Shown here in pieces: positions 1 through 64,000 of a DNA stretch of 64,000 bases (position 1 is its first letter; each line of letters opens with the position of its first letter). The translations under genes and the position numbers were made by a program. The notes beneath the pieces are model-generated. The model was given only the letters and a program-made list of their open reading frames with translations. It was not told the origin of the DNA and made no database searches. The stretch is from Hoeflea sp. IMCC20628 (GTDB taxonomy: Bacteria > Pseudomonadota > Alphaproteobacteria > Rhizobiales > Rhizobiaceae), in assembly GCF_001011155.1 (NCBI RefSeq), contig NZ_CP011479.1, positions 62,001 to 126,000 of the forward strand, given 5' to 3'.

Positions 1-1529
1 GCCAGGAAAAGCACGCCGCCGAAGAAGCGGGCGATGTAGTAGGGGCGCATCGCGTCGATACTCTCGATGAAAGAATAGTTGAGCGTTCCTGCCGCATTGT
101 AGGTGCGCCACATCAGGCCCTGGGTGATGCCGGCGTTCCACAGCGAAAACACGTAGGTAAGCAGGCCGGCAAGTGCGAGCCAGAAATGCCATTCGACGAG
201 CCTGGCGGAATACATCGCCTTGCGTCCCCAGATCAGCGGTACGGTTGAATAGAAGGCGCCGAATGTCACCATCGCCAGCCAGCCCAGCGCGCCGGAATGG
301 ACATGGCCGACGGTCCAGTCGGTGTAATGCGACAGCGCATTGACCGGCCGGATGGCCATGAACGAACCCTCGAACGTCGACAGCCCGTAAAATACTGCCG
401 CCACGAACATGAAGCGCAAGGTCGCGTCATCGCGGACCCGGCCCCATGCGCCGTTCAGTGTGGCAATCGCATTGCCGGCCGAGGCCCAGCTTGGCACCAG
501 CAGCATGATTGAAAACGTCATGCCCAGCGTCTGCACCCAGTGTGGCAGGGCGGTGTAGTGCAGATGGTGCGAGCCGACCCAGAGATAGAAGAAGGTGATG
601 CCCCAGAAGCTGAGGATTGAAAGCCGGTAGGAATAGATCGGCCGCTGCGCCCTGACCGGCAGGTAGTAGTAGAGCATCCCCAGAAAACCCGAGGTCATGA
701 AGAAGGCGACCGCGTTATGGCCGTACCACCATTGCACCATGGCGTCCTGGACACCTGAGAATACGGTATAGCTCTTCGCACCGGCAAAGCTGACCGGCAG
801 GGCGAAACCATTGACGATGTGCAGCATTGCCACAACGACGATGAAGGCAAGATAATACCAATTGGCGACATAGATGTGCGGCTCGGCCCGGCGCGCCAGA
901 GTGCGCAGATAAAGCACCAGATAAGCCACCCAGACCACCACCAGCCAAAGATCGGCGTACCACTCGGGCTCCGCATACTCCTTCGACTGGGTGACACCCA
1001 TCATGTAACCGGTGACCGCCCAGACTAGAAACAGATTATAGCCAACCAGCACGAACCAGGGGCTCAACTGGTCAGCAAGCCGGGTGCGGCTGGTACGCTG
1101 CATGACATGGAACGAGGTGGCAATCAGCGCATTGCCGCCAAAGGCGAAGATCACGCCGGTGGTATGCACCGGGCGGATCCGCCCATAGCTCATCCAGGCG
1201 TGACCCAAGGTGGCATCAGGCCACACCATGAGGGCGGCGACCCAAAGGCCGATTGCCATGGCAAACACCCCCCAGACCATGGACAGGATAATGCCGACCT
1301 TGGTCGGGTCATCGTAATATTGCTGATCTGCGTCCGGATTGGTCTGCGGCTTTTCCAGCACGCTGGCCACGGCGATGAACAACCCCATTCCGAGGGCCAG
1401 CGCCATGAAACCGTGCACAGCCATCGGGCCCTGCTTTGCCGCGACCGCCATCGTCAAACCCAGCAGTGCCAGCGCTATGGCGAGGACCGCGGCCAACTGG
1501 CGTTCGGTTCGTGAGAGTTGCGCAATCAT
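1..1529 (-). CDS. ccoN: cbb3-type cytochrome c oxidase subunit I (CcoN), 3' end cut by the window
   Basis: This is the catalytic subunit of the high-affinity cbb3 terminal oxidase, an inner-membrane haem-copper protein that reduces oxygen under low oxygen. About 509 residues are visible, close to full family length, and the frame runs open off the left edge. The metal ligands can be seen: His122 in GRIRPVHTTG for low-spin haem, His271 in WWYGHNAVAFF and the pair His321-His322 in GSHHLHY for CuB, and His401, His409 and His411 in LSHYTDWTVGHVHSG. The YYDDPTKVGI stretch near residue 77 and the GHVHSGALGW block are typical of CcoN and distinguish it from NorB. The start is the ATG at 1529, preceded by AAGGAA. 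Two small genes on the same strand lie upstream. The ccoO and ccoP genes would be expected beyond the left edge. Confidence 0.93.
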   Translation of the reverse strand, partial: MIAQLSRTERQLAAVLAIALALLGLTMAVAAKQGPMAVHGFMALALGMGLFIAVASVLEKPQTNPDADQQYYDDPTKVGIILSMVWGVFAMAIGLWVAALMVWPDATLGHAWMSYGRIRPVHTTGVIFAFGGNALIATSFHVMQRTSRTRLADQLSPWFVLVGYNLFLVWAVTGYMMGVTQSKEYAEPEWYADLWLVVVWVAYLVLYLRTLARRAEPHIYVANWYYLAFIVVVAMLHIVNGFALPVSFAGAKSYTVFSGVQDAMVQWWYGHNAVAFFMTSGFLGMLYYYLPVRAQRPIYSYRLSILSFWGITFFYLWVGSHHLHYTALPHWVQTLGMTFSIMLLVPSWASAGNAIATLNGAWGRVRDDATLRFMFVAAVFYGLSTFEGSFMAIRPVNALSHYTDWTVGHVHSGALGWLAMVTFGAFYSTVPLIWGRKAMYSARLVEWHFWLALAGLLTYVFSLWNAGITQGLMWRTYNAAGTLNYSFIESIDAMRPYYIARFFGGVLFL

Positions 1530-1775
1530 CGGGGATTCCTTGTGAGGCAGACTGTACGGTAGCACACAGAGATCGTTCCTGTTGGTCTGTTGATGAGGGT
1601 GAGCAGACATGCGCGCGTGTTTTTCTGTATTGGCATGGGCAGACCCGAATAGAGCGGAAAGCTGCCGAAACGCTGCAATCTTGACGGCTGCCGGACTGGC
1701 TAAAAAGGCGGACGTTTCATTGCATGGACGTGAGGCGGCGGGCGGCTTCGCGGAAGCCCGGGGGTGATCTCATAT

Positions 1776-2270
1776 TCATGGGACCGTTTCTCCGTATGGG
1801 ATGTCAGGCGATTCATGCGCCGCTGTCAGTTGCCGGAGAAGGTGGATGGACAGGGCAATCAGAAGGGTCGCTTTGATCATTTCGAGGCCGACATAGAGAA
1901 AATGATGCCAGTCAGCGGGCGTCGGCGTTCCCGAAATGATGGCTTCAACCCGAATATCGAGAATAGGCAGGAGCCAGGATGTCTCGGCAGTGAGGATTGC
2001 AGCAAGACCTGCGCAGAACAGCAGGGACAAGATCCTGCGCTTGCAGGCAAGACCGGAAAGGATCAACAGCGCGGCAGTAGCCCATTCGATTTTGGAGAAA
2101 AGCGAGAATGTCACCCTGCCGATTTCAAGGGCCACTGGCAGGCTGAGAGACGGCGCCTGAAACTTCACCGGGGTTGCGATGAACGAAACGCCGAGAAGCA
2201 TGCCGAGCCAGGTGATCGCGATAAAGGCGGTGATCGCTTCAGGCAACTTCGTGGTGGTGCGACGGTTCAT
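1776..2270 (-). CDS. Small multi-pass membrane protein of unknown function
   Basis: This 164-residue protein has about four hydrophobic segments, roughly residues 13-33, 55-78, 80-103 and 128-150, so it is an integral inner-membrane protein. I do not recognise a named family. A longer frame begins at 2381, but the ATG at 2270 has a good Shine-Dalgarno sequence (GACAGGAG) and begins just before the first hydrophobic segment, so I prefer it. It lies between a small soluble gene and ccoN on the same strand, with 246 bp before ccoN. The placement suggests a role in respiration or nitrogen oxide response, but that is inference from neighbours only. Confidence 0.7.
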   Translation of the reverse strand: MNRRTTTKLPEAITAFIAITWLGMLLGVSFIATPVKFQAPSLSLPVALEIGRVTFSLFSKIEWATAALLILSGLACKRRILSLLFCAGLAAILTAETSWLLPILDIRVEAIISGTPTPADWHHFLYVGLEMIKATLLIALSIHLLRQLTAAHESPDIPYGETVP

Positions 2271-2334
2271 ATCAGGGCTCCTGTCTGCGGCGAGATGTCG
2301 AACGTGCAACAACTCTGCATGGTCTCCGGAAACC

Positions 2335-2622
2335 TTATGCGCCGGGCCTGTGCATTGCCTGAGGCAGCGGAATGTCGCCATAGTCGATGACTGACCGGCG
2401 CAGAATGTCTCCGGTCTCAGTGACTTGCAAACGGACGCGGCGGCCCCGGTAGAAGAAACTCAATCGATATCCGCCGGCATCGTCGCCGATCCCGGTTTCG
2501 CACAGACTGGTGACCGCGCCGTCGCGCATCAGCTTTGGGACATCGGACGGTGCCACGTCGAGCAGTGGCCCGATCAGGCTTGCATTGATGACAAAGCCGC
2601 CATCTCCAAACTCTATTGTCAT
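2335..2622 (-). CDS. Small conserved protein, DUF6522-like
   Basis: This 95-residue soluble protein begins MTIEFGDGGFVI and has a pattern of short beta strands and a conserved-looking middle with VPKLMRDGAVTSLCETGIG, followed by a basic FYRGRRVRLQV strand. It resembles the small alphaproteobacterial proteins grouped as DUF6522, which I recall as neighbours of denitrification and cytochrome oxidase genes. A longer frame starts at 2706, but the ATG at 2622 follows GGAGGT at ideal spacing. It is the first gene of the leftward group leading to ccoN and lies just downstream of the NsrR-like operator at 2719-2741. Its function is unknown. Confidence 0.68.
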   Translation of the reverse strand: MTIEFGDGGFVINASLIGPLLDVAPSDVPKLMRDGAVTSLCETGIGDDAGGYRLSFFYRGRRVRLQVTETGDILRRSVIDYGDIPLPQAMHRPGA

Positions 2623-2718
2623 ATCTACCTCCGTACTTTCCGTTCCAGACCATGGAGACAAGGCGTTTCGCATTGCGAATTTGCCCCCTGCGTCGACGAG
2701 CTGCAATGTTCCTATTTA

Positions 2719-2741
2719 AAGATGTATTGTCAATATATCTT
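2719..2741. promoter_or_regulatory. Putative NsrR operator
   Basis: An inverted repeat of 11 + 1 + 11 bases, with arms AAGATGTATTG and CAATATATCTT around a central T. The arms match as inverted repeats at 10 of 11 positions. Its length and layout agree with the known NsrR consensus (AAGATGYATTT-N-AAATRCATCTT in gammaproteobacteria). It lies between the leftward DUF6522/membrane/ccoN group and the rightward gene at 2824, and an NsrR-like gene is 1.4 kb away. AT-richness is well above the surroundings. Confidence 0.6.
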
Positions 2742-2823
2742 TTATGGTTTAGACATCTGTCAACGGATCTTCAGCCCGCGGTGGCCGGTGATTTCGCATG
2801 ATGAAACGAGATGAACCGGGTTG

Positions 2824-3357
2824 ATGGGGCGCACGATGAGCATGATGCAATTCCAGCAATTACGAGCGTTTGATGGGGCTGAGCGCAACGTGGGTTATCA
2901 CGAGGCTATCGGTTCCGAATTCGATTTCGGCGCGGATGTGAATGCAGGTGATGGAGACATCGTGCCGCAACAAACGGCTCCGGATCTCGAAGTTCTTGCC
3001 GGTGATCTGGTTGCGGCATTCCGGGCTCACAGCCACATCAACAATGTGATGACCCATATTTCCGGCGCGCGTTGGGACCACGTAGAGCATGCCCTGCACA
3101 TCATCCTGAATTCCGCAGCACCCCCGGTTGGCCTGTCCCGGCTCGAGGCCAATATCCTTGATCTGATCTGTGCCGAACGCGGTGTGACAGGTCGTATTAT
3201 CAAGCCATTTCTTGAAACGTTGCTCGCCAGGTTGCTACCGCCCATCGCTGCTGCCCAGTTGCAAGCCCACATGAGGTCACTCCATGAGGCGCAAATGTCA
3301 GAAGAGGCGAATCCTAGCTTTTCGCGGATCGCCGCTACGACAGGATCGGGCCGATGA
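2824..3357 (+). CDS. Hypothetical protein
   Basis: This open frame of about 177 residues has no family I recognise. The N-terminal third is acidic and loosely structured. The part from about residue 60 is rich in leucine and alanine and looks helical, with segments LSRLEANILDLICAERG and FLETLLARLLPPIAAAQLQ. Several ATGs compete for the start (2824, 2836, 2842), none with a strong ribosome site, and a TTG lies at 2821. The best support that the gene is real is a terminator-like hairpin with a T-run that starts 15 bp after the stop. A minus-strand frame at 2860-3099 competes in the same place. The NsrR-like operator is about 80 bp upstream. Confidence 0.45.
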   Translation: MGRTMSMMQFQQLRAFDGAERNVGYHEAIGSEFDFGADVNAGDGDIVPQQTAPDLEVLAGDLVAAFRAHSHINNVMTHISGARWDHVEHALHIILNSAAPPVGLSRLEANILDLICAERGVTGRIIKPFLETLLARLLPPIAAAQLQAHMRSLHEAQMSEEANPSFSRIAATTGSGR

Positions 3358-3371
3358 GACCCTTTGGGTGT

Positions 3372-3393
3372 GGCGCCGGAAACGGCGCCTTTT
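3372..3393 (+). terminator. Rho-independent terminator
   Basis: A perfect 7-bp GC stem (GGCGCCG / CGGCGCC) closes a GAAA tetraloop and is followed by TTTT on the plus strand. It begins 15 bp after the stop of the hypothetical gene ending at 3357. The T-run is present only in the rightward direction. Confidence 0.75.
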
Positions 3394-3580
3394 GTCGGCC
3401 GGTCGGGCTTGATGTGGATTTCGATAGCCACAACGCGGGGCGGCGCGAGCCAAGGCTTGATCCCTCCGAGATGGTTTTCATGGCGTTGAACACAGGTTTC
3501 TGCCGCGACATGGGTGTGATGGCGATGATGCTCAAGGCATCGGGGGAAACAAGGACAGTCGAAGCGCAAGGAGAATTCCG

Positions 3581-3829
3581 ATGAAACACGAAACGGATCG
3601 TCTCTACATGGCCTCGAACGGGATCACACAGCCTATCGGGCCGGAGACAGACGAAGCTTGGGTCGAATTCCAGTCGCTTGTCAGCGATGAATATGGTCGC
3701 CTGCATTCAGATGATACGTTTGAAGACCTGAAGCATCGTGCCCGGTTTTCCAAGGAGGATCAGGGGATGTTGCGGGACTGGATGGCAATTGCCGCCCATC
3801 ACGCCGAAGGCATCAGATCGGCATCTTGA
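3581..3829 (+). CDS. Small acidic hypothetical protein
   Basis: An 82-residue soluble, acidic protein with predicted helices (DEAWVEFQSLVSDEYGRL, DTFEDLKHRARFSKEDQGML). I do not recognise the family. The start is supported by AAGGAG seven bases before the ATG. Its stop overlaps the TTG start of the next small gene, so the two are probably translated together. The neighbours are a single-pass membrane protein and the NsrR regulator, which suggests a role in low-oxygen or nitrogen oxide physiology, by position only. Confidence 0.62.
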   Translation: MKHETDRLYMASNGITQPIGPETDEAWVEFQSLVSDEYGRLHSDDTFEDLKHRARFSKEDQGMLRDWMAIAAHHAEGIRSAS

Positions 3830-4020
3830 CACAATCCGGAGATGCCGATGATGAACAAGGAAACCAAAAAATCACAGACCCCGACGAAAAAGCCGATTCA
3901 AACAAACCGCTGATCTATGAGACGGGCGACATCGATTCCAATAATACGCTCGTGCCAATGCTGGTTTGGGGACTTGTGCTGGTGGTGCTCGGAGCCATCG
4001 TGGTGATGATGTTCGTGTAA
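3826..4020 (+). CDS. Small single-pass membrane protein
   Basis: A 64-residue protein with a hydrophilic acidic N-terminus and one C-terminal transmembrane segment (about residues 43-63, VPMLVWGLVLVVLGAIVVMM). The start is TTG, overlapping the TGA of the preceding gene as TTGA, and the frame has no ATG before the membrane segment, so coupled translation is likely. I recognise no family. Such tail-anchored miniproteins often attach to respiratory complexes, but nothing here shows the partner. Confidence 0.55.
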   Translation: MTQSGDADDEQGNQKITDPDEKADSNKPLIYETGDIDSNNTLVPMLVWGLVLVVLGAIVVMMFV

Positions 4021-4179
4021 GAGCGGGCGAGTTAACTGTTACCCTGCCATTTGTGATCTGCTCAGGCAGTGCAGTGCCGAGATTGCACCAATGCGGGTAT
4101 AGATCCTAAATGTCGACTAGGCCGTGTTCGTGGCGTGTCTGCTGTCATATACAATAGAACATCGATACCGGGGAATTTC

Positions 4180-4650
4180 ATGAAGCTGACTACTTTTTCC
4201 GACTATGCATTGCGGGTGCTGATGTATGCGGGAGCGGCCGGCGACAGGTTGGTGACGATCGAGGAAACAGCCCGGGTCTACAAGATCTCGCAGGCCCATC
4301 TGATGAAAGTCGTCAACTTGCTGATCAATGCCGGCTATCTGCGCGGTGTGCGTGGCCGTTCCGGCGGTTTCACGCTGGCCCGTCGCCCTGAAGAGATCAA
4401 TCTCGGTGCCGTCATCCGGGAGACGGAATCGGATTTTGCTCTGGTTGAGTGTTTCACACCGGCCAATGAATGTTTGATCTCAAGCAGGTGCCGGTTACCC
4501 AAGCTGCTCAACAAGGCTTTGGCGACCTTTATCTGCACATTCGATGAACACACGCTGGCTGATATCATGCTCTCGGAACAGGATTTCGCGCAATCGGTGC
4601 GGCCCACGGTGGCTGCTCATGCACCCATATTGCCGACGCGATTCGAGTGA
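4180..4650 (+). CDS. nsrR: Rrf2-family transcriptional repressor, NsrR type (nitric oxide sensor)
   Basis: This cytoplasmic iron-sulphur regulator of 156 residues would repress nitrosative-stress and nitrogen oxide genes until nitric oxide damages its cluster. The N-terminus MKLTTFSDYALRVLMYAG is diagnostic of the family and is followed by a winged helix up to about residue 70 ending RGRSGGFTLARRPEEI. Three cysteines, Cys91, Cys98 and Cys104, match the cluster-binding trio of NsrR; the C-x6-C-x5-C spacing is one residue pair longer than the E. coli C-x4-C-x5-C. The start is the ATG at 4180; a longer frame from 4069 adds a tail that does not belong to the family. The operator-like repeat at 2719-2741 is its probable target. 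RirA, the related iron regulator, is the main alternative. Confidence 0.82.
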   Translation: MKLTTFSDYALRVLMYAGAAGDRLVTIEETARVYKISQAHLMKVVNLLINAGYLRGVRGRSGGFTLARRPEEINLGAVIRETESDFALVECFTPANECLISSRCRLPKLLNKALATFICTFDEHTLADIMLSEQDFAQSVRPTVAAHAPILPTRFE

Positions 4651-4849
4651 CTTTTCGGCATCGCTGCAGGTCTCTTTGAAACCGCCTTCGTAGTCATGCG
4701 TCGGTGACGATGGTGTCCATGAGGATGTTGTGCGGCAAGGGACGGATTGTTGGAATCCGGCTCCCTGCCACAGGCCTGCGCAGCGCAATTTCGCACGGTA
4801 AAAATGCCGTCAAAAGACAAGAATGCAACCGAACTAAATGCTCTATTGA

Positions 4850-4864
4850 TGCAATATTATTGCA
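4850..4864. promoter_or_regulatory. Perfect 15-bp palindrome, probable LysR autoregulatory site
   Basis: The sequence TGCAATA-T-TATTGCA is a perfect inverted repeat around one base and fits the T-N11-A form of LysR-type operators. It ends 16 bp before the LysR start codon, next to the AAGGGAGG ribosome site. Binding here would overlap the start of the transcript and allow negative autoregulation. Confidence 0.55.
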
Positions 4865-4880
4865 CTTAAGGGAGGCTGTG

Positions 4881-5726
4881 ATGGATATTGACCGGGCCCG
4901 CACATTTTTGGAGATTGTTCATTCGGGCAGTTTTCTCAAGGCAGCAGACCGTCTTCATGTCACCCAGACCACAGTTAGCGCCCGTATCCGCACACTTGAA
5001 GATGTGCTGGGGCGGCAATTGTTCATCCGCAACCGTAATGGCGCGCAACTGACATCGGCAGGTCGCGAATTTGAGCGCTATGCCCAATCATTTGTGCAGA
5101 TATGGGAACGGGCACGGCACCAGTTGGCCATCCCTTCGGGGCGCACCAGTGTCGTTGCGCTGGGCGGCGAGCTCAGTCTCTGGAACCCATTGCTGCTCGA
5201 CTGGCTGGTCTGGATGAAAGACCAAAAGCCTGAAATCGCCATTCATGCCAATGTAGGCGTGCCTGACCAATTGCTGGAGCAGCTTAGGACAGGCGTTCTC
5301 GATATCGCTGTGCTGTACGCGCCAAAACTTTTGCCGGGTTTCAGGGTCGAGTTGCTGGTCGAAGAACAGCTGGTTCTCGTCAGGACCAGATCGAGGGACG
5401 GCGAGACGGCTGGCGGGGAAGACTACATCCATGTCGATTGGGGCCCATCGTTTGCTGCGCAGCACGACGCAGGTTCGAATTCCTTCGGCGAGCCTGGGCT
5501 GTTCGTTGGTCTCGGTCCCCTCGGCTTGAGCTATATCCTGCGAGTCGGTGGGATGGGGTACTTCCGCCGCGGTACGGCAGCGCCTCATATCGAGTCCGGA
5601 GAGCTCGAAATTGTCGACGGTGCACCGGAATTCACCTACCCCGCCTATGCGGTTTATCCTGAAGCCAGCCAGGCAAGAGCCGACATTCAGGAGGCGTTGC
5701 GTGGCCTGAAACAGGTGGTCGCTTGA
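4881..5726 (+). CDS. LysR-family transcriptional regulator
   Basis: A 281-residue regulator with an N-terminal winged helix-turn-helix (about residues 1-60, with GSFLKAADRLHVTQTTVSAR and the RNRNGAQLTSAGREF wing) and a shortened periplasmic-binding-protein-like effector domain. The domain is somewhat shorter than the usual 300 residues. The ATG at 4881 has a strong AAGGGAGG ribosome site; a longer upstream frame from 4704 lacks support. LysR proteins usually control a divergent neighbour, but here the neighbours are NsrR upstream on the same strand and a convergent small gene, so the target genes are not evident. The palindrome at 4850-4864 suggests autoregulation. Confidence 0.88.
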   Translation: MDIDRARTFLEIVHSGSFLKAADRLHVTQTTVSARIRTLEDVLGRQLFIRNRNGAQLTSAGREFERYAQSFVQIWERARHQLAIPSGRTSVVALGGELSLWNPLLLDWLVWMKDQKPEIAIHANVGVPDQLLEQLRTGVLDIAVLYAPKLLPGFRVELLVEEQLVLVRTRSRDGETAGGEDYIHVDWGPSFAAQHDAGSNSFGEPGLFVGLGPLGLSYILRVGGMGYFRRGTAAPHIESGELEIVDGAPEFTYPAYAVYPEASQARADIQEALRGLKQVVA

Positions 5727-5771
5727 GCCGAACTGGTCGTTGGGGCAGATGAAAGCCGGCGAAACCGCGTA

Positions 5772-5978
5772 TCAGTCTTCACGCGGGTTCAGCAACACAC
5801 CAATAACGAGTTCACGTCCGGCCCGATTGATCCCGATGCCGCTCGGTCTTTGCTCGACAAGACCAAGCGCAATCAGCCGCTCGGCCAAGGATGGCTCCAA
5901 TGCGGGGTATGGGCCGCGGTTCAACCGCTTGAGTGCAGTCTTCTCGCTCTCGTTCAGTTCGCTCCAGGTGATGGTCAA
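5772..5978 (-). CDS. Small conserved helical protein, winged-helix-like
   Basis: A 68-residue protein beginning with TTG (TTG ACC ATC ACC TGG) behind GGAGAGATA. The sequence TWSELNESEKTALKRL and EPSLAERLIALGLVEQRPSGIGINRAGRELV reads like a compact winged helix with a hairpin wing. No named family comes to mind. It is convergent with the LysR gene and 46 bp from its stop. About 230 bp separate its start from the next gene on the right. Confidence 0.55.
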   Translation of the reverse strand: MTITWSELNESEKTALKRLNRGPYPALEPSLAERLIALGLVEQRPSGIGINRAGRELVIGVLLNPRED

Positions 5979-6205
5979 GCCTATCTCTCCGCTGTCGATG
6001 TTTGAGGGTGATGAGCTTTGCGATGGACGAGGATCAGGGGCATTTCAAACGAATTCTTTTGCACGGTGACTGCAACAAAATTCATTTGGTTTTGAGCGGC
6101 TCAACAGTCAGCATCTTGCAGATGTAGATGCATTGTCGGCTCGCTTCGGAATCGATCAATTCATAATTCGGAACTGGGGCGCATTTGGTCCGGATCTCGC
6201 CTAAA

Positions 6206-7987
6206 TCACACAGGCGCGGCGTAGACCGGGGTTTCGATGCCTTCCATGCGCGCCTTGATCTGCAGCGCCACAAACTTCGAGAAGAACCGCTGAAACGCCA
6301 GATTGCCGCCTTGAAACCACATGTTTTCCTGCGCCACCGGCTTGTACATGTTGCGCAGTTCCCCGTGCCAGGGCCCGGGATCGTTGCGTGTGCCCGACCC
6401 CAGACCCCAGCATGTGCCGATCCGGTCTGCTGTTTCTCGGGAGACGATACTGGCGACCACTTCGTGCATCGAGTGAAAACCGGTCGACTGGATGATCACG
6501 TCGGCTTCTATTGTAGTGCCATCGGCAAACTGAATTCCGGTCTCTGTAAGCCGGTCGATCTCGACGCCGGCCTTGATGCCGATTTCACCATCGATGATCA
6601 GTTGTGATGCACCGACATCGAGATAATAGCCTGACCCGGTGCGGAACGCCTTCATCATCAGCCCGGTGTCGTCCTCGCCAAAATCGATCAGAAATCCGGT
6701 TGCCTCAAGTTTTGTGTAGAAGTCAGCATCGCGCTCGCGGATCTTTTGCGTCAGTGCGCGCTGGATCGGGGGCTGGAGCGCGAAGGGTGTTGCTGCGGCT
6801 ATCATGTCGGCAGTGTCGACATCGATGCCTTTTTGTACGGCTTCCTCGGAATAGATGTCGAAGCCAAGCTCCATCAGGGTTTCCGAACGGATCACGGTTG
6901 TCGGCGAGCGCTGGATCATTGTCACCTCTGCACCTGCTTCCCAAAGGTCGACCGATATGTCGTGCCCGGAACTGGCGGCGCCGATCACCGCGACCTTCTT
7001 GCCGCGGTAGGGAGATCCCTCGGAGTAGTGGCTTGAATGGAGAATTTTGCCCTCGAAGCTTTCTGAACCCGGCAGGTCAATCATCTTCGGCGGGCCGTAG
7101 GCACCGGTGGCAAATACCAGTTGGGTGGGGTGCATTGTCATGGGCTTGCCGTGGCGGACGAGTTCGACACGCCAGCGCTTGGAGGCAGGATCAAATTCGG
7201 CAGACACGCACTCGGTGCTGCCCCAATAGGTCAGTTCCATGATCCTGACATAGGCTTCGAGCCAGTCGCCCATCTTGTCCTTGGGTGTAAACACCGGCCA
7301 GTGATCTGGAAAAGGAACATAGGGCAGGTGATCGTACCAGACCGGGTCGTGCAGCACGAGCGAGCGGTAGCGGTTGCGCCAGGAATCGCCAGCCTTCTCG
7401 TTCCTTTCGGCGATCACCGTTGGCACCCCAAGCTGCTTGAGCCGTGCGCCGAGCATGATGCCACCCTGGCCGCCGCCGATGATCAGGCAGTAAGGGTCGG
7501 TGGTTCCTTCGGCAAGCTCCGTTTCTTCCCGCGCCCGGCGTTCAGACCATGTCTCGCGGTTGCGGTCTGCGCGATGATTGACACCGGATATGCGTGTCAT
7601 CCCCGCCGCCTCTTCATGGCCGTCAAGCGACTGCAGCGTCGTCAGCATCGTGCGGCACTTGCCGTCGGTCAGGCTGAATATTCCCTGGCCCCGGCCGGCA
7701 CGGGTCTTGAAATTGAACCATGCCTGGATGGTGCTGGCATCAGTTGCAGACGCCTCGGTGAGTTGCCATGCAGATGGTTCGGTGGCAGCCAGAGTAGAGC
7801 CCAGCATCTCGGCGATCGCTGCCTTGCCTTCCATGGTCTTGATGTTCCAGGTGAACGCCACGAGGTCGCGCCAGCAGCAATCAACCTCCAGCAAATCCAG
7901 AGTTGCCTCGATGTCGCCCTTGCCCAGATTGTCGCCCAGCATGGCAAGCCAGGCCGCCGCCTCTGCCGCGGGTGCTGTGTCCTGCAT
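6206..7987 (-). CDS. Flavin-containing monooxygenase with an N-terminal NTF2-like domain
   Basis: A cytoplasmic FAD and NADPH enzyme of 593 residues, expected to hydroxylate a nucleophilic N or S or to do Baeyer-Villiger oxidation. Residues 1-130 resemble an NTF2/SnoaL-like domain (WLAMLGDNLGKGDIEATL and TMEGKAAIAEML). The monooxygenase follows: FAD motif GGGQGG at 171-176, the family signature FEGKILHSSHY at 311-321, and the NADPH motif GAASSG at 336-341. The signature F-x-G-x3-H-x3-Y confirms the class. Fusion to an NTF2-like domain makes it longer than simple FMOs of about 450 residues. It lies 63 bp downstream of the RpiR regulator on the same strand and diverges from the ABC importer operon, suggesting it acts on the imported compound. 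Confidence 0.88.
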   Translation of the reverse strand: MQDTAPAAEAAAWLAMLGDNLGKGDIEATLDLLEVDCCWRDLVAFTWNIKTMEGKAAIAEMLGSTLAATEPSAWQLTEASATDASTIQAWFNFKTRAGRGQGIFSLTDGKCRTMLTTLQSLDGHEEAAGMTRISGVNHRADRNRETWSERRAREETELAEGTTDPYCLIIGGGQGGIMLGARLKQLGVPTVIAERNEKAGDSWRNRYRSLVLHDPVWYDHLPYVPFPDHWPVFTPKDKMGDWLEAYVRIMELTYWGSTECVSAEFDPASKRWRVELVRHGKPMTMHPTQLVFATGAYGPPKMIDLPGSESFEGKILHSSHYSEGSPYRGKKVAVIGAASSGHDISVDLWEAGAEVTMIQRSPTTVIRSETLMELGFDIYSEEAVQKGIDVDTADMIAAATPFALQPPIQRALTQKIRERDADFYTKLEATGFLIDFGEDDTGLMMKAFRTGSGYYLDVGASQLIIDGEIGIKAGVEIDRLTETGIQFADGTTIEADVIIQSTGFHSMHEVVASIVSRETADRIGTCWGLGSGTRNDPGPWHGELRNMYKPVAQENMWFQGGNLAFQRFFSKFVALQIKARMEGIETPVYAAPV

Positions 7988-8050
7988 TGCAAATTCTCCC
8001 CATGTCGACGGCTGCGTGCAGCCTGGAAATTGACCCCTGCCGGGTTTTGG

Positions 8051-9019
8051 TCAGTCGCCCAACGGCTCCAACACCTTGCCCTTGCGATGATTGAGCACCG
8101 TGTATTTGATCCGCCGCAAGGTTTCACGGGCATCCGGCTCGAGCCTGTAACCGACAGCGGTGGAAACCAGGTCGATGATGGCCAGGAAAGCGTAGCGCGA
8201 GGCAGTCGGTTTCAACACGTCCTGGAATTCCGGCACGTCGACGGTGAGCGCCAGGTCGACAACCGCCGCCAGATCACTGTCCGGGACGGTGATGGCAATC
8301 GCATTGGCGCGGTAATGTTTGGCAAGCGTCGTCGCTTCCACCACTTCGCGGGTGCGTCCGGTGCCCGAGATCGCGATCACCAGATCACCGGGTTTCAGGG
8401 TCGAAGCGGTCATTTTCATGACATAGGGGTCTGAATAGGATGAGACGATGACGCCGTAGCGGAACAGCCGGTTCTGGGTTTCCAGCGCCAGCGCCGTCGA
8501 ACTCCCGCCGAGGCCGAAGACCAGCACCTGCGGCGCAATCGCTACCAGTTCGGCTGCTTTCAGGATGTCTTTCGGATCGATGCTGCGTTCGACCGCATTG
8601 AGCGCGTTTCGAGCCTCGCCAAACACAACGTTCCATAGCGGAGATCCGTTCTCGCTGGGCTCGGGAGGCGGGTTGGGGGAGAGGTAGAGCCGCCCCACCA
8701 CGACGCTCTGCGCCAGCTTGAGCTTGAAATCGCGTACGCCGTCGCAGCCGATGGCGCGACAGAAACGGGTAACGGTCGGTTCGCTGACATCGGCCTTCCT
8801 GGCGATTTCGGCGTTGGATGCATCAACAGAAAACGTCACATCGGCGAGCACCACATCCGCAACACGACGCTCCGCCGGACGCAATTCCGCGTAGGAATCC
8901 TTGATCTGGGAGAGGATGTCGGGGATCGCTTTGGCGTAGCCTTCATTGCCGGTGTCGTCCGGCGCAGCGGTGCCGTGTGACGATTTTGCCGTTGGTTTGG
9001 TCACTTCGATATCCACCAT
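8051..9019 (-). CDS. RpiR-family transcriptional regulator (helix-turn-helix plus SIS domain)
   Basis: A 322-residue regulator with an extended N-terminus, a helix-turn-helix at about residues 67-92 (NAEIARKADVSEPTVTRFCR) and a C-terminal SIS domain at about 155-300 (VFGLGGSSTALALETQNRL and GDLVIAISGTGRTREV), which in this family binds a phosphosugar or related metabolite. It is divergent from the ABC importer operon, with 247 bp between them, and is the likely controller of that operon and of the monooxygenase. A HexR-like palindrome is at 9088-9102, 69 bp before its start. Confidence 0.9.
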   Translation of the reverse strand: MVDIEVTKPTAKSSHGTAAPDDTGNEGYAKAIPDILSQIKDSYAELRPAERRVADVVLADVTFSVDASNAEIARKADVSEPTVTRFCRAIGCDGVRDFKLKLAQSVVVGRLYLSPNPPPEPSENGSPLWNVVFGEARNALNAVERSIDPKDILKAAELVAIAPQVLVFGLGGSSTALALETQNRLFRYGVIVSSYSDPYVMKMTASTLKPGDLVIAISGTGRTREVVEATTLAKHYRANAIAITVPDSDLAAVVDLALTVDVPEFQDVLKPTASRYAFLAIIDLVSTAVGYRLEPDARETLRRIKYTVLNHRKGKVLEPLGD

Positions 9020-9087
9020 GTAAGTTCAGTTGTGATTGTCTTTCGGCGGCAAAGGCTGACGTATTCTGGTCGTCTTCAAGTCAATAA

Positions 9088-9102
9088 TGTAGGAAACTTA
9101 CA
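9088..9102. promoter_or_regulatory. Putative RpiR-family operator
   Basis: TGTAGGAAACTTACA is an inverted repeat with TGTA/TACA ends, of the same length and form as the operators known for HexR, an RpiR-family member (TGTAAT-type arms). It lies between the divergent RpiR and ABC importer genes. A partial copy, TGTAAGTT, is at 9019-9026 beside the RpiR start codon. A -35-like TTGACA is at 9173-9178 on the importer side, without a clear -10. Confidence 0.45.
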
Positions 9103-9266
9103 CACTTTACAAGGCAAGAGAAGTTGAAAACAGCGTATTGTGCACCGCAAACGTAATAATCATGCGATATGCTTGACACATAAGTCGGATAGTTACAAAC
9201 TCCCATTGCTGCAGCGGAAATCCAGATTTCGTCGACTGCGGGACAGGCCAAGACGTGTGAGGGACA

Positions 9267-10103
9267 ATGACTGTCAAGCATTCCATGCACCCAAAACTCG
9301 AGGTTAAGGGCGCCACCAAGGTGTACAACACCCGGTCGGGCGACCTGCTGGCAATAGACCGCTGCTCTCTCGATGTCATGGAAGGCGAGATCGTTTCGAT
9401 CGTCGGCCCGTCGGGCTGCGGCAAGACCACGTTGCTATGGTCGATGTCGGGTCTTCACGGTCTGAGCGCCGGCGAGGTGCTGCTTGACGGAGAGCCGGTT
9501 ACCGGCCCCAATCCTGACATCAGTATGGTTTTTCAGAATGCCAATCTGCTGCCGTGGCGCAATCTTGATGCCAATATCAATTTTCCGTTCGAGATCAAGG
9601 GTATCAAGCCAGACCGGATCTGGATTGATGAATTGCTCAATCGCGTCGGACTCGAAGGTTTTGGCAATCGCTTCCCGGGGGAACTCTCGGGCGGCATGCA
9701 GCAGCGCGCGGCGCTGGTCAGGGCTTTGTCGTTCAAACCCTCGGTGCTTTTGATGGACGAGCCATTCGGTGCTCTCGATTCATTCACCCGCGAGGAAATG
9801 AACCGGCTGGTGGAAGAGATCTGGCTCGATACCAAGACGACCATCGTGCTGATCACCCATTCCATTGATGAGGCAATCTTTCTTTCAGATCGCGTTGTGG
9901 TGATGAGTCCGCGGCCGGGTCGGGTGGCCAATATACACACGGTGCCGTTTGCCAGGCCGCGGTCGATGGAGATCATGGCGACCAAGGAGGTTTTTGACCT
10001 TACCAACGCCATCAAGCAGGAGATCGTCGGGAACCAGCAGAGCCGCTACCCGGCGGACCGCGCTGTCGCGTCGTCCCAACCAGTCCAGACAGCAGCCCAG
10101 TGA
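9267..10103 (+). CDS. ABC importer ATP-binding protein, SsuB/NrtD/TauB type
   Basis: The nucleotide-binding subunit (278 residues) of an importer of the nitrate/sulfonate/taurine class, acting on the cytoplasmic face. Walker A is GPSGCGKTT at 47-55, the Q-loop is in SMVFQNANLLPW near 90, the signature LSGGMQQR is at 140-147, Walker B LLMDEP is at 161-166 and the switch His is 198. The NANLLPWRN run after the Q-loop is typical of this subclass. A GAGGG ribosome site precedes the ATG. It is the first gene of the rightward operon and is followed 7 bp later by the permease. The family carries nitrate, sulfonates, taurine and pyrimidine precursors, so the substrate cannot be read from this subunit. 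Confidence 0.93.
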   Translation: MTVKHSMHPKLEVKGATKVYNTRSGDLLAIDRCSLDVMEGEIVSIVGPSGCGKTTLLWSMSGLHGLSAGEVLLDGEPVTGPNPDISMVFQNANLLPWRNLDANINFPFEIKGIKPDRIWIDELLNRVGLEGFGNRFPGELSGGMQQRAALVRALSFKPSVLLMDEPFGALDSFTREEMNRLVEEIWLDTKTTIVLITHSIDEAIFLSDRVVVMSPRPGRVANIHTVPFARPRSMEIMATKEVFDLTNAIKQEIVGNQQSRYPADRAVASSQPVQTAAQ

Positions 10104-10110
10104 GGACGAT

Positions 10111-10956
10111 GTGAGCGAGAAAGACGCAATCCCTGAATTCAATGCCAAGCCGGGAAGCGGCAGCGATGTTGGCATTACCAACATGTCGGCACTCACCTCG
10201 GGCCCCGGCGTCAAGTCCGCCGGCGAGATCTTTGCGGTGATAGCCGTCGCCGTGATCGTTATTGGCGGAATGGAGTTGCTGTTGGGACTGCTGGAGGTGC
10301 CGCAATATGTGCTGCCCAAACCGAGCGAAATTGCCGTGGCGCTTGTCAAGGATTTTCCGTTGATCGCCCCGCATCTCGGCCACACGCTGATCGAATTGTT
10401 TGGCGGGTTTGCCATAGGTGCGACTGTCGGTCTGATCCTTGCGGCTGTGATCACCCAGTTTCCGTTCGTCGAGAAAATCGTCACGCCCTACATCCTGCTT
10501 CTGGTGACAACGCCGATGCTGGCGCTGGTCCCGCTTCTGATCTTGCGTTTTGGATTTGGATACGAGCCGCGCATCATCGCCGTGGCGCTGGCCTCCGGTC
10601 CTATGGTGATGATCAATGCAGCGACCGGGTTTCGCCGCGTTGATCAGGGCAAGATCGCACTGGCCCGGTCCTATGGTGCCACCACCTTGCAGATCTTCTG
10701 GAAAATTCGTGCGCCCATGGCTCTGCCGATGATTTTTGTCGGTCTCATGGTCGGCTCGATCTTCGGTCTCTTGACTGCAGTGGGCGCCGAAATGGTCGGC
10801 GGTGGCTTTGGTCTCGGCAATCGACTGACGTCCTATTCATCGATGATCATGATGCCGCAATTCTTTGCGGTGGTCTTGATCCTCTCCATTTTGGGCATCC
10901 TCATCTACGTGCTCTTTTTCCTTCTCGGGAAGAAGTACGCCAGCTGGGAGGCCTGA
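10111..10956 (+). CDS. ABC importer permease, SsuC/NrtB type
   Basis: An inner-membrane permease of 281 residues with about six transmembrane helices. The cytoplasmic EAA loop is seen as ALARSYGATTLQIFWKIRAP near residue 185, which contacts the ATPase. The start is GTG at 10111 behind GAGGA, 7 bp after the ATPase stop; a longer frame from 9949 would overlap the ATPase deeply and is out of keeping with the family. The N-terminus carries a hydrophilic extension of about 30 residues. Confidence 0.92.
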   Translation: MSEKDAIPEFNAKPGSGSDVGITNMSALTSGPGVKSAGEIFAVIAVAVIVIGGMELLLGLLEVPQYVLPKPSEIAVALVKDFPLIAPHLGHTLIELFGGFAIGATVGLILAAVITQFPFVEKIVTPYILLLVTTPMLALVPLLILRFGFGYEPRIIAVALASGPMVMINAATGFRRVDQGKIALARSYGATTLQIFWKIRAPMALPMIFVGLMVGSIFGLLTAVGAEMVGGGFGLGNRLTSYSSMIMMPQFFAVVLILSILGILIYVLFFLLGKKYASWEA

Positions 10957-11034
10957 CCTAGGTCCTGTTGTCGGGAGGAACTGGCACCAGGAAAGAACTA
11001 TCGGAACGCTTCAACATAAAAAGGGGAATAGGTT

Positions 11035-12195
11035 ATGAATAAGAACTTCTTGTCCGGCAGCATGGGCCGCCGCACTTTCCTTCAGGTCTCCGCCGCAGGC
11101 GTGGTCAGCGTCTCGGTGCTTGGCGCATCCGGCGCGCGTGCGGAGCCCTATTCCAAGTTCACCTGGATTTCGCCACGCGGCACTATCGAAGTGATCGACG
11201 ACTATGCCTACCATGTCGCCAAGAAGATGGGCTACTTCGACGATCTCGGAGTCGAAGCCGATTTTCAGCCCGGTCCGTCGGATGGCACCGCGACCGTCAA
11301 GTTTGTCGATGTCGGTCAGGCTGATATCGGCTTCCCTTCGCCCGGCGTGTTTTCCTATGCGCTCGAAAATGGCATGAAACTCAAGTCCGCCTTCCATATG
11401 GGCGCGCTCGACACTTTCAGCCTTGCCTTCCGCAAGGGCGAGGGCACCAATGATCTCAAAACGCTTGAAGGCAAGACCATCCTTCTCGGCTCGGCGGCCT
11501 GGCAGTCAATCGTCGATCCGATGCTTGCTGTGCAGGGCGTCGATGTCACCAAGGTCAAATATGTCGAAGCAGGCTGGCCAACCTGGGCCACAGCGTTGAA
11601 GGCAGGCGAGGGCGATGCGGCGCTTGGCTGGGAAGGCCTGCGGGCGGAATGGATCGCCACCGGGCTGGACTTCGAATATTGGCTCGGCGTGCAGAAATCA
11701 CCGCTGTTTGCCAACACATTCGTTGTCCGCGCTGACGATCTGGAAGATCCGGACAAGAAGGCGTTCCTTGAGAAATACCTGCGCGGTTGGGCCATGGGTC
11801 TCGAGTTCGCGTATCTCAACCCACGCGCTGCAGTCGAGATCGTGTTCGAACAGTTCCCATCGCTTGCCAGCAATATCGGGCCGGAACTTGGCACGAACTC
11901 GATCCTGCAGCAGATCGCTGTGTTCCGTGGCGATATGAGCAAGCGTACCGGCTGGGGCGATCACAACATGGAAGCCTGGCAGACCTTCTTCGACCAGATT
12001 CATGAACTTGGGCAGATCTCCAATCCGGTGAAGGCCGCGGATGTGTGCACCAATGAACTGATCCCTGCCGCCAACGACTTCGACAAGGCCAAGGTTCAGG
12101 CCGATGCCGATGGCTACAAGCTCAGCGACGAGTTTGCCGCGATCGACGTCGAAAATGTCAAGGCGCATCTCTACGATCAGGCCGTCAAGGGCTGA
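11035..12195 (+). CDS. ABC importer substrate-binding protein, SsuA/NMT1-like, Tat signal
   Basis: A periplasmic binding protein (386 residues) of the third component of the importer. The N-terminus has a twin-arginine signal, GRRTFLQVSAAGVVSVSVLG, with cleavage expected near the AGARA-like ARAEP at about residue 37. The mature part shows the family pattern KKMGYFDDLGVEADFQPG followed by GQADIGFPSPGVFSYA. Secretion by Tat suggests folding before export. The following stem-loop at 12219-12242 may stabilise this message relative to the genes downstream. Confidence 0.9.
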   Translation: MNKNFLSGSMGRRTFLQVSAAGVVSVSVLGASGARAEPYSKFTWISPRGTIEVIDDYAYHVAKKMGYFDDLGVEADFQPGPSDGTATVKFVDVGQADIGFPSPGVFSYALENGMKLKSAFHMGALDTFSLAFRKGEGTNDLKTLEGKTILLGSAAWQSIVDPMLAVQGVDVTKVKYVEAGWPTWATALKAGEGDAALGWEGLRAEWIATGLDFEYWLGVQKSPLFANTFVVRADDLEDPDKKAFLEKYLRGWAMGLEFAYLNPRAAVEIVFEQFPSLASNIGPELGTNSILQQIAVFRGDMSKRTGWGDHNMEAWQTFFDQIHELGQISNPVKAADVCTNELIPAANDFDKAKVQADADGYKLSDEFAAIDVENVKAHLYDQAVKG

Positions 12196-12218
12196 CCGTC
12201 AAGGCATCCCAATCTAGC

Positions 12219-12242
12219 GCGGGCGGCGCACTTGCCGCCCGC
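12219..12242 (+). other. Intergenic stem-loop after the binding-protein gene
   Basis: A perfect 9-bp stem, GCGGGCGGC / GCCGCCCGC, with a six-base loop and no T-run. It lies between the binding-protein gene and the oxidoreductase. In importer operons such hairpins commonly protect the binding-protein message or partly stop transcription; here that is inference. Confidence 0.55.
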
Positions 12243-12273
12243 CATCGATCAAACTGTTTAAGGGGAGGGCTTC

Positions 12274-13350
12274 ATGCCTGAAAAGGTCAAGGTATTGGTT
12301 GTCGGTCTGGGCAACATGGGCGCTTCGCATGCGAGCGCTTATCATCGCAACCCGGGCTTCGAGATCGTCGGGCTGATGAGCCGCACGATCAAGTCGAAGG
12401 CGGTGCCGGACGAACTCAAGGGCTATCCGCTTTATGAGGATTATGACGAGGCGTTGAAGCTCGCCAAGCCGGATGCAGTCTCCATCAACTCCTGGCCGAA
12501 TACGCATGCCGAATTCGCCATCAAGGCGATGAATGCCGGCGCCCATGTATTCATGGAAAAACCCATTGCCACCAACATCGCCGATGCCAGGGCGGTGGTG
12601 AAGCTGGCACGCGAAAAGAACAGGAAATTGGTCCTGGGCTACATTCTCCGCGTTCACCCAAGCTGGATGAAATTCATCGAGCTCGGCAAGACGCTGGGCA
12701 AGCCGTTGGTCATGCGGCTCAACCTCAACCAGCAGAGCAGCGGTCCGGCATGGACCTGGCACAAAAACCTGATCGACAGCCTGATTCCGATTGTCGATTG
12801 CGGCGTTCATTATGTCGATGTGATGTGCCAGCTCACGGGCGCCAAGCCGGTGCGCGTGCATGGCATCGGCGCCAGCCTCTGGGCCGAAGCCGACAAGCCG
12901 AACTACGGGCATCTGCATGTCACTTTCGACGATGGGTCGGTCGGGTGGTACGAGGCCGGCTGGGGTCCGATGATGAGCGAAGTCGCCTATTTCGTGAAGG
13001 ATGTCGTCGGCCCCAAGGGCGCAGTTTCGATCGTTCCAAACCCCAAGCAGACCAAGGAAAATCTGTCGGATTCGGCCGATATCGATCAGCATACCAAGAC
13101 CGATGCTATCCGCTACCACCATGCAGAGGTTGACGCGGACAAGAACTTCGCCCGTGAGGACGAAATTCTGACAATGACCGATGAGCCTGGACATCAGGAT
13201 CTCTGTGATCGCGAGCAGGAGTTTTTCCTCAAGGCGATCCAGGAAGACATCGACCTTGGCGACTCGATGGATGCGGCGGTCAACAGCCTGCGCATCGTGC
13301 TGGCTGCCGAGCAGTCGATCAACGAAAAGCGCGTGGTTGAGCTGGACTGA
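12274..13350 (+). CDS. Gfo/Idh/MocA-family oxidoreductase
   Basis: An NAD(P)-dependent dehydrogenase of 358 residues, acting on a sugar, inositol-like or related cyclic hydroxyl compound. The Rossmann fold opens with VLVVGLGNMGASHASAYHRN near residue 5, and the family lysine motif is MEKPIATNIADA near residue 95. The C-terminal beta-sheet domain covers about 125-340. AGGGGAGGG lies before the start. A second family member is encoded at 16626-17627 in the same operon, so two steps of this type, or a ketone/epimer pair, may be involved. Confidence 0.9.
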   Translation: MPEKVKVLVVGLGNMGASHASAYHRNPGFEIVGLMSRTIKSKAVPDELKGYPLYEDYDEALKLAKPDAVSINSWPNTHAEFAIKAMNAGAHVFMEKPIATNIADARAVVKLAREKNRKLVLGYILRVHPSWMKFIELGKTLGKPLVMRLNLNQQSSGPAWTWHKNLIDSLIPIVDCGVHYVDVMCQLTGAKPVRVHGIGASLWAEADKPNYGHLHVTFDDGSVGWYEAGWGPMMSEVAYFVKDVVGPKGAVSIVPNPKQTKENLSDSADIDQHTKTDAIRYHHAEVDADKNFAREDEILTMTDEPGHQDLCDREQEFFLKAIQEDIDLGDSMDAAVNSLRIVLAAEQSINEKRVVELD

Positions 13351-13368
13351 TCCGGTCCGCGACCACAG

Positions 13369-13402
13369 GCGTGGGCAGGTCGTCGAAACGGAATGCCCAC
13401 GC
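13369..13402 (+). other. Intergenic stem-loop
   Basis: An exact 8-bp inverted repeat GCGTGGGC / GCCCACGC separated by 18 bases between the oxidoreductase and the amidohydrolase. There is no T-run. It may be an RNA-processing or stability element inside the operon. Confidence 0.4.
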
Positions 13403-13429
13403 AGAACCTAAACCAACTGGAGAACTTCA

Positions 13430-14662
13430 ATGAGTCAGTCGGCAGCCGGCGAAGGCTACGATCTCGTCTTGAAGGGCGGCCGCGTTCTCGATGAGCGCAA
13501 TGGCGTCGACGGGGTGTTCGATGTCGCCATCAAGGCGGGCAAAATCGCGGCAGTCGGCGTATCGCTTTCGCCCGGTTCTGCCCGGGTGGAAGACGTCAGC
13601 GGGTGCATCGTCGCTCCCGGTCTTATCGACATCCACACTCATGTTTATCACAAGGCGACATCGCTGAGCGTCGATCCGGGAATGATCGCGCGGCGTTCCG
13701 CACTGACCACCATGGTTGATGCCGGCAGTGCCGGGGCCGGTAATTATGACGGCTTTCGCGATTATGTGATGAACCAGTCTCCTTACCGGATCTTCGCGTT
13801 TCTCAATATTTCGTTTCCAGGCATTTTCGGTTTCGACAAAGGGGTGTCGATCGGGGAAGCACGCATCCGCGAAATGCTTCCGGTCGACCGCTGTGTTGCC
13901 AAGATCGAGGCCAACCGCGACCGCATAGTCGGCGTCAAGGTACGCATCGGCGGTCCGGTAACAGGGGATCTCGGTCTTGGCGCACTGGAAGTGGCGCTCG
14001 AAGCTGCAGAAGCCGTCGGACTTCCGCTGATGACTCACATAGGCACGGCGCCACCCAGCTATGGTGATGTCATCTCAATGCTGCGTCCTGGCGATATTCT
14101 GACCCATTGTTTCCGGCCCGATCCCAACTCCGCTGTCGGCCGTGACGGAAAGGTGATCCCCGAAGTCTGCGCGGCACGTGAACGTGGCGTGTTGTTCGAT
14201 ATCGCCCATGGTATGGGGGCTTTTGGCTATGAAACGACCGAACGGGCTCTTGAGGATGGCTTTTTGCCGGATCTGATTTCCTCCGATGTCCATGTCATTG
14301 CAGTTGAGGGGCCCGGCTTCGATCTGCTGCACACGATGAGCAAACTGCTCAATTGCGGGCTGACGCTGCCAGATGTGATCGGCATGTCGACGAGCCGGCC
14401 GGCGCTGGCGATACGGCGACCGGAACTGGGGCATCTCGGCGTCGGTGCACCGGCCGATATCACGGTGCTCCGCCAGGTCGAAAGCAATTATGTTTTTGAG
14501 GATGTCGTCGGCGCCAGGCGCCAGGGTGTCTCCCTGTTGCAGCCTGTCTCGGTTTTTCTGGACGGCAAGTCTATGGAGATTGGCCGGCGGCCTTTCGAGG
14601 AGCCGTTCACATTGGGCAGCCACTGCGGGCACGATCACCTCAAGGAGGAGGCTGCGCAATGA
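13430..14662 (+). CDS. Amidohydrolase/deacetylase-family metallohydrolase
   Basis: A metal-dependent hydrolase of 410 residues with the amidohydrolase TIM-barrel. The first metal motif is His69-x-His71 in GLIDIHTHVYH. A candidate bridging lysine lies in VGVKVRIGG, further ligands in LMTHIGTAPP and ILTHCFRPDPNS, and the catalytic aspartate in LISSDVHVIAV. The N-terminal DLVLKGGRVLDERNGVDGVFD strand is typical of the superfamily's small beta domain. It most resembles the amidohydrolase/deacetylase group (EF_0837/AHA_3915 type), which have cyclic amide or N-acetyl substrates. AACTGGAG precedes the ATG, and the stop overlaps the next start as ATGA. Confidence 0.87.
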   Translation: MSQSAAGEGYDLVLKGGRVLDERNGVDGVFDVAIKAGKIAAVGVSLSPGSARVEDVSGCIVAPGLIDIHTHVYHKATSLSVDPGMIARRSALTTMVDAGSAGAGNYDGFRDYVMNQSPYRIFAFLNISFPGIFGFDKGVSIGEARIREMLPVDRCVAKIEANRDRIVGVKVRIGGPVTGDLGLGALEVALEAAEAVGLPLMTHIGTAPPSYGDVISMLRPGDILTHCFRPDPNSAVGRDGKVIPEVCAARERGVLFDIAHGMGAFGYETTERALEDGFLPDLISSDVHVIAVEGPGFDLLHTMSKLLNCGLTLPDVIGMSTSRPALAIRRPELGHLGVGAPADITVLRQVESNYVFEDVVGARRQGVSLLQPVSVFLDGKSMEIGRRPFEEPFTLGSHCGHDHLKEEAAQ

Positions 14663-15837
14663 GCTACAAGGCGATTTACACCTATGCCTGGGACCTTGCG
14701 GAAACCGGGGTAGCGGCTGCTGCCGATGAATTTCGTGGTCTCGGCCTCGACACGGTAACGATGGCCGGCAGCTATCATGCCGGCAAGTTCATGCGTCCGC
14801 ATGGCAAGGCCGGCAAGGTGTTCTTTCCCGAAGACGGCACGGTTTATTTCAACGCCGATCCATCACGCTATGGCGCAATCAAACCTGTCGCCAACAGCAT
14901 GCTCGGTGAACGCGATATGCTTGGCGAACTGGTCGAGAAAAGCGGTATGGCGGTCAATGCATGGCTGGTGCTGCTGCACAACACCCCGCTCGGGATGGCC
15001 AATCCGCAGTCTGTGGTGCGCAACGCCTTCGGCGACCCCTATTACTACAATCTCTGCCCCTCGGCACCCGAAGCGCGGGCCTATGCCATCGGCCTCGCCC
15101 GTGACGTGACCGAAAGCTATCCGGTCAGCGGCATCTCCATGGAGTCACCCGGCTTTGCGCCCTACGCCCATGGTTTTCACCATGAATTCGCGTTGATGAA
15201 ATCCAACCCGTGGCTCGAAAACATGCTTGGTCTGTGTTTCTGCAAGCACTGTGTCGCAGGCGCGCAAAAAGCCGGTATCGACGCAAACCGATTCAAGGCG
15301 GAAGTCGCCAGTGACGTGGAAGCCTATCTCGACAGTGACATAGATTATCCGACCGACATGGCAGAGGCGTTCTGGCGGGCTGATATTGCGGCTGATGGTG
15401 ATCTTCGCCGTTATCTCGATTTTCGCAACGGCGTTGTCACATCGCTGGTTGCTGAAATCCGCGCAGCGGTCCGGGAGGATGCCACAGTCGCGGTCATTCC
15501 GTCGGTGGCGCGGCCGACTGCCGGGGCGTGGTACGAGGGCAGCGATCTTCACGCATTGGCTGAAACGACGGGTATCATCGAGGCGTGTTTTTACGAGCCG
15601 AGTGCCGAGCGGATACGGGCGGATCTGTTCGACATCCGCCGGCGCTTGAAGGGCACCGGCACGCTACGGGGGATCTTGCGTCCATCGCACCCCGATATTG
15701 CCGACAGGGCGGAGTTCATCGCCGCCGTCGAAGCGCTTCGCGAGGGTGGCGTCGAGGAACTGGCGTTTTACAATTGGGGCCATCTGCGCCGGGCCAATCT
15801 CGGCTGGATCGGCGATGCTTTGCGAGGCGCGCCATGA
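14659..15837 (+). CDS. Uncharacterised protein, possible TIM-barrel hydrolase
   Basis: A 392-residue cytoplasmic protein that I cannot assign. The alternation of strands and helices (YKAIYTYAWDLAETGV, LGLDTVTMAGSYHAGKF, GISMESPGFAPYAHGFHHE) looks like a TIM barrel of the glycosidase-like kind. A cysteine cluster Cys193-x-Cys195-x2-Cys198 in GLCFCKHC follows the MESPGF segment and could bind metal or be structural. It is translated with the amidohydrolase upstream (ATGA overlap) and the SDR downstream (ATGA overlap), so it probably acts in the same pathway. No signal peptide is seen. Confidence 0.72.
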   Translation: MSYKAIYTYAWDLAETGVAAAADEFRGLGLDTVTMAGSYHAGKFMRPHGKAGKVFFPEDGTVYFNADPSRYGAIKPVANSMLGERDMLGELVEKSGMAVNAWLVLLHNTPLGMANPQSVVRNAFGDPYYYNLCPSAPEARAYAIGLARDVTESYPVSGISMESPGFAPYAHGFHHEFALMKSNPWLENMLGLCFCKHCVAGAQKAGIDANRFKAEVASDVEAYLDSDIDYPTDMAEAFWRADIAADGDLRRYLDFRNGVVTSLVAEIRAAVREDATVAVIPSVARPTAGAWYEGSDLHALAETTGIIEACFYEPSAERIRADLFDIRRRLKGTGTLRGILRPSHPDIADRAEFIAAVEALREGGVEELAFYNWGHLRRANLGWIGDALRGAP

Positions 15838-16613
15838 CCCGGCCATTTGAGGGCAAGACTGTCGCCATTACCGGTGCTGCCGGCGGCATTGGCCAATGGC
15901 TCTGCCGCTTCTTCGGTGCGGAAGGGGCGACCATCGCAGCCCTCGACCGCAACGAGCATGTCCATGATCTCGTCGATGCGCTCGGCAAGGACGGTATCAA
16001 GGTCATCCCGGCGGTTGCCGATATTGCCTCGGCCGACCAGGTCAAGGCGGCCTTCGCCAGCTTCGGCGAGGTGCATGTTCTCATCAACAATGCCGGTATT
16101 TCGCGCCATTCAACCCTCAGATCCACCGACCCGGCCGGCTGGAACGAGGACATCGCTGCCAATCTCAACGGCGCCTACGCCTGCACTCACGCGGTGCTGC
16201 CGCAGATGATGGAACGGCGCGCCGGCTGCATCGTCAGCGTTGGTTCGGTGAACGGTCTGTCGGCGCTGGGCGATCCTGCCTATAGCGCCGCCAAGGCCGG
16301 CATTATTGCCATGACCAAGGCAATCGCCATGGAATATGGCCGCTACGGTATCCGCGCCAATTGCGTGCTGCCCGGAACCGTTCGCACGCCGATCTGGGAC
16401 GATCGCAAAGCCAAGGATCCCGACGTGCTGAAACAGCTGGAACGCTGGTATCCGCTCGGCCGCATTGTCGAGCCCGACGAGGTCGCCAAAGTGATCGCCT
16501 TTCTGGCTTCCGATGCCGCCAGCGCCGTCACCGGCGTGGCCATCCCAGTCGATTGCGGGCTGACCGCCGGAAATATCGTCATGACGCGTGAACTGACACT
16601 CGAAGAATTCTAG
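15834..16613 (+). CDS. Short-chain dehydrogenase/reductase (SDR)
   Basis: A classical NAD(P)-dependent SDR of 259 residues. The cofactor motif TGAAGGIG is near residue 14, NNAG near residue 87, and the active site is YSAAK near residue 150. A longer frame from 15585 has no support; the ATG at 15834 overlaps the previous stop as ATGA and gives a normal SDR N-terminus. The substrate is likely an alcohol or ketone made in the same cluster. Confidence 0.9.
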   Translation: MTRPFEGKTVAITGAAGGIGQWLCRFFGAEGATIAALDRNEHVHDLVDALGKDGIKVIPAVADIASADQVKAAFASFGEVHVLINNAGISRHSTLRSTDPAGWNEDIAANLNGAYACTHAVLPQMMERRAGCIVSVGSVNGLSALGDPAYSAAKAGIIAMTKAIAMEYGRYGIRANCVLPGTVRTPIWDDRKAKDPDVLKQLERWYPLGRIVEPDEVAKVIAFLASDAASAVTGVAIPVDCGLTAGNIVMTRELTLEEF

Positions 16614-16625
16614 AGGGAGACAATC

Positions 16626-17627
16626 ATGGATCGTTTGCGAATTGGGATAATCGGTCTTGGCTGGTTTGGCGAGATTCATGCGGAGACCATTGCCGGTGTT
16701 GCCAATCTGGAACTGGCGGCGCTGTGCACACGCACGCCCGAAAGGCTTGCGGAGATGGGCACGAAGTTTGGCGTCAAGAAGCTCTACCGCGATTACCATG
16801 ACATGCTGGCAGATCCCGACATAGACGCAGTGTCGATCTGCACCATGTGGGACCAGCATCGCGAGCCTGCAATTGCCGCGCTGAAGGCCGGCAAGCATGT
16901 GTTTCTTGAAAAGCCGATTGCATCCACCGTCGAAGACGGGCGGGCGATCACCGAGGCATCGAAAGGCGCCAAGGGCATTCTCTATATTGGCCACATCGTT
17001 CGCTTCAATCCGCGCTACCGAATGGCCAAGCAGGCCATCGACGAGGGTCGTATCGGCAAGATCGTGGCGTTGTCATCACGGCGCAACATTCCGGCTGCAT
17101 GGACGCCGACCATTCTCGAAAAGATCGGTCCGATTGTCGGCGATGCCATCCACGACACCGACATCATGCTGTGGTTCACCGGCCAGCGCATCGTCTCGGC
17201 CTATGCCCAGACTGTTGATGTGCGCGGGCTCAAGCATCCCGATATAGGGCAGACAATGTACCGTTTCGCCGATGGCGCCAGCGCCACGCTGGAGACGGTT
17301 TGGTGCATGCCGGAAAAGACCCCCTTTGATATCGACGAGCGCATGTCGATCATCGGCACCGAAGGCATCATTCACGTCCAGGATACGTTCCCCAATCTCG
17401 GCATTGTCGACGGAGACAGGCTTCATTCTCCGGACACCACCTATTGGCCGATGTTCGAAGGGGTGCGTGGCGGAGCGCTGCGTGACGAGTTCACCTATTT
17501 TGCCTCCTGTGCACTGGACGGCAAGGAAGTGACCATCGGCACGCCCGAGGATGCGACTGCGGCTCTGGAAGCCACGCTTGCGGCCGAGGAATCCGCTCGG
17601 ACCGGCAATGTCGTGAGGATCGGCTGA
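16626..17627 (+). CDS. Gfo/Idh/MocA-family oxidoreductase
   Basis: The second dehydrogenase of this family in the operon, 333 residues. The Rossmann start is RIGIIGLGWFGEIHAETIAG and the lysine motif is LEKPIASTVEDGRAI near residue 94. AGAGGGAGA precedes the ATG. The stop overlaps the next start (TGATG), so the VOC-like protein is made with it. It differs clearly from the paralogue at 12274-13350, so it probably handles another intermediate. Confidence 0.9.
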   Translation: MDRLRIGIIGLGWFGEIHAETIAGVANLELAALCTRTPERLAEMGTKFGVKKLYRDYHDMLADPDIDAVSICTMWDQHREPAIAALKAGKHVFLEKPIASTVEDGRAITEASKGAKGILYIGHIVRFNPRYRMAKQAIDEGRIGKIVALSSRRNIPAAWTPTILEKIGPIVGDAIHDTDIMLWFTGQRIVSAYAQTVDVRGLKHPDIGQTMYRFADGASATLETVWCMPEKTPFDIDERMSIIGTEGIIHVQDTFPNLGIVDGDRLHSPDTTYWPMFEGVRGGALRDEFTYFASCALDGKEVTIGTPEDATAALEATLAAEESARTGNVVRIG

Positions 17628-17968
17628 TGCTGGAATATGTTTTCGACCATGTCGGCATCACCACCACCGAGCCGCAGCCCGATGAGGACTGGGTGGAAGC
17701 GAGCAAGATCTGGGTGACCAATCCGCGCAACCATCCGGAGCACATCGAGTTCCTGCGCTATCGTGAGGACAGCACCGTGCCGGCAGCGGTGCGCGACAAT
17801 CCGCATGTCGCCTACCGGGTCACCGAACTGGCACCTTACCTTGAGGGAGCCGAAATCCTGATTGAGCCTTTCATTGTTGGCGATTTCCTCGAGGTTGTTT
17901 TTGTACGCAAGCACGGCATGGTGTTCGAATACATGCGCTATCTGAAAGAAGGCTGGTTCGGCAACTGA
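17627..17968 (+). CDS. VOC/glyoxalase-like protein
   Basis: A 113-residue protein beginning MLEYVFDHVGITTTEPQPDE, with the FDHVGI opening of vicinal-oxygen-chelate proteins, a central HIEFLRYREDS strand and a C-terminal FLEVVFVRKHGMVFEYMRY. Possible metal ligands are the early His, the mid Glu of HIEF and a late Glu, but one is uncertain. It is translationally coupled to the oxidoreductase. Epimerase, lyase or dioxygenase roles are all possible in this superfamily. Confidence 0.68.
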   Translation: MLEYVFDHVGITTTEPQPDEDWVEASKIWVTNPRNHPEHIEFLRYREDSTVPAAVRDNPHVAYRVTELAPYLEGAEILIEPFIVGDFLEVVFVRKHGMVFEYMRYLKEGWFGN

Positions 17969-18049
17969 CCCTGCAAAGGTAACGGGTGCGGTCCAGGCGG
18001 CCATCGCCAACCATGCCGGGCCAGCGCCAGCCAGCGAAAGGAGAACGCA

Positions 18050-19156
18050 GTGACAGGATTGCCTGAAATATTGCAAAACCAACTCGAATCATTGGACCGT
18101 ACTCTCGACACACTGGAAACACCCGCCGTGCTGATTGATGCGGGTATCGCTGACGCTAACCTCGTGCGCTGGCAGCAGCGGTGCGATGACCTGGGCATTG
18201 CCAACCGTCCGCATATCAAGACCCACCGGAGTGTGGCCTGGGCCATGCGGCAGCTTCAGCTTGGTGCTTGTGGCATCACCGTGCAAACGGTGGGCGAGGC
18301 GGAAGTGATGGCCGATGGTGGTATCACCGACATCCTATTAACGACCAATGTGCTGGGTGCTGCCAAGCTCGAGCGGCTTGGCGCGGTGGCGGCGCGCACA
18401 AAACTTGCCGTGGTCGCCGACAGCGACGCGGTGGTTGACGCCGTTGCCCAGGCCGCACGCAATGCCGGTGCGTCGATAACCGTGCTTGTCGAGTGTGACA
18501 CCGGCGGTGCCCGCTGCGGGATTGCCGATCCGTCTGCCGTTTCCGCTCTTGCGCAGCGCATTTCTGGCACTGAAGGCGTACAGTTTGGCGGCCTGATGAC
18601 CTATCCGGCCGCAGGCAAACGGCTAGAGTCACAGGAAGCCTTGCAAGCTGCGATCAGCGCATGTCGATCAGCCGGGCTTCAGGTCCCCGTGGTGACATCC
18701 GGTGGCAGCCCGGACATGTGGTCCGATGAGGGGCTGGAACCGGTGACTGAATATCGCGCGGGGACCTATATCTACAATGACCGGGCCCTGCTTGCTCATG
18801 GCGCCGCTACACTTGATCAGTGCGCCATGACAGTGCTGGCGACCGTGGTCAGCCGCCCCACCGCTGACCGCGCCATTATTGACGCCGGCTCCAAGGCGTT
18901 GACCAGCGATCTGCTCGGGCTTGATGGCTACGGGCTGGTACTCGAACACCCCGAAGCAAAGCTCTATCAGCTCAACGAGGAGCATGGTTTGCTCGACGTG
19001 TCGGCCTGTGCGGTGCAGCCCGATGTGGGCGACCGCATTCATGTGCTGCCCAACCACACCTGTGTCGTCACCAATTTGTTTGACAGGCTCTATGTCGTCG
19101 CAGGCGGACAGCTTCTCGGCACATTGCCGGTTGACGCCCGCGGCAAATCCGGCTGA
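18050..19156 (+). CDS. D-threonine aldolase/D-serine dehydratase-like PLP enzyme
   Basis: A fold-type III (alanine racemase-like) PLP enzyme of 368 residues. The PLP lysine is Lys57 in RPHIKTHRS, which is the standard motif, and the metal site is the His336-x-Cys338 pair in NHTCVVTNL near the C-terminus. It would cleave or dehydrate a D-3-hydroxy amino acid in the cytoplasm. The start is GTG behind AAAGGAGAA. The next gene is a RidA protein, which removes the reactive enamine that such PLP dehydratases release, so the dehydratase activity is plausible. Confidence 0.87.
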   Translation: MTGLPEILQNQLESLDRTLDTLETPAVLIDAGIADANLVRWQQRCDDLGIANRPHIKTHRSVAWAMRQLQLGACGITVQTVGEAEVMADGGITDILLTTNVLGAAKLERLGAVAARTKLAVVADSDAVVDAVAQAARNAGASITVLVECDTGGARCGIADPSAVSALAQRISGTEGVQFGGLMTYPAAGKRLESQEALQAAISACRSAGLQVPVVTSGGSPDMWSDEGLEPVTEYRAGTYIYNDRALLAHGAATLDQCAMTVLATVVSRPTADRAIIDAGSKALTSDLLGLDGYGLVLEHPEAKLYQLNEEHGLLDVSACAVQPDVGDRIHVLPNHTCVVTNLFDRLYVVAGGQLLGTLPVDARGKSG

Positions 19157-19242
19157 GCCGAGGCAATCTTCAATCAAGGCCACATGCCGCCATCGCTGGC
19201 GTTAAGCTCACTGCACAAACCCAGAAACGATAAGGCTTCACG

Positions 19243-19611
19243 ATGACAAAAAAACAGTGTTTCGGAACTTCTCACGTGCCGCTCTCTCCTGCGGTCAGGG
19301 CGGGTGATTTCGTCTATGTGTCGGGCCAGGTTCCGGTTGACGGCAATGGCAAAATCATTGACGGCGGAGTCGGTGCGCAGACCACCAAGGTGCTTGAGAA
19401 CATCTCCGCAGCGCTGGCACTGGCCGGCTGCGAACTTTCCGATGTGGTCAAGACTACTGTCTGGCTGAAGCAGGCTGAGGACTTTGCGGAATTCAATGCC
19501 GCCTATGCGCCATTTTTCAAGCAAGACCCGCCGGCCCGCTCGACTGCTGAATCGCGGCTGATGATTGACATCCTGGTTGAGATCGAAGCCATCGCTTACA
19601 AGCCTGTCTGA
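19243..19611 (+). CDS. RidA/YjgF/YER057c/UK114-family protein
   Basis: A 122-residue reactive-intermediate deaminase homologue. It shows GDFVYVSGQVPVDGNG near residue 24 and the conserved Arg in PPARSTAESRLMIDILVEIEA near residue 95. RidA proteins trimerise and hydrolyse 2-aminoacrylate and similar imines. Its place after the D-threonine aldolase/D-serine dehydratase-like gene fits that job. Some family members instead serve in degradation pathways as imine hydrolases. Confidence 0.9.
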   Translation: MTKKQCFGTSHVPLSPAVRAGDFVYVSGQVPVDGNGKIIDGGVGAQTTKVLENISAALALAGCELSDVVKTTVWLKQAEDFAEFNAAYAPFFKQDPPARSTAESRLMIDILVEIEAIAYKPV

Positions 19612-19668
19612 ACCATTGCTGCCCGGTGAACGACGCGCGGTTGTGACCCACATAAAGGAAATGACGAA

Positions 19669-20418
19669 ATGAACAGCTATGATTATTCAGGCAAGGTTGC
19701 GGTTGTTACCGGAGGCGCCAATGGCATCGGTGCTGCTGTAGCTGAGCGGATGGCCAGATCCGGTGCCCGTGTGGCGATATGGGACATGGATATTGCTACG
19801 CCGGAAGCGAAGATTACTGCAATTGCCGAGGCGAGCCGGATATTGGTTCAGGTCGATGTCAGCGATGCAGACAGTGTGGGCGCTGCATTGGCACACACCG
19901 AAAAGGAGTTCGGCAAGATTGACATCCTCGTCAACAGCGCCGGCATCGCCGGACCGACGAGCACGCTGGCCGAATATCCCTTGGAGATGTGGCGCAAGGT
20001 GCAGCAGGTCAATGTCGACGGCACGTTTTTGTGCTGCAAAGCCGTGGTGCCAGGCATGATGGCGCGCAATTTCGGCAGGATCGTCAATGTTGCGTCGGTC
20101 GCCGGCAAGGAGGGCAACCCCAACGCCTCGGCCTACTCGGCCTCAAAGGCGGCGGTGATTGCCTTGACAAAATCGCTGGGCAAAGAATTGGCAGGGCAAG
20201 ATATTGCCGTCAATTGCGTCACACCCGCAACTGCCCAGACCCGGATTCTCGACCAGATGAGCGAAGAGTTCATCGCCTACATGCTGTCCAAAATTCCGCG
20301 CGGCCGGTTTGTCACGGTCGACGAAATCACCAGCATGATCATGTGGATGGCCTCTGTCGAAAACTCTTTCACCACCGGTTCGGCATTCGATCTGTCGGGC
20401 GGCCGGGCTACTTATTAG
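19669..20418 (+). CDS. Short-chain dehydrogenase/reductase (SDR)
   Basis: A classical SDR of 249 residues with TGGANGIG near residue 15, NSAG near 88 and the active site YSASK near 152. AAAGGAAA precedes the ATG. It follows the RidA gene on the same strand and is probably the end of the main operon, since a 205-bp gap comes next. Confidence 0.9.
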   Translation: MNSYDYSGKVAVVTGGANGIGAAVAERMARSGARVAIWDMDIATPEAKITAIAEASRILVQVDVSDADSVGAALAHTEKEFGKIDILVNSAGIAGPTSTLAEYPLEMWRKVQQVNVDGTFLCCKAVVPGMMARNFGRIVNVASVAGKEGNPNASAYSASKAAVIALTKSLGKELAGQDIAVNCVTPATAQTRILDQMSEEFIAYMLSKIPRGRFVTVDEITSMIMWMASVENSFTTGSAFDLSGGRATY

Positions 20419-20457
20419 ACTGACCTGATCGGGCGAGCTGCCGTTCCTTTTTGAATT

Positions 20458-20488
20458 GTGCGGTGCCCTTGGTTGGGGAGCGCCGCAC
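20458..20488 (+). other. Imperfect intergenic stem-loop
   Basis: The arms GTGCGGTGCCC and GGGAGCGCCGCAC pair with one mismatch and one bulge in the gap between the SDR and the iron alcohol dehydrogenase. There is no T-run. It may mark the end of the upstream operon. The rest of the 205-bp gap shows no other feature that I recognise. Confidence 0.3.
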
Positions 20489-20623
20489 ACCGACCTGCCT
20501 TGAACTCCTTGTTTTCTGTTTGAGTCTGAGGTTCTCGCCCAAGTCTGTGGTCGACGGGAAGGCATTTGGCTATGCTCAGAAACGATACTGAAGCCGACAG
20601 ATAATCCTGGAGGAAATTGCCTG

Positions 20624-21781
20624 ATGTCTCCGTTTGTTTTCAATACCACCAAGAGCATCCAGTTCGGAGCCGGTTCGCTTGCCAGGCTGGGTGAACTGGC
20701 TCTGGCACTTATAGGCTCGCGAGTGTTCCTCGTCACCGATCCAGGAATGATGGCCACGGGTATCGTCGATCGGGCGGTGACAATTCTCAAAGCCGCCGGA
20801 ATAGAGGTGACCCTGTTTTCAGAAGTTCAGGCCGACCCTCCGGAAGCCGTGATCCAGACCGCGGCCGAGATCGCCCATTTGGCCGATGTCGGCGGGGTGA
20901 TCGGGCTTGGCGGCGGTTCCTCCCTCGATGTGGCCAAGCTGGTGGCGTTGCTGGCTGCTGGCAAGGAAGAGCTGAAATCGGTCTATGGTGTCGGGAATGC
21001 CAAGGGACCACGGCTGCCGCTGATTCTGGTACCGACAACGTCGGGAACCGGGTCGGAAGTGACGCCGATTTCGATCGTCACCACGGGAGCTTCGCAGAAA
21101 ATGGCCGTCGTCTCGCCCGTGCTTCTGCCTGATATTGCGCTTCTTGATCCGGAGCTCACCTATGGCTTGCCGTCGCACGTGACTGCAGCCACGGGCATCG
21201 ATGCCATGGTGCATGCGATCGAGGCCTATGCCTCTGCCAGCGCCAACAACAATCCGCTGTCACGCATGCTTGCCATCCAGGCGCTGAAGCTGATGGGCCC
21301 GGCGCTCTTGAGGGCAGTGCAAAATGGCGATGACGCCGATGCCCGGGCGGACATGTTGCTAGGTTCGATGCTGGCCGGGCAGGCTTTTGCCAACTCGCCG
21401 GTGGCGGCAGTTCATGCGCTGGCCTATCCGCTGGGCGGGCATTTCCATATTCCGCATGGGCTGTCCAATGCGCTGGTGCTGCCGCATGTGTTGCGCTTCA
21501 ACGCGGTCACCGCCCATCAAGCCTATGTTGATCTCGCGCCGCATTTGTTTCCAGACCTGGCTTCGTTTGACGGGCAGGAGCGGGTTGCTGCATTTTGCGA
21601 CAGGCTTGCTGCCCTTTCATCCGATTGCGGATTGCCGCAGACCTTGCGTGACATGAAGATCACCGAGGACTGGCTGCCGAAACTCGCCAAGGATGCGATG
21701 AACCAGACGCGTTTGCTGGTCAACAATCCGCGCCCGGTGACCGAAGCAGATGCCTTGGCGATTTACACGGCTGCGTTCTGA
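20624..21781 (+). CDS. Iron-containing alcohol dehydrogenase
   Basis: A group III metal-dependent alcohol dehydrogenase of 385 residues. The NAD-binding GGGSSLDVAKL is near residue 103, PTTSGTGSEVTP near 138, and the metal ligands lie in ATGIDAMVHAIEAY near 190 and in VHALAYPLGGHFHIPHG near 265. It would interconvert an alcohol and an aldehyde or ketone. GGAGGAAA precedes the ATG. The 205-bp gap before it suggests its own promoter. Some family members reduce maleylacetate or lactaldehyde, so the substrate is open. Confidence 0.92.
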   Translation: MSPFVFNTTKSIQFGAGSLARLGELALALIGSRVFLVTDPGMMATGIVDRAVTILKAAGIEVTLFSEVQADPPEAVIQTAAEIAHLADVGGVIGLGGGSSLDVAKLVALLAAGKEELKSVYGVGNAKGPRLPLILVPTTSGTGSEVTPISIVTTGASQKMAVVSPVLLPDIALLDPELTYGLPSHVTAATGIDAMVHAIEAYASASANNNPLSRMLAIQALKLMGPALLRAVQNGDDADARADMLLGSMLAGQAFANSPVAAVHALAYPLGGHFHIPHGLSNALVLPHVLRFNAVTAHQAYVDLAPHLFPDLASFDGQERVAAFCDRLAALSSDCGLPQTLRDMKITEDWLPKLAKDAMNQTRLLVNNPRPVTEADALAIYTAAF

Positions 21782-21911
21782 CTCAGGCGGTGCTTGGCAA
21801 CTGTCTGTGCCGTGCTTTTCCAGGCCTCGGCTGACCCGTCCGATTGGATCGGTGCCCCGGCCGCGCCAGTACCGACGCCCGGATCAGGATTCCTGTTCCG
21901 CATATCGGGAC

Positions 21912-23573
21912 TCACTTCAGTCTGGATGCGGGCGCTCCTGCCGGAGTGAGGCTGCTGAAGGGGTTGCCGGTGGTGTCTTCGTATTCGGTTTCGTCCCAGA
22001 AGCCTATGAGGATGCCGCTTTCCGGTGTTTTGCCCTGACTTAGCAGGACCTCGGCTGTCGCTGTAATCCGTGTGTGATGCTGAAGTGACCACGACAGCAG
22101 AGCCTGTTCCAAGTTGCTGCGCACCTGTTTGTGTTCGTCTGTGCCGGACGCGCCCAGGTCCGTGAGTTCGTGCGGGTCGATCTCAAGATCAAACAGCACC
22201 GGGCGAAAACCTTCGCAGCGGATATATTTCCAGCGTCCGTCAAAGATCATGACTGTGCGTGCATCTTCCTGCGCGACCTCCAGGGCGCTGGCCATTTCGA
22301 AGCTGGAATAATCGTGTTCGCTGATGGCGTAGTAGCGTGAAAACCCATCCTTTCCATGGAGCAAAGGAGCCAGATTCCGGCCTTCGACGACGTGTGGTTT
22401 GGGCGCACAGCCCATCGCGGCCATGAAGGTGGGCGCAAGGTCGATCATCTCGATCAGAGCGTCAGAAACCGTGCCGCGTGTTGTGTCCGCCTCGGGCCGC
22501 GGGTCGGTGATGATCAGCGGAACTTTCGCCGCGACGTCATGGTAGAAATCCTTGTCGCCCATCCAGTGGTCGCCCATGTAATCGCCATGGTCCGAGGTGA
22601 ACGCGATGATTGTGTTCTCGGTCAGTCCTTTTTCGTCCATCCAGGCAAACAGGCGGCCCAGATTGTCGTCCAGCTGCTTGATCAGTCCCATATAGGCCGG
22701 GATCACATGCTCGCGCACATGATCACGCGAGAAGCTACGGCAGACCCGCGCCAGCTGATAGGCGCGCAACAACGGATGGTCGGTGTCTCGCTCGGACCGG
22801 GACCTGATCGGGTCGACAATGTGCTCGGCGCCATACATGTCATGATAGGGCGCAGGCACGATATAGGGCCAATGCGGTTTGATATAGCTCAGGTGGCAGA
22901 GCCACGGTTGGTCGCTCTCCATCGCCTCGGTCATGAAGTCCATCGCCCGATTGGTCATGTAGGCAGTTTCCGAGTGTTCCTCGGGCACATTGGCCGGCAG
23001 GCGCGAATTCTTCAGCAGCCAGGCCGACATCAGTTCGCCATCCGGGTCGAGTCCGGAGTTGGCAAAGTCCTCCCACGGATTGTCGGATTTGTAGCCGAGG
23101 CTGACCAGATAATCATCATAGGCCGACCAGTGCTGGCGCGGGCTGTCAGGATGCAGACCGTCATCGCGCTCGAACGGTTCGAAACCACATTCGGACACTC
23201 GGACGCCGATTTCGCTGGCCGGGTCTATGCCAAGCCAGGCCATGCCCTCGCGATCGGCGATCATGTGGGTCTTGCCGACCAGCACTGCCCGGGCGCCGGC
23301 TTGGCGCAGATGGTCGCCAAGTGTTGGTTCACCGACGCGCAGCGGTATGCCGTTCCAGGTCGAGCCATGGCTGCGGACATAGCGGCCGGTATAGGCCGAC
23401 ATCCGCGAGGGGCCGCAGACCGGCGATTGCACATAAGTCCTGGTAAAACGCACGCCGCGCGCCGCCAGGGCGTCTATATGCGGGGTGTGCAGATGCGGGT
23501 GGCCGTAGCAGCTGAGATAATCGAACCGCAACTGGTCGGCCATGATCCACAAGACATTTGGCGTATCGGTCAT
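21912..23573 (-). CDS. Type I sulfatase (formylglycine-dependent)
   Basis: A sulfatase of 553 residues of the alkaline phosphatase superfamily. The formylglycine motif C-x-P-S-R is seen at Cys53 in SPVCGPSRMSAYTGR, with metal-binding Asp13 in the N-terminal strand and the later metal motif TSDHGDYMGDHW. No signal peptide is seen, so it probably acts in the cytoplasm on a sulfate ester or a phosphonate/phosphate monoester. A longer frame from 23675 adds 34 residues without support; the ATG at 23573 begins directly before the first strand. It converges on the iron alcohol dehydrogenase. Confidence 0.9.
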   Translation of the reverse strand: MTDTPNVLWIMADQLRFDYLSCYGHPHLHTPHIDALAARGVRFTRTYVQSPVCGPSRMSAYTGRYVRSHGSTWNGIPLRVGEPTLGDHLRQAGARAVLVGKTHMIADREGMAWLGIDPASEIGVRVSECGFEPFERDDGLHPDSPRQHWSAYDDYLVSLGYKSDNPWEDFANSGLDPDGELMSAWLLKNSRLPANVPEEHSETAYMTNRAMDFMTEAMESDQPWLCHLSYIKPHWPYIVPAPYHDMYGAEHIVDPIRSRSERDTDHPLLRAYQLARVCRSFSRDHVREHVIPAYMGLIKQLDDNLGRLFAWMDEKGLTENTIIAFTSDHGDYMGDHWMGDKDFYHDVAAKVPLIITDPRPEADTTRGTVSDALIEMIDLAPTFMAAMGCAPKPHVVEGRNLAPLLHGKDGFSRYYAISEHDYSSFEMASALEVAQEDARTVMIFDGRWKYIRCEGFRPVLFDLEIDPHELTDLGASGTDEHKQVRSNLEQALLSWSLQHHTRITATAEVLLSQGKTPESGILIGFWDETEYEDTTGNPFSSLTPAGAPASRLK

Positions 23574-24054
23574 TCCGTGGGGTCTCTTTCCAGAACTGTA
23601 TCGATGAGGCGGCGCAGTATATTCTTCAACCGATCCATTGGGTCGGCAAAAGCTCTGATCTTCTCGTTTGAACATGCGTCTTTCAATGAATCACGCCGCC
23701 GTGTCGTCACCGGGTTGCTGGTTCAACGCGGCCGCTTTCAACAATTGATAATAAGTACCAGATGGACCAACAGATGGAACTGCCGCGAACAGAAATGTGC
23801 CTCCTATGTGACCTTCTGGCCGACTGCTCATTTTGTAAGGCTTGGACAAACTGGACTGGCAACGCAATAGTCATTCATGATGGCTCAGAATGAGCACCGA
23901 TAACAATGCCAGACCAATGCAACTGACGCCATTTGCCGAGTTCTAGCTGCGGTAAAATCGAGCGCGGCAAATTTTGCTTGCCCTTAAATCGAACAAACGT
24001 TAGAAAAAGGCGAGAACTGCGACCCGCGCCAAGGCAGGTCCAAAGGAGGACGAT
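23574..24054. other. 481-bp intergenic region between the two catabolic clusters
   Basis: No gene is convincing here. Frames that cross it are antisense extensions of the sulfatase. It carries promoters reading in both directions, and the TetR-type operator at 23988-24005 lies near its right end. Composition is less GC-rich than the genes. I see nothing recognisable in 23700-23980. Confidence 0.6.
23988..24005 (+). promoter_or_regulatory. TetR-type operator, copy 1, over a promoter
   Basis: ATCGAAC-aaac-GTTAGAA matches the 18-bp inverted repeat at 13 of 14 arm positions. It precedes the gene at 24055 and so the etf and CoA-transferase genes. A -35 TTGCCC (23978-23983) and -10 TAGAAA (24001-24006) are 17 bp apart, with the -10 inside the right half-site, so binding would block RNA polymerase. 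Confidence 0.75.
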
Positions 24055-24399
24055 ATGGGTAAATACAATTTGATAGCGCTTACCAATCCTGTTGAAGGAC
24101 GCGACGACGAGTTCAACGACTGGTATACGAATGAGCATCTCGATGATGTTCTCAAGCTGCCGGGGATGATGGCGGCGCAGCGGTTTTGCCTCAACGATGT
24201 GCAGCATCGCAAGGGTCCGCTGGAATGGAAGTATATGGCGGTCTATGAGATCGAGATTGATGACATCTCCGAAACGCTGAGCGCGCTCACGGCTGCAAGC
24301 GGAACAGATGCGATGAAGCTGTCACCGGCACTGTCGGACCAGCGAATGGTGTGGATCTACAAGCCGATCACCGACCGTGTCGAGCGTCCCGAATCCTGA
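24055..24399 (+). CDS. Small dimeric alpha/beta barrel protein, DUF4286/EthD-like
   Basis: A 114-residue protein with the opening KYNLIALTNPVEGRDDEFN and DWYTNEHLDDVLKLPGMMAA, which is the ferredoxin-like pattern of the EthD and DUF4286 groups (a Trp-Tyr-x3-His motif after the first strand). Such proteins act as small hydrolases, oxygenases or stabilising partners in degradation pathways, but this one has no assigned reaction. CAAAGGAGG precedes the ATG. It is the first gene downstream of operator copy 1 and is followed 79 bp later by etfB. Confidence 0.7.
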   Translation: MGKYNLIALTNPVEGRDDEFNDWYTNEHLDDVLKLPGMMAAQRFCLNDVQHRKGPLEWKYMAVYEIEIDDISETLSALTAASGTDAMKLSPALSDQRMVWIYKPITDRVERPES

Positions 24400-24478
24400 G
24401 CCATTGGCGTATCCGCGACAATTGCCACTGGTTTGTTCCCGGTGGCGTAGGTAACACATATTACGGAAGGGCAATCCG

Positions 24479-25228
24479 ATGAAAATTCTCGTGCCGGTCA
24501 AGCGGGTGGTTGATTACAACGTCAAGATCCGGGTGAAGTCCGATGGCAGCGGCGTCGATCTGGCCAATGTGAAGATGTCGATGAATCCGTTCGACGAGAT
24601 CGCCATCGAGGAAGCGCTGCGTCTGCGGGAAGCCGGCAAGGCCACCGAAGTGATTGCCGTGTCGATCGGACCGGCCAAGGCCGAGGAAACCCTGCGCACG
24701 GCACTCGCCATGGGCGCCGACCGGGCGATTCTGGTTGAAGTCGACGGCATCGTCGAACCGCTCGCTGTTGCCAAGATCCTCAAGGTCATCGCCGCCGAGG
24801 AAAATCCGGATCTGGTGATCCTCGGCAAGCAGGCGATTGATGATGACGCCAACCAGACCGGCCAGATGCTCTCGGCATTGCTCGGCTGGAGCCAGGCCAC
24901 CTTCGCCTCCAAGGTCGAAATCGGCGATGGTTCTGCCGATGTCACCCGCGAAGTCGATGGCGGGTTGCAGACCATTTCGGTCAAGCTGCCGGCCATCGTC
25001 ACCACCGATCTGCGCCTCAACGAGCCGCGCTACGCCTCCTTGCCCAACATCATGAAGGCCAAGAAGAAGCCGCTCGACAAGAAGACGGCGGCTGATTACG
25101 GCGTCGACACCGCGCCGCGGCTCGAGGTGATCAAGACCGAGGAACCCGGCGGCCGCAAGGCAGGCGTCAAGGTCGCTTCGGTGGCCGAACTGGTCGACAA
25201 GCTCAAGAACGAAGCAGGCGTGCTGTAA
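24479..25228 (+). CDS. etfB: Electron transfer flavoprotein, beta subunit
   Basis: The AMP-binding subunit of ETF, 249 residues, the usual length. [19 protein letters not shown] opens it, followed by [16 protein letters not shown] and [16 protein letters not shown], all diagnostic. ETF accepts electrons from acyl-CoA dehydrogenases in the cytoplasm and passes them to ETF-quinone oxidoreductase. No gene for that oxidoreductase is in the window. Four acyl-CoA dehydrogenases follow under the same operator type, so this ETF copy probably serves them. Confidence 0.96.
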
Positions 25229-25251
25229 GCGCGGGAAAGGAAGATCATACC

Positions 25252-26181
25252 ATGGCCATTCTCATACTAGCCGAACACGACCACGCCTCGCTGTCCGATC
25301 AGACCGCCAAGGCCGTCAGCGCCGCATCCCAGATTGGCGGCGACGTGCATGTGCTTGTTGCCGGCAAGGACGCCAAACCAGCAGCCGATGCAGCAGCCAA
25401 GCTCGACGGCGTCTCCAAGGTGCTGCTGGCCGAAGGCGATGAATACGCCAACCGGCTTGCCGAACCGCTGGCCGCTCTGGTTGTCTCGCTTGCGGGCGAC
25501 TACGACACGCTGATGGCGCCTGCGACAACGTCGGGCAAGAACGTCATGCCGCGGATTGCAGCGCTTCTGGATGTCATGCAGATCTCCGACATCATCGAGG
25601 TGATCTCGGTCGACACGTTCAAGCGTCCGATCTATGCCGGCAACGCGCTGCAGACCGTCAAGTCGAGCGATGCCAAGCGCGTCATCACGGTGCGCACGGC
25701 CACCTTCTCCGCTGCCGGCGAAGGCGGATCAGCCTCGGTTGAAACCATTGCATCTGCCGGCGATCCGGGCCTGTCCTCCTTCGTCAAGGATGCGATTGCC
25801 ACCAGCGATCGTCCGGAACTGACCTCGGCCAAGATCATCATCTCGGGCGGACGTGCGCTTGGATCATCGGAAAAGTTCCAGAGCGTCATCCTGCCGGTGG
25901 CCGACAAGCTCGGTGCCGCCGTTGGTGCATCCCGCGCCGCGGTCGATGCGGGCTATGCGCCCAATGACTGGCAGGTCGGTCAGACCGGCAAGGTGGTTGC
26001 CCCGGATCTCTACATTGCCTGCGGAATTTCGGGCGCCATCCAGCACCTGGCCGGCATGAAGGACTCCAAGGTCATCGTCGCCATCAACAAGGACGAGGAA
26101 GCGCCGATCTTCCAGGTCGCCGACTACGGTTTGGTCGCGGATCTGTTCGAAGCACTCCCCGAACTCGAAAAGGCGCTTTGA
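25252..26181 (+). CDS. etfA: Electron transfer flavoprotein, alpha subunit
   Basis: The FAD-binding subunit of ETF, 309 residues. The C-terminal FAD domain is complete: [11 protein letters not shown] near residue 200, [20 protein letters not shown] near 225 and [16 protein letters not shown] near 263. It lies 23 bp after etfB and ends one base before the start of the CoA-transferase gene, so the three are co-transcribed. Confidence 0.96.
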
Positions 26182-26182
26182 G

Positions 26183-27403
26183 ATGAGCCAGAACCGTGGC
26201 GCGCTTGCGGGATTGAAAGTCATCGACCTGACGCAAATGCTGGCCGGTCCCTATTGCACCATGCTTCTGGCGGACCAGGGGGCCGATGTTATCAAGATCG
26301 AGCCGATCAATGGTGATCCGACCCGCACCTTCGGACCGTTTCCCGCTGATGATACCGAGCATCATTTCGGCGGCTATTTCCAAAGCACCAACCGCAACAA
26401 GAAAAGTGTCGCCATTGATCTCAAAAGCGAGGAAGGCAAGCTGCTGTTTCGGCGACTCGCCCGCGATGCAGATGTGGTGGCCGAGAATTTCCGCGCCGGC
26501 GTGATGGATCGTCTGGGCATCGGCTATGAAATACTTGCAGCCGAAAACCCGAAACTGGTCTATGCGGCGATCCGCGGGTTCGGCGATCCGCGCACTGGCG
26601 CAAGTCCCTATGTTGACCGGCCGGCCTTTGATGTGGTGGCGCAAGCCATGGGCGGTGCGATGGGGGTGACAGGGCCCGATGCGCAGACACCGATGAAGAT
26701 CGGCCCGGGTGTCGGGGACATCTTTCCAGCAGCGCTGGCCGCTTTCGGAATCATGGCTGCGTTGCGTCATGCCGAAAAGACGGGCGAGGGCCAGTTCGTC
26801 GATGTCGCCATGTATGACGGAATCGTCGCCATGTGCGAGCGCATCATTTACCAGCAATCCTACACCGGTAGATCGCCAGTGCCTGAGGGTAACCAACACC
26901 CGATCCTGTGCCCGTTCGGGACCTTTTCGGCACGCGACGGTCAGGTGACCGTCGGTTGTCCGCGGGATTCGTTCTGGGGTGAACTCACGACGATCATCGG
27001 GCGCCCGGAACTTGGGCAAGATCCGAAGTTTGCCACCAACAATGCGCGGCTCGCCCACTCAGCCGAGACGATTGCCATCGTCGAGGACTGGACCAGTGTC
27101 AGAAGCAAGTCGGAGATTGCGCTGGCGCTCGATGGACGAGTTCCGTTCGGACCGGTCAATACGGCGGAAGACATCTTCGCTGACCCGCACATGGCAGCGC
27201 GGCAGATGCTGGTTGAGGTCGAGCATCCGGGGTCGTCCAAGCCGGTCACCATCGCCTCGACCCCGGTGCGGATGACCAAGACACCGGGTGGCGTGCAGCA
27301 CCGTGCGCCGCTGACCGGTGAAGATACGTTCGGCATCCTTGAATCCGCCGGCCTGACAAAAGACGAGATTGCCGATCTGAAGCAGCGCAGTATCATCGCC
27401 TGA
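26183..27403 (+). CDS. Class III (CaiB/BaiF) CoA-transferase
   Basis: A family III CoA-transferase of 406 residues that moves CoA between acids through an aspartyl-CoA intermediate. The N-terminus GLKVIDLTQMLAGPYCTMLL and DQGADVIKIE is diagnostic, and the catalytic residue is Asp179 in GPGVGDIFPAAL. It starts one base after the etfA stop. In this setting it may activate the substrate using CoA from a product. Family members also include alpha-methylacyl-CoA racemases, but the length and the loop near Asp179 favour a transferase. Confidence 0.92.
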   Translation: MSQNRGALAGLKVIDLTQMLAGPYCTMLLADQGADVIKIEPINGDPTRTFGPFPADDTEHHFGGYFQSTNRNKKSVAIDLKSEEGKLLFRRLARDADVVAENFRAGVMDRLGIGYEILAAENPKLVYAAIRGFGDPRTGASPYVDRPAFDVVAQAMGGAMGVTGPDAQTPMKIGPGVGDIFPAALAAFGIMAALRHAEKTGEGQFVDVAMYDGIVAMCERIIYQQSYTGRSPVPEGNQHPILCPFGTFSARDGQVTVGCPRDSFWGELTTIIGRPELGQDPKFATNNARLAHSAETIAIVEDWTSVRSKSEIALALDGRVPFGPVNTAEDIFADPHMAARQMLVEVEHPGSSKPVTIASTPVRMTKTPGGVQHRAPLTGEDTFGILESAGLTKDEIADLKQRSIIA

Positions 27404-27413
27404 GGCGATTGCG

Positions 27414-27443
27414 GCCAAGCCCGCCAGAGTTGGTGGGCTTGGC
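27414..27443. terminator. Stem-loop between convergent genes, probable bidirectional terminator
   Basis: GCCAAGCCC and GGGCTTGGC form a perfect 9-bp stem that continues inward with GCCAG/TTGGT (including G-U pairs). It lies between the CoA-transferase stop and the stop of the convergent NIPSNAP gene. No long T-run follows. Confidence 0.6.
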
Positions 27444-27457
27444 GCCGCTTGCCTGTG

Positions 27458-27769
27458 CTACCGAATGGGTGAGAAACTGGTTGGCTTCATGATCATCGAT
27501 TCCATTTTCTGGATGTAGCCGGTGGTCTTGGGGCCAAACGCGATCCAGGCCGGTTCGGCGTAGAGCTTGGCGCGTAGTTCATCACGCTCAGCCATATCCT
27601 TGTAGCCCCACATGGTAATGACCTGATTGAGCGGGCCGATATCGGATACGAAATAGCCAAGCATATTGAGGTGTTTGGTGTGCAAGGCCAATCCTTCAGC
27701 CTCGTAGATCGCCAGAAACTCCTGGGTCTTGCCTGGATGAAGGGTGTAGGTGCGCTTTTCAATAATCAT
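27458..27769 (-). CDS. NIPSNAP-family protein
   Basis: A 103-residue dimeric alpha/beta barrel protein. MIIEKRTYTLHPGKTQEFLA followed by LGYFVSDIGPLNQVITMWGY is the family pattern. The ATG at 27769 has GGGAGAG before it and gives the normal N-terminus; a frame from 27784 adds five residues. It is divergent from the acyl-CoA dehydrogenase, and operator copy 2 lies between them. Bacterial NIPSNAP genes often sit in degradation operons with no known reaction. Confidence 0.83.
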   Translation of the reverse strand: MIIEKRTYTLHPGKTQEFLAIYEAEGLALHTKHLNMLGYFVSDIGPLNQVITMWGYKDMAERDELRAKLYAEPAWIAFGPKTTGYIQKMESMIMKPTSFSPIR

Positions 27770-27850
27770 TGGCTTCTCTCCCAAAATGTTGCGAACACAT
27801 GCGGTTCCGGCTGCGCAGTCTAGAGGCGAAGGCGCATCACGTCGAATAAA

Positions 27851-27868
27851 ATCAAACGAATGTTAGAA
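27851..27868 (+). promoter_or_regulatory. TetR-type operator, copy 2
   Basis: ATCAAAC-gaat-GTTAGAA matches the repeat at 12 of 14 arm positions. It lies between the divergent NIPSNAP and acyl-CoA dehydrogenase genes. TAGAAA at 27864-27869 in the right half-site has the position used as a -10 at copies 1 and 5, although the -35 is poor. Confidence 0.65.
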
Positions 27869-27948
27869 AAAACTTACGTCAGCTTGGCTGGTGGTATAGG
27901 ATCGGCGCAGTAAAATTGACCGGGTAAACGGACAGATGGAGATTGAGC

Positions 27949-29085
27949 ATGGTTGAGCGGACATTGTTCACGGATGAGCACGAAATGTTCCGGGATTCGG
28001 TACGGCGTTTTTTCGAACGTGAACTGGCCCCCCATCACGCCCAATGGGAAAAGGACGGCCAGGTTCCGCGCTGGGCATGGACCAAGGCCGGAGAACTGGG
28101 TTTTCTCTGTGCGTCCATCCCCGAGGAGTGGGGCGGAGTCGGCGCGGATAGGCGCTATTCGATCATTCTGATGGAAGAACAGGCTCGCCTCAATCTGACC
28201 GGCCTCGGGTTCGCGCTCCATTCCGACATCGTTGCACCCTATATCCACCACTACGGGACGGAAAAGCAGAAGCTCGGATGGTTGCCGAAAATGACCAGCG
28301 GCGAATGCATCACCGGCATTGCCATGACCGAACCAGGTGGCGGATCGGATCTGCAAGCGATCAAGACGACAGCGGTGCGTGAGGGTGACGAGTATGTGAT
28401 CTCGGGCCAGAAGACTTTCATCACCAACGGTCAGACCGCCGACATGTTTCTGGTTGCCTGCAAGACCGACCGTTCGGAAGGCGCGCGTGGCATCAGCCTG
28501 ATTGCTGTGGAAGCGAACCGTCCGGGATTCGAACGCGGCAGGCGACTCGAGAAACTCGGCACCAAGGCGCAGGATACCTCGGAGCTGTTTTTCAACCAGG
28601 TCCGCGTTCCGGTCACCAATCTGATCGGTGAAGAGGGCAAGGGCTTCGCCTACATGATGCAGGAACTTGCCTGGGAGCGGATGCATGTCGGTATCCAGGC
28701 CGTGTCATGCTGCGAAGCTGCACTCGAATGGACCATCGAATACACCAGGGACCGGAAAGCTTTCGGCAAGTCGATCATCGATTTTCAGAACACGCGGTTC
28801 AAATTGGCCGAAATGAAGACCGAAGTGCAGGTCGGCCGGATCTTTCTGGACCGCTGTCTTGAACTGGTTCTCGAAAACAAGCTCGACACCACCACGGCGG
28901 CAATGGTCAAGCTCTGGACCAGCGAGATGCAGGGCAAGGTGCTCGATGAGTTGCTGCAATTGCACGGCGGCTATGGCTTCATGTGGGAGTATCCGATCAC
29001 CCGCGCCTATGCTGATGCGCGGGTTCAGCGGATCTATGCCGGGACCAACGAGATCATGAAAGAACTGATCGGCCGTACGCTGTAG
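27949..29085 (+). CDS. Acyl-CoA dehydrogenase, LCAD/IVD-like
   Basis: A flavoenzyme of 378 residues that makes the alpha-beta double bond of an acyl-CoA and passes electrons to ETF. GIAMTEPGGGSDLQAIKTTA and QKTFITNGQTADM are FAD and substrate motifs. The usual Glu of the YEGT motif is absent: it reads IYAGTNEIMKELI. A Glu in CCEAALEWTIEYTRDR instead takes the place used as catalytic base by long-chain and isovaleryl-CoA dehydrogenases. The ATG at 27949 has GGAG seven bases before it; a TTG frame at 27943 is less likely. This base position suits long or branched acyl chains. Confidence 0.93.
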   Translation: MVERTLFTDEHEMFRDSVRRFFERELAPHHAQWEKDGQVPRWAWTKAGELGFLCASIPEEWGGVGADRRYSIILMEEQARLNLTGLGFALHSDIVAPYIHHYGTEKQKLGWLPKMTSGECITGIAMTEPGGGSDLQAIKTTAVREGDEYVISGQKTFITNGQTADMFLVACKTDRSEGARGISLIAVEANRPGFERGRRLEKLGTKAQDTSELFFNQVRVPVTNLIGEEGKGFAYMMQELAWERMHVGIQAVSCCEAALEWTIEYTRDRKAFGKSIIDFQNTRFKLAEMKTEVQVGRIFLDRCLELVLENKLDTTTAAMVKLWTSEMQGKVLDELLQLHGGYGFMWEYPITRAYADARVQRIYAGTNEIMKELIGRTL

Positions 29086-29101
29086 CCTCGAAATCTGCGG
29101 T

Positions 29102-29986
29102 TCAGCCACGCGCTGGAAGGGATGCCAGCCGTTGCTTTGCGAAATCTCGCCAGAGTACAGGGGCACGGCCGGTGATCCGGGCGACATCGTCGAATACGGC
29201 ATCGGCCAGCGGCTGCGGTTCGGCCTCGAGAGCTGTTACGCCCTCTGCCAGGCCTGCGGCATAGGCGGGCTCCATGCCCTGCTTGAGAAGCAGCGGCAGA
29301 AGTTCGGCTGCGGGCCGCGGACGATATTGCACCGGCGCTCCGGTGACTTCGGTCAGCACGGATGCGAGATCGGGGAAGTTCAGGGCCTCGACAGCCAGTG
29401 AGTGGGTCTGGTTGATATGGGTGGCCGGAGACTTCAGCGCTTCGCCGGCAACCGCGGCCATGTCGTCGGACGAGATCCACGACACTTTTCTGCTTCCGAT
29501 AAAGTGCACCAGCCCGTCGGGCCGGTGCATGAAGCCGTTCCAAACCGTATCCATGAAGAAATTTGGGCGAAGATGCGTCCAATCGAACCCCATCGCCTCG
29601 ATCGTCCGCTCGATTACCTGATGCCAGGCGAAATGTGCATGGGTCGTGTCGTCTGGGGCTAGTGCGCCGAGATGAACGATATGACGCACACCCGCTGCCT
29701 TTGCGGCGTCGAGCAAGCGCTTGGAATGGACAATCATGTCGACGCTGTATCCGGTGGAGAGGAAAACCGCGTCGACGCCATCAAGAGCGGGCGCGAGGCT
29801 TGCCGGATCGTCATAGTCGAAATGAACCGGATGATGATTCTGGTCGCGCAACGCCATGGCGGCCTTGTCGCTGCGCGCAGCGCCGAGCAGCTCGATTCGC
29901 CCTTCGACGGCGTCATTCGACAGATAGCGCATCAGCGCGCCACCCACAGTTCCGGTGGCGCCGGTAACGAGAATGCGACGGCCCAT
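29102..29986 (-). CDS. NAD(P)-binding NmrA/atypical SDR-family protein
   Basis: A 294-residue Rossmann protein. RILVTGATGTVGGALMRYLS at the N-terminus is the atypical-SDR glycine motif, followed by GVDAVFLSTGYSVDM and VRHIVHLGALAPDD. It lacks the Tyr-x3-Lys site, as expected of the NmrA-like group, which either reduce quinones or act as redox sensors. It is convergent with the acyl-CoA dehydrogenase (16 bp) and divergent from the EamA transporter, sharing operator copy 3. Confidence 0.85.
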   Translation of the reverse strand: MGRRILVTGATGTVGGALMRYLSNDAVEGRIELLGAARSDKAAMALRDQNHHPVHFDYDDPASLAPALDGVDAVFLSTGYSVDMIVHSKRLLDAAKAAGVRHIVHLGALAPDDTTHAHFAWHQVIERTIEAMGFDWTHLRPNFFMDTVWNGFMHRPDGLVHFIGSRKVSWISSDDMAAVAGEALKSPATHINQTHSLAVEALNFPDLASVLTEVTGAPVQYRPRPAAELLPLLLKQGMEPAYAAGLAEGVTALEAEPQPLADAVFDDVARITGRAPVLWRDFAKQRLASLPARG

Positions 29987-30038
29987 GATCTGGTCTCCTC
30001 ACGCAGACTGACAACAGCCAGCTTGACATTGCAGTAAA

Positions 30039-30056
30039 TTCTAACGGATGTTCAAA
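30039..30056. promoter_or_regulatory. TetR-type operator, copy 3
   Basis: TTCTAAC-ggat-GTTCAAA matches the repeat at 13 of 14 arm positions. It lies between the divergent NmrA-like and EamA genes. On the EamA side a TTGACA (30023-30028) is close upstream; on the other side TAGAAT is available as a -10 inside the half-site. Confidence 0.7.
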
Positions 30057-30078
30057 ACATAAACGAAACCGGTAATGG

Positions 30079-31014
30079 ATGTCCATGACAGAAATACCCG
30101 CCCCCCGTCCGGCCCCCGGCCTGACGGAATATGCCCTGCTGCTTGCTCTCGGAATTACGTGGGGTACATCTTACCTGTTCACCAAGGTCGCGGTGGCTGA
30201 GGTCACCCCGTTTACGCTTGTTGCAGTCAGGACCACCATCGCCGCCGCCTTGCTCTTGCTGTTGATTGGCCTGCAGCGCGGGCGGGTTTCGCTCACGTTG
30301 CGTGACTTGGCGGCCTTCGCGCTCGTCGGGCTGGTCAGCAATGCACTGCCGCTGTCGCTGATCTCGCTTTCAGCTTCCTATGTCGACAGTTCGGTGGTCG
30401 CCACCAGCATGGCGTTGGTGCCACTCATCACCATGTGCCTGACCATGCTGAGCGGTCAGTATCCGACTCGGCGTGCCGTCCTGGGAATTGCCATAGGATT
30501 GGTGGGAATCGGTATTCTGTTCGGTCCCTCAGCGTTTCTGAGTTTTGGTGACAGTGCCAAGGGCGCGCTCTGTGCGCTTGGCGCATCGGTCGTGTTTTCC
30601 TGTTCCCTGATTGCCATGGGGCTTGTTCGTCATCACGGTTCCATGCAGGTGGCGGCGTTTTCCCTGGTTGCCGCCGCGGTCTGGTCAGTTCTGATGACGC
30701 TGGTTTTCGAAGGTTTGCCGACAGCTTTGCCAAGCCACAAGGTCATGGCGGCGGTGATCGTGCTTGCGGTGCTCAACACCGGTTGCGCCAGCTTGTTGCT
30801 GTTCGCGCTTGTCCCGCGGGCCGGCGCATTGTTCACATCCATCAACAACTATCTGGTGCCGGTGATCGCTCTGCTGTGCGGCGCGGTTTTTCTCGCAGAG
30901 CAACTGACGGCGCAGAAAATTTGGGGCGTGGCTGTTGTGTTGGCGGGCATTGCCGTGTCGACGTTCCGGCGACGTCCGGTGGCTGTACAACAGCAGACGC
31001 CACCGCCGGCATGA
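30079..31014 (+). CDS. EamA/DMT-family transporter
   Basis: An inner-membrane protein of 311 residues with ten predicted transmembrane helices in two EamA repeats (about residues 15-150 and 165-300). LLALGITWGTSYLFTKVAVA near the start and the second-repeat end ALLCGAVFLAEQLTAQKIWG are characteristic. Most family members export metabolites or small amines. Its operator places it in the same regulon, where it may move a pathway intermediate. The start could also be the ATG at 30085. Confidence 0.9.
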   Translation: MSMTEIPAPRPAPGLTEYALLLALGITWGTSYLFTKVAVAEVTPFTLVAVRTTIAAALLLLLIGLQRGRVSLTLRDLAAFALVGLVSNALPLSLISLSASYVDSSVVATSMALVPLITMCLTMLSGQYPTRRAVLGIAIGLVGIGILFGPSAFLSFGDSAKGALCALGASVVFSCSLIAMGLVRHHGSMQVAAFSLVAAAVWSVLMTLVFEGLPTALPSHKVMAAVIVLAVLNTGCASLLLFALVPRAGALFTSINNYLVPVIALLCGAVFLAEQLTAQKIWGVAVVLAGIAVSTFRRRPVAVQQQTPPPA

Positions 31015-31050
31015 AAATGCGTCGAGGTGAAAATCTGTGCTTGTGGTCTT

Positions 31051-31068
31051 TTCGAACAAGTGTTAGTT
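31051..31068 (+). promoter_or_regulatory. TetR-type operator, copy 4, over a promoter
   Basis: TTCGAAC-aagt-GTTAGTT matches the repeat at 13 of 14 arm positions. A -35 TTGTGG (31041-31046) and -10 TAGTTT (31064-31069) are 17 bp apart, the -10 lying in the right half-site. It heads the SDR gene at 31162. Confidence 0.72.
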
Positions 31069-31161
31069 TTTTGACGAAAGCCGGATAATGAGGCTGGCAA
31101 TCGATGGCAATGCTGGCCTCAGGCAGGTCTGCGCCATCAGCGAAAACGGGAGGAGACGGCC

Positions 31162-31917
31162 ATGCGTCGTATGGAAGGTAAGCTTGCTGTAGTGACGGGT
31201 GCTGCCAATGGCATCGGGCGTGCAAGCGCACTGCGCTTTGCCAGCGAAGGGGCCAATCTGGCGATTCTGGATCGCGAGGAGGCAGGCCTGGCAGAAACTG
31301 CCGAAAAGGCACGTGCCATGGGCGCGGAAGTACTGACGATCACTGGCGATTGCACCGATGAAGATGTGGTCGTCGATGCCTTCAAGCGGATTTATGACGA
31401 AGCTGGCTTCATTGATGTTCTGATGAACAATGTCGGCCAAAGCGCCCGGGAGCGGGCCTCCGAATTCTACCAATCCTCCTCTGATGTCTGGCGCTTCGTG
31501 CTTGATGTGTCGTTGGTGTCGACCCTGCTTTCGTCGCGTCAGGTTGTGCCGGCGATGCGTGAGGCAGGCAAGGGCAAGATCGTCAACGTGGCATCCAATG
31601 CCGGTCTGGCGGGCGAAGTGGGCATCAGCGAATATGCCGCGGCGAAAATGGGCGTGATCGGCTTTACCCGTTCACTGGCCCGCGAGCTTGCGCCCTTCAA
31701 GGTCAACGTGAATGCGGTGTGTCCTGGGGTGACCAAGACCCGGGTTCTCGATCAGATCTCGGAAGAATTCCTCGCCAAGATTCGCGAATCCATCCCGCTC
31801 GGCTTCTTTGCCGAGCCTGAGGATATTGCCGCCGCTGCGGCGTTCCTGGCGAGCGAAGATTCCCGCTACATGACTGGGCAATCGGTGGTCGTTGACGGCG
31901 GGCGCTGGATGGTTTGA
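31162..31917 (+). CDS. Short-chain dehydrogenase/reductase (SDR)
   Basis: A classical SDR of 251 residues. TGAANGIG is near residue 13, NNVG near residue 92, and the active site is YAAAK near residue 158. GGAGGAGA precedes the ATG. It is a single gene between operators 4 and 5, so it may be made apart from the large operon that follows. It probably oxidises a 3-hydroxyacyl-CoA or another alcohol of the pathway. Confidence 0.9.
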   Translation: MRRMEGKLAVVTGAANGIGRASALRFASEGANLAILDREEAGLAETAEKARAMGAEVLTITGDCTDEDVVVDAFKRIYDEAGFIDVLMNNVGQSARERASEFYQSSSDVWRFVLDVSLVSTLLSSRQVVPAMREAGKGKIVNVASNAGLAGEVGISEYAAAKMGVIGFTRSLARELAPFKVNVNAVCPGVTKTRVLDQISEEFLAKIRESIPLGFFAEPEDIAAAAAFLASEDSRYMTGQSVVVDGGRWMV

Positions 31918-31979
31918 CCGCAGGCAGGGATGCCTTGACCGTCGTGATTGACGGCTGGGTGACTGCTTGTTATCAAGAA

Positions 31980-31997
31980 ACCGAACAAACGTTAGAA
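31980..31997 (+). promoter_or_regulatory. TetR-type operator, copy 5, over a promoter
   Basis: ACCGAAC-aaac-GTTAGAA matches the repeat at 12 of 14 arm positions. A -35 TTATCA (31970-31975) and -10 TAGAAT (31993-31998) are 17 bp apart. It heads the operon that starts at 32032 and runs to 38800. Confidence 0.72.
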
Positions 31998-32031
31998 TAT
32001 AACGACAGATAGTTAAAAGGTGCGAAATTCC

Positions 32032-32943
32032 ATGACACGCATGTTGGAAAACAAGGTTGCTCTGATTACCGGCGCCGGACGCGGCATTGGGCGCGAAATG
32101 GCGCTGATGATGGCCGCGCATGGCGCAAAGGTTGTCGTCAATGATCCAGGTGTTTCATTGAAGGGTGAAGATGAAGCCGAAGACCCCGCAATCGAGGTGG
32201 TTAGCGAGATCAAGGCCGCGGGCGGCGAAGCCGTTGCCGACATGGGTAGCGTCTCTGATCCGGAAGCGGCGCGCGCCATGGTCGAGCGCGCCGTCGACAC
32301 ATTCGGCAAGATCGACGTTGTCGTCAATAATGCGGGTATTCTGCGCGATGTCATCTTTCACAAGATGACTTTCGATGACTGGAATTCAGTGCTGCAGGTG
32401 CATCTTTACGGCAGCTACAATGTCAGCCGCGCCGCTGCGGAGCATTACCGCAAGCAGGAGAGCGGCACCTTTGTTCACATGACTTCAACCTCGGGCCTTG
32501 TCGGCAATCCCGGGCAGGCCAACTACTCGGCAGCGAAGATGGGGATTATCGGGCTGTCGAAGTCGATTGCTCTCGACATGGCGCGATTCAACGTGCGCTC
32601 CAACTGCATCTCGCCGTTCGCCTGGAGCCGCATGGTCGGGTCGATTCCGAACACGCCCGACCAGGAAGAGCGGCTCAAGGGTCTCAAGATGCTGACACCG
32701 GACAAGATCGCACCCGTTGCGGTCTTCCTTGCCAGCGATGATTCAAAAGACGTGAACGGTCAGATTTTTGCGGTGCGCGGTAATGAGGTGTTCCTGATGA
32801 GCCAGCCTCGCCCGCTTCGCTCGGTTCATCGTTCGGAAGGCTGGACGCCGGAAACGCTGCGCGACCACATGCTGCCGACGCTGAAACCTTCGTTCATTCC
32901 GCTCGACATGTCGCGCGATGTGTTCTCCTGGACGCCGGTCTGA
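32032..32943 (+). CDS. SDR similar to the dehydrogenase part of multifunctional enzyme type 2
   Basis: A 303-residue SDR, longer than classical members. It resembles the (3R)-hydroxyacyl-CoA dehydrogenase module of peroxisomal multifunctional enzyme 2: GAGRGIGREMALMMAAHGAK at the N-terminus, an insert with SLKGEDEAEDPAIEVVSEIK, NNAGILRD and an active site YSAAK. The next two genes are MaoC-like hydratases, the other half of that enzyme. The start at 32032 with AAGGTG upstream is preferred to the GTG at 32020. It probably oxidises a (3R)-hydroxyacyl-CoA. Confidence 0.9.
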   Translation: MTRMLENKVALITGAGRGIGREMALMMAAHGAKVVVNDPGVSLKGEDEAEDPAIEVVSEIKAAGGEAVADMGSVSDPEAARAMVERAVDTFGKIDVVVNNAGILRDVIFHKMTFDDWNSVLQVHLYGSYNVSRAAAEHYRKQESGTFVHMTSTSGLVGNPGQANYSAAKMGIIGLSKSIALDMARFNVRSNCISPFAWSRMVGSIPNTPDQEERLKGLKMLTPDKIAPVAVFLASDDSKDVNGQIFAVRGNEVFLMSQPRPLRSVHRSEGWTPETLRDHMLPTLKPSFIPLDMSRDVFSWTPV

Positions 32944-32945
32944 TC

Positions 32946-33371
32946 ATGATTGCCTATCGCCGTTATGACGAAATCGCTGTGGGGGATCAGTTCCCCACGC
33001 AACCTTTGTCCTTCACTGTGAAGGGGGAAGCCGTCGATGCGTTTCTCGATGCGACCGGAGATACCGGTGAGCGGTATCGGGACGCTGGCGAAAGCGGGGC
33101 ACGGCGTGCGCCTTCCATGATCGCTTCGGTCTACCTGATCGATCTTCTCAAGGCGCGCGCAAGCCCGCCGGGAGGCATACATGCCAAGCAGTCTATCCGT
33201 TTTCATCGAGCTGTGAATGTTGGCGAGACGCTTGGTTTGCAGGCCAGCATTGTCGAGAAATATGTTCGCAAGGACCGCAATTATGCGGTTTCGGAATTTG
33301 AGGCTCGAGGCGCAAAAGGCGATCTCGTTGCCAGCGGTCTGATCACGTCGATTTGGGGGCAGGACCTATGA
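32946..33371 (+). CDS. MaoC-like hot-dog protein, non-catalytic partner type
   Basis: A 141-residue hot-dog fold protein (FLDATGDTGERYRDAGESGAR in the position of the MaoC catalytic motif, then IHAKQSIRFHRAVNVGETLG). The catalytic Asp-x4-His reads GDTGERYRD with no His, so it is probably the non-catalytic subunit of a heteromeric hydratase. Its stop overlaps the start of the next, catalytic MaoC gene as ATGA. Paired subunits of this kind are known in mycobacterial HadAB/HadBC and in ChsH1-ChsH2 of steroid degradation. Confidence 0.82.
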   Translation: MIAYRRYDEIAVGDQFPTQPLSFTVKGEAVDAFLDATGDTGERYRDAGESGARRAPSMIASVYLIDLLKARASPPGGIHAKQSIRFHRAVNVGETLGLQASIVEKYVRKDRNYAVSEFEARGAKGDLVASGLITSIWGQDL

Positions 33372-33820
33372 CGACAGAAAGTGCTGCCCAGGCTGCGGTG
33401 AAGCCGTGTTTTCGGCCCGGTTTTGGGCTGCCGGTTCTCGAGCGCCACGTCACTCAGGCAGTGATTGACGCTTACGCCGAAGCTTCGGGTGATTTCAATC
33501 CGATCCATGTCGATCCTGACTACGCCGGTAAAGGTCCATACGGGCGCACTATCGCGCACGGGTTGATGACGCTGGCTTACGCCGCGCTGATGCTCAACGA
33601 CTGGAGCGATGGCAAGTTTGACGAATTCGGTGAACTCGAGGTCGCTTTCGTCGGCCCGGTGTTTGCTGACGACACGGTAGAAATGACCGGGACCGTCGAG
33701 GAACTGGTCATGCGTAATGGCGAGATCAATGCCCGATGCACGATTTCGTGCCGGTGCGGTGAGCGAAAAATCCTGGTTGGAACGGTTTACCAGCCAGTCG
33801 AAAATGAAAAGGCAAGCTGA
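33368..33820 (+). CDS. MaoC-family (R)-specific enoyl-CoA hydratase, catalytic subunit
   Basis: A 150-residue hot-dog hydratase. The catalytic pair is Asp42 and His47 in SGDFNPIHVDPDYA, with five residues between them as in PhaJ, and the following GPYGRTIAHGLMTLAY is the conserved helix. It would hydrate a 2-enoyl-CoA to the (3R)-hydroxyacyl-CoA, feeding the SDR at 32032. The ATG at 33368 overlaps the preceding stop. Confidence 0.9.
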   Translation: MTTESAAQAAVKPCFRPGFGLPVLERHVTQAVIDAYAEASGDFNPIHVDPDYAGKGPYGRTIAHGLMTLAYAALMLNDWSDGKFDEFGELEVAFVGPVFADDTVEMTGTVEELVMRNGEINARCTISCRCGERKILVGTVYQPVENEKAS

Positions 33821-33823
33821 ACA

Positions 33824-34990
33824 ATGGCAAGAGAAGCAGTTATCGTGGGCGTCGGCGACGTGCCCTTGGCAGACGGCAAGGTTGTCGGCGGCGGGTCGGT
33901 GTTGCAGGTCCAGGCGCGCGCGGCCAATGCGGCGCTCAAGGATGCCGGCATCAGCATGGCCGATGTCGACGGACTGCTGGTTGCCGGACTTTGGGGTGTT
34001 CCCGGACCGGGGCTGCTGCCAAGCGTCACGCTGGGTGAATATCTCGGGATTTTTCCGCGCTTCGCTGACACGACCAATATCGGCGGGTCCGCTTTCGAAG
34101 CGCATGTGGCTCATGCAGCCATGGCCATCGAGCGGGGCTATTGCGATGTGGCGTTGATCGTCTATGGCAGCACGCAGCGCAGCGAACGCAGCCGCACGCT
34201 CGGCGGTCGGCCCAGTGTGCTGACAATGCAGTTTGAAAATGTCTGGGGTATTCCTCAGCCGGTCGGTGGCTATGCGCTTGCTGCCAAACGTCACATGTAT
34301 GAGTTTGGCACCACGCAGGAACAGCTTGCAGAGATCGCGGTGGCAACCCGCAAATGGGCCAGCCTCAATCCTGCTGCCACCAAACGGGACCTGATCAGTA
34401 TCGACGATGTGATGGAATCCATGCCTATTTCGGATCCTTTGAAGCTGCTTGATTGTTGCCTGGTCACCGATGGTGCCGGTGCGATTGTCATGACCAGCGC
34501 GGACAACGCCAAGGCGCATGGTGCCAAGGCTGTTCATGTGCGTGGCTTTGGCGAGGCTCATACTCATTGGAGCATCGGCGCGATGCCGGACCTGGCCAGG
34601 CTGACAGCGGCGGAAATGTCGAGCAAGACAGCCTTCGAAATGGCCGGCGTCAGCCGTGACGCGATCGATCTTGTCGAGTGCTACGACAGTTTTACCATCA
34701 CGGTGCTGATGACGCTTGAAGCGCTCGGATTTTGCAAGCCGGGAGAGGGCGGTGCCTTTGTCTCAGGCCAGCGGACTGCGCCGGGTGGGGCATTCCCGCT
34801 CAACACCAATGGTGGCGGGCTGTCCTATTGTCACCCCGGAATGTACGGCATCTTCCTGCTTGTCGAAGCGGTTCGGCAGTTGCGCGGCGAAGCAGGCGAC
34901 AGACAAGTGGACAATGTCCGCACCGCGCTGGTGCACGGCACCGGCGGAACCCTTTCGAGTGGCGGCACCGTCATTCTTGCCAATCATTGA
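33824..34990 (+). CDS. Thiolase-like protein without the nucleophilic Cys; candidate retro-aldolase
   Basis: A thiolase-fold (SCP2/Ltp type) protein of 388 residues. The place where a true thiolase has its nucleophilic Cys reads NIGGSAFEAHVAHAAM (87-92), with Gly-Ser and no Cys; the C-terminal Cys of the CxGGG motif is also gone, reading HGTGG (371-375). The ECYDSF motif (285-290) and the His337 of SYCHPGMYG are kept. This pattern is that of Ltp2-type aldolases of steroid side-chain degradation, which work with a DUF35 protein. The DUF35 gene is next (35001) and the MaoC pair comes before, as with ChsH1/ChsH2/Ltp2. A divergent thiolase remains possible. Confidence 0.85.
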   Translation: MAREAVIVGVGDVPLADGKVVGGGSVLQVQARAANAALKDAGISMADVDGLLVAGLWGVPGPGLLPSVTLGEYLGIFPRFADTTNIGGSAFEAHVAHAAMAIERGYCDVALIVYGSTQRSERSRTLGGRPSVLTMQFENVWGIPQPVGGYALAAKRHMYEFGTTQEQLAEIAVATRKWASLNPAATKRDLISIDDVMESMPISDPLKLLDCCLVTDGAGAIVMTSADNAKAHGAKAVHVRGFGEAHTHWSIGAMPDLARLTAAEMSSKTAFEMAGVSRDAIDLVECYDSFTITVLMTLEALGFCKPGEGGAFVSGQRTAPGGAFPLNTNGGGLSYCHPGMYGIFLLVEAVRQLRGEAGDRQVDNVRTALVHGTGGTLSSGGTVILANH

Positions 34991-35000
34991 GGATCAGCTG

Positions 35001-35420
35001 ATGACCAGCACCACCTATGAGAAGCCGCTTCCGATCATTGATCCGGGCACGAAGCCGTTCTGGGATGCGGCCAAAGAGCACCGGCTCTCCATTCCGCATT
35101 GCAAGGCCTGCGGCAAACATCACTTCTATCCACGCGAGTTGTGCCCGCATTGCCATTCCGACGATCTGGAATGGACGGATGTGAGCGGCAAGGGCGAGGT
35201 CTACTCCTTCACCATTGCGCGCAAGCCGGCTGGTCCGGTGTTTGCGGCGGATGTGCCTTATATCATCGCCATGATCAAACTTGACGAGGGGCCGCGAATG
35301 CTGACCAACCTCGTGGTTTCCGATGTCGAAACTGTTCAGATAGGCGACCGGGTGGCAGTCAAGTTTGACGACGTCACCGAGGATATCACTTTGCCGAAAT
35401 TCACGGTGGTTGAGGCTTGA
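35001..35420 (+). CDS. DUF35/OB-fold zinc-ribbon acyl-CoA-associated protein
   Basis: A 139-residue protein with an N-terminal zinc ribbon (Cys34, Cys37, Cys48, Cys51 in HCKACGKHHFYPRELCPHC) and a C-terminal OB fold (GKGEVYSFTIARKPAGP and RVAVKFDDV). Such proteins form complexes with thiolase-like proteins and bind acyl-CoA. The ATG at 35001 is correct; a frame from 34716 would read through the thiolase-like gene. It ends one base before the next start (TGATATG). Confidence 0.92.
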   Translation: MTSTTYEKPLPIIDPGTKPFWDAAKEHRLSIPHCKACGKHHFYPRELCPHCHSDDLEWTDVSGKGEVYSFTIARKPAGPVFAADVPYIIAMIKLDEGPRMLTNLVVSDVETVQIGDRVAVKFDDVTEDITLPKFTVVEA

Positions 35421-35421
35421 T

Positions 35422-36657
35422 ATGAACAGAGCACAGGTCGCAGATGAGGTCATTGCAATCGGCGACAGCCTGATCCGCTTTGTCGAGCGTGAAGTCGTGC
35501 CACTGGAGGATGCCAACAAGGCATTGCTTGCCAGTGATCGCACCATCTTTGACGAGAATGGTTTCTACGTCAAAGAGGTGGCAGCACTTCGTCACACCAT
35601 ACGCATGCGCTCTGCCGAGCAGGGATTTTACACCATGTTCGGCCCGGAAGAGATTGGCGGCGGCGGGCTCGGTCCGGTTGCGGCGGTGTATCTCAACGCG
35701 CTGCTTGCCGAGACAACCGGTCCGGGGCGGGTGCTGGTTCATCCCGTCGTTGTGCCGTCGCCCTTCACTAACGGCTTGTCCCCGGTGCTGACCGCCCTTG
35801 GGGAGGATCAGCGGGAGCGGTTTCTGCCCGGTCTCGCCAGCGGTGACAAGACCTTGTGTTTTGCGCTGAGTGAACCCGACGCCGGCTCTGATGTTTTTGG
35901 CATGAAGTCACGTGCCGTGCGCGATGGCGATGACTGGATCCTGACTGGTACCAAGCAGTGGATCACCAACGGACCCTATGCGGATTACGTCATGGTGTTT
36001 GCGGTGACAGACCCGGAACTGGCGGCACAGCGCAAAGGCGGGATTACCGGTTTCCTCGTCGAAACCGCATCGGCCGGGTTCTCGGTGGTTTCCACCATCC
36101 CCGTGATGGGTCATCTGGGGGCGGAAATCGGCATCCTGTCTTTCGATGGTGTGCGGGTGCCTGATGCCCAGCGGCTCGGCGCGGAAGGCCAGGGCCTCAA
36201 GGTGGCGATGAACGGCGTCAATACCGGCAGGCTTGGCTTGTCTGCAACCTGCATCGGGCTCGCGCGATGGGCGCTCAACCAGGCGCTTGACTATGCCAAG
36301 GTGCGCAAGACGTTCGGCAAGCCGATCAGCGATCACCAGGCAGTCCAGATTTTGCTGGCCGAAAGTGCGCTTGATATCTACTCGGCGGAAACAATGCTGA
36401 TGGATTGTGCCTCCAAACTTGAGCTCGGCATCCGCTCAATCGCGGAAACATCGATGGTCAAACTGCACTGCACTGAAGCAGCAAACAGGGTGTTCGACCG
36501 GTGCATTCAGGTCCACGGAGCCATGGGGCTGACCAACGAACTGCGGCTCGAAGAAGGCTACCGGTTCACTAGGTCGATGCGCATTCCTGACGGGACCAGC
36601 GAAATTCAACGCCGCACGATTGCTCGGGAGCTTCTGGCTTCCGGAGTCAATTTCTGA
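35422..36657 (+). CDS. Acyl-CoA dehydrogenase
   Basis: A flavoenzyme of 411 residues. FALSEPDAGSDVFGMKSRAV and TKQWITNGPYADY are substrate and FAD motifs. The usual YEGT motif is replaced by RIPDGTSEIQRRT, with Asp where the catalytic Glu normally stands, as in the DGPDEVH-type members. AMGLTNELRLEEGYR precedes it. Start at 35422; a frame from 35365 lies inside the DUF35 gene. It is the third distinct base arrangement among the four dehydrogenases of the region, suggesting different substrates. Confidence 0.92.
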   Translation: MNRAQVADEVIAIGDSLIRFVEREVVPLEDANKALLASDRTIFDENGFYVKEVAALRHTIRMRSAEQGFYTMFGPEEIGGGGLGPVAAVYLNALLAETTGPGRVLVHPVVVPSPFTNGLSPVLTALGEDQRERFLPGLASGDKTLCFALSEPDAGSDVFGMKSRAVRDGDDWILTGTKQWITNGPYADYVMVFAVTDPELAAQRKGGITGFLVETASAGFSVVSTIPVMGHLGAEIGILSFDGVRVPDAQRLGAEGQGLKVAMNGVNTGRLGLSATCIGLARWALNQALDYAKVRKTFGKPISDHQAVQILLAESALDIYSAETMLMDCASKLELGIRSIAETSMVKLHCTEAANRVFDRCIQVHGAMGLTNELRLEEGYRFTRSMRIPDGTSEIQRRTIARELLASGVNF

Positions 36658-36679
36658 TTTGGCAGAACAGGAATACGAC

Positions 36680-38800
36680 ATGAATCACGTCTCGCCCACC
36701 ACCGGACTCGATCACCTGTTCCGGCCGCGTTCGATCGCCATTCTCGGCGCCTCCAACGATCCCAACCGTATTTCCGGTCGACCGCTGCGCTATCTGCTCG
36801 AGGGTGGTTTCAAGGGCGCGCTCTATCCCGTCAATCCAAATCGCGAAACCGTTCAGGGCGTCAAGGCCTATGCCTCGCTTGTCGATGTGCCGGAAGTTCC
36901 CGACGTGGCACTGCTGGCAGTGCCCGCAGCGCTGACCGAACAGGCAGTGATTGAGTGTGTCGAGAAAGGCGTCCGCGCGGCGTTGATCTTTTCGGCCGGT
37001 TATGCCGAGAGCGGGGAGGATGGCCTGGCAGTGCAAGATCGCATCACAGCGATCGCAAAAGCAGGCGGGCTTCGTCTTCTTGGCCCGAACTGCCTTGGCA
37101 TGTTCAATTCACAGATCGGATACTTCGGCACCTTCACCCAGTCTTTGGACCGCGAGATGCCGTCGCCCGGACCGGTCGGTATCGTCAGCCAGAGCGGGGC
37201 TTACGGGTCTCACATTGCCTTTCTTGCCCGCAAGCGTGGCATGGGTGTGAGCTACTGGATCACCACCGGAAATGAAGCCGATGTGGATGTGGCAGAGTGC
37301 CTTTACTGGATGGCCGGACAATCTGACATCAAGGTGATCATGGCCTATGTGGAAGGTGTCCGCGACGGACCTCTGTTCCGCGCAGCGCTGGCGCTGGCCC
37401 GGAAGAACCGCAAGCCGGTTGTGATGATGAAAGTCGGTCGTTCCGAGGTCGGCGCCAAAGCGGCAAGTTCTCATACCGCGTCGCTTGCAGGCTCCGATGC
37501 AGTCTATGACGCGTTGTTTCGTCAGTACGGCGTGCATCGCGCGGCGACGACAGAAGAACAACTCGATGTCGCTTATGCCTGCACCCGCGGTATTTTTCCG
37601 AAAGGCAACAAGCTTGGCGTTGTAACCCTTTCGGGCGGCGCAGGTGTAGTGATTTCGGACTCGGCGGAACGGTATGGTCTTGATGTCGCGCCGATGCCGG
37701 AGGCAGCTCAGAAGGAACTGAAGGCGCTGCTTCCATTTGCAACGGTCGAAAATCCGGTCGACACCACCGCACAGGCTCTCAACGACATGAGCCTTTTGTC
37801 AAAGAACATGCACGTCATTCTGGAGCAGGGTGGCTACGACGCGCTGATCGGCTTCTTCTCGACGGTTCCGACTACTCGCACTCTGGCAGAGCCCTTGCGC
37901 AAGGCCATTACAGATGGCTGCGCGGCGTTTCCGGACAGGCTTGTGGTGATGGAAATGATCGCTGACGAGGAAACGGTCCGTTCCTACGAGAAAAACGGGT
38001 TTCTGGTGTTCGAAGATGCCGATCGTGCGGTGCTGGCGGTGTCGGCGCTGACGCGCTTCAATGCCGCTTTTGACGCCGCTGATAGTGAGGCTGCAGACAG
38101 CATTGCCGCCGTTGCGTCACTGGCCACCGGACCGGTCTCGGAATATGAGGCCAAAGGTATTTTGGGCGCGGCCGGTATCCCGTTTCTCGACGAGAAGCTT
38201 GTAACTGCCAATGCCGCAGCCGGGGATGCTGCTGATGCCATCGGCTATCCGGTAGTGATGAAGATCGTGTCACCCGACATAGAACACAAGACCGAGATCG
38301 GTGGCGTTCTGGTCGGTCCGGCCAACCGTGACGAGGTCATGGCCGGCTATGACCTGCTGATCGCGCGAGCTGCAGAACACTGCCCGGACGCGCGGATCGA
38401 AGGTGTCCTGGTTGCGCCGATGGCCGGCAAGGGCGTGGAAACCATCATCGGTGTCAGTCGTGACCCGGTGTTTGGTCCGGTGGTGATGTTCGGTCTCGGT
38501 GGCGTTCATGTCGAGGTGCTCAAGGATGTCGCATTCCGGCTTGTGCCTTTTGACAGGAAGGAAGCGCTGTCGATGATCGACCAGATCCGCGGACGTGCGC
38601 TGTTGTCGGGCGTTCGCGGCGCGCCGCCGTCTGATGTCGACGCGCTGGCTGATGTTCTGGTCAAGGTCTCCGCGTTTGCCGCGGCGCACCGTGACAATAT
38701 CGAAACCATCGACCTCAACCCAGTCATTGCCTTGCCTGTCGGCCAGGGCGTCGTGGCGCTGGATGCACTTCTTGTGCCTCTGGAGCGATTTGGCGCTTGA
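36680..38800 (+). CDS. Acyl-CoA synthetase, NDP-forming (acetate-CoA ligase family)
   Basis: A single-chain ATP- or GTP-dependent synthetase of 706 residues that activates an acid to its CoA thioester through a phosphohistidine. The CoA-binding Rossmann domain (FRPRSIAILGASNDPNRISG, residues about 11-140) is followed by the succinyl-CoA ligase-like domain with His265 in ASSHTASLAGSDAVY, and a C-terminal ATP-grasp domain (about 480-700) with KIVSPDIEHKTEIGGVLVG. It ends the operon that begins at 32032. The paralogous AMP ligases at 40927 and 47373 show that at least three activation steps or substrates are provided for. Confidence 0.92.
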   Translation: MNHVSPTTGLDHLFRPRSIAILGASNDPNRISGRPLRYLLEGGFKGALYPVNPNRETVQGVKAYASLVDVPEVPDVALLAVPAALTEQAVIECVEKGVRAALIFSAGYAESGEDGLAVQDRITAIAKAGGLRLLGPNCLGMFNSQIGYFGTFTQSLDREMPSPGPVGIVSQSGAYGSHIAFLARKRGMGVSYWITTGNEADVDVAECLYWMAGQSDIKVIMAYVEGVRDGPLFRAALALARKNRKPVVMMKVGRSEVGAKAASSHTASLAGSDAVYDALFRQYGVHRAATTEEQLDVAYACTRGIFPKGNKLGVVTLSGGAGVVISDSAERYGLDVAPMPEAAQKELKALLPFATVENPVDTTAQALNDMSLLSKNMHVILEQGGYDALIGFFSTVPTTRTLAEPLRKAITDGCAAFPDRLVVMEMIADEETVRSYEKNGFLVFEDADRAVLAVSALTRFNAAFDAADSEAADSIAAVASLATGPVSEYEAKGILGAAGIPFLDEKLVTANAAAGDAADAIGYPVVMKIVSPDIEHKTEIGGVLVGPANRDEVMAGYDLLIARAAEHCPDARIEGVLVAPMAGKGVETIIGVSRDPVFGPVVMFGLGGVHVEVLKDVAFRLVPFDRKEALSMIDQIRGRALLSGVRGAPPSDVDALADVLVKVSAFAAAHRDNIETIDLNPVIALPVGQGVVALDALLVPLERFGA

Positions 38801-38825
38801 ACTGGGTCTGTTTTCGAACTATCGT
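38797..38825 (+). promoter_or_regulatory. Promoter of the 38880-45751 operon
   Basis: A -35 TTGAAC (38797-38802) and -10 TATCGT (38820-38825) are exactly 17 bp apart and lie over operator copy 6. The -35 begins inside the end of the preceding gene. The same TATCGT inside the spacer occurs at operator copy 11. Confidence 0.55.
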
Positions 38826-38830
38826 TAGAA
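38813..38830 (+). promoter_or_regulatory. TetR-type operator, copy 6
   Basis: TTCGAAC-tatc-GTTAGAA matches the repeat at all 14 arm positions. It precedes the crotonase-fold gene at 38880 and the six-gene operon behind it. Confidence 0.8.
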
Positions 38831-38879
38831 AAGCGCCGGGCACTTTCTGGGCCCATCATTTCATCCGGGAGGATTTCCA

Positions 38880-39680
38880 ATGATCGTAGACTATTCAGGC
38901 TACAAATATTTCCTGTTCGAGCAGGAAGACCGCACCATGACCGTGACGATGAACCGTCCGGCCCAGCTCAATGCCATGACTGCAGAAATGCATGAAGAAT
39001 CATCGCGCATCTTTTATGATCTGGGCCTCGACCATTCGATCGATGTTGTCATCTTCACCGGTGCCGGCAAAGCATTTTCGGCTGGCGGCGACATCGTCGG
39101 CATGCGCGAAATGTATGAAGATACGGAGATGTTTGACCGGTCGATCAACGAAGCCAAGCGCGTCGTATTCGGCATTCTTGATTGCGACAAGGTGATCATC
39201 TGCAAGATGAACGGCGATGCCGTTGGTCTCGGTGCAACAATGGCACTGTTCTGCGACATCATCATCGCCGCTGACCATGCCCGCATCGGTGACCCGCATG
39301 TGCGCGTCGGCCTTGCAGCAGGCGACGGCGGTGCAGTAATCTGGCCGCAGGCGATCGGCTATGCCAAGGCCAAGGAATATCTGATGACCGGTGATCTGAT
39401 CACCGCTCCGGATGCTCAGGCGATGGGCTTGATCAACTACTCAGTGCCTGCAGACGAACTTGATGCCAAGGTTGATGCCATGGCCAAGAAGCTCGGCAAT
39501 GGCGCGATGAAGTCGATCAAATACACCAAGACCGCCATCAATATCGGCCTCAAGCAGTTGGCTCATACGATGATGGACACCTGCATGGCCTATGAGGCGC
39601 TGACCAACCGCAGCCAGGACCACCTGGAATCGATCAACGCCTTCAGCGAAAAGCGCAAGCCGAAGTTCACCGGACTTTGA
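38880..39680 (+). CDS. Enoyl-CoA hydratase/isomerase-family protein, catalytic glutamates replaced
   Basis: A crotonase-fold protein of 266 residues. The oxyanion-hole GAGKAFSAGGDIVGMRE is intact. The two hydratase glutamates are not: the first site reads GDAVGLGATMALF (Thr120) and the second RIGDPHVRVGLAAGDGG (His140). It is therefore unlikely to be an ordinary hydratase. An Asp in AGDGGAVIWP could act as base, as in isomerase- or hydrolase-type members. First gene after operator copy 6. Confidence 0.87.
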   Translation: MIVDYSGYKYFLFEQEDRTMTVTMNRPAQLNAMTAEMHEESSRIFYDLGLDHSIDVVIFTGAGKAFSAGGDIVGMREMYEDTEMFDRSINEAKRVVFGILDCDKVIICKMNGDAVGLGATMALFCDIIIAADHARIGDPHVRVGLAAGDGGAVIWPQAIGYAKAKEYLMTGDLITAPDAQAMGLINYSVPADELDAKVDAMAKKLGNGAMKSIKYTKTAINIGLKQLAHTMMDTCMAYEALTNRSQDHLESINAFSEKRKPKFTGL

Positions 39681-39733
39681 TCCGGCAAGCGCCTGCGCAC
39701 TGAAGGCCTGCCCTGGTCGTTTTGGAGAAGATA

Positions 39734-40897
39734 ATGGATTTCGGTGAACCCGAACACATCGGCATGCTTCGCGAGAGCATTCGGCGAATGCTTGACCGGC
39801 ATGCAACGCGTGAACAGATGGCGAAATGGGACGAGGAGGACAAGGTCCCCCGCGCCCTGATGGAGCATATTCGAGACCTCGGCATATGTGGCATGACAGT
39901 GCCTGAATCGTTTGGCGGTACCGGTCGCGATGTGCTCGGCACCATGGTTGCCGTCGAGGAATTGTCGCGGCGCTCGATGGTGATTGCCACGCTGTATCTG
40001 ATGAACTCCTGCTATGGCAGCATGAATATTCTCGCGTCTGGCAGCGAGGAGCAGAAGCAGCGGCTTTTGCCGCAGCTCGCTGATGGCCAGTTGCTGTTTG
40101 CCTACGGGCTGTCCGAACCCGATGTCGGCTCGGATCTGGCCAGTGTTCGCACTCGTGCGGAGCGTCGTGGCGACAAGGTGATCATCAACGGCACCAAACG
40201 CTGGTGTTCCGGGGCGGAGATCGCAGATTACATCTATGCGCTGGTGCGCAGTGGCGAACCGGATGCGCGTTACAAGAACCTGTCGCTGGTGCTCATTCCT
40301 ACAAATGCCAAGGGCATCGAGCTTACGCACATTCCGGCAATGGGTGCGCGTGGGCTGAACACCAATGATGTCTCGCTGGTCGATGTCGAGATTTCCATTG
40401 ATGACGTGGTCGGAGGCGAAGACGGCTGGAACAATGGCTGGACCCGGCTTGCTGGTCCTGCGCTCGAGGTCGAAAAGCTTGAAGTCGCCGCGATGGCGCT
40501 CGGGATTGCGGCACAGGCGGTCGATGATGCCTGGGAGTACTCGCAGCAGCGCAAGCAGTTCGGTAGCCGGATTTGCTCGGTCCAGTCGATCCGGCATATG
40601 CTGGCAGAGGTTCAGACCAAGCTCGCGGCGGCGCGGCTGATGCTCTATCGCGGCTGCTGGCTGGCTGACAACAATCTGCCCTGCAGCGCCGAGACATCGA
40701 TGGCCAAGATGTATGTCTGCGAACTCGGTCTTGAAATCGTGCTTACGTGTCAGAAAATCATGGGCGCCTATGGCTATGCCAAGGGCTTTGACATGGAGCG
40801 CTATGTCCGTGACATGCTGCTGATGCCGATCATCGGCGGCTCGACAGCCATCCAGAAAAACAACATTGCAAACCGCATGGGGCTCCCGAAGTCCTGA
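39734..40897 (+). CDS. Acyl-CoA dehydrogenase, CaiA-like group
   Basis: A flavoenzyme of 387 residues with AYGLSEPDVGSDLASVRTRA and GTKRWCSGAEIADY motifs. The C-terminal motif reads PIIGGSTAIQKNNIA, without the usual Glu; the helix WEYSQQRKQFG precedes it. It resembles dehydrogenases acting on betaine-like or cyclic acyl-CoAs more than straight-chain types. GGAGAAG precedes the ATG at 39734, 53 bp after the preceding stop. Confidence 0.9.
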   Translation: MDFGEPEHIGMLRESIRRMLDRHATREQMAKWDEEDKVPRALMEHIRDLGICGMTVPESFGGTGRDVLGTMVAVEELSRRSMVIATLYLMNSCYGSMNILASGSEEQKQRLLPQLADGQLLFAYGLSEPDVGSDLASVRTRAERRGDKVIINGTKRWCSGAEIADYIYALVRSGEPDARYKNLSLVLIPTNAKGIELTHIPAMGARGLNTNDVSLVDVEISIDDVVGGEDGWNNGWTRLAGPALEVEKLEVAAMALGIAAQAVDDAWEYSQQRKQFGSRICSVQSIRHMLAEVQTKLAAARLMLYRGCWLADNNLPCSAETSMAKMYVCELGLEIVLTCQKIMGAYGYAKGFDMERYVRDMLLMPIIGGSTAIQKNNIANRMGLPKS

Positions 40898-40926
40898 CGC
40901 CGGCGGTTACATGGGGAGGAAACTGC

Positions 40927-42486
40927 ATGATCGACACTCTTGGCGATATCCTGCGCAACAATGCCTACAAATTCCCTGACGAACTGGCCTGGGTGATCGG
41001 CGATGACCGGATCAGTTTCCGGCAGCACCATGACCGCGCACAGCAATTGGCCTCGGCCATCTACAATCTCGGTGTACGAAGGCAGGACCGGATATCGGTC
41101 CTCGCCCAGAATACACGCGAGTTCATGGAGATCTACAGTTCCGGTGAACTCGCGGGCTACATCGTCACAACGGTGAACTTCCGCCTCGCGCCGCCTGAGA
41201 TGGCCTATATCCTCAATGATTCCACGCCTCGTGTGCTGTTTTTCGAAGCCCGCTATACGGAGACAATGGAGCAGTTGCGGCACGACCAGCCGCATATTGA
41301 AACCTATGTCTGCTTCGGCGGAGACGCGCCTGACTGGGCCCTTTCCTACGAGGCCTTCCTTGCATCCGGCGACCCGTCAGGGGCTCCGTCGCGCCCGACG
41401 CCCGATGACATCATGCACCTGATCTACACCAGCGGCACTACTGGTCGTCCAAAGGGCGTGATGCGGACGCATCGCGCCGAAATCAATGTGGCGCAGCTGA
41501 TGGCGACCGAGCTTGGCGTGATCGTCAGCGACCGGATGCAACTGATGATGCCGGTGTTTCACGTCGGTTCTCGCTTTCTACAACTCGGTGCCCATCTGCG
41601 CGGCGCAACAGTCGTGTTCCATTACGATTTCAAACCCGAAGAGGTGGTTGCGACCATCGAACGGGAGCGCATCACGCTGACGCACCTGGCGCCGACGATG
41701 GTGCAGGCCGTGCTTTCTGTCCCGGGCGTGGAGACACTCGATCTGTCTTCCCTGCATACGATATGCTACTCGGCAGCGCCGATGCCCGGACCGGTGTTGC
41801 GTCGCGGGCTCGAACTGCTGGGGCCGGTGTTCCTGCAGCTTTACGGCATGACTGAAGGCGGCGGCACGACTTTGCACAAGCGCCAGCACAAGCCGGACGG
41901 CACCGCGCAGGATCTCAAACGCCTGACATCAATTGGACAGGCAGCGCCCAATGTCGATATCCGGATTGCTGATGAAGAGGGCAATGAACTGCCGGTCAAT
42001 CAGCCGGGAGAAATCCTGACCAAGACAGCGACGCATATGGCGGGCTACTGGAACAACAGCCCGGCTACGATCGCGGCACTCAGGGACGGCTGGTACTACA
42101 CCGGAGATCTTGGCTACCTTGATGAGGAGGGCTTCCTCTATCTCGTCGACCGCAAGAAGGACATGATCATCTCCGGCGGCGAGAACATCTATTCGCGTGA
42201 AGTGGAGGAGGCGCTGGCCACTCATCCTGCTGTGCTTGATTCCGCTGTTATCGGGGTTCCGGACGAATATTGGGGCGAAACGGTCCGCGCTGTGGTGGTG
42301 GCATCCGAAGCAGTGGAAGAAGCGGATCTGATCGCCCACTGCAAGACCCAAATTGCCAGCTACAAGAAGCCAAAGAGCATCATCTTTGTCGATGAGCTGC
42401 CAAGACTGCCGAGCGGCAAGATCAACAAGACCGTGCTGCGCAAGGTTCATGGAGCTCCTGCTCCGAAGAGCACCGGCAATGCTTGA
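40927..42486 (+). CDS. AMP-forming acyl-CoA synthetase
   Basis: An adenylate-forming ligase of 519 residues that activates an organic acid with ATP and CoA. LIYTSGTTGRPKGVMRTH (about residues 164-181) is the P-loop, YGMTEGGG the second core, GFLYLVDRKKDMIISGGENI the hinge and KINKTVLRK the catalytic lysine. It is a clear paralogue of the ligase at 47373, and both share the SGGENIYSREVEEA block. GGGGAGGAA precedes the ATG. The next gene overlaps its stop. Confidence 0.94.
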   Translation: MIDTLGDILRNNAYKFPDELAWVIGDDRISFRQHHDRAQQLASAIYNLGVRRQDRISVLAQNTREFMEIYSSGELAGYIVTTVNFRLAPPEMAYILNDSTPRVLFFEARYTETMEQLRHDQPHIETYVCFGGDAPDWALSYEAFLASGDPSGAPSRPTPDDIMHLIYTSGTTGRPKGVMRTHRAEINVAQLMATELGVIVSDRMQLMMPVFHVGSRFLQLGAHLRGATVVFHYDFKPEEVVATIERERITLTHLAPTMVQAVLSVPGVETLDLSSLHTICYSAAPMPGPVLRRGLELLGPVFLQLYGMTEGGGTTLHKRQHKPDGTAQDLKRLTSIGQAAPNVDIRIADEEGNELPVNQPGEILTKTATHMAGYWNNSPATIAALRDGWYYTGDLGYLDEEGFLYLVDRKKDMIISGGENIYSREVEEALATHPAVLDSAVIGVPDEYWGETVRAVVVASEAVEEADLIAHCKTQIASYKKPKSIIFVDELPRLPSGKINKTVLRKVHGAPAPKSTGNA

Positions 42487-43843
42487 GCAGGCTCCTCCAC
42501 CCGCGGTCACCCGCTGGCTTGCCGACCGGGCTGCAGCCATCAATTTTGACGACCTTCCGGAGGCTGCAGTCTCGGTTGCGCGGCAATGTATCATCGACTG
42601 GTTCGCAGTCACGATATCCGGTGCATCCGAACCTGCGGTAACGATTCTCCGGGAAGATGTTCTTGAGGATGGGGCTGCGCCTGTTGCCACACTCGTCGGC
42701 TCCAGCGAGCGGACATCGGCAGTCAACGCGGCACTGATCAACGGCACCGCGTCCCACGCACTGGATTTCGACGACGTCAACATGGCCATTCTCGGCCACC
42801 CGACGGTGTCGATCCTGCCCGGGCTGCTGGCGCTGGCCGAAACCCGCAATGCTTCCCCGAAGGCACTGATCGAGGCCTTTGTTGCTGGTTACGAAGTCGC
42901 CTGCCGCACCGGCGAACTGATGAGCCCGAGCCATTACGGCCACGGATTTCACGCCACCGCAACGGTGGGAAGCGTCGGGTCCGCTGCTGCCTGTGCACGG
43001 CTTCTGGACCTTGATGTCGACGCGACCGCTACGGCGTATGGCATTTCCGCGACGTTGGCTTCGGGCCTCAAATCCATGTTCGGCACCATGTGCAAGCCGC
43101 TTCATGCCGGACGTGCCGCACAGAACGGGCTTTCGGCGGCGCGCCTCGCTGCACGCGGCTTCACCAGCCGCCAGGATGCGCTGGAATGCGCCCAGGGACT
43201 GGCCGCGACTCAGAGCGTGGATTTCAATCCGGACGAGGCCATGCAGCCTGAACCGCTCGATTTCCACCTCCGCCGCAATCTCTTCAAGTACCACGCCTCC
43301 TGCTACCTTACCCACGGAGCAATCGAGGCCGGTATACAATTGCGCGACAAGAACGGTGTGTCGACCAATGCCATTGGCGGCGTCACCATCCGTGTGGCGC
43401 CGGTCACCGACCGGGTCTGCAATCTGGCTGCTCCTGCTACCGGGCTTGAGGCGAAGTTCAGTCTGCGGCTGACGGTGGCGATGGCATTGGCCGGGCGCAA
43501 TACCTCAGCCATTACCTGCTTCACCGATGCAGCGACACAGGACCCTGAACTGGTTCGCCTCAGAGACATGGCGACAATCGTGTTCGACGAGACTTTTCCT
43601 GAGGCAAAAGCCGAGGTGACGATCGAAACGATCGATGGTGTCAGCTATTCAGCCAGTTATGATGCCGGGATTCCGGACAGTGATCTGGCGCGCCAGCAGG
43701 GCAAGCTGGAAAGCAAGTTCATCGCCCTGGTCGAGCCGGTTCTCGGTGGTGATGAGGCACGGCAACTGCTGGAGCAACTCACCAGGCTGGACGAGGCCAC
43801 ATCGCTTGACGAAATCCTGGCCATGACGCGGAGAAACAAATGA
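42479..43843 (+). CDS. MmgE/PrpD-family protein
   Basis: A 454-residue protein of the family that includes 2-methylcitrate dehydratase and cis-aconitate decarboxylase. VARQCIIDWFAVTISGASEP, INGTASHALDFDDVNMAILGH and MSPSHYGHGFHATATVGSVG are the family blocks, the latter two containing active-site residues. It overlaps the ligase by 8 bp. In a CoA pathway such a protein may hydrate, dehydrate or decarboxylate a di- or tricarboxylic intermediate; exact reaction unknown. A frame from 42353 reads back into the ligase and is rejected. Confidence 0.9.
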   Translation: MLEQAPPPAVTRWLADRAAAINFDDLPEAAVSVARQCIIDWFAVTISGASEPAVTILREDVLEDGAAPVATLVGSSERTSAVNAALINGTASHALDFDDVNMAILGHPTVSILPGLLALAETRNASPKALIEAFVAGYEVACRTGELMSPSHYGHGFHATATVGSVGSAAACARLLDLDVDATATAYGISATLASGLKSMFGTMCKPLHAGRAAQNGLSAARLAARGFTSRQDALECAQGLAATQSVDFNPDEAMQPEPLDFHLRRNLFKYHASCYLTHGAIEAGIQLRDKNGVSTNAIGGVTIRVAPVTDRVCNLAAPATGLEAKFSLRLTVAMALAGRNTSAITCFTDAATQDPELVRLRDMATIVFDETFPEAKAEVTIETIDGVSYSASYDAGIPDSDLARQQGKLESKFIALVEPVLGGDEARQLLEQLTRLDEATSLDEILAMTRRNK

Positions 43844-44598
43844 CAGACAAACACCTAGGAACCGCATTTGTAACCGGCGCCGCCAAAGGCATCGGCCGTG
43901 GCATTGTCGAACGACTGGTGGCTGATGGCTACAAAGTGATCGCGATCGACCGGCTGGAGAGTGTTCACGAACTTGGCGAGAGGCTCCGCAGTGAGGGAGC
44001 CGACATCGTCACGGATGTTGCCGATATCCGCGACCGGGACGCAATTGGCGCGCTGATGGACCGTGCGGCACCACTTGATGTCATCGTCAACAATGCCGCC
44101 ATTACCAGCACGCACCGGTTTGAAGACCTGACCGAGGATCATTTCCGCGAGGCATTCGATATCAATGTCGTGGGTACATTTGTCGTCGCCCAGGAGGGCG
44201 CACGGCGGATGCGCAATGGTGGTCGCATCATCAATATCGCCTCACGTTCTTTTGCCGGCGCCCCGCAAATGGCGCATTACGCCGCCTCCAAAACTGCGGT
44301 TGTCGGATTGACGCGGTCGATGGCCATCGATCTTTCGCCACGCGATATTCGCGTCAACGCAATTGCCCCCGGCGTCGTCGATACCGACATGCTGCATTAC
44401 ATGAGCGAGGAACGCCAGCAGGCCATGCTGGGACTTCAATTGCTGGGACGCATCGGTCAGCCGGAAGATATCGCACGCGCGGTGTCGTTTCTGGCGTCAC
44501 CGGAAAACATCTACATTACAGGGCAGGTCATGATTGTCGACGGCGGTCGCTCGCTCGGCCAGGGTCAGTTGCCCCCGGAGGAGTCTGCCTATGCCTGA
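43840..44598 (+). CDS. Short-chain dehydrogenase/reductase (SDR)
   Basis: A classical SDR of 252 residues with TGAAKGIG near residue 12, NNAA near 85 and the active site YAASK near 147. It overlaps the preceding stop by 4 bp. It is closely similar in layout to the SDR at 50550, including IINIASR after the middle, so the two are likely paralogues with related substrates. Confidence 0.9.
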   Translation: MTDKHLGTAFVTGAAKGIGRGIVERLVADGYKVIAIDRLESVHELGERLRSEGADIVTDVADIRDRDAIGALMDRAAPLDVIVNNAAITSTHRFEDLTEDHFREAFDINVVGTFVVAQEGARRMRNGGRIINIASRSFAGAPQMAHYAASKTAVVGLTRSMAIDLSPRDIRVNAIAPGVVDTDMLHYMSEERQQAMLGLQLLGRIGQPEDIARAVSFLASPENIYITGQVMIVDGGRSLGQGQLPPEESAYA

Positions 44599-45751
44599 AC
44601 TGTCCGATGAACACCGCATGATCCAGGAATCGGCGCGCGAATTCACCCGAAATGTGGTGCTGCCGGCGGCCAACAGGCTCGACCCTGTCAAGGGCGACAT
44701 CCCCCGCGAAATGATCGACCAGATGGCCGAGTTGGGTTATTTCGGCATTCTGATCCCGGAAGAGTATGGCGGTCTTGGTCTTGGCGCCTTTGAATATTGC
44801 CTGGTGGCCGAAGAATTGGCCCGCGGCTGGATGAGTGTTGCCAGTCTGATCGCCCGAGGCAATGCGCTGATCGGGTCGCTCAAATACATGACGCCGGACC
44901 AGCAGGCACATTACCTTCCGAAGATGGCCAGAGGCGAATTTCTTGGAGCCTTCTCGCTGTCGGAGCCGGACGCGGGGTCCGATGTCGCCAACATTTCATG
45001 CCGGGCGAAACGGGTCGGTGACGAGTGGGAAATCACCGGCAACAAATACTGGTGCACCTTTGCAGATGGTGCGGACTTCATTCTGGTCTTTGCGCGCACC
45101 GGAGAAACAATCGATCCCAAGGCACGCCACCGCGGTATTTCGGCCTTCATGGTTGAAAAGCCGCGTGGAGAACTGCCGAAGGGCGTGTCCGGCAACACCA
45201 TTCCCAAGATCGGTTACCACGGCTGGACCACCTGGGAACTTGCCTTCGACAAATGCCGGGTCTCTGCGGACAAGATGGTCGGCGAAGAAGGCAAGGCGTT
45301 CTACCTTGCGACAGCGGGTCTGGAGACGGCGCGGGCACACACTGCCGCGCGCTCGATCGGGCTGGCGCAGGCAGGTCTCAACGATGCCATTGAGTACTCC
45401 AAGCAGCGGCGGCAATTTGGCGCTTCAATCTCGTCCTTTCAGGCCATCCGTTTCAAGATTGCGACCATGGCCACCGAGATCGAGGCGGCGCGAGCGCTGA
45501 TGTATTCAGTGTGCGAGAAAATCGACCAGGGCGTGCGCTGCGACAAGGAGGCTTCGATGGTCAAGCTGTTCGCCAGCGAGATGTCTGAGCGGGTGACGAG
45601 TGAAGCGCTGCAGATACTGGGCGGCGGCGGCTATACGACTCTCAACGCCGTCGAGCGGCATTGGCGCGATGCGAGGCTGACGAAAATTTTCGAGGGAACG
45701 TCGGAAATTCAGATGCGGATCATTTCGGATCATATCCTCGGTCGCGACTGA
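44591..45751 (+). CDS. Acyl-CoA dehydrogenase, canonical catalytic Glu
   Basis: A flavoenzyme of 386 residues. SLSEPDAGSDVANISCRAKR and NKYWCTFADGADF are the substrate motifs, and the catalytic Glu stands in KIFEGTSEIQMR as in medium- and short-chain enzymes. The ATG at 44591 follows GGAGGAG and overlaps the SDR stop by 8 bp. It is the only one of the four dehydrogenases with the canonical base. It ends the operon of operator copy 6. Confidence 0.93.
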   Translation: MPELSDEHRMIQESAREFTRNVVLPAANRLDPVKGDIPREMIDQMAELGYFGILIPEEYGGLGLGAFEYCLVAEELARGWMSVASLIARGNALIGSLKYMTPDQQAHYLPKMARGEFLGAFSLSEPDAGSDVANISCRAKRVGDEWEITGNKYWCTFADGADFILVFARTGETIDPKARHRGISAFMVEKPRGELPKGVSGNTIPKIGYHGWTTWELAFDKCRVSADKMVGEEGKAFYLATAGLETARAHTAARSIGLAQAGLNDAIEYSKQRRQFGASISSFQAIRFKIATMATEIEAARALMYSVCEKIDQGVRCDKEASMVKLFASEMSERVTSEALQILGGGGYTTLNAVERHWRDARLTKIFEGTSEIQMRIISDHILGRD

Positions 45752-45765
45752 GACCCGACTGGAGA

Positions 45766-45781
45766 GGGGGCGCAAGCCCCC
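45766..45781. terminator. GC-rich hairpin between convergent genes
   Basis: A GGGGG / CCCCC stem with a CGCAAG loop lies between the dehydrogenase stop and the TetR gene stop. No T-run follows in either direction, so it is a weak candidate terminator. Confidence 0.4.
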
Positions 45782-45790
45782 TGCCGGTAA

Positions 45791-46411
45791 TCAGGCGTCA
45801 GTCGTGCCGGGTTCGTGTCGCATCAAACCTTCGACAACGACAGAACTGAATTCCCGTGCGACCTCGTCGATGCTGCGGCCGCCTGGTTTGAACCATTCAA
45901 CCGTCCAGTTCAGGGCGCCGAGAATGAAAAGTCGGGCCAGTGTGATGTTGGCGCTTGGCCGGAACTCGCCCCGCTCCTTGGCGCCCATCAGGATTTCCTG
46001 CCAAATGGTGCCATAGAGGTCGCGCAGGCGCATGTTCTTGAGCCGGATGCTTTCGGGGACCTGACCAAACACTCGGCGTGTTGCCAGCGTATAGTCTCCG
46101 TACTCGATGATGGCGGACAGGTGAGCATAGACCGCGGTTTCGATTCGCTGGCGCCCGGTAGCGGTTTCAGGAAGGTTATCCAGCGCACTCTTCACCGAAT
46201 CAGACACAGCATGAATGCCCAGATCGAGCACCGCACTGATGAGTTCATCCTTGGATTTGTAGTGGTAATAGATACTGCCAGCCTTTAAATCAGCTTCATC
46301 GGCAATGGCGCGCATGGTCGTTCCTGCATAACCATTGTCACGGAAGATCTTTGCCGCAGCATCGAGCACCCGTTTTTGTGAAACTTCTGACTTGGTCGGC
46401 TTTTTTGTCAT
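45791..46411 (-). CDS. TetR-family transcriptional repressor, likely controller of the acyl-CoA region
   Basis: A 206-residue repressor. The N-terminal helix-turn-helix covers about residues 31-52 (TMRAIADEADLKAGSIYYHY), followed by SKDELISAVLDLG and a ligand-binding domain. The YYHYKSKDEL end is typical of TetR proteins that sense acyl-CoAs. It is the only TetR gene in the window and diverges from the crotonase-fold gene at 46575 with two copies of the 18-bp inverted repeat between them, so it probably represses itself and the whole set of operons carrying the repeat. The ligand is likely a pathway CoA ester. Confidence 0.9.
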   Translation of the reverse strand: MTKKPTKSEVSQKRVLDAAAKIFRDNGYAGTTMRAIADEADLKAGSIYYHYKSKDELISAVLDLGIHAVSDSVKSALDNLPETATGRQRIETAVYAHLSAIIEYGDYTLATRRVFGQVPESIRLKNMRLRDLYGTIWQEILMGAKERGEFRPSANITLARLFILGALNWTVEWFKPGGRSIDEVAREFSSVVVEGLMRHEPGTTDA

Positions 46412-46476
46412 GAGGGACGCCCTTTGAACCGCTTATATCTTTCGGATCGAATTATGACAATCAGTGCCGCGCCATT

Positions 46477-46494
46477 TTCTAACAACTGATCGAT
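46477..46494. promoter_or_regulatory. TetR-type operator, copy 7 (tetR side)
   Basis: TTCTAAC-aact-GATCGAT matches the repeat at 12 of 14 arm positions, with a weaker right arm. It lies 66 bp before the TetR start and 28 bp from copy 8. Confidence 0.55.
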
Positions 46495-46504
46495 AAATCA
46501 TATT

Positions 46505-46522
46505 TTCTAACTGGTGTTAGGT
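46505..46522. promoter_or_regulatory. TetR-type operator, copy 8 (46575 operon side)
   Basis: TTCTAAC-tggt-GTTAGGT contains a perfect 5-bp core dyad CTAAC / GTTAG. It lies 53 bp before the crotonase-fold gene at 46575. The 28-bp distance to copy 7 allows two dimers on nearly the same helix face. Confidence 0.75.
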
Positions 46523-46574
46523 TTTTCTTTGGTGTAGCCTTGCGGCAATCAGTGCAGCGTCTGGGGAGGACGAA

Positions 46575-47354
46575 ATGAAGTTTATTCAAGTGGAACGTCA
46601 TGAACGGGGCATTGTCCGGCTTGTGATGAATCACGCCTCGGCGCGCAATGCGATGGGGGAAGAGTTGCGTGGCGAACTTCTGAGCGCGCTGGAACAGCTT
46701 TTGCTGGATCCGAAGACGCGGGTGCTGATGATTGCATCGGCGCTGAAGGATTTTTCGGTAGGCGGCGACCTTTCCAAGATGGACACTCTGTCCGATCCCA
46801 AGGTCGGCCGCCAGCGTATAGTTTCCGCCCATCGTCTGGCGCGGTTGCTGCTGGCCAATGACAAGCCGATAATCGCCGAAGTCAAAGGCCATGCAGTTGG
46901 CGCCGGCGCAGGTTTGGCGTTGATATGCGATACCATCGTCATGGGAGAATCAGGCAGCATCGGCTTTCCGTTCTTCCGGGTCGGACTGGTGCCCGATTTT
47001 GCCATTGCTTACACATTGCCCAAGCGGATGGGCTTTGCCCGGGCCCGGCAGGCGCTGTTGTATGCCCGCAGTTACGGCAGTGCGGACGCCTTGCGCGAAG
47101 GCATCGCCGATGAGGTCGTTGCTGATGAAGAGGTTGAGGCCAAGGCGATGGAAAGGGCAAGGCAACTGGCCGCGTTCCCGTCCCATGCCATGGCTTTGAC
47201 CAAGCGCATGCTCGAATATGCTGATGATCCGATGGCGGTGCTGGAGTTTGAGGCAATGGCACAACCATTGTGTTTTGCCACTGATGATTTCCAAGAGGGG
47301 CTCGCCGCCTTCAAGGACAAGCGCAAACCCCTTTTTGACCCTGAAACCGAATAA
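46575..47354 (+). CDS. Enoyl-CoA hydratase/isomerase-family protein, catalytic glutamates absent
   Basis: A crotonase-fold protein of 259 residues. The oxyanion-hole motif reads LKDFSVGGDLSKMD. Both hydratase glutamates are missing: GHAVGAGAGLALICD has Gly113 and SIGFPFFRVGLVPD has Phe133 at the second place. An Asp at about 141 follows directly and may act as base. It is probably an isomerase, hydrolase or ring-cleaving member. First gene of the operon that runs to 51284. Confidence 0.85.
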   Translation: MKFIQVERHERGIVRLVMNHASARNAMGEELRGELLSALEQLLLDPKTRVLMIASALKDFSVGGDLSKMDTLSDPKVGRQRIVSAHRLARLLLANDKPIIAEVKGHAVGAGAGLALICDTIVMGESGSIGFPFFRVGLVPDFAIAYTLPKRMGFARARQALLYARSYGSADALREGIADEVVADEEVEAKAMERARQLAAFPSHAMALTKRMLEYADDPMAVLEFEAMAQPLCFATDDFQEGLAAFKDKRKPLFDPETE

Positions 47355-47372
47355 CCTCTGGAAATTCGACAG

Positions 47373-48917
47373 ATGAAAATTCCGCAGACCCTTGCCGACA
47401 TGCTTGACAACAATGCGTTGAAATTCCCCGACCACACCGCTTTCGTGTTCGGGAAGCAACGCGTTACCCATGCCGAATTTCGCAGCCGTGCGGCCCGGCT
47501 CGCCAGTGCCTGGCAACGCCTGGGTCTGAAGCGCCAGGACCGTGTCGGCATTCTCAGCCAGAACCGCATGGAATTCCAGGAGGTCTATGGCTCCTGTGAA
47601 ATGGCCGGTTTCATCACCGCCACTGTCAATTGGCGGCTGGCAATTCCGGAGATGGTCTACATCATCAATGACGGCGGGGCGAAGGTTCTGGTGTTCGAGG
47701 CGGCCTATGCGGAAACGGTCGCGGCGATGAAGGATCAACTGACGTCGGTGGAGCATTATGTCTGCATCGGTGGTGACGCTGAGGGCGCATCCGCATACGA
47801 GGATGTGCTCGCTGGCGGAGATTCCGAAGGGGCGCCGTTTCGTCCCAAGCCCGATGACATTGCCTATCTGATCTATACAAGCGGCACGACCGGACGACCA
47901 AAAGGCGTGATGTTGACCCATGCCGGCCAATGCGCAGCTGCCGAGATTCTCGGGTCCGATCAACGCATGTGTGCCGATGACCGGATCCTGATCATGATGC
48001 CGCTGTTTCATATCGGCGCCAAGGTCATTCAACTGTCACAGCACTGGCGCGCTGGCACTGTTGTGCTGTTGCCCAGTTTCGATCCCGAGGCAATTCTCGA
48101 CGCCATTGAAGACGAGAAAATCACGGTCACGCATATGGCGCCGACCATGATCCAGATGCTGCTCGAGTCTCCCCGCGCCGGTGCCACCGACACATCGAGC
48201 CTGCGCATGATCGTCTATGCGGCGGCGCCGATGCCGCTGCCTGTGCTCAAGCACGGGTTGAAGGTGTTTGGTCCGGTGTTCCAGCAACAGTTCGGCCAGA
48301 CCGAAGGGCTCGGGACCACATTGCTGGCGCATCAGCACAAGCCCAATGGCAATGCGCGCGATCTTGAAATTCTGACTTCGGTAGGCCAGGCTTCCCCGCG
48401 TGTCGGTCTTCGCATCGTTGATGATGCGGGCAAGGATCTCCCCACCGGCGAGGTCGGCGAGATTCTTTTGACCAGCCCCGGCGTCATGAAGGGCTACTGG
48501 AACAACACTGCCGCAACGATCGATACGCTGCGTGACGGCTGGGTCCATACCGGTGATGTCGGCAAGGTCGATCATGAGGGGTTCCTCTATTTGGTCGACC
48601 GCAAGAAGGACATGATCATTTCCGGTGGCGAGAACATCTATTCCCGTGAAGTCGAGGAAGCGGTGATCCTTCACGATCAGGTTTCTGAAGTCGCGGTGAT
48701 TGGAGTTCGTGACGCCAAATGGGGCGAGGCGGTGATGGCGATCGTGGTGCTCAAGCCTGGCGCGAAGGTGTCCGCCGAAGACCTGATTGAACACTGCAAG
48801 ACCCAGATCGCCAGCTACAAGAAACCGCGTCACATCACTTTTGTCGATGAAATCGTCAAGCTGCCGAGTGGCAAGATCGACAAGGTCCGGCTGCGGCAAC
48901 TCTACGGCCAAATCTAG
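47373..48917 (+). CDS. AMP-forming acyl-CoA synthetase
   Basis: An adenylate-forming ligase of 514 residues, a paralogue of the one at 40927. LIYTSGTTGRPKGVMLTH (about 165-182), FGQTEGLG, GFLYLVDRKKDMIISGGENI and KLPSGKIDKVRLRQ are the core motifs. FGQTE replaces YGMTE of the paralogue, which lies beside the acid pocket. It starts 18 bp after the crotonase-fold gene. Confidence 0.94.
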   Translation: MKIPQTLADMLDNNALKFPDHTAFVFGKQRVTHAEFRSRAARLASAWQRLGLKRQDRVGILSQNRMEFQEVYGSCEMAGFITATVNWRLAIPEMVYIINDGGAKVLVFEAAYAETVAAMKDQLTSVEHYVCIGGDAEGASAYEDVLAGGDSEGAPFRPKPDDIAYLIYTSGTTGRPKGVMLTHAGQCAAAEILGSDQRMCADDRILIMMPLFHIGAKVIQLSQHWRAGTVVLLPSFDPEAILDAIEDEKITVTHMAPTMIQMLLESPRAGATDTSSLRMIVYAAAPMPLPVLKHGLKVFGPVFQQQFGQTEGLGTTLLAHQHKPNGNARDLEILTSVGQASPRVGLRIVDDAGKDLPTGEVGEILLTSPGVMKGYWNNTAATIDTLRDGWVHTGDVGKVDHEGFLYLVDRKKDMIISGGENIYSREVEEAVILHDQVSEVAVIGVRDAKWGEAVMAIVVLKPGAKVSAEDLIEHCKTQIASYKKPRHITFVDEIVKLPSGKIDKVRLRQLYGQI

Positions 48918-48959
48918 GTTCAAGCTGCATAACCGCATCAGCGGCGGAGGAGGATTAGA

Positions 48960-49745
48960 ATGTTGGAAATGTTCTCGTTGAAGGGCAAAGTTGCCGTCAT
49001 CACCGGCGCCAGCCGCGGGTTGGGGCGCACCATGGCGAAGGGGCTGGCAGCAGCAGGCGCGCATGTCGTGTTGATCGCGCGTGACAAAACCAAGCTGGAA
49101 TCGGTCAGTGCGGAGATTGCCGCTGATGGCGGCCTATCCACGGTGCTGCCAATTGACCTTTCGGATGAAAGTGCCATTCGCAACGGCATCCAGTCGCTTG
49201 CAGACAATGTTGGCCGGGTCGATATCTGCGTCAACAATGCCGGCATCATCAACTGGCAGCCGGTTCTCGAGAGTGATCTGGAAGATTTTGATCGCACGAT
49301 GGACACCAATGTGAAGGCAACCTTCATCATGGCGCAGGAATGCGCCGCGCTGATGCGGAAGGGCGGAAATGGCGGCCGTATCATCAACATCGGTTCGGTG
49401 CTTTCCACCGTCGGCCGGGCCAAGCTGCACGCCTACTGCGCCAGCAAGTCGGCGATTGTCGGCCTGACACGATCGCTGGCCGCTGAACTGGGCCGTGAGA
49501 ACATCACCGCCAATGTCATTGCACCGGGCTATTTCGTTACCGACATCAACGCTGCGATCACCGGCCGGGAAGGCTATGTGGAAGCGGTTTCCGGGGTTAC
49601 GCCGATGGAGCGCTGGGGCAATCCGGAGGAACTCATCGGGACTCTGGTGTATCTGGCTTCGGGAGCGTCGAGCTTCGTGACTGGACAGGTCATTCATGTC
49701 GATGGCGGCATTTCATCGACCTTCAAATTTCAGCTTGCCGCCTGA
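48960..49745 (+). CDS. Short-chain dehydrogenase/reductase (SDR)
   Basis: A classical SDR of 261 residues beginning MLEMFSLKGKVAVITGASRG, with NNAG near residue 90 and the active site YCASK near 160. GGAGGAGG precedes the ATG. The family form resembles gluconate 5-dehydrogenase-like SDRs. It is the third of a run of three similar SDRs if counted back from 51284. Confidence 0.9.
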   Translation: MLEMFSLKGKVAVITGASRGLGRTMAKGLAAAGAHVVLIARDKTKLESVSAEIAADGGLSTVLPIDLSDESAIRNGIQSLADNVGRVDICVNNAGIINWQPVLESDLEDFDRTMDTNVKATFIMAQECAALMRKGGNGGRIINIGSVLSTVGRAKLHAYCASKSAIVGLTRSLAAELGRENITANVIAPGYFVTDINAAITGREGYVEAVSGVTPMERWGNPEELIGTLVYLASGASSFVTGQVIHVDGGISSTFKFQLAA

Positions 49746-49757
49746 GGAGCCCGGAAC

Positions 49758-50540
49758 ATGATCAACAGATTTTCTCTTGAAGGCCAGGTCGCAGTGGTGA
49801 CAGGTTCATCACGCGGCCTCGGCTTCGAAATGGCGCGTGCCATCGCTGAATCGGGTGCCAAGGTGTATATGACCGCGCGTGGGGTCGAGCAGCTCGAAAA
49901 GTCCGCGGCCGTGCTGCGGTCGGAGGGCCACGATGTCGAAACCCGAGCGTTTGACCTGGCAGACATTGACGCCTGTATCGCTGCCATCCGAGAAATCGGT
50001 GAGGCTGAGGGGCGGCTCGACATTCTGGTCAACAATGCAGGCATCAATGCCTGGGAACCACTGGCCGAGGCCACCACGGCCACCTGGGACCGGGTGATGG
50101 GTACCAATGTGCGCGCCACCTATGTGCTGTGCCGCGAGGCGGCTCGATTGATGGTGCCGCAGGGCTACGGGCGTATCGTCAATGTCGGATCAGCCCTGGC
50201 CGTAGTCGGGCGCGAGAACGTCACGTCCTACGTGGCCAGCAAGCATGGCCTGGCAGGCATGACACGTGCGCTGGCGGCCGAGTTGGGCGCCAAGGGCGTC
50301 ACATGCAACATGATGGCGCCGGGTTACTTCCTGACCGAAATCAACGATACCATTCTTGCCCGTCCGGGCTATGAGAAGGGTGTCTCCAGCCGCATTCCGC
50401 TGGGCCGCTGGGGTGACCCACATGAGGCCGGTGGCGTAGTCGCCTTCATGGCCTCCAAGGCTTCAAGCTATATGAATGGCCACGTGCTGATGGTCGATGG
50501 TGGCCTGACCGAAACTTTTGTGATGTCGGTCGACGGGTAA
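49758..50540 (+). CDS. Short-chain dehydrogenase/reductase (SDR)
   Basis: A classical SDR of 260 residues, closely similar in layout to the preceding one: INRFSLEGQVAVVTGSSRGLG, NNAG near 93, active site YVASK near 158 and a C-terminal GGLTETF. It probably arose by tandem duplication. GAGGAGCC precedes the ATG, 12 bp after the previous stop. Confidence 0.9.
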   Translation: MINRFSLEGQVAVVTGSSRGLGFEMARAIAESGAKVYMTARGVEQLEKSAAVLRSEGHDVETRAFDLADIDACIAAIREIGEAEGRLDILVNNAGINAWEPLAEATTATWDRVMGTNVRATYVLCREAARLMVPQGYGRIVNVGSALAVVGRENVTSYVASKHGLAGMTRALAAELGAKGVTCNMMAPGYFLTEINDTILARPGYEKGVSSRIPLGRWGDPHEAGGVVAFMASKASSYMNGHVLMVDGGLTETFVMSVDG

Positions 50541-50549
50541 GGAAAGCAA

Positions 50550-51284
50550 ATGAGTAAGAATACCGAAGTAGGACTTGTTACCGGCGCCGGTCAGGGTATC
50601 GGCCTCGCAACAGTCCGTCGTTTGCTGGAGGATGGATTTCATGTCGTCATGGTCGATCTGCAAGCTGAACCGCTGGCGACCGTGGCCAATGAACTGAAGG
50701 CGGCTGGTGGATCGGTTGAACACCATGCGCTTTCTATTACAGACCGCGCCGCGGTGGCGGCGATGGTGGCGGGATTGCCGCGCCTCGATGTCGTGGTCAA
50801 CAATGCAGCGGTGTTTTGGGACGGCAAGTTCGACGCGACCACCGAGGACGATTTCCGCAAGATGTACGAGGTCAATGTCGTCGGCACGTTCATCGTCATG
50901 CAGGAATCCATCAAGCGCATGAACCGCGGTGGCAGGATCATCAACGTCGCCTCGCGGGCGTATCTGGCGGGCTATGCACACCCTGCCTACGGGACGTCCA
51001 AGGCCGGCGTCATTGGTCTGACACGCAGTTCGGCCATCGACCTGGCCGAGCGCGGCATCTTCGTGAACGCGGTCGCGCCGGGATTGATCGAGACGGACAT
51101 GTTCCGTTCCCTTGCACCGGAACGCCAGCAGGAACTGATCGCCAAGCAGCCGACAAAGGCGCTAGGCCAGCCCGAGGATATTGCCAACGGCATTGCATTT
51201 TTTGCAAATCCGCGCACACAGAATGTCACCGGACAGATCATGACCCTTGATGGCGGACGTTCGATGGGCATTTCGCTGTACTGA
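50550..51284 (+). CDS. Short-chain dehydrogenase/reductase (SDR)
   Basis: A classical SDR of 244 residues with TGAGQGIG near residue 11, NNAA near 83 and the active site YGTSK near 148. It is related to the SDR at 43840 rather than to its two neighbours. It is the last gene of the operon; an IS630 element lies 226 bp downstream. Confidence 0.9.
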   Translation: MSKNTEVGLVTGAGQGIGLATVRRLLEDGFHVVMVDLQAEPLATVANELKAAGGSVEHHALSITDRAAVAAMVAGLPRLDVVVNNAAVFWDGKFDATTEDDFRKMYEVNVVGTFIVMQESIKRMNRGGRIINVASRAYLAGYAHPAYGTSKAGVIGLTRSSAIDLAERGIFVNAVAPGLIETDMFRSLAPERQQELIAKQPTKALGQPEDIANGIAFFANPRTQNVTGQIMTLDGGRSMGISLY

Positions 51285-51523
51285 TGAGAGCCGTTCATCT
51301 CTTAATGGAAACAGTTTGATGGAATGGATCTTCCGCGTCAGCCAGGAAAACACTGCAGCTGCGATGAAGCGCATCGTGCGAGGGTTTGACGACGCTGACG
51401 TAGAAAATTCATCCAGGCGTGAGAGTTTGTCGGCTTCGACAAACACGGCCTCGGGGACGCAATGGTGCGGGCTTTTCCTTTCGCACCCCGAACTGCGTTG
51501 CGCAGAGCTAGAGCATCGTACGT

Positions 51524-52138
51524 TTAATCCGGCGCATAGCCTGCTGCCTTGAAATAGTTCCAGCATTCGGTTCTTTCGAAGAGATGGCAGATAGAGCCAA
51601 GTGCGTCTGAAAGCGCGTCGAATGTTCTGGCGGCCGCGGCTCTCAGATGTGCCTTGCTCTTCGAGAAAGCCATTTCGATGGGATTGAGATCTGGGCTGTA
51701 GGACGGAAGGAACAGGAACCAGGCTTTGCTTTCCTTCAAGATCTCGGCGGCTTTTTCGCTTTTGTGAACGGCGAGGTTATCCAGGATGACGACGTCGCCG
51801 GGCGATAGGGTCGGGGCGAGTTGTGTCTCGACGTAGGTGTCGAAGGATATGCGGTTCATGGCGTGGTGAATGATCCACGGAGCGGTCAGGCCATGGCAGC
51901 GCAGGGCGGCGATGAAGGTCTGCGTGCCCCAATGACCGAATGGTGCATCCATATGCAGCCGCTCACCGCGCGGGCAGCGCCCGCGAAGACGCACCATTTT
52001 CGTATTCACCGATGTTTCATCAATGAAGACAAGACGATGCGGTTCGAGCCGCATCCTCGGCTGTCGCTTGGCGATCCAGACATCACGAGAAAGCCGCACT
52101 GGCGCGCGGGCGCGTTCGGATGCCATCAGCGCTTTTTT
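51524..52138 (-). CDS. IS630 transposase, catalytic part (orfB), reached by -1 frameshift
   Basis: The DDE catalytic domain: LVFIDETSVNTKMVRLRG carries the first Asp, GDVVILDNLAVHKSEKA the second and LPSYSPDLNPIEMAFSKSK the Glu. Its frame is entered from orfA by a -1 slip at a run of seven A (52133-52139), where TAT-AAA-AAA-AGC becomes ATA-AAA-AAA-GCG. It also has its own ATG at 52117. All catalytic residues are intact, so the element may be active. The coordinates given begin at the slip site; the same frame is open upstream to 52267. Confidence 0.85.
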   Translation of the reverse strand, partial: KKALMASERARAPVRLSRDVWIAKRQPRMRLEPHRLVFIDETSVNTKMVRLRGRCPRGERLHMDAPFGHWGTQTFIAALRCHGLTAPWIIHHAMNRISFDTYVETQLAPTLSPGDVVILDNLAVHKSEKAAEILKESKAWFLFLPSYSPDLNPIEMAFSKSKAHLRAAAARTFDALSDALGSICHLFERTECWNYFKAAGYAPD

Positions 52139-52481
52139 TATATGTGAACCCTTCCGCCACCAGAATGCGCGACAGGGACGATGGCGGAACGCGAACGCAA
52201 TGCGTCTCGTCAAGCTTGTCGACCAATTCCGGCATCGTGATATCGGGCTTTTTCTCGACTTCGGCAATCAGGAAGGAGCGGTAAGCCGCAAGCTTGCCGC
52301 CGCCCGGCGGGCGGCCTTGGCGCGGTGGCGACACAGACCCGGTCTTGCGGCGATGCTGCATGACACGGATCGCCGTGCTGTCGCCGATGGCGAAACGACG
52401 TGCTGCTGCCCGGCAGGAATGCCCGGCCTCAACCATAGCAATGACCCGTGCTCGGATATCTACGGAATGCGGTTTGCCCAT
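52083..52481 (-). CDS. IS630 transposase, helix-turn-helix part (orfA)
   Basis: A 132-residue DNA-binding part of the transposase: VDIRARVIAMVEAGHSCRAA and GDSTAIRVMQHRRKTG form the helix-turn-helix, followed by the linker RQGRPPGGGKLAAYRSFLIA. The ATG at 52481 has GGAGGTG before it; a frame from 52505 is rejected. The run of seven A at 52133-52139 near its end moves ribosomes or polymerase into the orfB frame. Confidence 0.85.
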   Translation of the reverse strand: MGKPHSVDIRARVIAMVEAGHSCRAAARRFAIGDSTAIRVMQHRRKTGSVSPPRQGRPPGGGKLAAYRSFLIAEVEKKPDITMPELVDKLDETHCVRVPPSSLSRILVAEGFTYKKSADGIRTRPRASAAFS

Positions 52482-52682
52482 GAGACACCTCCATTCCCGA
52501 AACAACCATGAAACCGAACGAAATGGAATCCCACCTGATTCACGTTTCGTGACCGATGCTGTAGCGGCGCTGGCGCCACGTCAATGCATGCTCCTTGTCA
52601 GAGATGATGAAACCCCGGCGATCACACGATTCCATTTCATGTTGAGTGGCTCTATGCCTTCAACCGATGCTGTGAAAACCAT

Positions 52683-52709
52683 AAAGGCGACGCAATTTGC
52701 GTCGCCTTT
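52683..52709. terminator. Strong bidirectional rho-independent terminator
   Basis: AAAGGCGACGCAA and TTGCGTCGCCTTT form a near-perfect 13-bp inverted repeat with A and T runs at the outer ends, so it terminates in both directions. It lies 41 bp after the end of the leftward ABC operon, and it would also have stopped the rightward SDR operon before the IS came between. Confidence 0.85.
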
Positions 52710-52750
52710 ATTGCGCTTGGGAGGCGCGACCTGACGGCTCGCAGAGCGGT

Positions 52751-53503
52751 TCAGGCTACTTTGTCGGTATCGATACCGAGATAGAGTTTCTGGATGTCAT
52801 CGTTTTCGGCGAGGTCACGTGTTGTGCCCTCGAGCGCCACACGGCCGTTCTCCAGAACGTAACCGTAGCTGGCATATTTGAGCGCGATGCTGGCATTTTG
52901 TTCCACCAGCAGCATGGACACTTTCTTTTCCCTGTTGATGCGGGAAATGATCTCGAAAATGTTCTTGACGATCAGCGGGGCGAGACCGAGCGATGGTTCG
53001 TCAAGCAGAATGATCTTCGGATCCGCGACCAGCGCACGTCCGATGGCGAGCATCTGTTGCTCACCGCCCGACAGCAAGCCGGACGGCTGATGCCGTCGTT
53101 GCGAAAGGATCGGGAAAAAGGAATAGACCTCGTCGAATGCCTCTTTCCTCACCCGCGCAGTACGCTGGGCAAAGGTAGATGCAATGAGGTTTTCCTCGAC
53201 TGTCATGTCTGTAAAGACATGGCGGCCTTCACGGACATGGAAGGTTCCGCGCCGCACGATGGTGTGCGGCGCGAGTTTGGCGATATTTTCGCCTCCGATG
53301 CGGATTGAGCCGCTGGTCACGCGGCCGTTCTCAAGCGGAAGGAACCCGGAGATGGCCTTGAGGGTTGTCGTCTTGCCGGCGCCGTTGGCTCCAAGCAAGG
53401 CGACGATGCTGCCTTCCGGCACGTGCAGGCTGACGCCTGCGAGTGCCTGAATGACGCCCTGATAGACAACTTCGAGATTCTGGATTTCGAGAGCAGCCGC
53501 CAT
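52751..53503 (-). CDS. Branched-chain-type ABC importer ATP-binding protein, LivF-like
   Basis: One of two ATPases of a hydrophobic amino acid uptake (HAAT) type importer, 250 residues, normal LivF length. Walker A GANGAGKTT is at 38-46, signature LSGGEQQ at 144-150, Walker B IILLDEP at 164-170. It is the last gene of the operon that begins with LivG. In this region the importer probably carries the organic acid degraded by the neighbouring genes rather than leucine; such Liv-type carriers for aromatic or alicyclic acids are known. Confidence 0.93.
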   Translation of the reverse strand: MAAALEIQNLEVVYQGVIQALAGVSLHVPEGSIVALLGANGAGKTTTLKAISGFLPLENGRVTSGSIRIGGENIAKLAPHTIVRRGTFHVREGRHVFTDMTVEENLIASTFAQRTARVRKEAFDEVYSFFPILSQRRHQPSGLLSGGEQQMLAIGRALVADPKIILLDEPSLGLAPLIVKNIFEIISRINREKKVSMLLVEQNASIALKYASYGYVLENGRVALEGTTRDLAENDDIQKLYLGIDTDKVA

Positions 53504-53506
53504 GAC

Positions 53507-54715
53507 TCAGTTAACCTTCATCCAGTCGGAGACAGGAACAGGAGTCCACTCACCATCGACATTACTCCAGCGGATAACCTGACCGAGTCCGACTTGCTGA
53601 CCGGTCATGGTCACAGGTGCGCCGACCATTCCGCCGGTGTCCCAGTCCTTGATGCTGGCCATGGCAGCAGCAAGATTGGTGCCGTTGATTTCCTTGCCTT
53701 CATCAATGACCATTTCGAAAGCCTTGGTGGCCATCATGCCGTTCATCCAGCCATCGAGGAAGCCGAGACGCACGTAGCCGTCGAAATCCGGGTTCTTGGC
53801 AACCTGGATGTCGTTGATGATTTTCATCATCTCGCCATCGGTGGTCTTGGAGTTGACGTTGAACACGTTGATGCCAACGAGGCCTTCAGCGATGTCAGCC
53901 AGTTCCAGAACCTTTTCATGCTCGTTCTGCCACATGGACCCCATGAAGACAGTCTCATCCATTCCGTAGTCGCGCACCAGGCGGATAACCTCGGGCCAGA
54001 CGGCAAAGGAATAGCCGTGGACCAGAACATGGGTCGGCTGAGCCTGCCGGATAGCCAGGGCGAAAGCACTGACATCGGTTTCCATGAACTTTGTCTGCTG
54101 TATGAGCACTACTTCGATGCCAAGCTTTTCAGCACGCGCCTTTGCTTGCTCGATACCGTCACGTCCCAGCGAAATGCTGGAATGCATGATGGCCAGCTTG
54201 GCGTCCTTGCCAGCTGATTGTGCCACATAGTCGACCAGCAGTTCGAGCTGGTTGCCGTAGGTTGCACCGGCAACGAAATAGTAGGGATAGTTTTCCTTGT
54301 CGGCGAGTTCGGATGCGAATGATCCGCCGCCGGTCAGGATTTTCTGAGTGACGTTGTTTTCAGGCGAAATCGCCTGGATCATCGTGGTGGAATCACCGAA
54401 GACGTAGTCGACGCGTCCGGCTGCCAGTGCCTTCTTGTAGGTCGCAATGGCAACATCGGGCTTGAAGGTGGTGTCGTGGATCTGCAGGTCGATCTTGCGT
54501 CCGCGAATGCCGCCATTGCTGTTGACCCAGTCAACATAGGACGTGAAGCCTTCGCCCTGCGGGATGCCGCCATAGGAAGCAGGTCCGGTCAAATCGACAT
54601 GGACGCTCCAGTTGATGGTGTCTTCCTGGGCAAATGCCGAGCCGATACCGCCGGCTGCGCCGGTCATCGTCAGGGCGGCTGCCGCCGAGATTAGAAAATT
54701 GCGTCTTTTCTGCAT
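53507..54715 (-). CDS. ABC importer substrate-binding protein, HAAT family
   Basis: A periplasmic binding protein of 402 residues. The N-terminus MQKRRNFLISAAAALTMTGA is a Tat-like or Sec signal and GSAFAQ marks the probable cleavage. The type I binding fold follows with DLTGPASYGGIPQGEGFTSY, and a long middle with VLVHGYSFAVWPEVIRLV. The ATG at 54715 with GTGGAGGAAA before it is preferred to the one at 54727. It lies between the LivM and LivF genes. A second binding protein of this class begins at 63628 under its own operator. Confidence 0.93.
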   Translation of the reverse strand: MQKRRNFLISAAAALTMTGAAGGIGSAFAQEDTINWSVHVDLTGPASYGGIPQGEGFTSYVDWVNSNGGIRGRKIDLQIHDTTFKPDVAIATYKKALAAGRVDYVFGDSTTMIQAISPENNVTQKILTGGGSFASELADKENYPYYFVAGATYGNQLELLVDYVAQSAGKDAKLAIMHSSISLGRDGIEQAKARAEKLGIEVVLIQQTKFMETDVSAFALAIRQAQPTHVLVHGYSFAVWPEVIRLVRDYGMDETVFMGSMWQNEHEKVLELADIAEGLVGINVFNVNSKTTDGEMMKIINDIQVAKNPDFDGYVRLGFLDGWMNGMMATKAFEMVIDEGKEINGTNLAAAMASIKDWDTGGMVGAPVTMTGQQVGLGQVIRWSNVDGEWTPVPVSDWMKVN

Positions 54716-54790
54716 GGTTTCCTCCACTTGTTGCGATCAGGTGATCGCAGGTTGCTCCCGTTTCGTCTGCCAAATGGCAGCCGAAGCTTG

Positions 54791-55828
54791 TTACTGCGCG
54801 GTATTGCGGCGCAGATAGTTTTGGCGGATGCGTGCCCAGATGTGGGCGATTCCGCGAGGTTCGAAGATCAGAAAGGCCACCATCAGGAACCCGAAAATTG
54901 TCTCGCGGAGCGGCACAAGGAAGCTCGCGGTATCGATGGAAAAGAGATCGCCGGTGCTGAGCACGACCTGGCTGAGTGCCTCCGGCATCAGGGTCATGAA
55001 CAGGGCACCGAGAATGGCTCCCAGTGTTGATCCCATTCCGCCGATGATCACTGCTGACAGGAAGAATACGGATTGCATCAGACCGAACTGCTCGGGGTTG
55101 ACGGTGTGGTTGAAGTAAACCAGCAACCCCCCAGCGACGCCTGCGTAAAATGAACCCAAGGCAAACGACACGAGCTTGTACCAGACGATCTCGACGCCGA
55201 GCACTTCAGCAGTCAAGTCGCGTTCGCGGATGGCGATGAACGCGCGGCCGACGCGGGATTTGATCACGTTGACGGCAAACAATGTCGCGCAAACCGCTAC
55301 GAAGAGGATCAGGTAGTAGATGCGGCCTTCGGTATTGAGTGCCATTCCCAGCACTTCTGGCGGTGCCACGGTGAGGCCGACATCGCCATTGGTAACGCTT
55401 TCCCAGTGAACGAAAACAAATTGCAGGATGAACTGTGCGGCCAGGGTGGCAATAACCAGATAGAGGCCGCGGATGCGCAGTGACGGCAGGCCGAATCCGA
55501 TCCCGATCACCGCAGCGGCAAGTCCGGCCAGCGGCAGTGTGATGTAGACCGGCAGGCCCAGATGGATCTGCAGCAGTGCTGTTGTATAGGCCCCGACACC
55601 GAGGAAGGCAGCATGGCCAAGCGACAGCAGGCCGGTATAGCCCATCATGATGTTGAGACCATGGGTCGCAATGACATTGATGCCAAAAATGCAGGCGAAG
55701 TAGATCCAGTATCGCGGGGCAACCAGCGGCAAGATCAGGAGCAGCGCCAGAAACGTGCTGTTCCAATACAGGCCTTGTCTGGCTGATGGGCGGGAAGCTG
55801 GAACGGTTGTGGTTGTTGAATTTGCCAT
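54791..55828 (-). CDS. Branched-chain-type ABC importer permease, LivM-like
   Basis: An inner-membrane permease of 345 residues with 8-10 transmembrane helices. NIMMGYTGLLSLGHAAFLGVGAYT near residue 55 is the family motif, and AFIAIRERDLTAEVLGVEIVWYKL the cytoplasmic coupling segment. Its start overlaps the LivH stop as ATGA. Confidence 0.94.
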   Translation of the reverse strand: MANSTTTTVPASRPSARQGLYWNSTFLALLLILPLVAPRYWIYFACIFGINVIATHGLNIMMGYTGLLSLGHAAFLGVGAYTTALLQIHLGLPVYITLPLAGLAAAVIGIGFGLPSLRIRGLYLVIATLAAQFILQFVFVHWESVTNGDVGLTVAPPEVLGMALNTEGRIYYLILFVAVCATLFAVNVIKSRVGRAFIAIRERDLTAEVLGVEIVWYKLVSFALGSFYAGVAGGLLVYFNHTVNPEQFGLMQSVFFLSAVIIGGMGSTLGAILGALFMTLMPEALSQVVLSTGDLFSIDTASFLVPLRETIFGFLMVAFLIFEPRGIAHIWARIRQNYLRRNTAQ

Positions 55829-56700
55829 CAGATTCGCTCGATTTCCTTGGCGCCAAACAGACCGGTGGGCCGGAAGAGCAGCACCAGAAGGACGAGGATG
55901 TAAGGGGTGATTTCGCGGAATTCGCTGCCAATGAACAAGCCTGTGACGGCTTCAAGCCAGCCGATGATGAGGCCAGCCACTAGGACGCCACCGATGGAGT
56001 TCATGCCGCCAAGGATGACCACCGACAGGACATTGAGTGCGACGGCACCGAGATGTGGCGTCAATGAATTCACATTGGCCATAAGAATGCCGCTGATGCA
56101 GCCGGTCATCGCCGCGATTGCCCAGGCAAAGGCCACGATCTTGCGGACGTCTATCCCCATCGAATAGGCGGTAATCTGGTCAGCAGCCGCTGCCCGCAGT
56201 GCCACGCCGGCGCGGGAATAGCGCAGGAAGGCAATCAGGCTGAGGACAATTACGACGGCTATGGCAAAGGCGCGGGCGGTCTTGCCCGGTATGAACAGGT
56301 CGCCGATCCAGACAGGGTCGCGGGCCAGGATCGCCGGGATCTGAAGCTCGTTGGCTCCCCAGATCATCGCCATGATGCCGCGCAGGATCGAACCGATGCC
56401 GAAGGTGACCATGACAATAGCGATGTAGGGGCGCCCGGCCATGGGCCGCAATGCAAAGCGTTCAATCAGCAGCGCTATGATCACCGAACCGACAAGCGCA
56501 GCAACCAGGCCAAAGAAAATGCCGAAGGAGAAAGTGACGGCCGCTGTGTAGAATATATAGGCAGACATCGTCATCATTTCACCGGCGGCGAAATTGAAAG
56601 TCTGGGAAGATTTGAAAATCACCACGATGCCGAGAGCGATGAGCGCGTAAACGCCGCCTGCGGCGATTCCGACTGCTGAGTATTCTAGAAAATATGCCAT
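55828..56700 (-). CDS. Branched-chain-type ABC importer permease, LivH-like
   Basis: An inner-membrane permease of 290 residues with about eight helices. GIAAGGVYALIALGIVVIFK at the N-terminus, FNFAAGEMMTMSAY and the loop RAAAADQITAYSMGIDVRKI are typical. It starts 10 bp after LivG on the same strand. Confidence 0.94.
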   Translation of the reverse strand: MAYFLEYSAVGIAAGGVYALIALGIVVIFKSSQTFNFAAGEMMTMSAYIFYTAAVTFSFGIFFGLVAALVGSVIIALLIERFALRPMAGRPYIAIVMVTFGIGSILRGIMAMIWGANELQIPAILARDPVWIGDLFIPGKTARAFAIAVVIVLSLIAFLRYSRAGVALRAAAADQITAYSMGIDVRKIVAFAWAIAAMTGCISGILMANVNSLTPHLGAVALNVLSVVILGGMNSIGGVLVAGLIIGWLEAVTGLFIGSEFREITPYILVLLVLLFRPTGLFGAKEIERI

Positions 56701-56710
56701 GTTCAGGTCC

Positions 56711-57502
56711 CTATTCCGCCGCTACCGATGAGGTTTCTTCCTCATCCCCGACGCCGAGATAGGCGTTGATGACTTCAGGATTGGTTCGGATTTCGTCGGG
56801 TGTGCCCGATGCAATCGGCTTGCCAAAAGAGAGCACCACCACCTTGTCGGAAATTTCCATGACCATGCCCATGTCGTGCTCGATCAGAAGAACCGTTGTC
56901 TGCCAGTTACGGCGGACATCGAGAACGAAGCGGCTCATTTCGCGCTTTTCTTCCCGGTTCATCCCGGCGACCGGCTCGTCAAGAAGCAGAATTTTCGGCT
57001 TCATCACCAAGGCGCGAGCCAACTCGACCCGTTTCTGCAGGCCATAGGAAAGGTCTTCGACCGGGGTGTGGGCAACGTGGTCCAGTTCCAGCAGCCCGAT
57101 GATGTCTCTTTCAATCTCAAGGCCCAGTTCGCGCTCTTCGCGACGGGTCATCGGCAACCGGAAGCCTGCGGACAGTACGCCGCTCTTGAGCTTCGTATGA
57201 GCACCGAGTTTGACATTGTCGAGGACGCTCATGCCGTGAAACAGAGCGATGTTCTGGAAGGTCCGTGACATGCCGCAATAGGCGCGGGCTGCCGGTTTCA
57301 GGCCGGAGATATCCTGGCCGTCCAGAACCACTTTGCCCTGATTGGGTTTGTAGAACCCGGAAATGACATTGAAGAGGCTGGTCTTGCCTGCGCCGTTTGG
57401 TCCGATGACTGCGGTGATTTTTTCCGCCTCGGCATGAACGCTCACGCCACTGAGTGCGTTCACTCCGCCAAAGGAAAGCTGGATGTTATCGACATGCAGC
57501 AT
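56711..57502 (-). CDS. Branched-chain-type ABC importer ATP-binding protein, LivG-like
   Basis: The first gene of the importer operon, an ATPase of 263 residues. Walker A GPNGAGKTS is at 34-42, signature LSYGLQKR at 151-158, Walker B ILLLDEP at 171-177. The signature carries Tyr-Gly in place of Gly-Gly (LSYG), which is the normal LivG variant. Operator copy 9 and a promoter are 105-133 bp upstream of the start. Confidence 0.94.
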   Translation of the reverse strand: MLHVDNIQLSFGGVNALSGVSVHAEAEKITAVIGPNGAGKTSLFNVISGFYKPNQGKVVLDGQDISGLKPAARAYCGMSRTFQNIALFHGMSVLDNVKLGAHTKLKSGVLSAGFRLPMTRREERELGLEIERDIIGLLELDHVAHTPVEDLSYGLQKRVELARALVMKPKILLLDEPVAGMNREEKREMSRFVLDVRRNWQTTVLLIEHDMGMVMEISDKVVVLSFGKPIASGTPDEIRTNPEVINAYLGVGDEEETSSVAAE

Positions 57503-57606
57503 GATCAGCGATCCGCCACTTTGTGACGCAGACCGGACGGGTCCTGTTCAATTGATTTTTTCATTCGCTCCTCCAGCGGCCCGCCTCCAAAGCGGGGTAT
57601 TTCAAA

Positions 57607-57635
57607 ACTCTAACAGTTGTTCGAAAAAATGTCAT
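57607..57635 (-). promoter_or_regulatory. Promoter of the ABC importer operon
   Basis: On the leftward strand a -35 ATGACA (57630-57635) and a -10 TAGAGT (57607-57612) are exactly 17 bp apart. Operator copy 9 lies over the spacer and the -10. Confidence 0.6.
57608..57625 (-). promoter_or_regulatory. TetR-type operator, copy 9
   Basis: CTCTAAC-agtt-GTTCGAA matches the repeat at 13 of 14 arm positions. It lies between the importer operon and the stop of the crotonase-fold gene at 57666, so it serves the importer. Confidence 0.75.
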
Positions 57636-57665
57636 CACCCTTTGTTGTGATGGCCCAAAGTTTAA

Positions 57666-58436
57666 TTAACTGCCTGAATATGTTGGCTTATTCTTGTTTA
57701 TGAAGGCCGTCATGGCGGTTCGCCTGTCCTCTGTTTCGAACAGCAGATAGGCTGCGCGACGCTCAAGCATGAGTGCCGCGTCCAGGTTTATTTCCATCCC
57801 TGCGAGCAAGACTTGTTTGATCTCATCCACAGCGAGTGGTGGCATGGCAGCGATGGTCCCTGCGATGGAGATGGCTTCGGCGACGGCGCCATCACCATCG
57901 ACGACCTTGCTGACCAGGCCGGCATCAAAGGCTTCGCGTGCGGACATGGTTCCGGCGGTCAGAAGCATCAGCATGGCGCGATATTTCCCCACTGCCCGGA
58001 CCAGCCTCTGTGTGCCGCCGGCGCCGGGCATGATGCCGAGACGCACCTCTGGCTGTCCAAAAACGGCAGCCTCACCTGCGACGATGATATCGGCATGCAT
58101 GGCGAGTTCGCAGCCGCCACCCAGCGCATAGCCATCGACGGCAGCGATCACCGGTTTGCGGCAAGTACGAATGGCAGCCCAGTTTTGCTCATCGTTGCGT
58201 GCCATCATTTCCGCCGCACCAATATCAACCATGCTCTTGATATCTGCACCGGCGGCAAAGGCCTTCATATCGCCGGTCAGGACAATGGCGCGAATGGAAG
58301 GATCGTCGGAAAGGCGATTGAATTCGTGCCTCAGTTCAGCGCGCAATTCCGGGCTGAGCGCGTTGCGCGCTTCTGGCCGGTTGAGCCGAAGAAGTGCGAC
58401 ATGCTCTACGGGGTAGTCCACTAACACAAGATTCAT
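57666..58436 (-). CDS. Enoyl-CoA hydratase, canonical catalytic residues
   Basis: A crotonase-fold hydratase of 256 residues. It has both glutamates: Glu110 in GYALGGGCELAMH and Glu130 in FGQPEVRLGIMPGAGGTQR, twenty residues apart as in the rat enzyme. The oxyanion motif is AFAAGADIKSM. It would hydrate a 2-enoyl-CoA to the (3S)-hydroxyacyl-CoA. This is the only one of the three crotonase-fold proteins with a complete site. It diverges from the Mcl-like gene, sharing operator copy 10. Confidence 0.93.
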   Translation of the reverse strand: MNLVLVDYPVEHVALLRLNRPEARNALSPELRAELRHEFNRLSDDPSIRAIVLTGDMKAFAAGADIKSMVDIGAAEMMARNDEQNWAAIRTCRKPVIAAVDGYALGGGCELAMHADIIVAGEAAVFGQPEVRLGIMPGAGGTQRLVRAVGKYRAMLMLLTAGTMSAREAFDAGLVSKVVDGDGAVAEAISIAGTIAAMPPLAVDEIKQVLLAGMEINLDAALMLERRAAYLLFETEDRRTAMTAFINKNKPTYSGS

Positions 58437-58478
58437 CGGATCCTCGGGGGTTGGCGAATAGGGCTTTACGAATTCAAA

Positions 58479-58496
58479 TTCTAACGCTAGTTAGAT
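58479..58496. promoter_or_regulatory. TetR-type operator, copy 10
   Basis: TTCTAAC-gcta-GTTAGAT has a perfect CTAAC / GTTAG core. It lies between the divergent hydratase gene and the Mcl-like operon. A TAGAAT -10 is available in the leftward direction. Confidence 0.75.
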
Positions 58497-58602
58497 TACA
58501 TGAAGAGAAGGCCACTCGTCAAATGTGAACGTTGATTGTGTGTCACTCTCTTGCCGGAGCATGTATGCCGGAATGGTTTTCCACATTGCAGGAGTTCGCT
58601 TG

Positions 58603-59532
58603 ATGTCACCGAAACCAAAAAGATTGAGACGCTGTCAGTTGGCGGTCCCGGGCAGCAGCGTCAAAATGATGACCAAGGCTGCGTCGCTTGATGTGGACCA
58701 TATCTTTCTCGATCTTGAGGATGCAGTCGCACCGGATGCCAAAGTTCCGGCGCGCGCCCAGATCGTCAAGGCACTCAACACGTTGGATTGGGGCGCGAGC
58801 GTACGCTGTGTCCGTATCAATGATCTCGATACCAAATACGCCTATGAGGACATTATTGAAGTGGTGGAGGGGGCTGGCGCCAACCTCGACACAATTCTGG
58901 TGCCCAAGGTCAAGTCGGCCTGCGATGTGCGGTTCGTCGAAAGGCTGCTGTCGCAGATCGAACTCAAGCTTGGATTGACGCGGAAAATCGGCATCGAGGT
59001 GCTGATTGAAGAAGCCGAGGCAATCATGAAAGTCGAGGAAATCGCGGGCGCGTCTGATCGGCTCGAGGCGCTTGTTTTCGGCATGGGCGACTATTCAGCC
59101 TCACAGGGGATCGACCCTTATGCCGTGTCCGGGGACACGGGATATCCGGGCGATATCTGGCATTACGCGCGTTACAAGGTGATTGTCGCCGCGCGTAGCT
59201 TCGGCCTTGACGCCGTTGATGGTCCGTTCGTCAATTTTCGCGACGGCGACTATTTCCGCACCGAGTGCCGACGTGCCAAGCAACTCGGCGCGGTTGGCAA
59301 GTGGGCGATCCATCCCAGCCAGATCAGCATTGCCCAGGAAGTGTTCAGCCCGACCCAGGCCGAAGTCGACAAGGCGCACAAAGCGGTTGCCGCCTACCGG
59401 GAGGCGCAGGCGCAGGGTCTGGGCGCGATCCAGGTTGATGGGCAAATGGTGGACGTGGCAACGGTTCGCCTGGTCCAGGGGATCATTGACCAAGGCGAAG
59501 CCATCGGCATGAAGCCTTCCGCAGGCGTGTAA
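58603..59532 (+). CDS. HpcH/HpaI-family CoA-ester lyase, malyl-CoA/beta-methylmalyl-CoA lyase-like
   Basis: A metal-dependent retro-Claisen lyase of 309 residues. RRCQLAVPGSSVKMMTKAAS, IFLDLEDAVAPDAKVPAR, VLIEEAEAIMKVEEIAGAS and GKWAIHPSQISIAQEVFSP match the known L-malyl-CoA/beta-methylmalyl-CoA lyase (Mcl1) of Rhodobacter closely, including length. That enzyme splits malyl-CoA to glyoxylate and acetyl-CoA, or beta-methylmalyl-CoA to glyoxylate and propionyl-CoA. The mesaconyl-CoA hydratase-like gene is next. Start at 58603 with AGGAG upstream; a frame from 58525 is rejected. Confidence 0.88.
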   Translation: MSPKPKRLRRCQLAVPGSSVKMMTKAASLDVDHIFLDLEDAVAPDAKVPARAQIVKALNTLDWGASVRCVRINDLDTKYAYEDIIEVVEGAGANLDTILVPKVKSACDVRFVERLLSQIELKLGLTRKIGIEVLIEEAEAIMKVEEIAGASDRLEALVFGMGDYSASQGIDPYAVSGDTGYPGDIWHYARYKVIVAARSFGLDAVDGPFVNFRDGDYFRTECRRAKQLGAVGKWAIHPSQISIAQEVFSPTQAEVDKAHKAVAAYREAQAQGLGAIQVDGQMVDVATVRLVQGIIDQGEAIGMKPSAGV

Positions 59533-59560
59533 GCCCCAAAGGTTTGCCTTCCAGATCAAT

Positions 59561-59588
59561 CGAGATAGCCGCTCGTCCGGCTATCTCG
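59561..59588 (+). other. Perfect 11-bp intergenic stem-loop
   Basis: CGAGATAGCCG and CGGCTATCTCG pair fully around a CTCGTC loop in the 96-bp gap between the lyase and the hydratase genes. No T-run follows. It may set the level of the downstream genes. Confidence 0.6.
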
Positions 59589-59628
59589 CTGCCGGAGAAT
59601 TTTCGGCGCGAGACAGGTGTGAAAAGCG

Positions 59629-60702
59629 ATGACAAAAGCGTCCGAAGGCAACTTCTTCGAAGATTTCAGCCCAGGAATGAGCATATCTCATGCGGTGCCG
59701 CGCACGGTGACCACGGGAGACGTTGCCATGTATAGCGCATTGTACGGCATGCGCTTTGCGGTTCAGTCCTCCGACGCATTCGCCCAGAGTTGCGGGTTGC
59801 CGCGGGCGCCGCTCGATAATCTTCTGCTGTTTCATGTGATTTTCGGGAAAACCGTGCCGGATGTGTCGCTCAATGCCGTTGCCAATCTCGGCTATGCGGA
59901 GTGCCGGTTTCTCACACCTGCCTGGCCGGGCGACAGCTTTCATGCACGCAGCGAAGTCATCGGCGTGCGTGAAAATTCCAACGGCAGCACCGGCATCGTC
60001 TATGTCCGGTCGACGGGCTACAATCAGCATGGCGATGCGGTGCTGAGTTTTGTCCGATGGGTCATGGTCAACAAGCGGGACAAGACTTCGCCCGCGCCGC
60101 AGACCGTCATCCCCGAACTTGCGTCCCACGTTCCTGCCGGCGAACTTGCCATGCCCGAGGCGCTGGATTTTTCACGCTACGACCCGGTTCTGGCGGGCAG
60201 CCCGTACTGCTTCGACGACTACGAGATCGGCGAGAAGATCAACCATATCGACGGCATGACGATAGAAGAAGCCGAGAGCCAAATTGCCACGCGGCTATAT
60301 CAAAATACAGCGAAGGGGCACTTTGACGCTGTATTGCAGCGCTCAAGCCGCTTTGGCCGAAGGATTGTGTATGGCGGCCACGTCATGAACCTGGCGCGGT
60401 CGCTGTCCTTCAACGGGTTGGCCAATGGCGCATTTGTTGTCGCCATCAATGGCGGGCGTCACGTCAATCCTGCCGCTGCCGGAGATACGGTCTATTGCTG
60501 GTCCGAGGTTCTGGGCAAACAACCGGTTGCCGGTCGAACGGATGTCGGCGCTCTCCGGGTGAGAACAGTGGCGACCAAGGACAAGCCATGTGCTTCGTTT
60601 CCCGACCCGGCGACAGACGATTCCGGATCGGTGCTGCTCGATCTTGATTACTGGGTGTTGATGCCGCGGCATTGCGGCGAAGATCGCGGTGAAAGCCAGT
60701 GA
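59629..60702 (+). CDS. MaoC-like dehydratase, mesaconyl-CoA hydratase (Mch)-like
   Basis: A double hot-dog protein of 357 residues. GNFFEDFSPGMSISHAVPRT, FAQSCGLPRAPLDNLLLFH, FGKTVPDVSLNAVANLGYAE and GRRIVYGGHVMNLARSLSF are strikingly like mesaconyl-CoA hydratase of the ethylmalonyl-CoA pathway, which converts mesaconyl-CoA to beta-methylmalyl-CoA. It follows the Mcl-like lyase that cleaves that product, so the two form a consecutive pair. As it sits outside the ethylmalonyl-CoA pathway genes, a related substituted substrate is also possible. Confidence 0.87.
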   Translation: MTKASEGNFFEDFSPGMSISHAVPRTVTTGDVAMYSALYGMRFAVQSSDAFAQSCGLPRAPLDNLLLFHVIFGKTVPDVSLNAVANLGYAECRFLTPAWPGDSFHARSEVIGVRENSNGSTGIVYVRSTGYNQHGDAVLSFVRWVMVNKRDKTSPAPQTVIPELASHVPAGELAMPEALDFSRYDPVLAGSPYCFDDYEIGEKINHIDGMTIEEAESQIATRLYQNTAKGHFDAVLQRSSRFGRRIVYGGHVMNLARSLSFNGLANGAFVVAINGGRHVNPAAAGDTVYCWSEVLGKQPVAGRTDVGALRVRTVATKDKPCASFPDPATDDSGSVLLDLDYWVLMPRHCGEDRGESQ

Positions 60703-61736
60703 GTGTTTTGTCGGACGCGTTGCAGTTTCCCTACGACCAGGCTCCTGTCCCCGGCGAGGTGACGGAAATCGCCGAAGGGCTGTACTGGGCCTACCTGCCG
60801 CTGCCGTTCCAGCTCAATCACGTCAATGTCTGGTTGTTGAAGAACGAAGATGGCTGGACAGTCATTGATACCGGGTGCGTCACGCCGGCCATCAAGGAGT
60901 GTTGGGAAAAGCTGCTTGCAGGGCCGATGCGCGGGGAGCCGGTGCGCACCCTGATCGCAACCCATGGACATGTTGATCATATCGGCCTTGCCGGCTGGCT
61001 GGTCGACCGGTTCGGGGCGGAATTTGTCGGTACTTTCGGTGAGTGGAACTGGGCTCGCATCAGTCACACCCGCGATATTCCCGGCTCGAACTCCGAACAT
61101 CACCGGTTCATGCTCAACCACGGATTTGACAAGGCAGGTGCCGAGTTGATGCTGACCAGCCGTCACCGTTTCATGGACATGGCGACCACAATACCGGGAG
61201 CGATCACCGAAATCAGGGATGGTCAGACCATCCACTTCGGCCAGCGCGACTGGCGTGTGATCGTGACCCGCGGCCATGCCTACGAGCATGCTTCGTTTTA
61301 TTGTGAACGTGACAATATCCTGATCGCCGGGGATCATTTGCTGCCCAGGATCACACCGGTGATCGCCGTGTACGAGATGTTGCCGAATGCCGATCCGCTG
61401 GGCGATTATCTCGACTCATTCGCACAGTTTTCCGACCTTCCCGACGATGTGCTGGTGCTGCCGTCGCATGGTCGGCCCTATCGCGGTATTCACGTTCGGA
61501 TCAAGCAGTTGCGGGACCACCACACTGAACGGCTGGACGCCACGATCAGCCATCTGCGTCAGCCGCAACATGCGCTGTCGCTTTCGAAAGTCATGTTCCC
61601 GCACGTGGAAGGGCCGGAGAATATAGGCTTCGCTCTCGGAGAGGTTCTGGCCCACATAAATTATCTGGTTCACGATGGCGTTGTCGGCGCTGTCAGCGAC
61701 GAGCAGGGTCACATGATTTACGAGAGCCTTGCCTGA
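60699..61736 (+). CDS. MBL-fold metallo-hydrolase
   Basis: A metallo-beta-lactamase-fold hydrolase of 345 residues with the metal motif THGHVDHIGLAGW near residue 90, RGHAYEHASFY near 195 and IAGDHLLPRITP. A C-terminal helical region follows from about 265. The GTG start overlaps the preceding stop. It may hydrolyse a CoA thioester or a lactone of the pathway; many such proteins in CoA operons are thioesterase-like. Confidence 0.88.
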   Translation: MSVLSDALQFPYDQAPVPGEVTEIAEGLYWAYLPLPFQLNHVNVWLLKNEDGWTVIDTGCVTPAIKECWEKLLAGPMRGEPVRTLIATHGHVDHIGLAGWLVDRFGAEFVGTFGEWNWARISHTRDIPGSNSEHHRFMLNHGFDKAGAELMLTSRHRFMDMATTIPGAITEIRDGQTIHFGQRDWRVIVTRGHAYEHASFYCERDNILIAGDHLLPRITPVIAVYEMLPNADPLGDYLDSFAQFSDLPDDVLVLPSHGRPYRGIHVRIKQLRDHHTERLDATISHLRQPQHALSLSKVMFPHVEGPENIGFALGEVLAHINYLVHDGVVGAVSDEQGHMIYESLA

Positions 61737-61777
61737 TCCCGTATTTCCCTACCCCCTTAACAGAATCCGGTCCTGTC

Positions 61778-62653
61778 ATGCAGTCTTCAATCCGACCCCG
61801 TCGTTCCGTTCTCTACGTTCCCGCTGCCAACGCTAAGGCAATGGCCAAGTCCGGCACACTCGATTGCGATGCCATTGTCTACGATCTCGAGGATGCGGTT
61901 GCTCCGGGCGCAAAAGCCGACGCCCGCGAGGCGCTGAAGGCGTATTTTGACGCCAATCCATCCTCGACGAAACAGCGGGTCATTCGTGTGAATGGCGCCG
62001 GGACAGAATGGGGCGCTGAGGATTTCAAAGCTGCGGCCGCCTGCCGGCCGGATGCGATTCTTTTGCCAAAGGTCGAGCATCCGCTGGGCATTCTGAGTGC
62101 GGCTGCGGAGCTTGATCGGCTGGGGCTGGAGGGGGTGCAATTGTGGGCCATGATCGAAACCCCGCTCGGCATTGTCAATATCGGTGATATTGCGCGTCTT
62201 GGCGCCCAGCCGGACTCGCGACTGGTGTGTTTCGTCGTCGGCTCCAACGATCTCGCCAAGGAAACCGGCGTGCCGCTTCCAAAAGGCCGCTCAACGCTGT
62301 TGCACTGGTTGCTGCAGGTTGTCATCCATGCCCGCGCCTATGGGCTGGATGTTGTGGATGGTGTCTACAATGATTTTCGCGATCAGGCTGGATTTGAGGC
62401 GGAATGCGAGGAGGGTGTGGTTCTGGGTTTTGACGGCAAGACCCTCATCCATCCCTCGCAGATAGCCTTTGCCAATCAGGCGTTTGCACCGTCGCCTTCC
62501 GAGCTGGCTGAGGCGCAACGCATTGTTTCAGCGTTTGCGCAGCCCGAGAATACCGACAAGGGGGTGATTGCGCTCGAGGGAAAAATGGTCGAGCGCCTGC
62601 ACCTTGATATTGCCCGGAAAACGCTTGCGAAGGCGGGATCTACGCAGGCGTAA
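61778..62653 (+). CDS. CitE-like CoA-ester lyase/thioesterase, (3S)-malyl-CoA thioesterase (Mcl2)-like
   Basis: A second HpcH/HpaI-family protein, 291 residues. RRSVLYVPAANAKAMAKSGT, VYDLEDAVAPGAKADARE, IRVNGAGTEWGAEDF, WAMIETPLGI and GFDGKTLIHPSQIAFANQAF match the known Mcl2 thioesterase, which frees malate from malyl-CoA after the Mcl1 reaction, more than citrate lyase beta. Together with the lyase and hydratase upstream it copies the ethylmalonyl-CoA pathway trio. Citramalyl-CoA lyase is a serious alternative. Confidence 0.86.
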   Translation: MQSSIRPRRSVLYVPAANAKAMAKSGTLDCDAIVYDLEDAVAPGAKADAREALKAYFDANPSSTKQRVIRVNGAGTEWGAEDFKAAAACRPDAILLPKVEHPLGILSAAAELDRLGLEGVQLWAMIETPLGIVNIGDIARLGAQPDSRLVCFVVGSNDLAKETGVPLPKGRSTLLHWLLQVVIHARAYGLDVVDGVYNDFRDQAGFEAECEEGVVLGFDGKTLIHPSQIAFANQAFAPSPSELAEAQRIVSAFAQPENTDKGVIALEGKMVERLHLDIARKTLAKAGSTQA

Positions 62654-62706
62654 TTTGTGCCGGGTCGGTTCCGCGACAGGCGGTCTAAGTCAAGCTTGGG
62701 AGTGCT

Positions 62707-63540
62707 ATGATGAATGTAACTTTTGATTTCACGGGAAAGGTCGTTCTGGTCACTGGAGCGGCGTCGGGAATAGGACGCGCCACGGTCGAGGCGCTGGTCG
62801 AGGCTGGCGCGGCGGTGGGTATTGCAGACATTCAGGGTGACGAGGTTGAAGCCTTGGCACAGACTATTCGCGGGCAGGGCGGGGCGGTCGTTGGACTCCC
62901 GCTTGACGTACGTGATGCCACCGCAACGGAGCGGGCGGTTGAAACCCTCGAGGCAGAGCTGGGGCCGATTTTCGGTCTCGTCACGGCCGCCGGCCTGTCG
63001 CGGCCTGCTCCTGCTGAAGACATGAGTGAAGCCAGTTGGGATCTGGTTATGGACACCAATCTGAAGGGCATGTTCCTGTCGTGTCAATCGGCCGGCCGGC
63101 GCATGCTCGACCATGGCGCGGGCGCCATCGTCAATATCGGATCTGTCAATTCTCTCGGCGGGTTTGCCGGCCGGTCGAATTACTGTTCGTCTAAATTCGG
63201 CGTGGCTGGCCTGACCGATGTCCTGGCGATCGAGTGGGGCAGGCGTGGCGTGCGCGTCAACGCGGTTGCACCGAACGGCGTGGATACGCCTCTGGTGCGC
63301 CAGGGAATCCCGCCCAAGTTTGTCACAGACGTGCTCGACGACCGGACGCCGATGGGGCGTATGGCGCTTCCCGGCGAGATCGCATCAGTGGTGCTGTTTC
63401 TGCTTTCCGATGCGGCGTCCTATGTTTCCGGCAGCATGCTCCGCGTCGATGGCGGGCTTTGCTCGGGCTTCTACACCCGCAGCCAGGGTGCGGATCTGGC
63501 CTCTGCGGCGCTTTTGCGGGACGGCGTCTACTCAGAATGA
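62707..63540 (+). CDS. Short-chain dehydrogenase/reductase (SDR)
   Basis: A classical SDR of 277 residues, slightly long because of a C-terminal tail (SGFYTRSQGADLASAALLRD). TGAASGIG is near residue 17 and the active site is YCSSK near 160. TTGGGAG precedes the ATG. Last gene of this operon before operator copy 11. Confidence 0.89.
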   Translation: MMNVTFDFTGKVVLVTGAASGIGRATVEALVEAGAAVGIADIQGDEVEALAQTIRGQGGAVVGLPLDVRDATATERAVETLEAELGPIFGLVTAAGLSRPAPAEDMSEASWDLVMDTNLKGMFLSCQSAGRRMLDHGAGAIVNIGSVNSLGGFAGRSNYCSSKFGVAGLTDVLAIEWGRRGVRVNAVAPNGVDTPLVRQGIPPKFVTDVLDDRTPMGRMALPGEIASVVLFLLSDAASYVSGSMLRVDGGLCSGFYTRSQGADLASAALLRDGVYSE

Positions 63541-63571
63541 GTTGCTAATCGATTTGGCTCTTGAGCTTCAA

Positions 63572-63600
63572 TTGACAGGGTTCAAAAATCTAACTATCGT
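63572..63600 (+). promoter_or_regulatory. Promoter of the binding-protein gene
   Basis: A consensus -35 TTGACA (63572-63577) and -10 TATCGT (63595-63600) are exactly 17 bp apart, overlapped by operator copy 11. The same TATCGT stands at copy 6. Confidence 0.65.
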
Positions 63601-63605
63601 TCGAA
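63588..63605 (+). promoter_or_regulatory. TetR-type operator, copy 11
   Basis: ATCTAAC-tatc-GTTCGAA matches the repeat at 13 of 14 arm positions. It precedes the binding-protein gene at 63628. Confidence 0.78.
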
Positions 63606-63627
63606 AATTCTTGAGGAGGAAGCATTC

Positions 63628-64000
63628 ATGATCAACAACATCACTCGACGCAATATCATCAAATCGCTCGGAGTCTTCGGTGCAGCCGGAGCGCTCGGTA
63701 CCTTGGCGCGGCCGTCGCGCGCTGATGGAAACCCTATCCGCCTGGGCTTGATCTCACCGCTCAGCGGATCGCAAGAAGTGATCGGTCGCTACCAGTTGGC
63801 GGGCGCCACCATCGCCGTCAACCAGATCAATCAGGCCGGCGGCGTCATGGGGCGCCCGCTGGAACTGGTCACCCGCGATAGCAAGGCCGCACCGGCAGCC
63901 GGTGTCGCTGCAGCAAAGGATCTCGCCGGAAGCGGTGTGAACCTGATGCTCGGCGTTCTCTCGAGTGGTGTTGCGCTGGCGATCTCGCCCACCCTGCAGG
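63628..64000 (+). CDS. ABC importer substrate-binding protein (HAAT family), 5' part only
   Basis: The first 124 codons of a periplasmic binding protein; the frame runs off the right edge. TRRNIIKSLGVFGAAGALG is a twin-arginine signal, and RLGLISPLSGSQEVIGRYQL opens the binding fold. GAGGAGGAA precedes the ATG. It is a second binding protein for a Liv-type importer under the same operator type; permease genes could follow outside the window or it could feed the importer at 52751-57502. Confidence 0.9.
   Translation, partial: MINNITRRNIIKSLGVFGAAGALGTLARPSRADGNPIRLGLISPLSGSQEVIGRYQLAGATIAVNQINQAGGVMGRPLELVTRDSKAAPAAGVAAAKDLAGSGVNLMLGVLSSGVALAISPTLQ

Follow-up and report, generated by a model that had tools for sequence, protein, structure and literature searches.

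Repeated palindromes before acyl-CoA catabolic and uptake operons of Hoeflea sp. IMCC20628: candidate operators of a local TetR-family regulator

The window analysed here is a stretch of 64,000 nucleotides from Hoeflea sp. IMCC20628. It carries a catabolic gene island together with two ABC uptake systems and one TetR-family regulator gene, and we called the following genes beside a repeated palindrome:

24055..27403, + strand: hyp114, etfB, etfA, CoA-transferase family III
27458..27769, - strand: hyp103, small conserved gene
27949..29085, + strand: acyl-CoA dehydrogenase 1
29102..29986, - strand: NmrA-like NAD(P)-binding protein
30079..31014, + strand: EamA-family transporter
31162..31917, + strand: SDR1
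32032..38800, + strand: SDR2, two MaoC-type hydratase genes, SCP2-like thiolase, ChsH2-type Zn-ribbon/OB protein, acyl-CoA dehydrogenase 2, ATP-grasp (ADP-forming type) CoA ligase
38880..45751, + strand: ECH1, ACAD3, AMP ligase 1, MmgE/PrpD, SDR3, ACAD4
45791..46411, - strand: TetR-family regulator, PF00440 + PF17932; proposed to bind every copy of the palindrome
46575..51284, + strand: ECH2, AMP ligase 2, SDR4, SDR5, SDR6
52751..57502, - strand: branched-chain-amino-acid-type ABC uptake system 1
57666..58436, - strand: enoyl-CoA hydratase 3 (ECH3)
58666..63540, + strand: CitE1 (malyl/beta-methylmalyl-CoA lyase-like), mesaconyl-CoA hydratase-like, MBL-fold, CitE2, SDR7
63628..64000, + strand: ABC uptake system 2 substrate-binding protein, start (runs past the window; L070)

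The open frame of CitE1 also permits a start at 58525. An ORF at 27874-28686 on the - strand was discarded as spurious, the real gene there being 27949-29085 (+). Domain scores of 61.7 bits for PF00440 and 79 bits for PF17932 identify the regulator as a protein with a TetR DNA-binding domain, and its predicted structure is all-helical with a mean pLDDT of 88.4.

The palindromes, to which no strand is assigned, lie as follows:

23988..24005: copy 1, 49 bp 5' of hyp114-etfB-etfA-CoA-transferase
27851..27868: copy 2, between hyp103 (-) and the acyl-CoA dehydrogenase (+)
30039..30056: copy 3, between the NmrA-like gene (-) and the EamA transporter (+)
31051..31068: copy 4, 5' of SDR1
31980..31997: copy 5, 5' of the SDR2-MaoC-MaoC-thiolase-OB-ACAD-CoA ligase operon
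38813..38830: copy 6, 5' of the ECH-ACAD-AMP ligase-PrpD-SDR-ACAD operon
46477..46494: copy 7, TetR/ECH2 divergent promoter
46505..46522: copy 8, TetR/ECH2 divergent promoter, 28 bp from copy 7
57608..57625: copy 9, 105 bp 5' of the first ABC uptake operon
58479..58496: copy 10, between ECH3 (-) and the CitE1 operon (+)
63588..63605: copy 11, 22 bp 5' of the second ABC uptake operon

All eleven coordinates (23988, 27851, 30039, 31051, 31980, 38813, 46477, 46505, 57608, 58479 and 63588) had been given correctly by the first-pass annotation, which also described every copy as intergenic and upstream of an operon start, with none inside genes and none in the first 23 kb. Our own gene calls place 11 of 11 between genes, and the rest of the window is without any site scoring at least 14. 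The sequence proposed there, TTC(T/G)AAC-N4-GTT(C/A)GAA, was too literal: its single exact match is at 38813, each of the remaining ten sites has one or two mismatches, and WTCKAAC-N4-GTTMGAW, exact in 4 of the 11, is the better consensus. The regulator gene had been put between copies 7 and 8; it lies between copies 6 and 7, and copies 7 and 8 share the divergent promoter of the regulator and enoyl-CoA hydratase genes. As to the count of ten transcription units, ten intergenic regions hold the eleven sites, and four of these regions separate divergent genes, so that up to 14 transcript starts may be involved. A caveat applies to copy 11, where the frame of the following gene stays open upstream across the site (444 codons), but AGGAGG stands immediately 5' of the called start at 63628. 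As a coding test the length of the stop-free frame separates poorly, with 295-911 codons at 11 of 12 outside loci and 29-444 at the eleven window sites.

The sites stand out clearly when scored with a matrix. Their scores range from 20.2 to 26.0 (18.2 to 25.0 in leave-one-out scoring), and the next best position in the window reaches 11.1. For 60 Markov sequences as long as the window the maxima averaged 12.9; the highest, 19.2, lies above the bottom two or three leave-one-out scores. At three or fewer mismatches the window holds 16 matches vs. 4.36 expected, a number reached in 0 of 100 shuffles. In the 5.12-Mb genome all four 0-mismatch matches fall inside the window. We scored 21 candidates outside it (13 one-mismatch and nine relaxed-pattern matches, one common to both), and a twelfth copy was found at C1:4030795, 5' of a TRAP transporter operon, with a score of 23.9; the remaining 20 score 17.7 or less. 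A weaker additional site may exist among the genome matches with two mismatches. The first-pass annotation had named many background-frequency matches inside unrelated genes as the outcome that would speak against it. At high scores nothing of the kind was seen, whereas with up to two mismatches allowed the genome-wide count is about what background predicts (155 matches vs. 149), and the relaxed exact pattern gives fewer matches (18) than its reversed control (29). Only the matrix gap therefore separates the sites from the rest of the genome.

To the same regulator belong 19 orthologue loci (59-80% identity), and in every one of them an operator-like site lies 5' of the tetR gene, outscoring all 200 column-permuted matrices. 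A matrix built solely from these foreign sites (19 loci, eight distinct sites) ranks the same eleven positions as the top eleven of the window, the eleventh barely ahead (11.8 vs. 11.5). The palindrome stands in the regulator's own promoter, in two copies here and in one per locus in 19 of 19 orthologues, as expected of autoregulation. All 17 whole genomes with an orthologue (17 of the 19 loci) contain the exact pattern, with 57 matches vs. 3 for the reversed pattern. It is not rare elsewhere: of the 393 genomes sampled from the order that have no regulator match at the search threshold, 90 contain it.

In seven further genomes we followed the sites one promoter at a time, and eight of the ten site positions recur in 7/7. 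These include copies 2, 4, 6 and 9; copy 1, where the adjoining etf genes are unmatched in three genomes and hyp114 in one; copy 10, three of the genomes having no matched ECH3 alongside; and copy 3, found beside NmrA throughout, with two weaker sites (18.0 and 17.2) that lack a matched EamA gene. The TetR/ECH2 promoter has a single copy in the seven genomes vs. two here (copies 7 and 8). Copy 5 is kept in only two of the seven, and copy 11 in both genomes where the second ABC uptake operon was seen nearby.

Even beside different neighbour genes the motif accompanies the regulator: it does so in one betaproteobacterium and, of the five plasmid homologues tested, in three (L046 and the plasmid loci L093, L094 and L095). 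Among eight distant homologues (53% identity or less), the tetR upstream regions of L074 and L093 scored above every one of the 200 permuted matrices, and those of L073, L094 and L095 were each reached by one of 200. The regions of L072 (7/200), L092 (5/200) and L096 (41/200) did not stand out; L072 has operator-like sites elsewhere in its locus, and the plasmid loci L092 (best 14.8) and L096 (best 13.9) contain no site of at least 15, even though both retain AGSxYYHF in the helix. In the negative control, loci of distant TetR proteins, three sites scored at least 18, all in Planococcus. The recognition helix reads GS(I/L)YYHY in 19 of 19 orthologues, with P replacing A in one of them.

The reading of the island as the regulon of a single TetR protein is supported by the tracking of the site with this regulator (19/19 loci), by the orthologous promoters in seven genomes and by the conserved helix. 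We consider it very probable that the window sites and the twelfth copy are operators of the 45791-46411 protein, which would act as an autoregulated repressor on about 48 genes and probably be released by a CoA thioester. A TetR dimer would bind WTCKAAC-N4-GTTMGAW and repress about 47 genes besides its own, among them genes for acyl-CoA ligases, dehydrogenases, hydratases, a thiolase unit, the electron-transfer flavoprotein, and two ABC and one TRAP uptake systems. Of 17 contexts in the window and at the TRAP site, 4 have a -35-like TTGAC at -16, as do 8 of 70 in orthologue loci; at this minority of promoters the operator would overlie the spacer and the -10 region, which suggests that RNA polymerase is blocked. 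A CoA thioester from early in the pathway, made by the AMP-forming ligases of the regulon, would probably bind the C-terminal domain and release the repressor. The fold matches do not fix the class of ligand: the acyl-CoA-binding regulators FadR, AibR and KstR2 are among them, but so are DarR (c-di-AMP) and the drug-binding QacR.

Other explanations deserve weighing. It is extremely improbable that the repeats are chance, compositional or SOS-box-like motifs unrelated to the pathway. TCGAAC-N4-GTTCGA does resemble the actinobacterial LexA box, and GC-type versions occur in many genomes that lack the regulator. Chance and composition are nevertheless rejected by the score gap, the shuffles and the promoter-by-promoter conservation, and an SOS role by gene context, as all eleven sites precede genes of one catabolic island and no DNA-repair gene is among the targets identified. 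We judge it unlikely that the sites serve another regulator, with the local TetR a bystander. The comparison covered the TetR genes of the PF17932 family, of which the genome has five, the local one included, and one of the four others might be the binder; against this, the three of these paralogues that were aligned have different recognition helices, no operator copy at 0 or 1 mismatch was found at the four paralogue loci, and at L046 and L093-L095 the motif adjoins this TetR although the remaining genes differ.

A further alternative, about as unlikely as the last, accepts the TetR as the binder but has it activate transcription or work with a second regulator, not as a plain ligand-released repressor. 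It would suit the scarcity of a recognisable -35 at fixed distance, and the TetR family contains activators as well as repressors, according to PMC13104628. Where a -35-like box is present, however, the operator sits at the expected -10, and repressors usually have just such a divergent, autoregulatory layout.

With the TetR taken as repressor, the eleven sites and the TRAP copy appear to bring a pathway of acid degradation, and the uptake systems that go with it, under a single control. Among the matches listed for the 30 proteins scanned, none passed an NCBIfam equivalog model, and the models passed were of broad subfamilies only, e.g. enoyl-CoA hydratase and long-chain acyl-CoA ligase. Look-ups of solved structures indicated mesaconyl-CoA hydratase and malyl-/beta-methylmalyl-CoA lyase as the only specific steps, the other matches being general ligases and thiolases. 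The unit of ChsH2-type OB protein, MaoC and thiolase resembles bile-acid side-chain units (PMC11321319, PMC12329534), which keeps steroid degradation among the candidate readings of the pathway. The viral contigs searched held no relative. It is conceivable, though rather doubtful, that the TetR and TTCTAAC-N4-GTTAGAA form a portable control module on different acid-degradation islands, its DNA code kept down to about 39-41% identity in several homologues (Alphaproteobacteria and one betaproteobacterium), and that it governs here an undescribed, apparently oxygenase-free pathway for methyl-branched alicyclic or terpenoid-like acids, in which a mesaconyl-/beta-methylmalyl-CoA branch would yield glyoxylate and propionyl-CoA. 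With such a regulon, 40 kb of genes known only by generic names such as dehydrogenase and ligase would become a single defined pathway whose control sequence is known, and a distant TRAP transporter would join it through the operator alone. The regulon would also offer a direct route to the substrate, as the compound whose CoA ester releases the repressor, and an operator code usable for annotating related islands in other proteobacteria.

In a search of open-licence papers the operator was not described among the matches listed. LiuQ and FadP are likewise TetR regulons of acyl-CoA catabolism from comparative genomics, likened here at the level of regulon description; PMC5343134 calls both unique to betaproteobacteria. 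BkaR of mycobacteria is also a TetR repressor that regulates itself, and it controls a branched-chain keto-acid operon, but its operator, GTTAnT-N4-AnTAAC (PMC3920632), is unlike the present one, and the PA3973 motif (PMC9736018) differs too. KstR2, FadR (Bacillus) and AibR have the fold in common with our regulator, at 20-24% identity in fold alignments, and FadR and AibR structures have been solved with acyl-CoA ligands; the curated model of Bacillus-type FadR gave 60.9 bits vs. a cut-off of 200. KstR (Rv3574), according to PMC1995591 the autoregulated TetR repressor of about 80 catabolic genes in the mycobacterial cholesterol regulon, is similar in that a dimer occupies a short palindrome with many intergenic copies, sites between divergent genes and one two-copy region. 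Its operator, TnnAAC-N2-GTTnnA (TnnAACnnGTTnnA), has a spacer of 2 vs. 4 here, KstR is actinobacterial whereas the present system is not, and the NCBIfam KstR model gave 33 bits vs. a cut-off of 280. PsrA of Pseudomonas, according to PMC13104628, is a TetR-family protein that controls acyl-CoA metabolism, and one of its sites lies in the promoter of psrA itself. Its operator is C/GAAAC-N2-4-GTTTG/C, and the rpoS site, TTCAAAC-N4-GTTTGAA, shares outer bases and spacer with ours; one base per half-site differs, position 4 being A in PsrA, while here it is mostly T or G and A in 9% (69 distinct sites). The one PsrA model among those listed, of the Vibrio type, gave 48.7 bits vs. a cut-off of 300, with an alignment covering residues 9-84 only. 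Although neither the KstR nor the PsrA model was passed, the regulator probably works in a mode like that of both, in an arrangement that is convincing, of a familiar type and apparently undescribed.

All eleven copies of the 18-bp operator described in the first-pass annotation were recovered in the window by pattern matching, and by our own gene calls each of the eleven is intergenic. The literal pattern given there, TTC(T/G)AAC-N4-GTT(C/A)GAA, is exact at 38813 only; the other ten copies depart from it at one or two positions, and WTCKAAC-N4-GTTMGAW fits the eleven sites better. With up to three mismatches allowed, the literal pattern gave 16 matches in the window vs. 4.36 expected, and none of 100 shuffles reached 16. 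A symmetric matrix derived from the eleven sites scored them at 20.2–26.0 (18.2–25.0 in leave-one-out), with the next best window position at 11.1. In 60 Markov sequences of window length the mean maximum was 12.9 and the top score 19.2, which exceeds the lowest leave-one-out scores. No site scoring at least 14 was found in the flanks (20 kb left, 19 kb right). As the promoter shared by TetR (45791-46411, minus strand) and the enoyl-CoA hydratase gene ECH2 contains both copy 7 and copy 8, the TetR gene falls between copies 6 and 7, and not between 7 and 8 as had been reported. The doubled operator of this promoter (46477 and 46505, 28 bp apart) contrasts with the tetR promoters of 19 orthologue loci, which hold a single copy scoring at least 15.

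The window corresponds to C1:62001-126000 of the 5.12-Mb genome (three contigs). Scanning this genome added one strong outside site to the proposed regulon, but matches with up to two mismatches occurred at background frequency (155 vs. 149 for the reversed pattern). Zero-mismatch matches numbered four genome-wide, all inside the window, and the relaxed exact pattern gave 18 matches vs. 29 for its control. We matrix-scored 21 outside candidates, comprising all 13 one-mismatch and nine relaxed-pattern matches, one of them shared. The outlier was C1:4030795 (score 23.9), immediately upstream of a TRAP transporter operon with the gene order DctP, DctQ, DctM, DctP; the remaining 20 scored 17.7 or less. 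Beyond these candidates an additional weaker site may exist among the two-mismatch matches. A stop-free frame of at least 295 codons was present at 11 of 12 outside loci, vs. 32 codons at the TRAP site. Frame length is a weak test, since such frames span 29–444 codons over the eleven window sites (the 444-codon frame belongs to the gene that follows 63588). In the TRAP locus (L069, 6796-11362), Q and M are flanked by two DctP-type genes, one before and one after, with the operator before the operon.

Among 36 loci retrieved in a related-locus search, 19 (L029-L047) encode TetR orthologues at 59–80% identity. Most of these come from Hyphomicrobiales; others belong to Acetobacteraceae or Rhodospirillales, and one is from a betaproteobacterial MAG. 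A site with at most one mismatch was present in 19/19 orthologue loci vs. 0/17 loci with distant TetRs, where three sites in two Planococcus loci reached a matrix score of 18. The Planococcus loci (L048-L051, TetRs of 26% identity) show similarly placed TACGAACAAACGTTTGAT-type sites at 14.5–18.3, with one at 20.3; these are perhaps another operator of similar shape. A second matrix was built from the best tetR-upstream site of each of the 19 loci (8 distinct sites, window data excluded). It ranked the same eleven sites as the window's top eleven, from 26.6 down to 11.8; with the next position at 11.5, the last-ranked site, 30039, is marginal. Because the tetR-upstream sites were chosen using the window matrix, this test is independent in sequence and not in motif choice. 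Upstream of tetR, the window matrix exceeded all 200 column-permuted matrices at 21/27 loci, including 19/19 of L029-L047. At the other eight loci, which hold more distant homologues, no permuted matrix reached the window matrix in L074 or L093, and a single one did so in each of L073, L094 and L095; L072, L092 and L096 were not outstanding (reached by 7, 5 and 41 of 200).

Flanks were examined in seven genomes, from 7 of the 19 orthologue loci, at a site threshold of 17. The island was mostly syntenic across them, and sites recurred as follows.

Conservation of operator sites by promoter
Before hyp114 (small conserved gene, 24055-24399) or etf: 7/7 genomes
Between ACAD1 (acyl-CoA dehydrogenase) and hyp103 (small conserved gene, 27458-27769, minus strand): 7/7 genomes
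Before NmrA: 7/7 genomes; the two weakest, 18.0 and 17.2, there without a matched EamA gene
Before SDR1: 7/7 genomes
Before ECH1: 7/7 genomes
Between TetR and ECH2: 7/7 genomes
Before livG: 7/7 genomes
Before CitE1: 7/7 genomes
Before SDR2: 2/7 genomes
Before the second ABC operon: 2/2 genomes where that operon was seen

Both small genes are kept in the island at promoters predicted to be regulated; hyp114 had no Pfam match. Loci L102 (13491, score 24.6) and L103 (6514, score 25.8) carry an extra strong site before an SDR7 relative, absent there in the window.

The motif also follows the regulator outside the island setting. In the betaproteobacterial locus the TetR is 59% identical and island-like neighbours at most 37%, and sites of 20.9 and 28.2 are nonetheless present. 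We examined 5 of 65 plasmid records found. On Roseibium, Sagittula and Nitratireductor plasmids, TetR homologues (39–41%) lie among carboxylase-type genes, with sites of 16.0–18.9 beginning 41–45 bp before the homologue's own start and further sites (19.5–22.8) approximately 2.3 kb upstream, between divergent genes in Roseibium and Sagittula. The Polaromonas and Rhodococcus homologues had no site scoring at least 15 at the locus; they retain AGSxYYHF in the recognition helix. The helix sequence GS(I/L)YYHY is shared by 19/19 orthologues; the residue before it is A in 18 of them and P in L035. Further homologues have a similar helix (YYYY in L072), and the three alignable paralogues from the window's own genome have a different one (a fourth had no alignment row). 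At L072 (12402-15503) a 53% homologue has sites around SDR and acyl-CoA dehydrogenase genes, a different gene setting. The exact pattern occurred in 17/17 whole genomes with an orthologue (17 of the 19 loci), with 57 forward matches vs. 3 reversed. Of 397 genomes sampled from the order, 92 also contained it, and the GC-type ATCGAAC..GTTCGAT made up many of the background matches among those listed; the regulator (42–100%) was present in four of the 397, two with exact matches. Taken at the sequence level, these results support the earlier interpretation of a putative TetR-controlled regulon.

The predicted regulon holds approximately 48 genes if each site is taken to control the whole run of genes that follows it. 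They include electron-transfer flavoprotein, acyl-CoA dehydrogenases, three crotonase-type enzymes, an SDR run, MmgE/PrpD, two AMP-forming ligases and one ATP-grasp ligase, an SDR-MaoC-MaoC-thiolase-OB-ACAD unit and two ABC uptake systems, to which the twelfth site adds TRAP. The CoA-transferase is related to the succinyl-CoA:mesaconate type, scoring 468.5, below the model cut-off of 700. A mesaconyl-CoA hydratase-like protein, the sole full-length match in the genome, has 4e3e and the beta-methylmalyl-CoA dehydratase 8hgn as best solved relatives, and a malyl/beta-methylmalyl-CoA lyase-like protein has 5ugr. No oxygenase was found among the regulon proteins scanned (all except hyp103 and two second-ABC-system proteins). 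From these enzyme classes and the lack of an oxygenase in the scanned set, our guess is that the substrate is a methyl-branched, already oxidised acid. A close ACAD3 relative (E ≤ 1e-150) occurred in 1/397 order genomes, the window's own; the island is rare in the order. Two adjoining open frames (51524-52481, minus strand) separate SDR6 from the ABC operon. The first encodes a DDE_3 transposase domain, and the pair resembles the remains of an IS that entered the island; in L030 the genes on either side are approximately 100 bp apart. A perfect 15-bp inverted repeat with a 1-base loop (52681-52711), terminator-like, lies between this remnant and livF.

The two operator copies at the TetR gene predict that TetR would autoregulate its own gene. 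In 4/17 promoter contexts (window and TRAP) and 8/70 in orthologue loci, a -35-like TTGAC precedes the start of the site by 16 bp; in such promoters the operator would cover the spacer and -10, and repression may proceed by occlusion. The TetR AlphaFold model (mean pLDDT 88.4) matched the acyl-CoA-pathway regulators FadR, AibR with isovaleryl-CoA, and KstR2. As DarR and QacR were also matched, a CoA ester as the likely ligand rests on context.

Literature searches returned no published account of this operator among the matches listed. As excerpted, PMC5343134 names LiuQ and FadP as TetR regulators but gives no operator motif for either. The candidate regulon would work like those of KstR (excerpt of PMC1995591) and PsrA (excerpt of PMC13104628). 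The window TetR scores well below the NCBIfam cut-offs for both (KstR, 33 bits vs. 280; PsrA, 48.7 bits vs. 300). From the same excerpts, the KstR operator differs in its spacer and the PsrA operator at position 4 of each half-site, a position that is T in 55%, G in 36% and A in 9% of 69 distinct orthologue sites. Overall, this is a solid candidate for a new TetR regulon, set apart from KstR and PsrA by model score and operator. It would be of familiar TetR type, and the substrate of its pathway is the interesting part of the finding.
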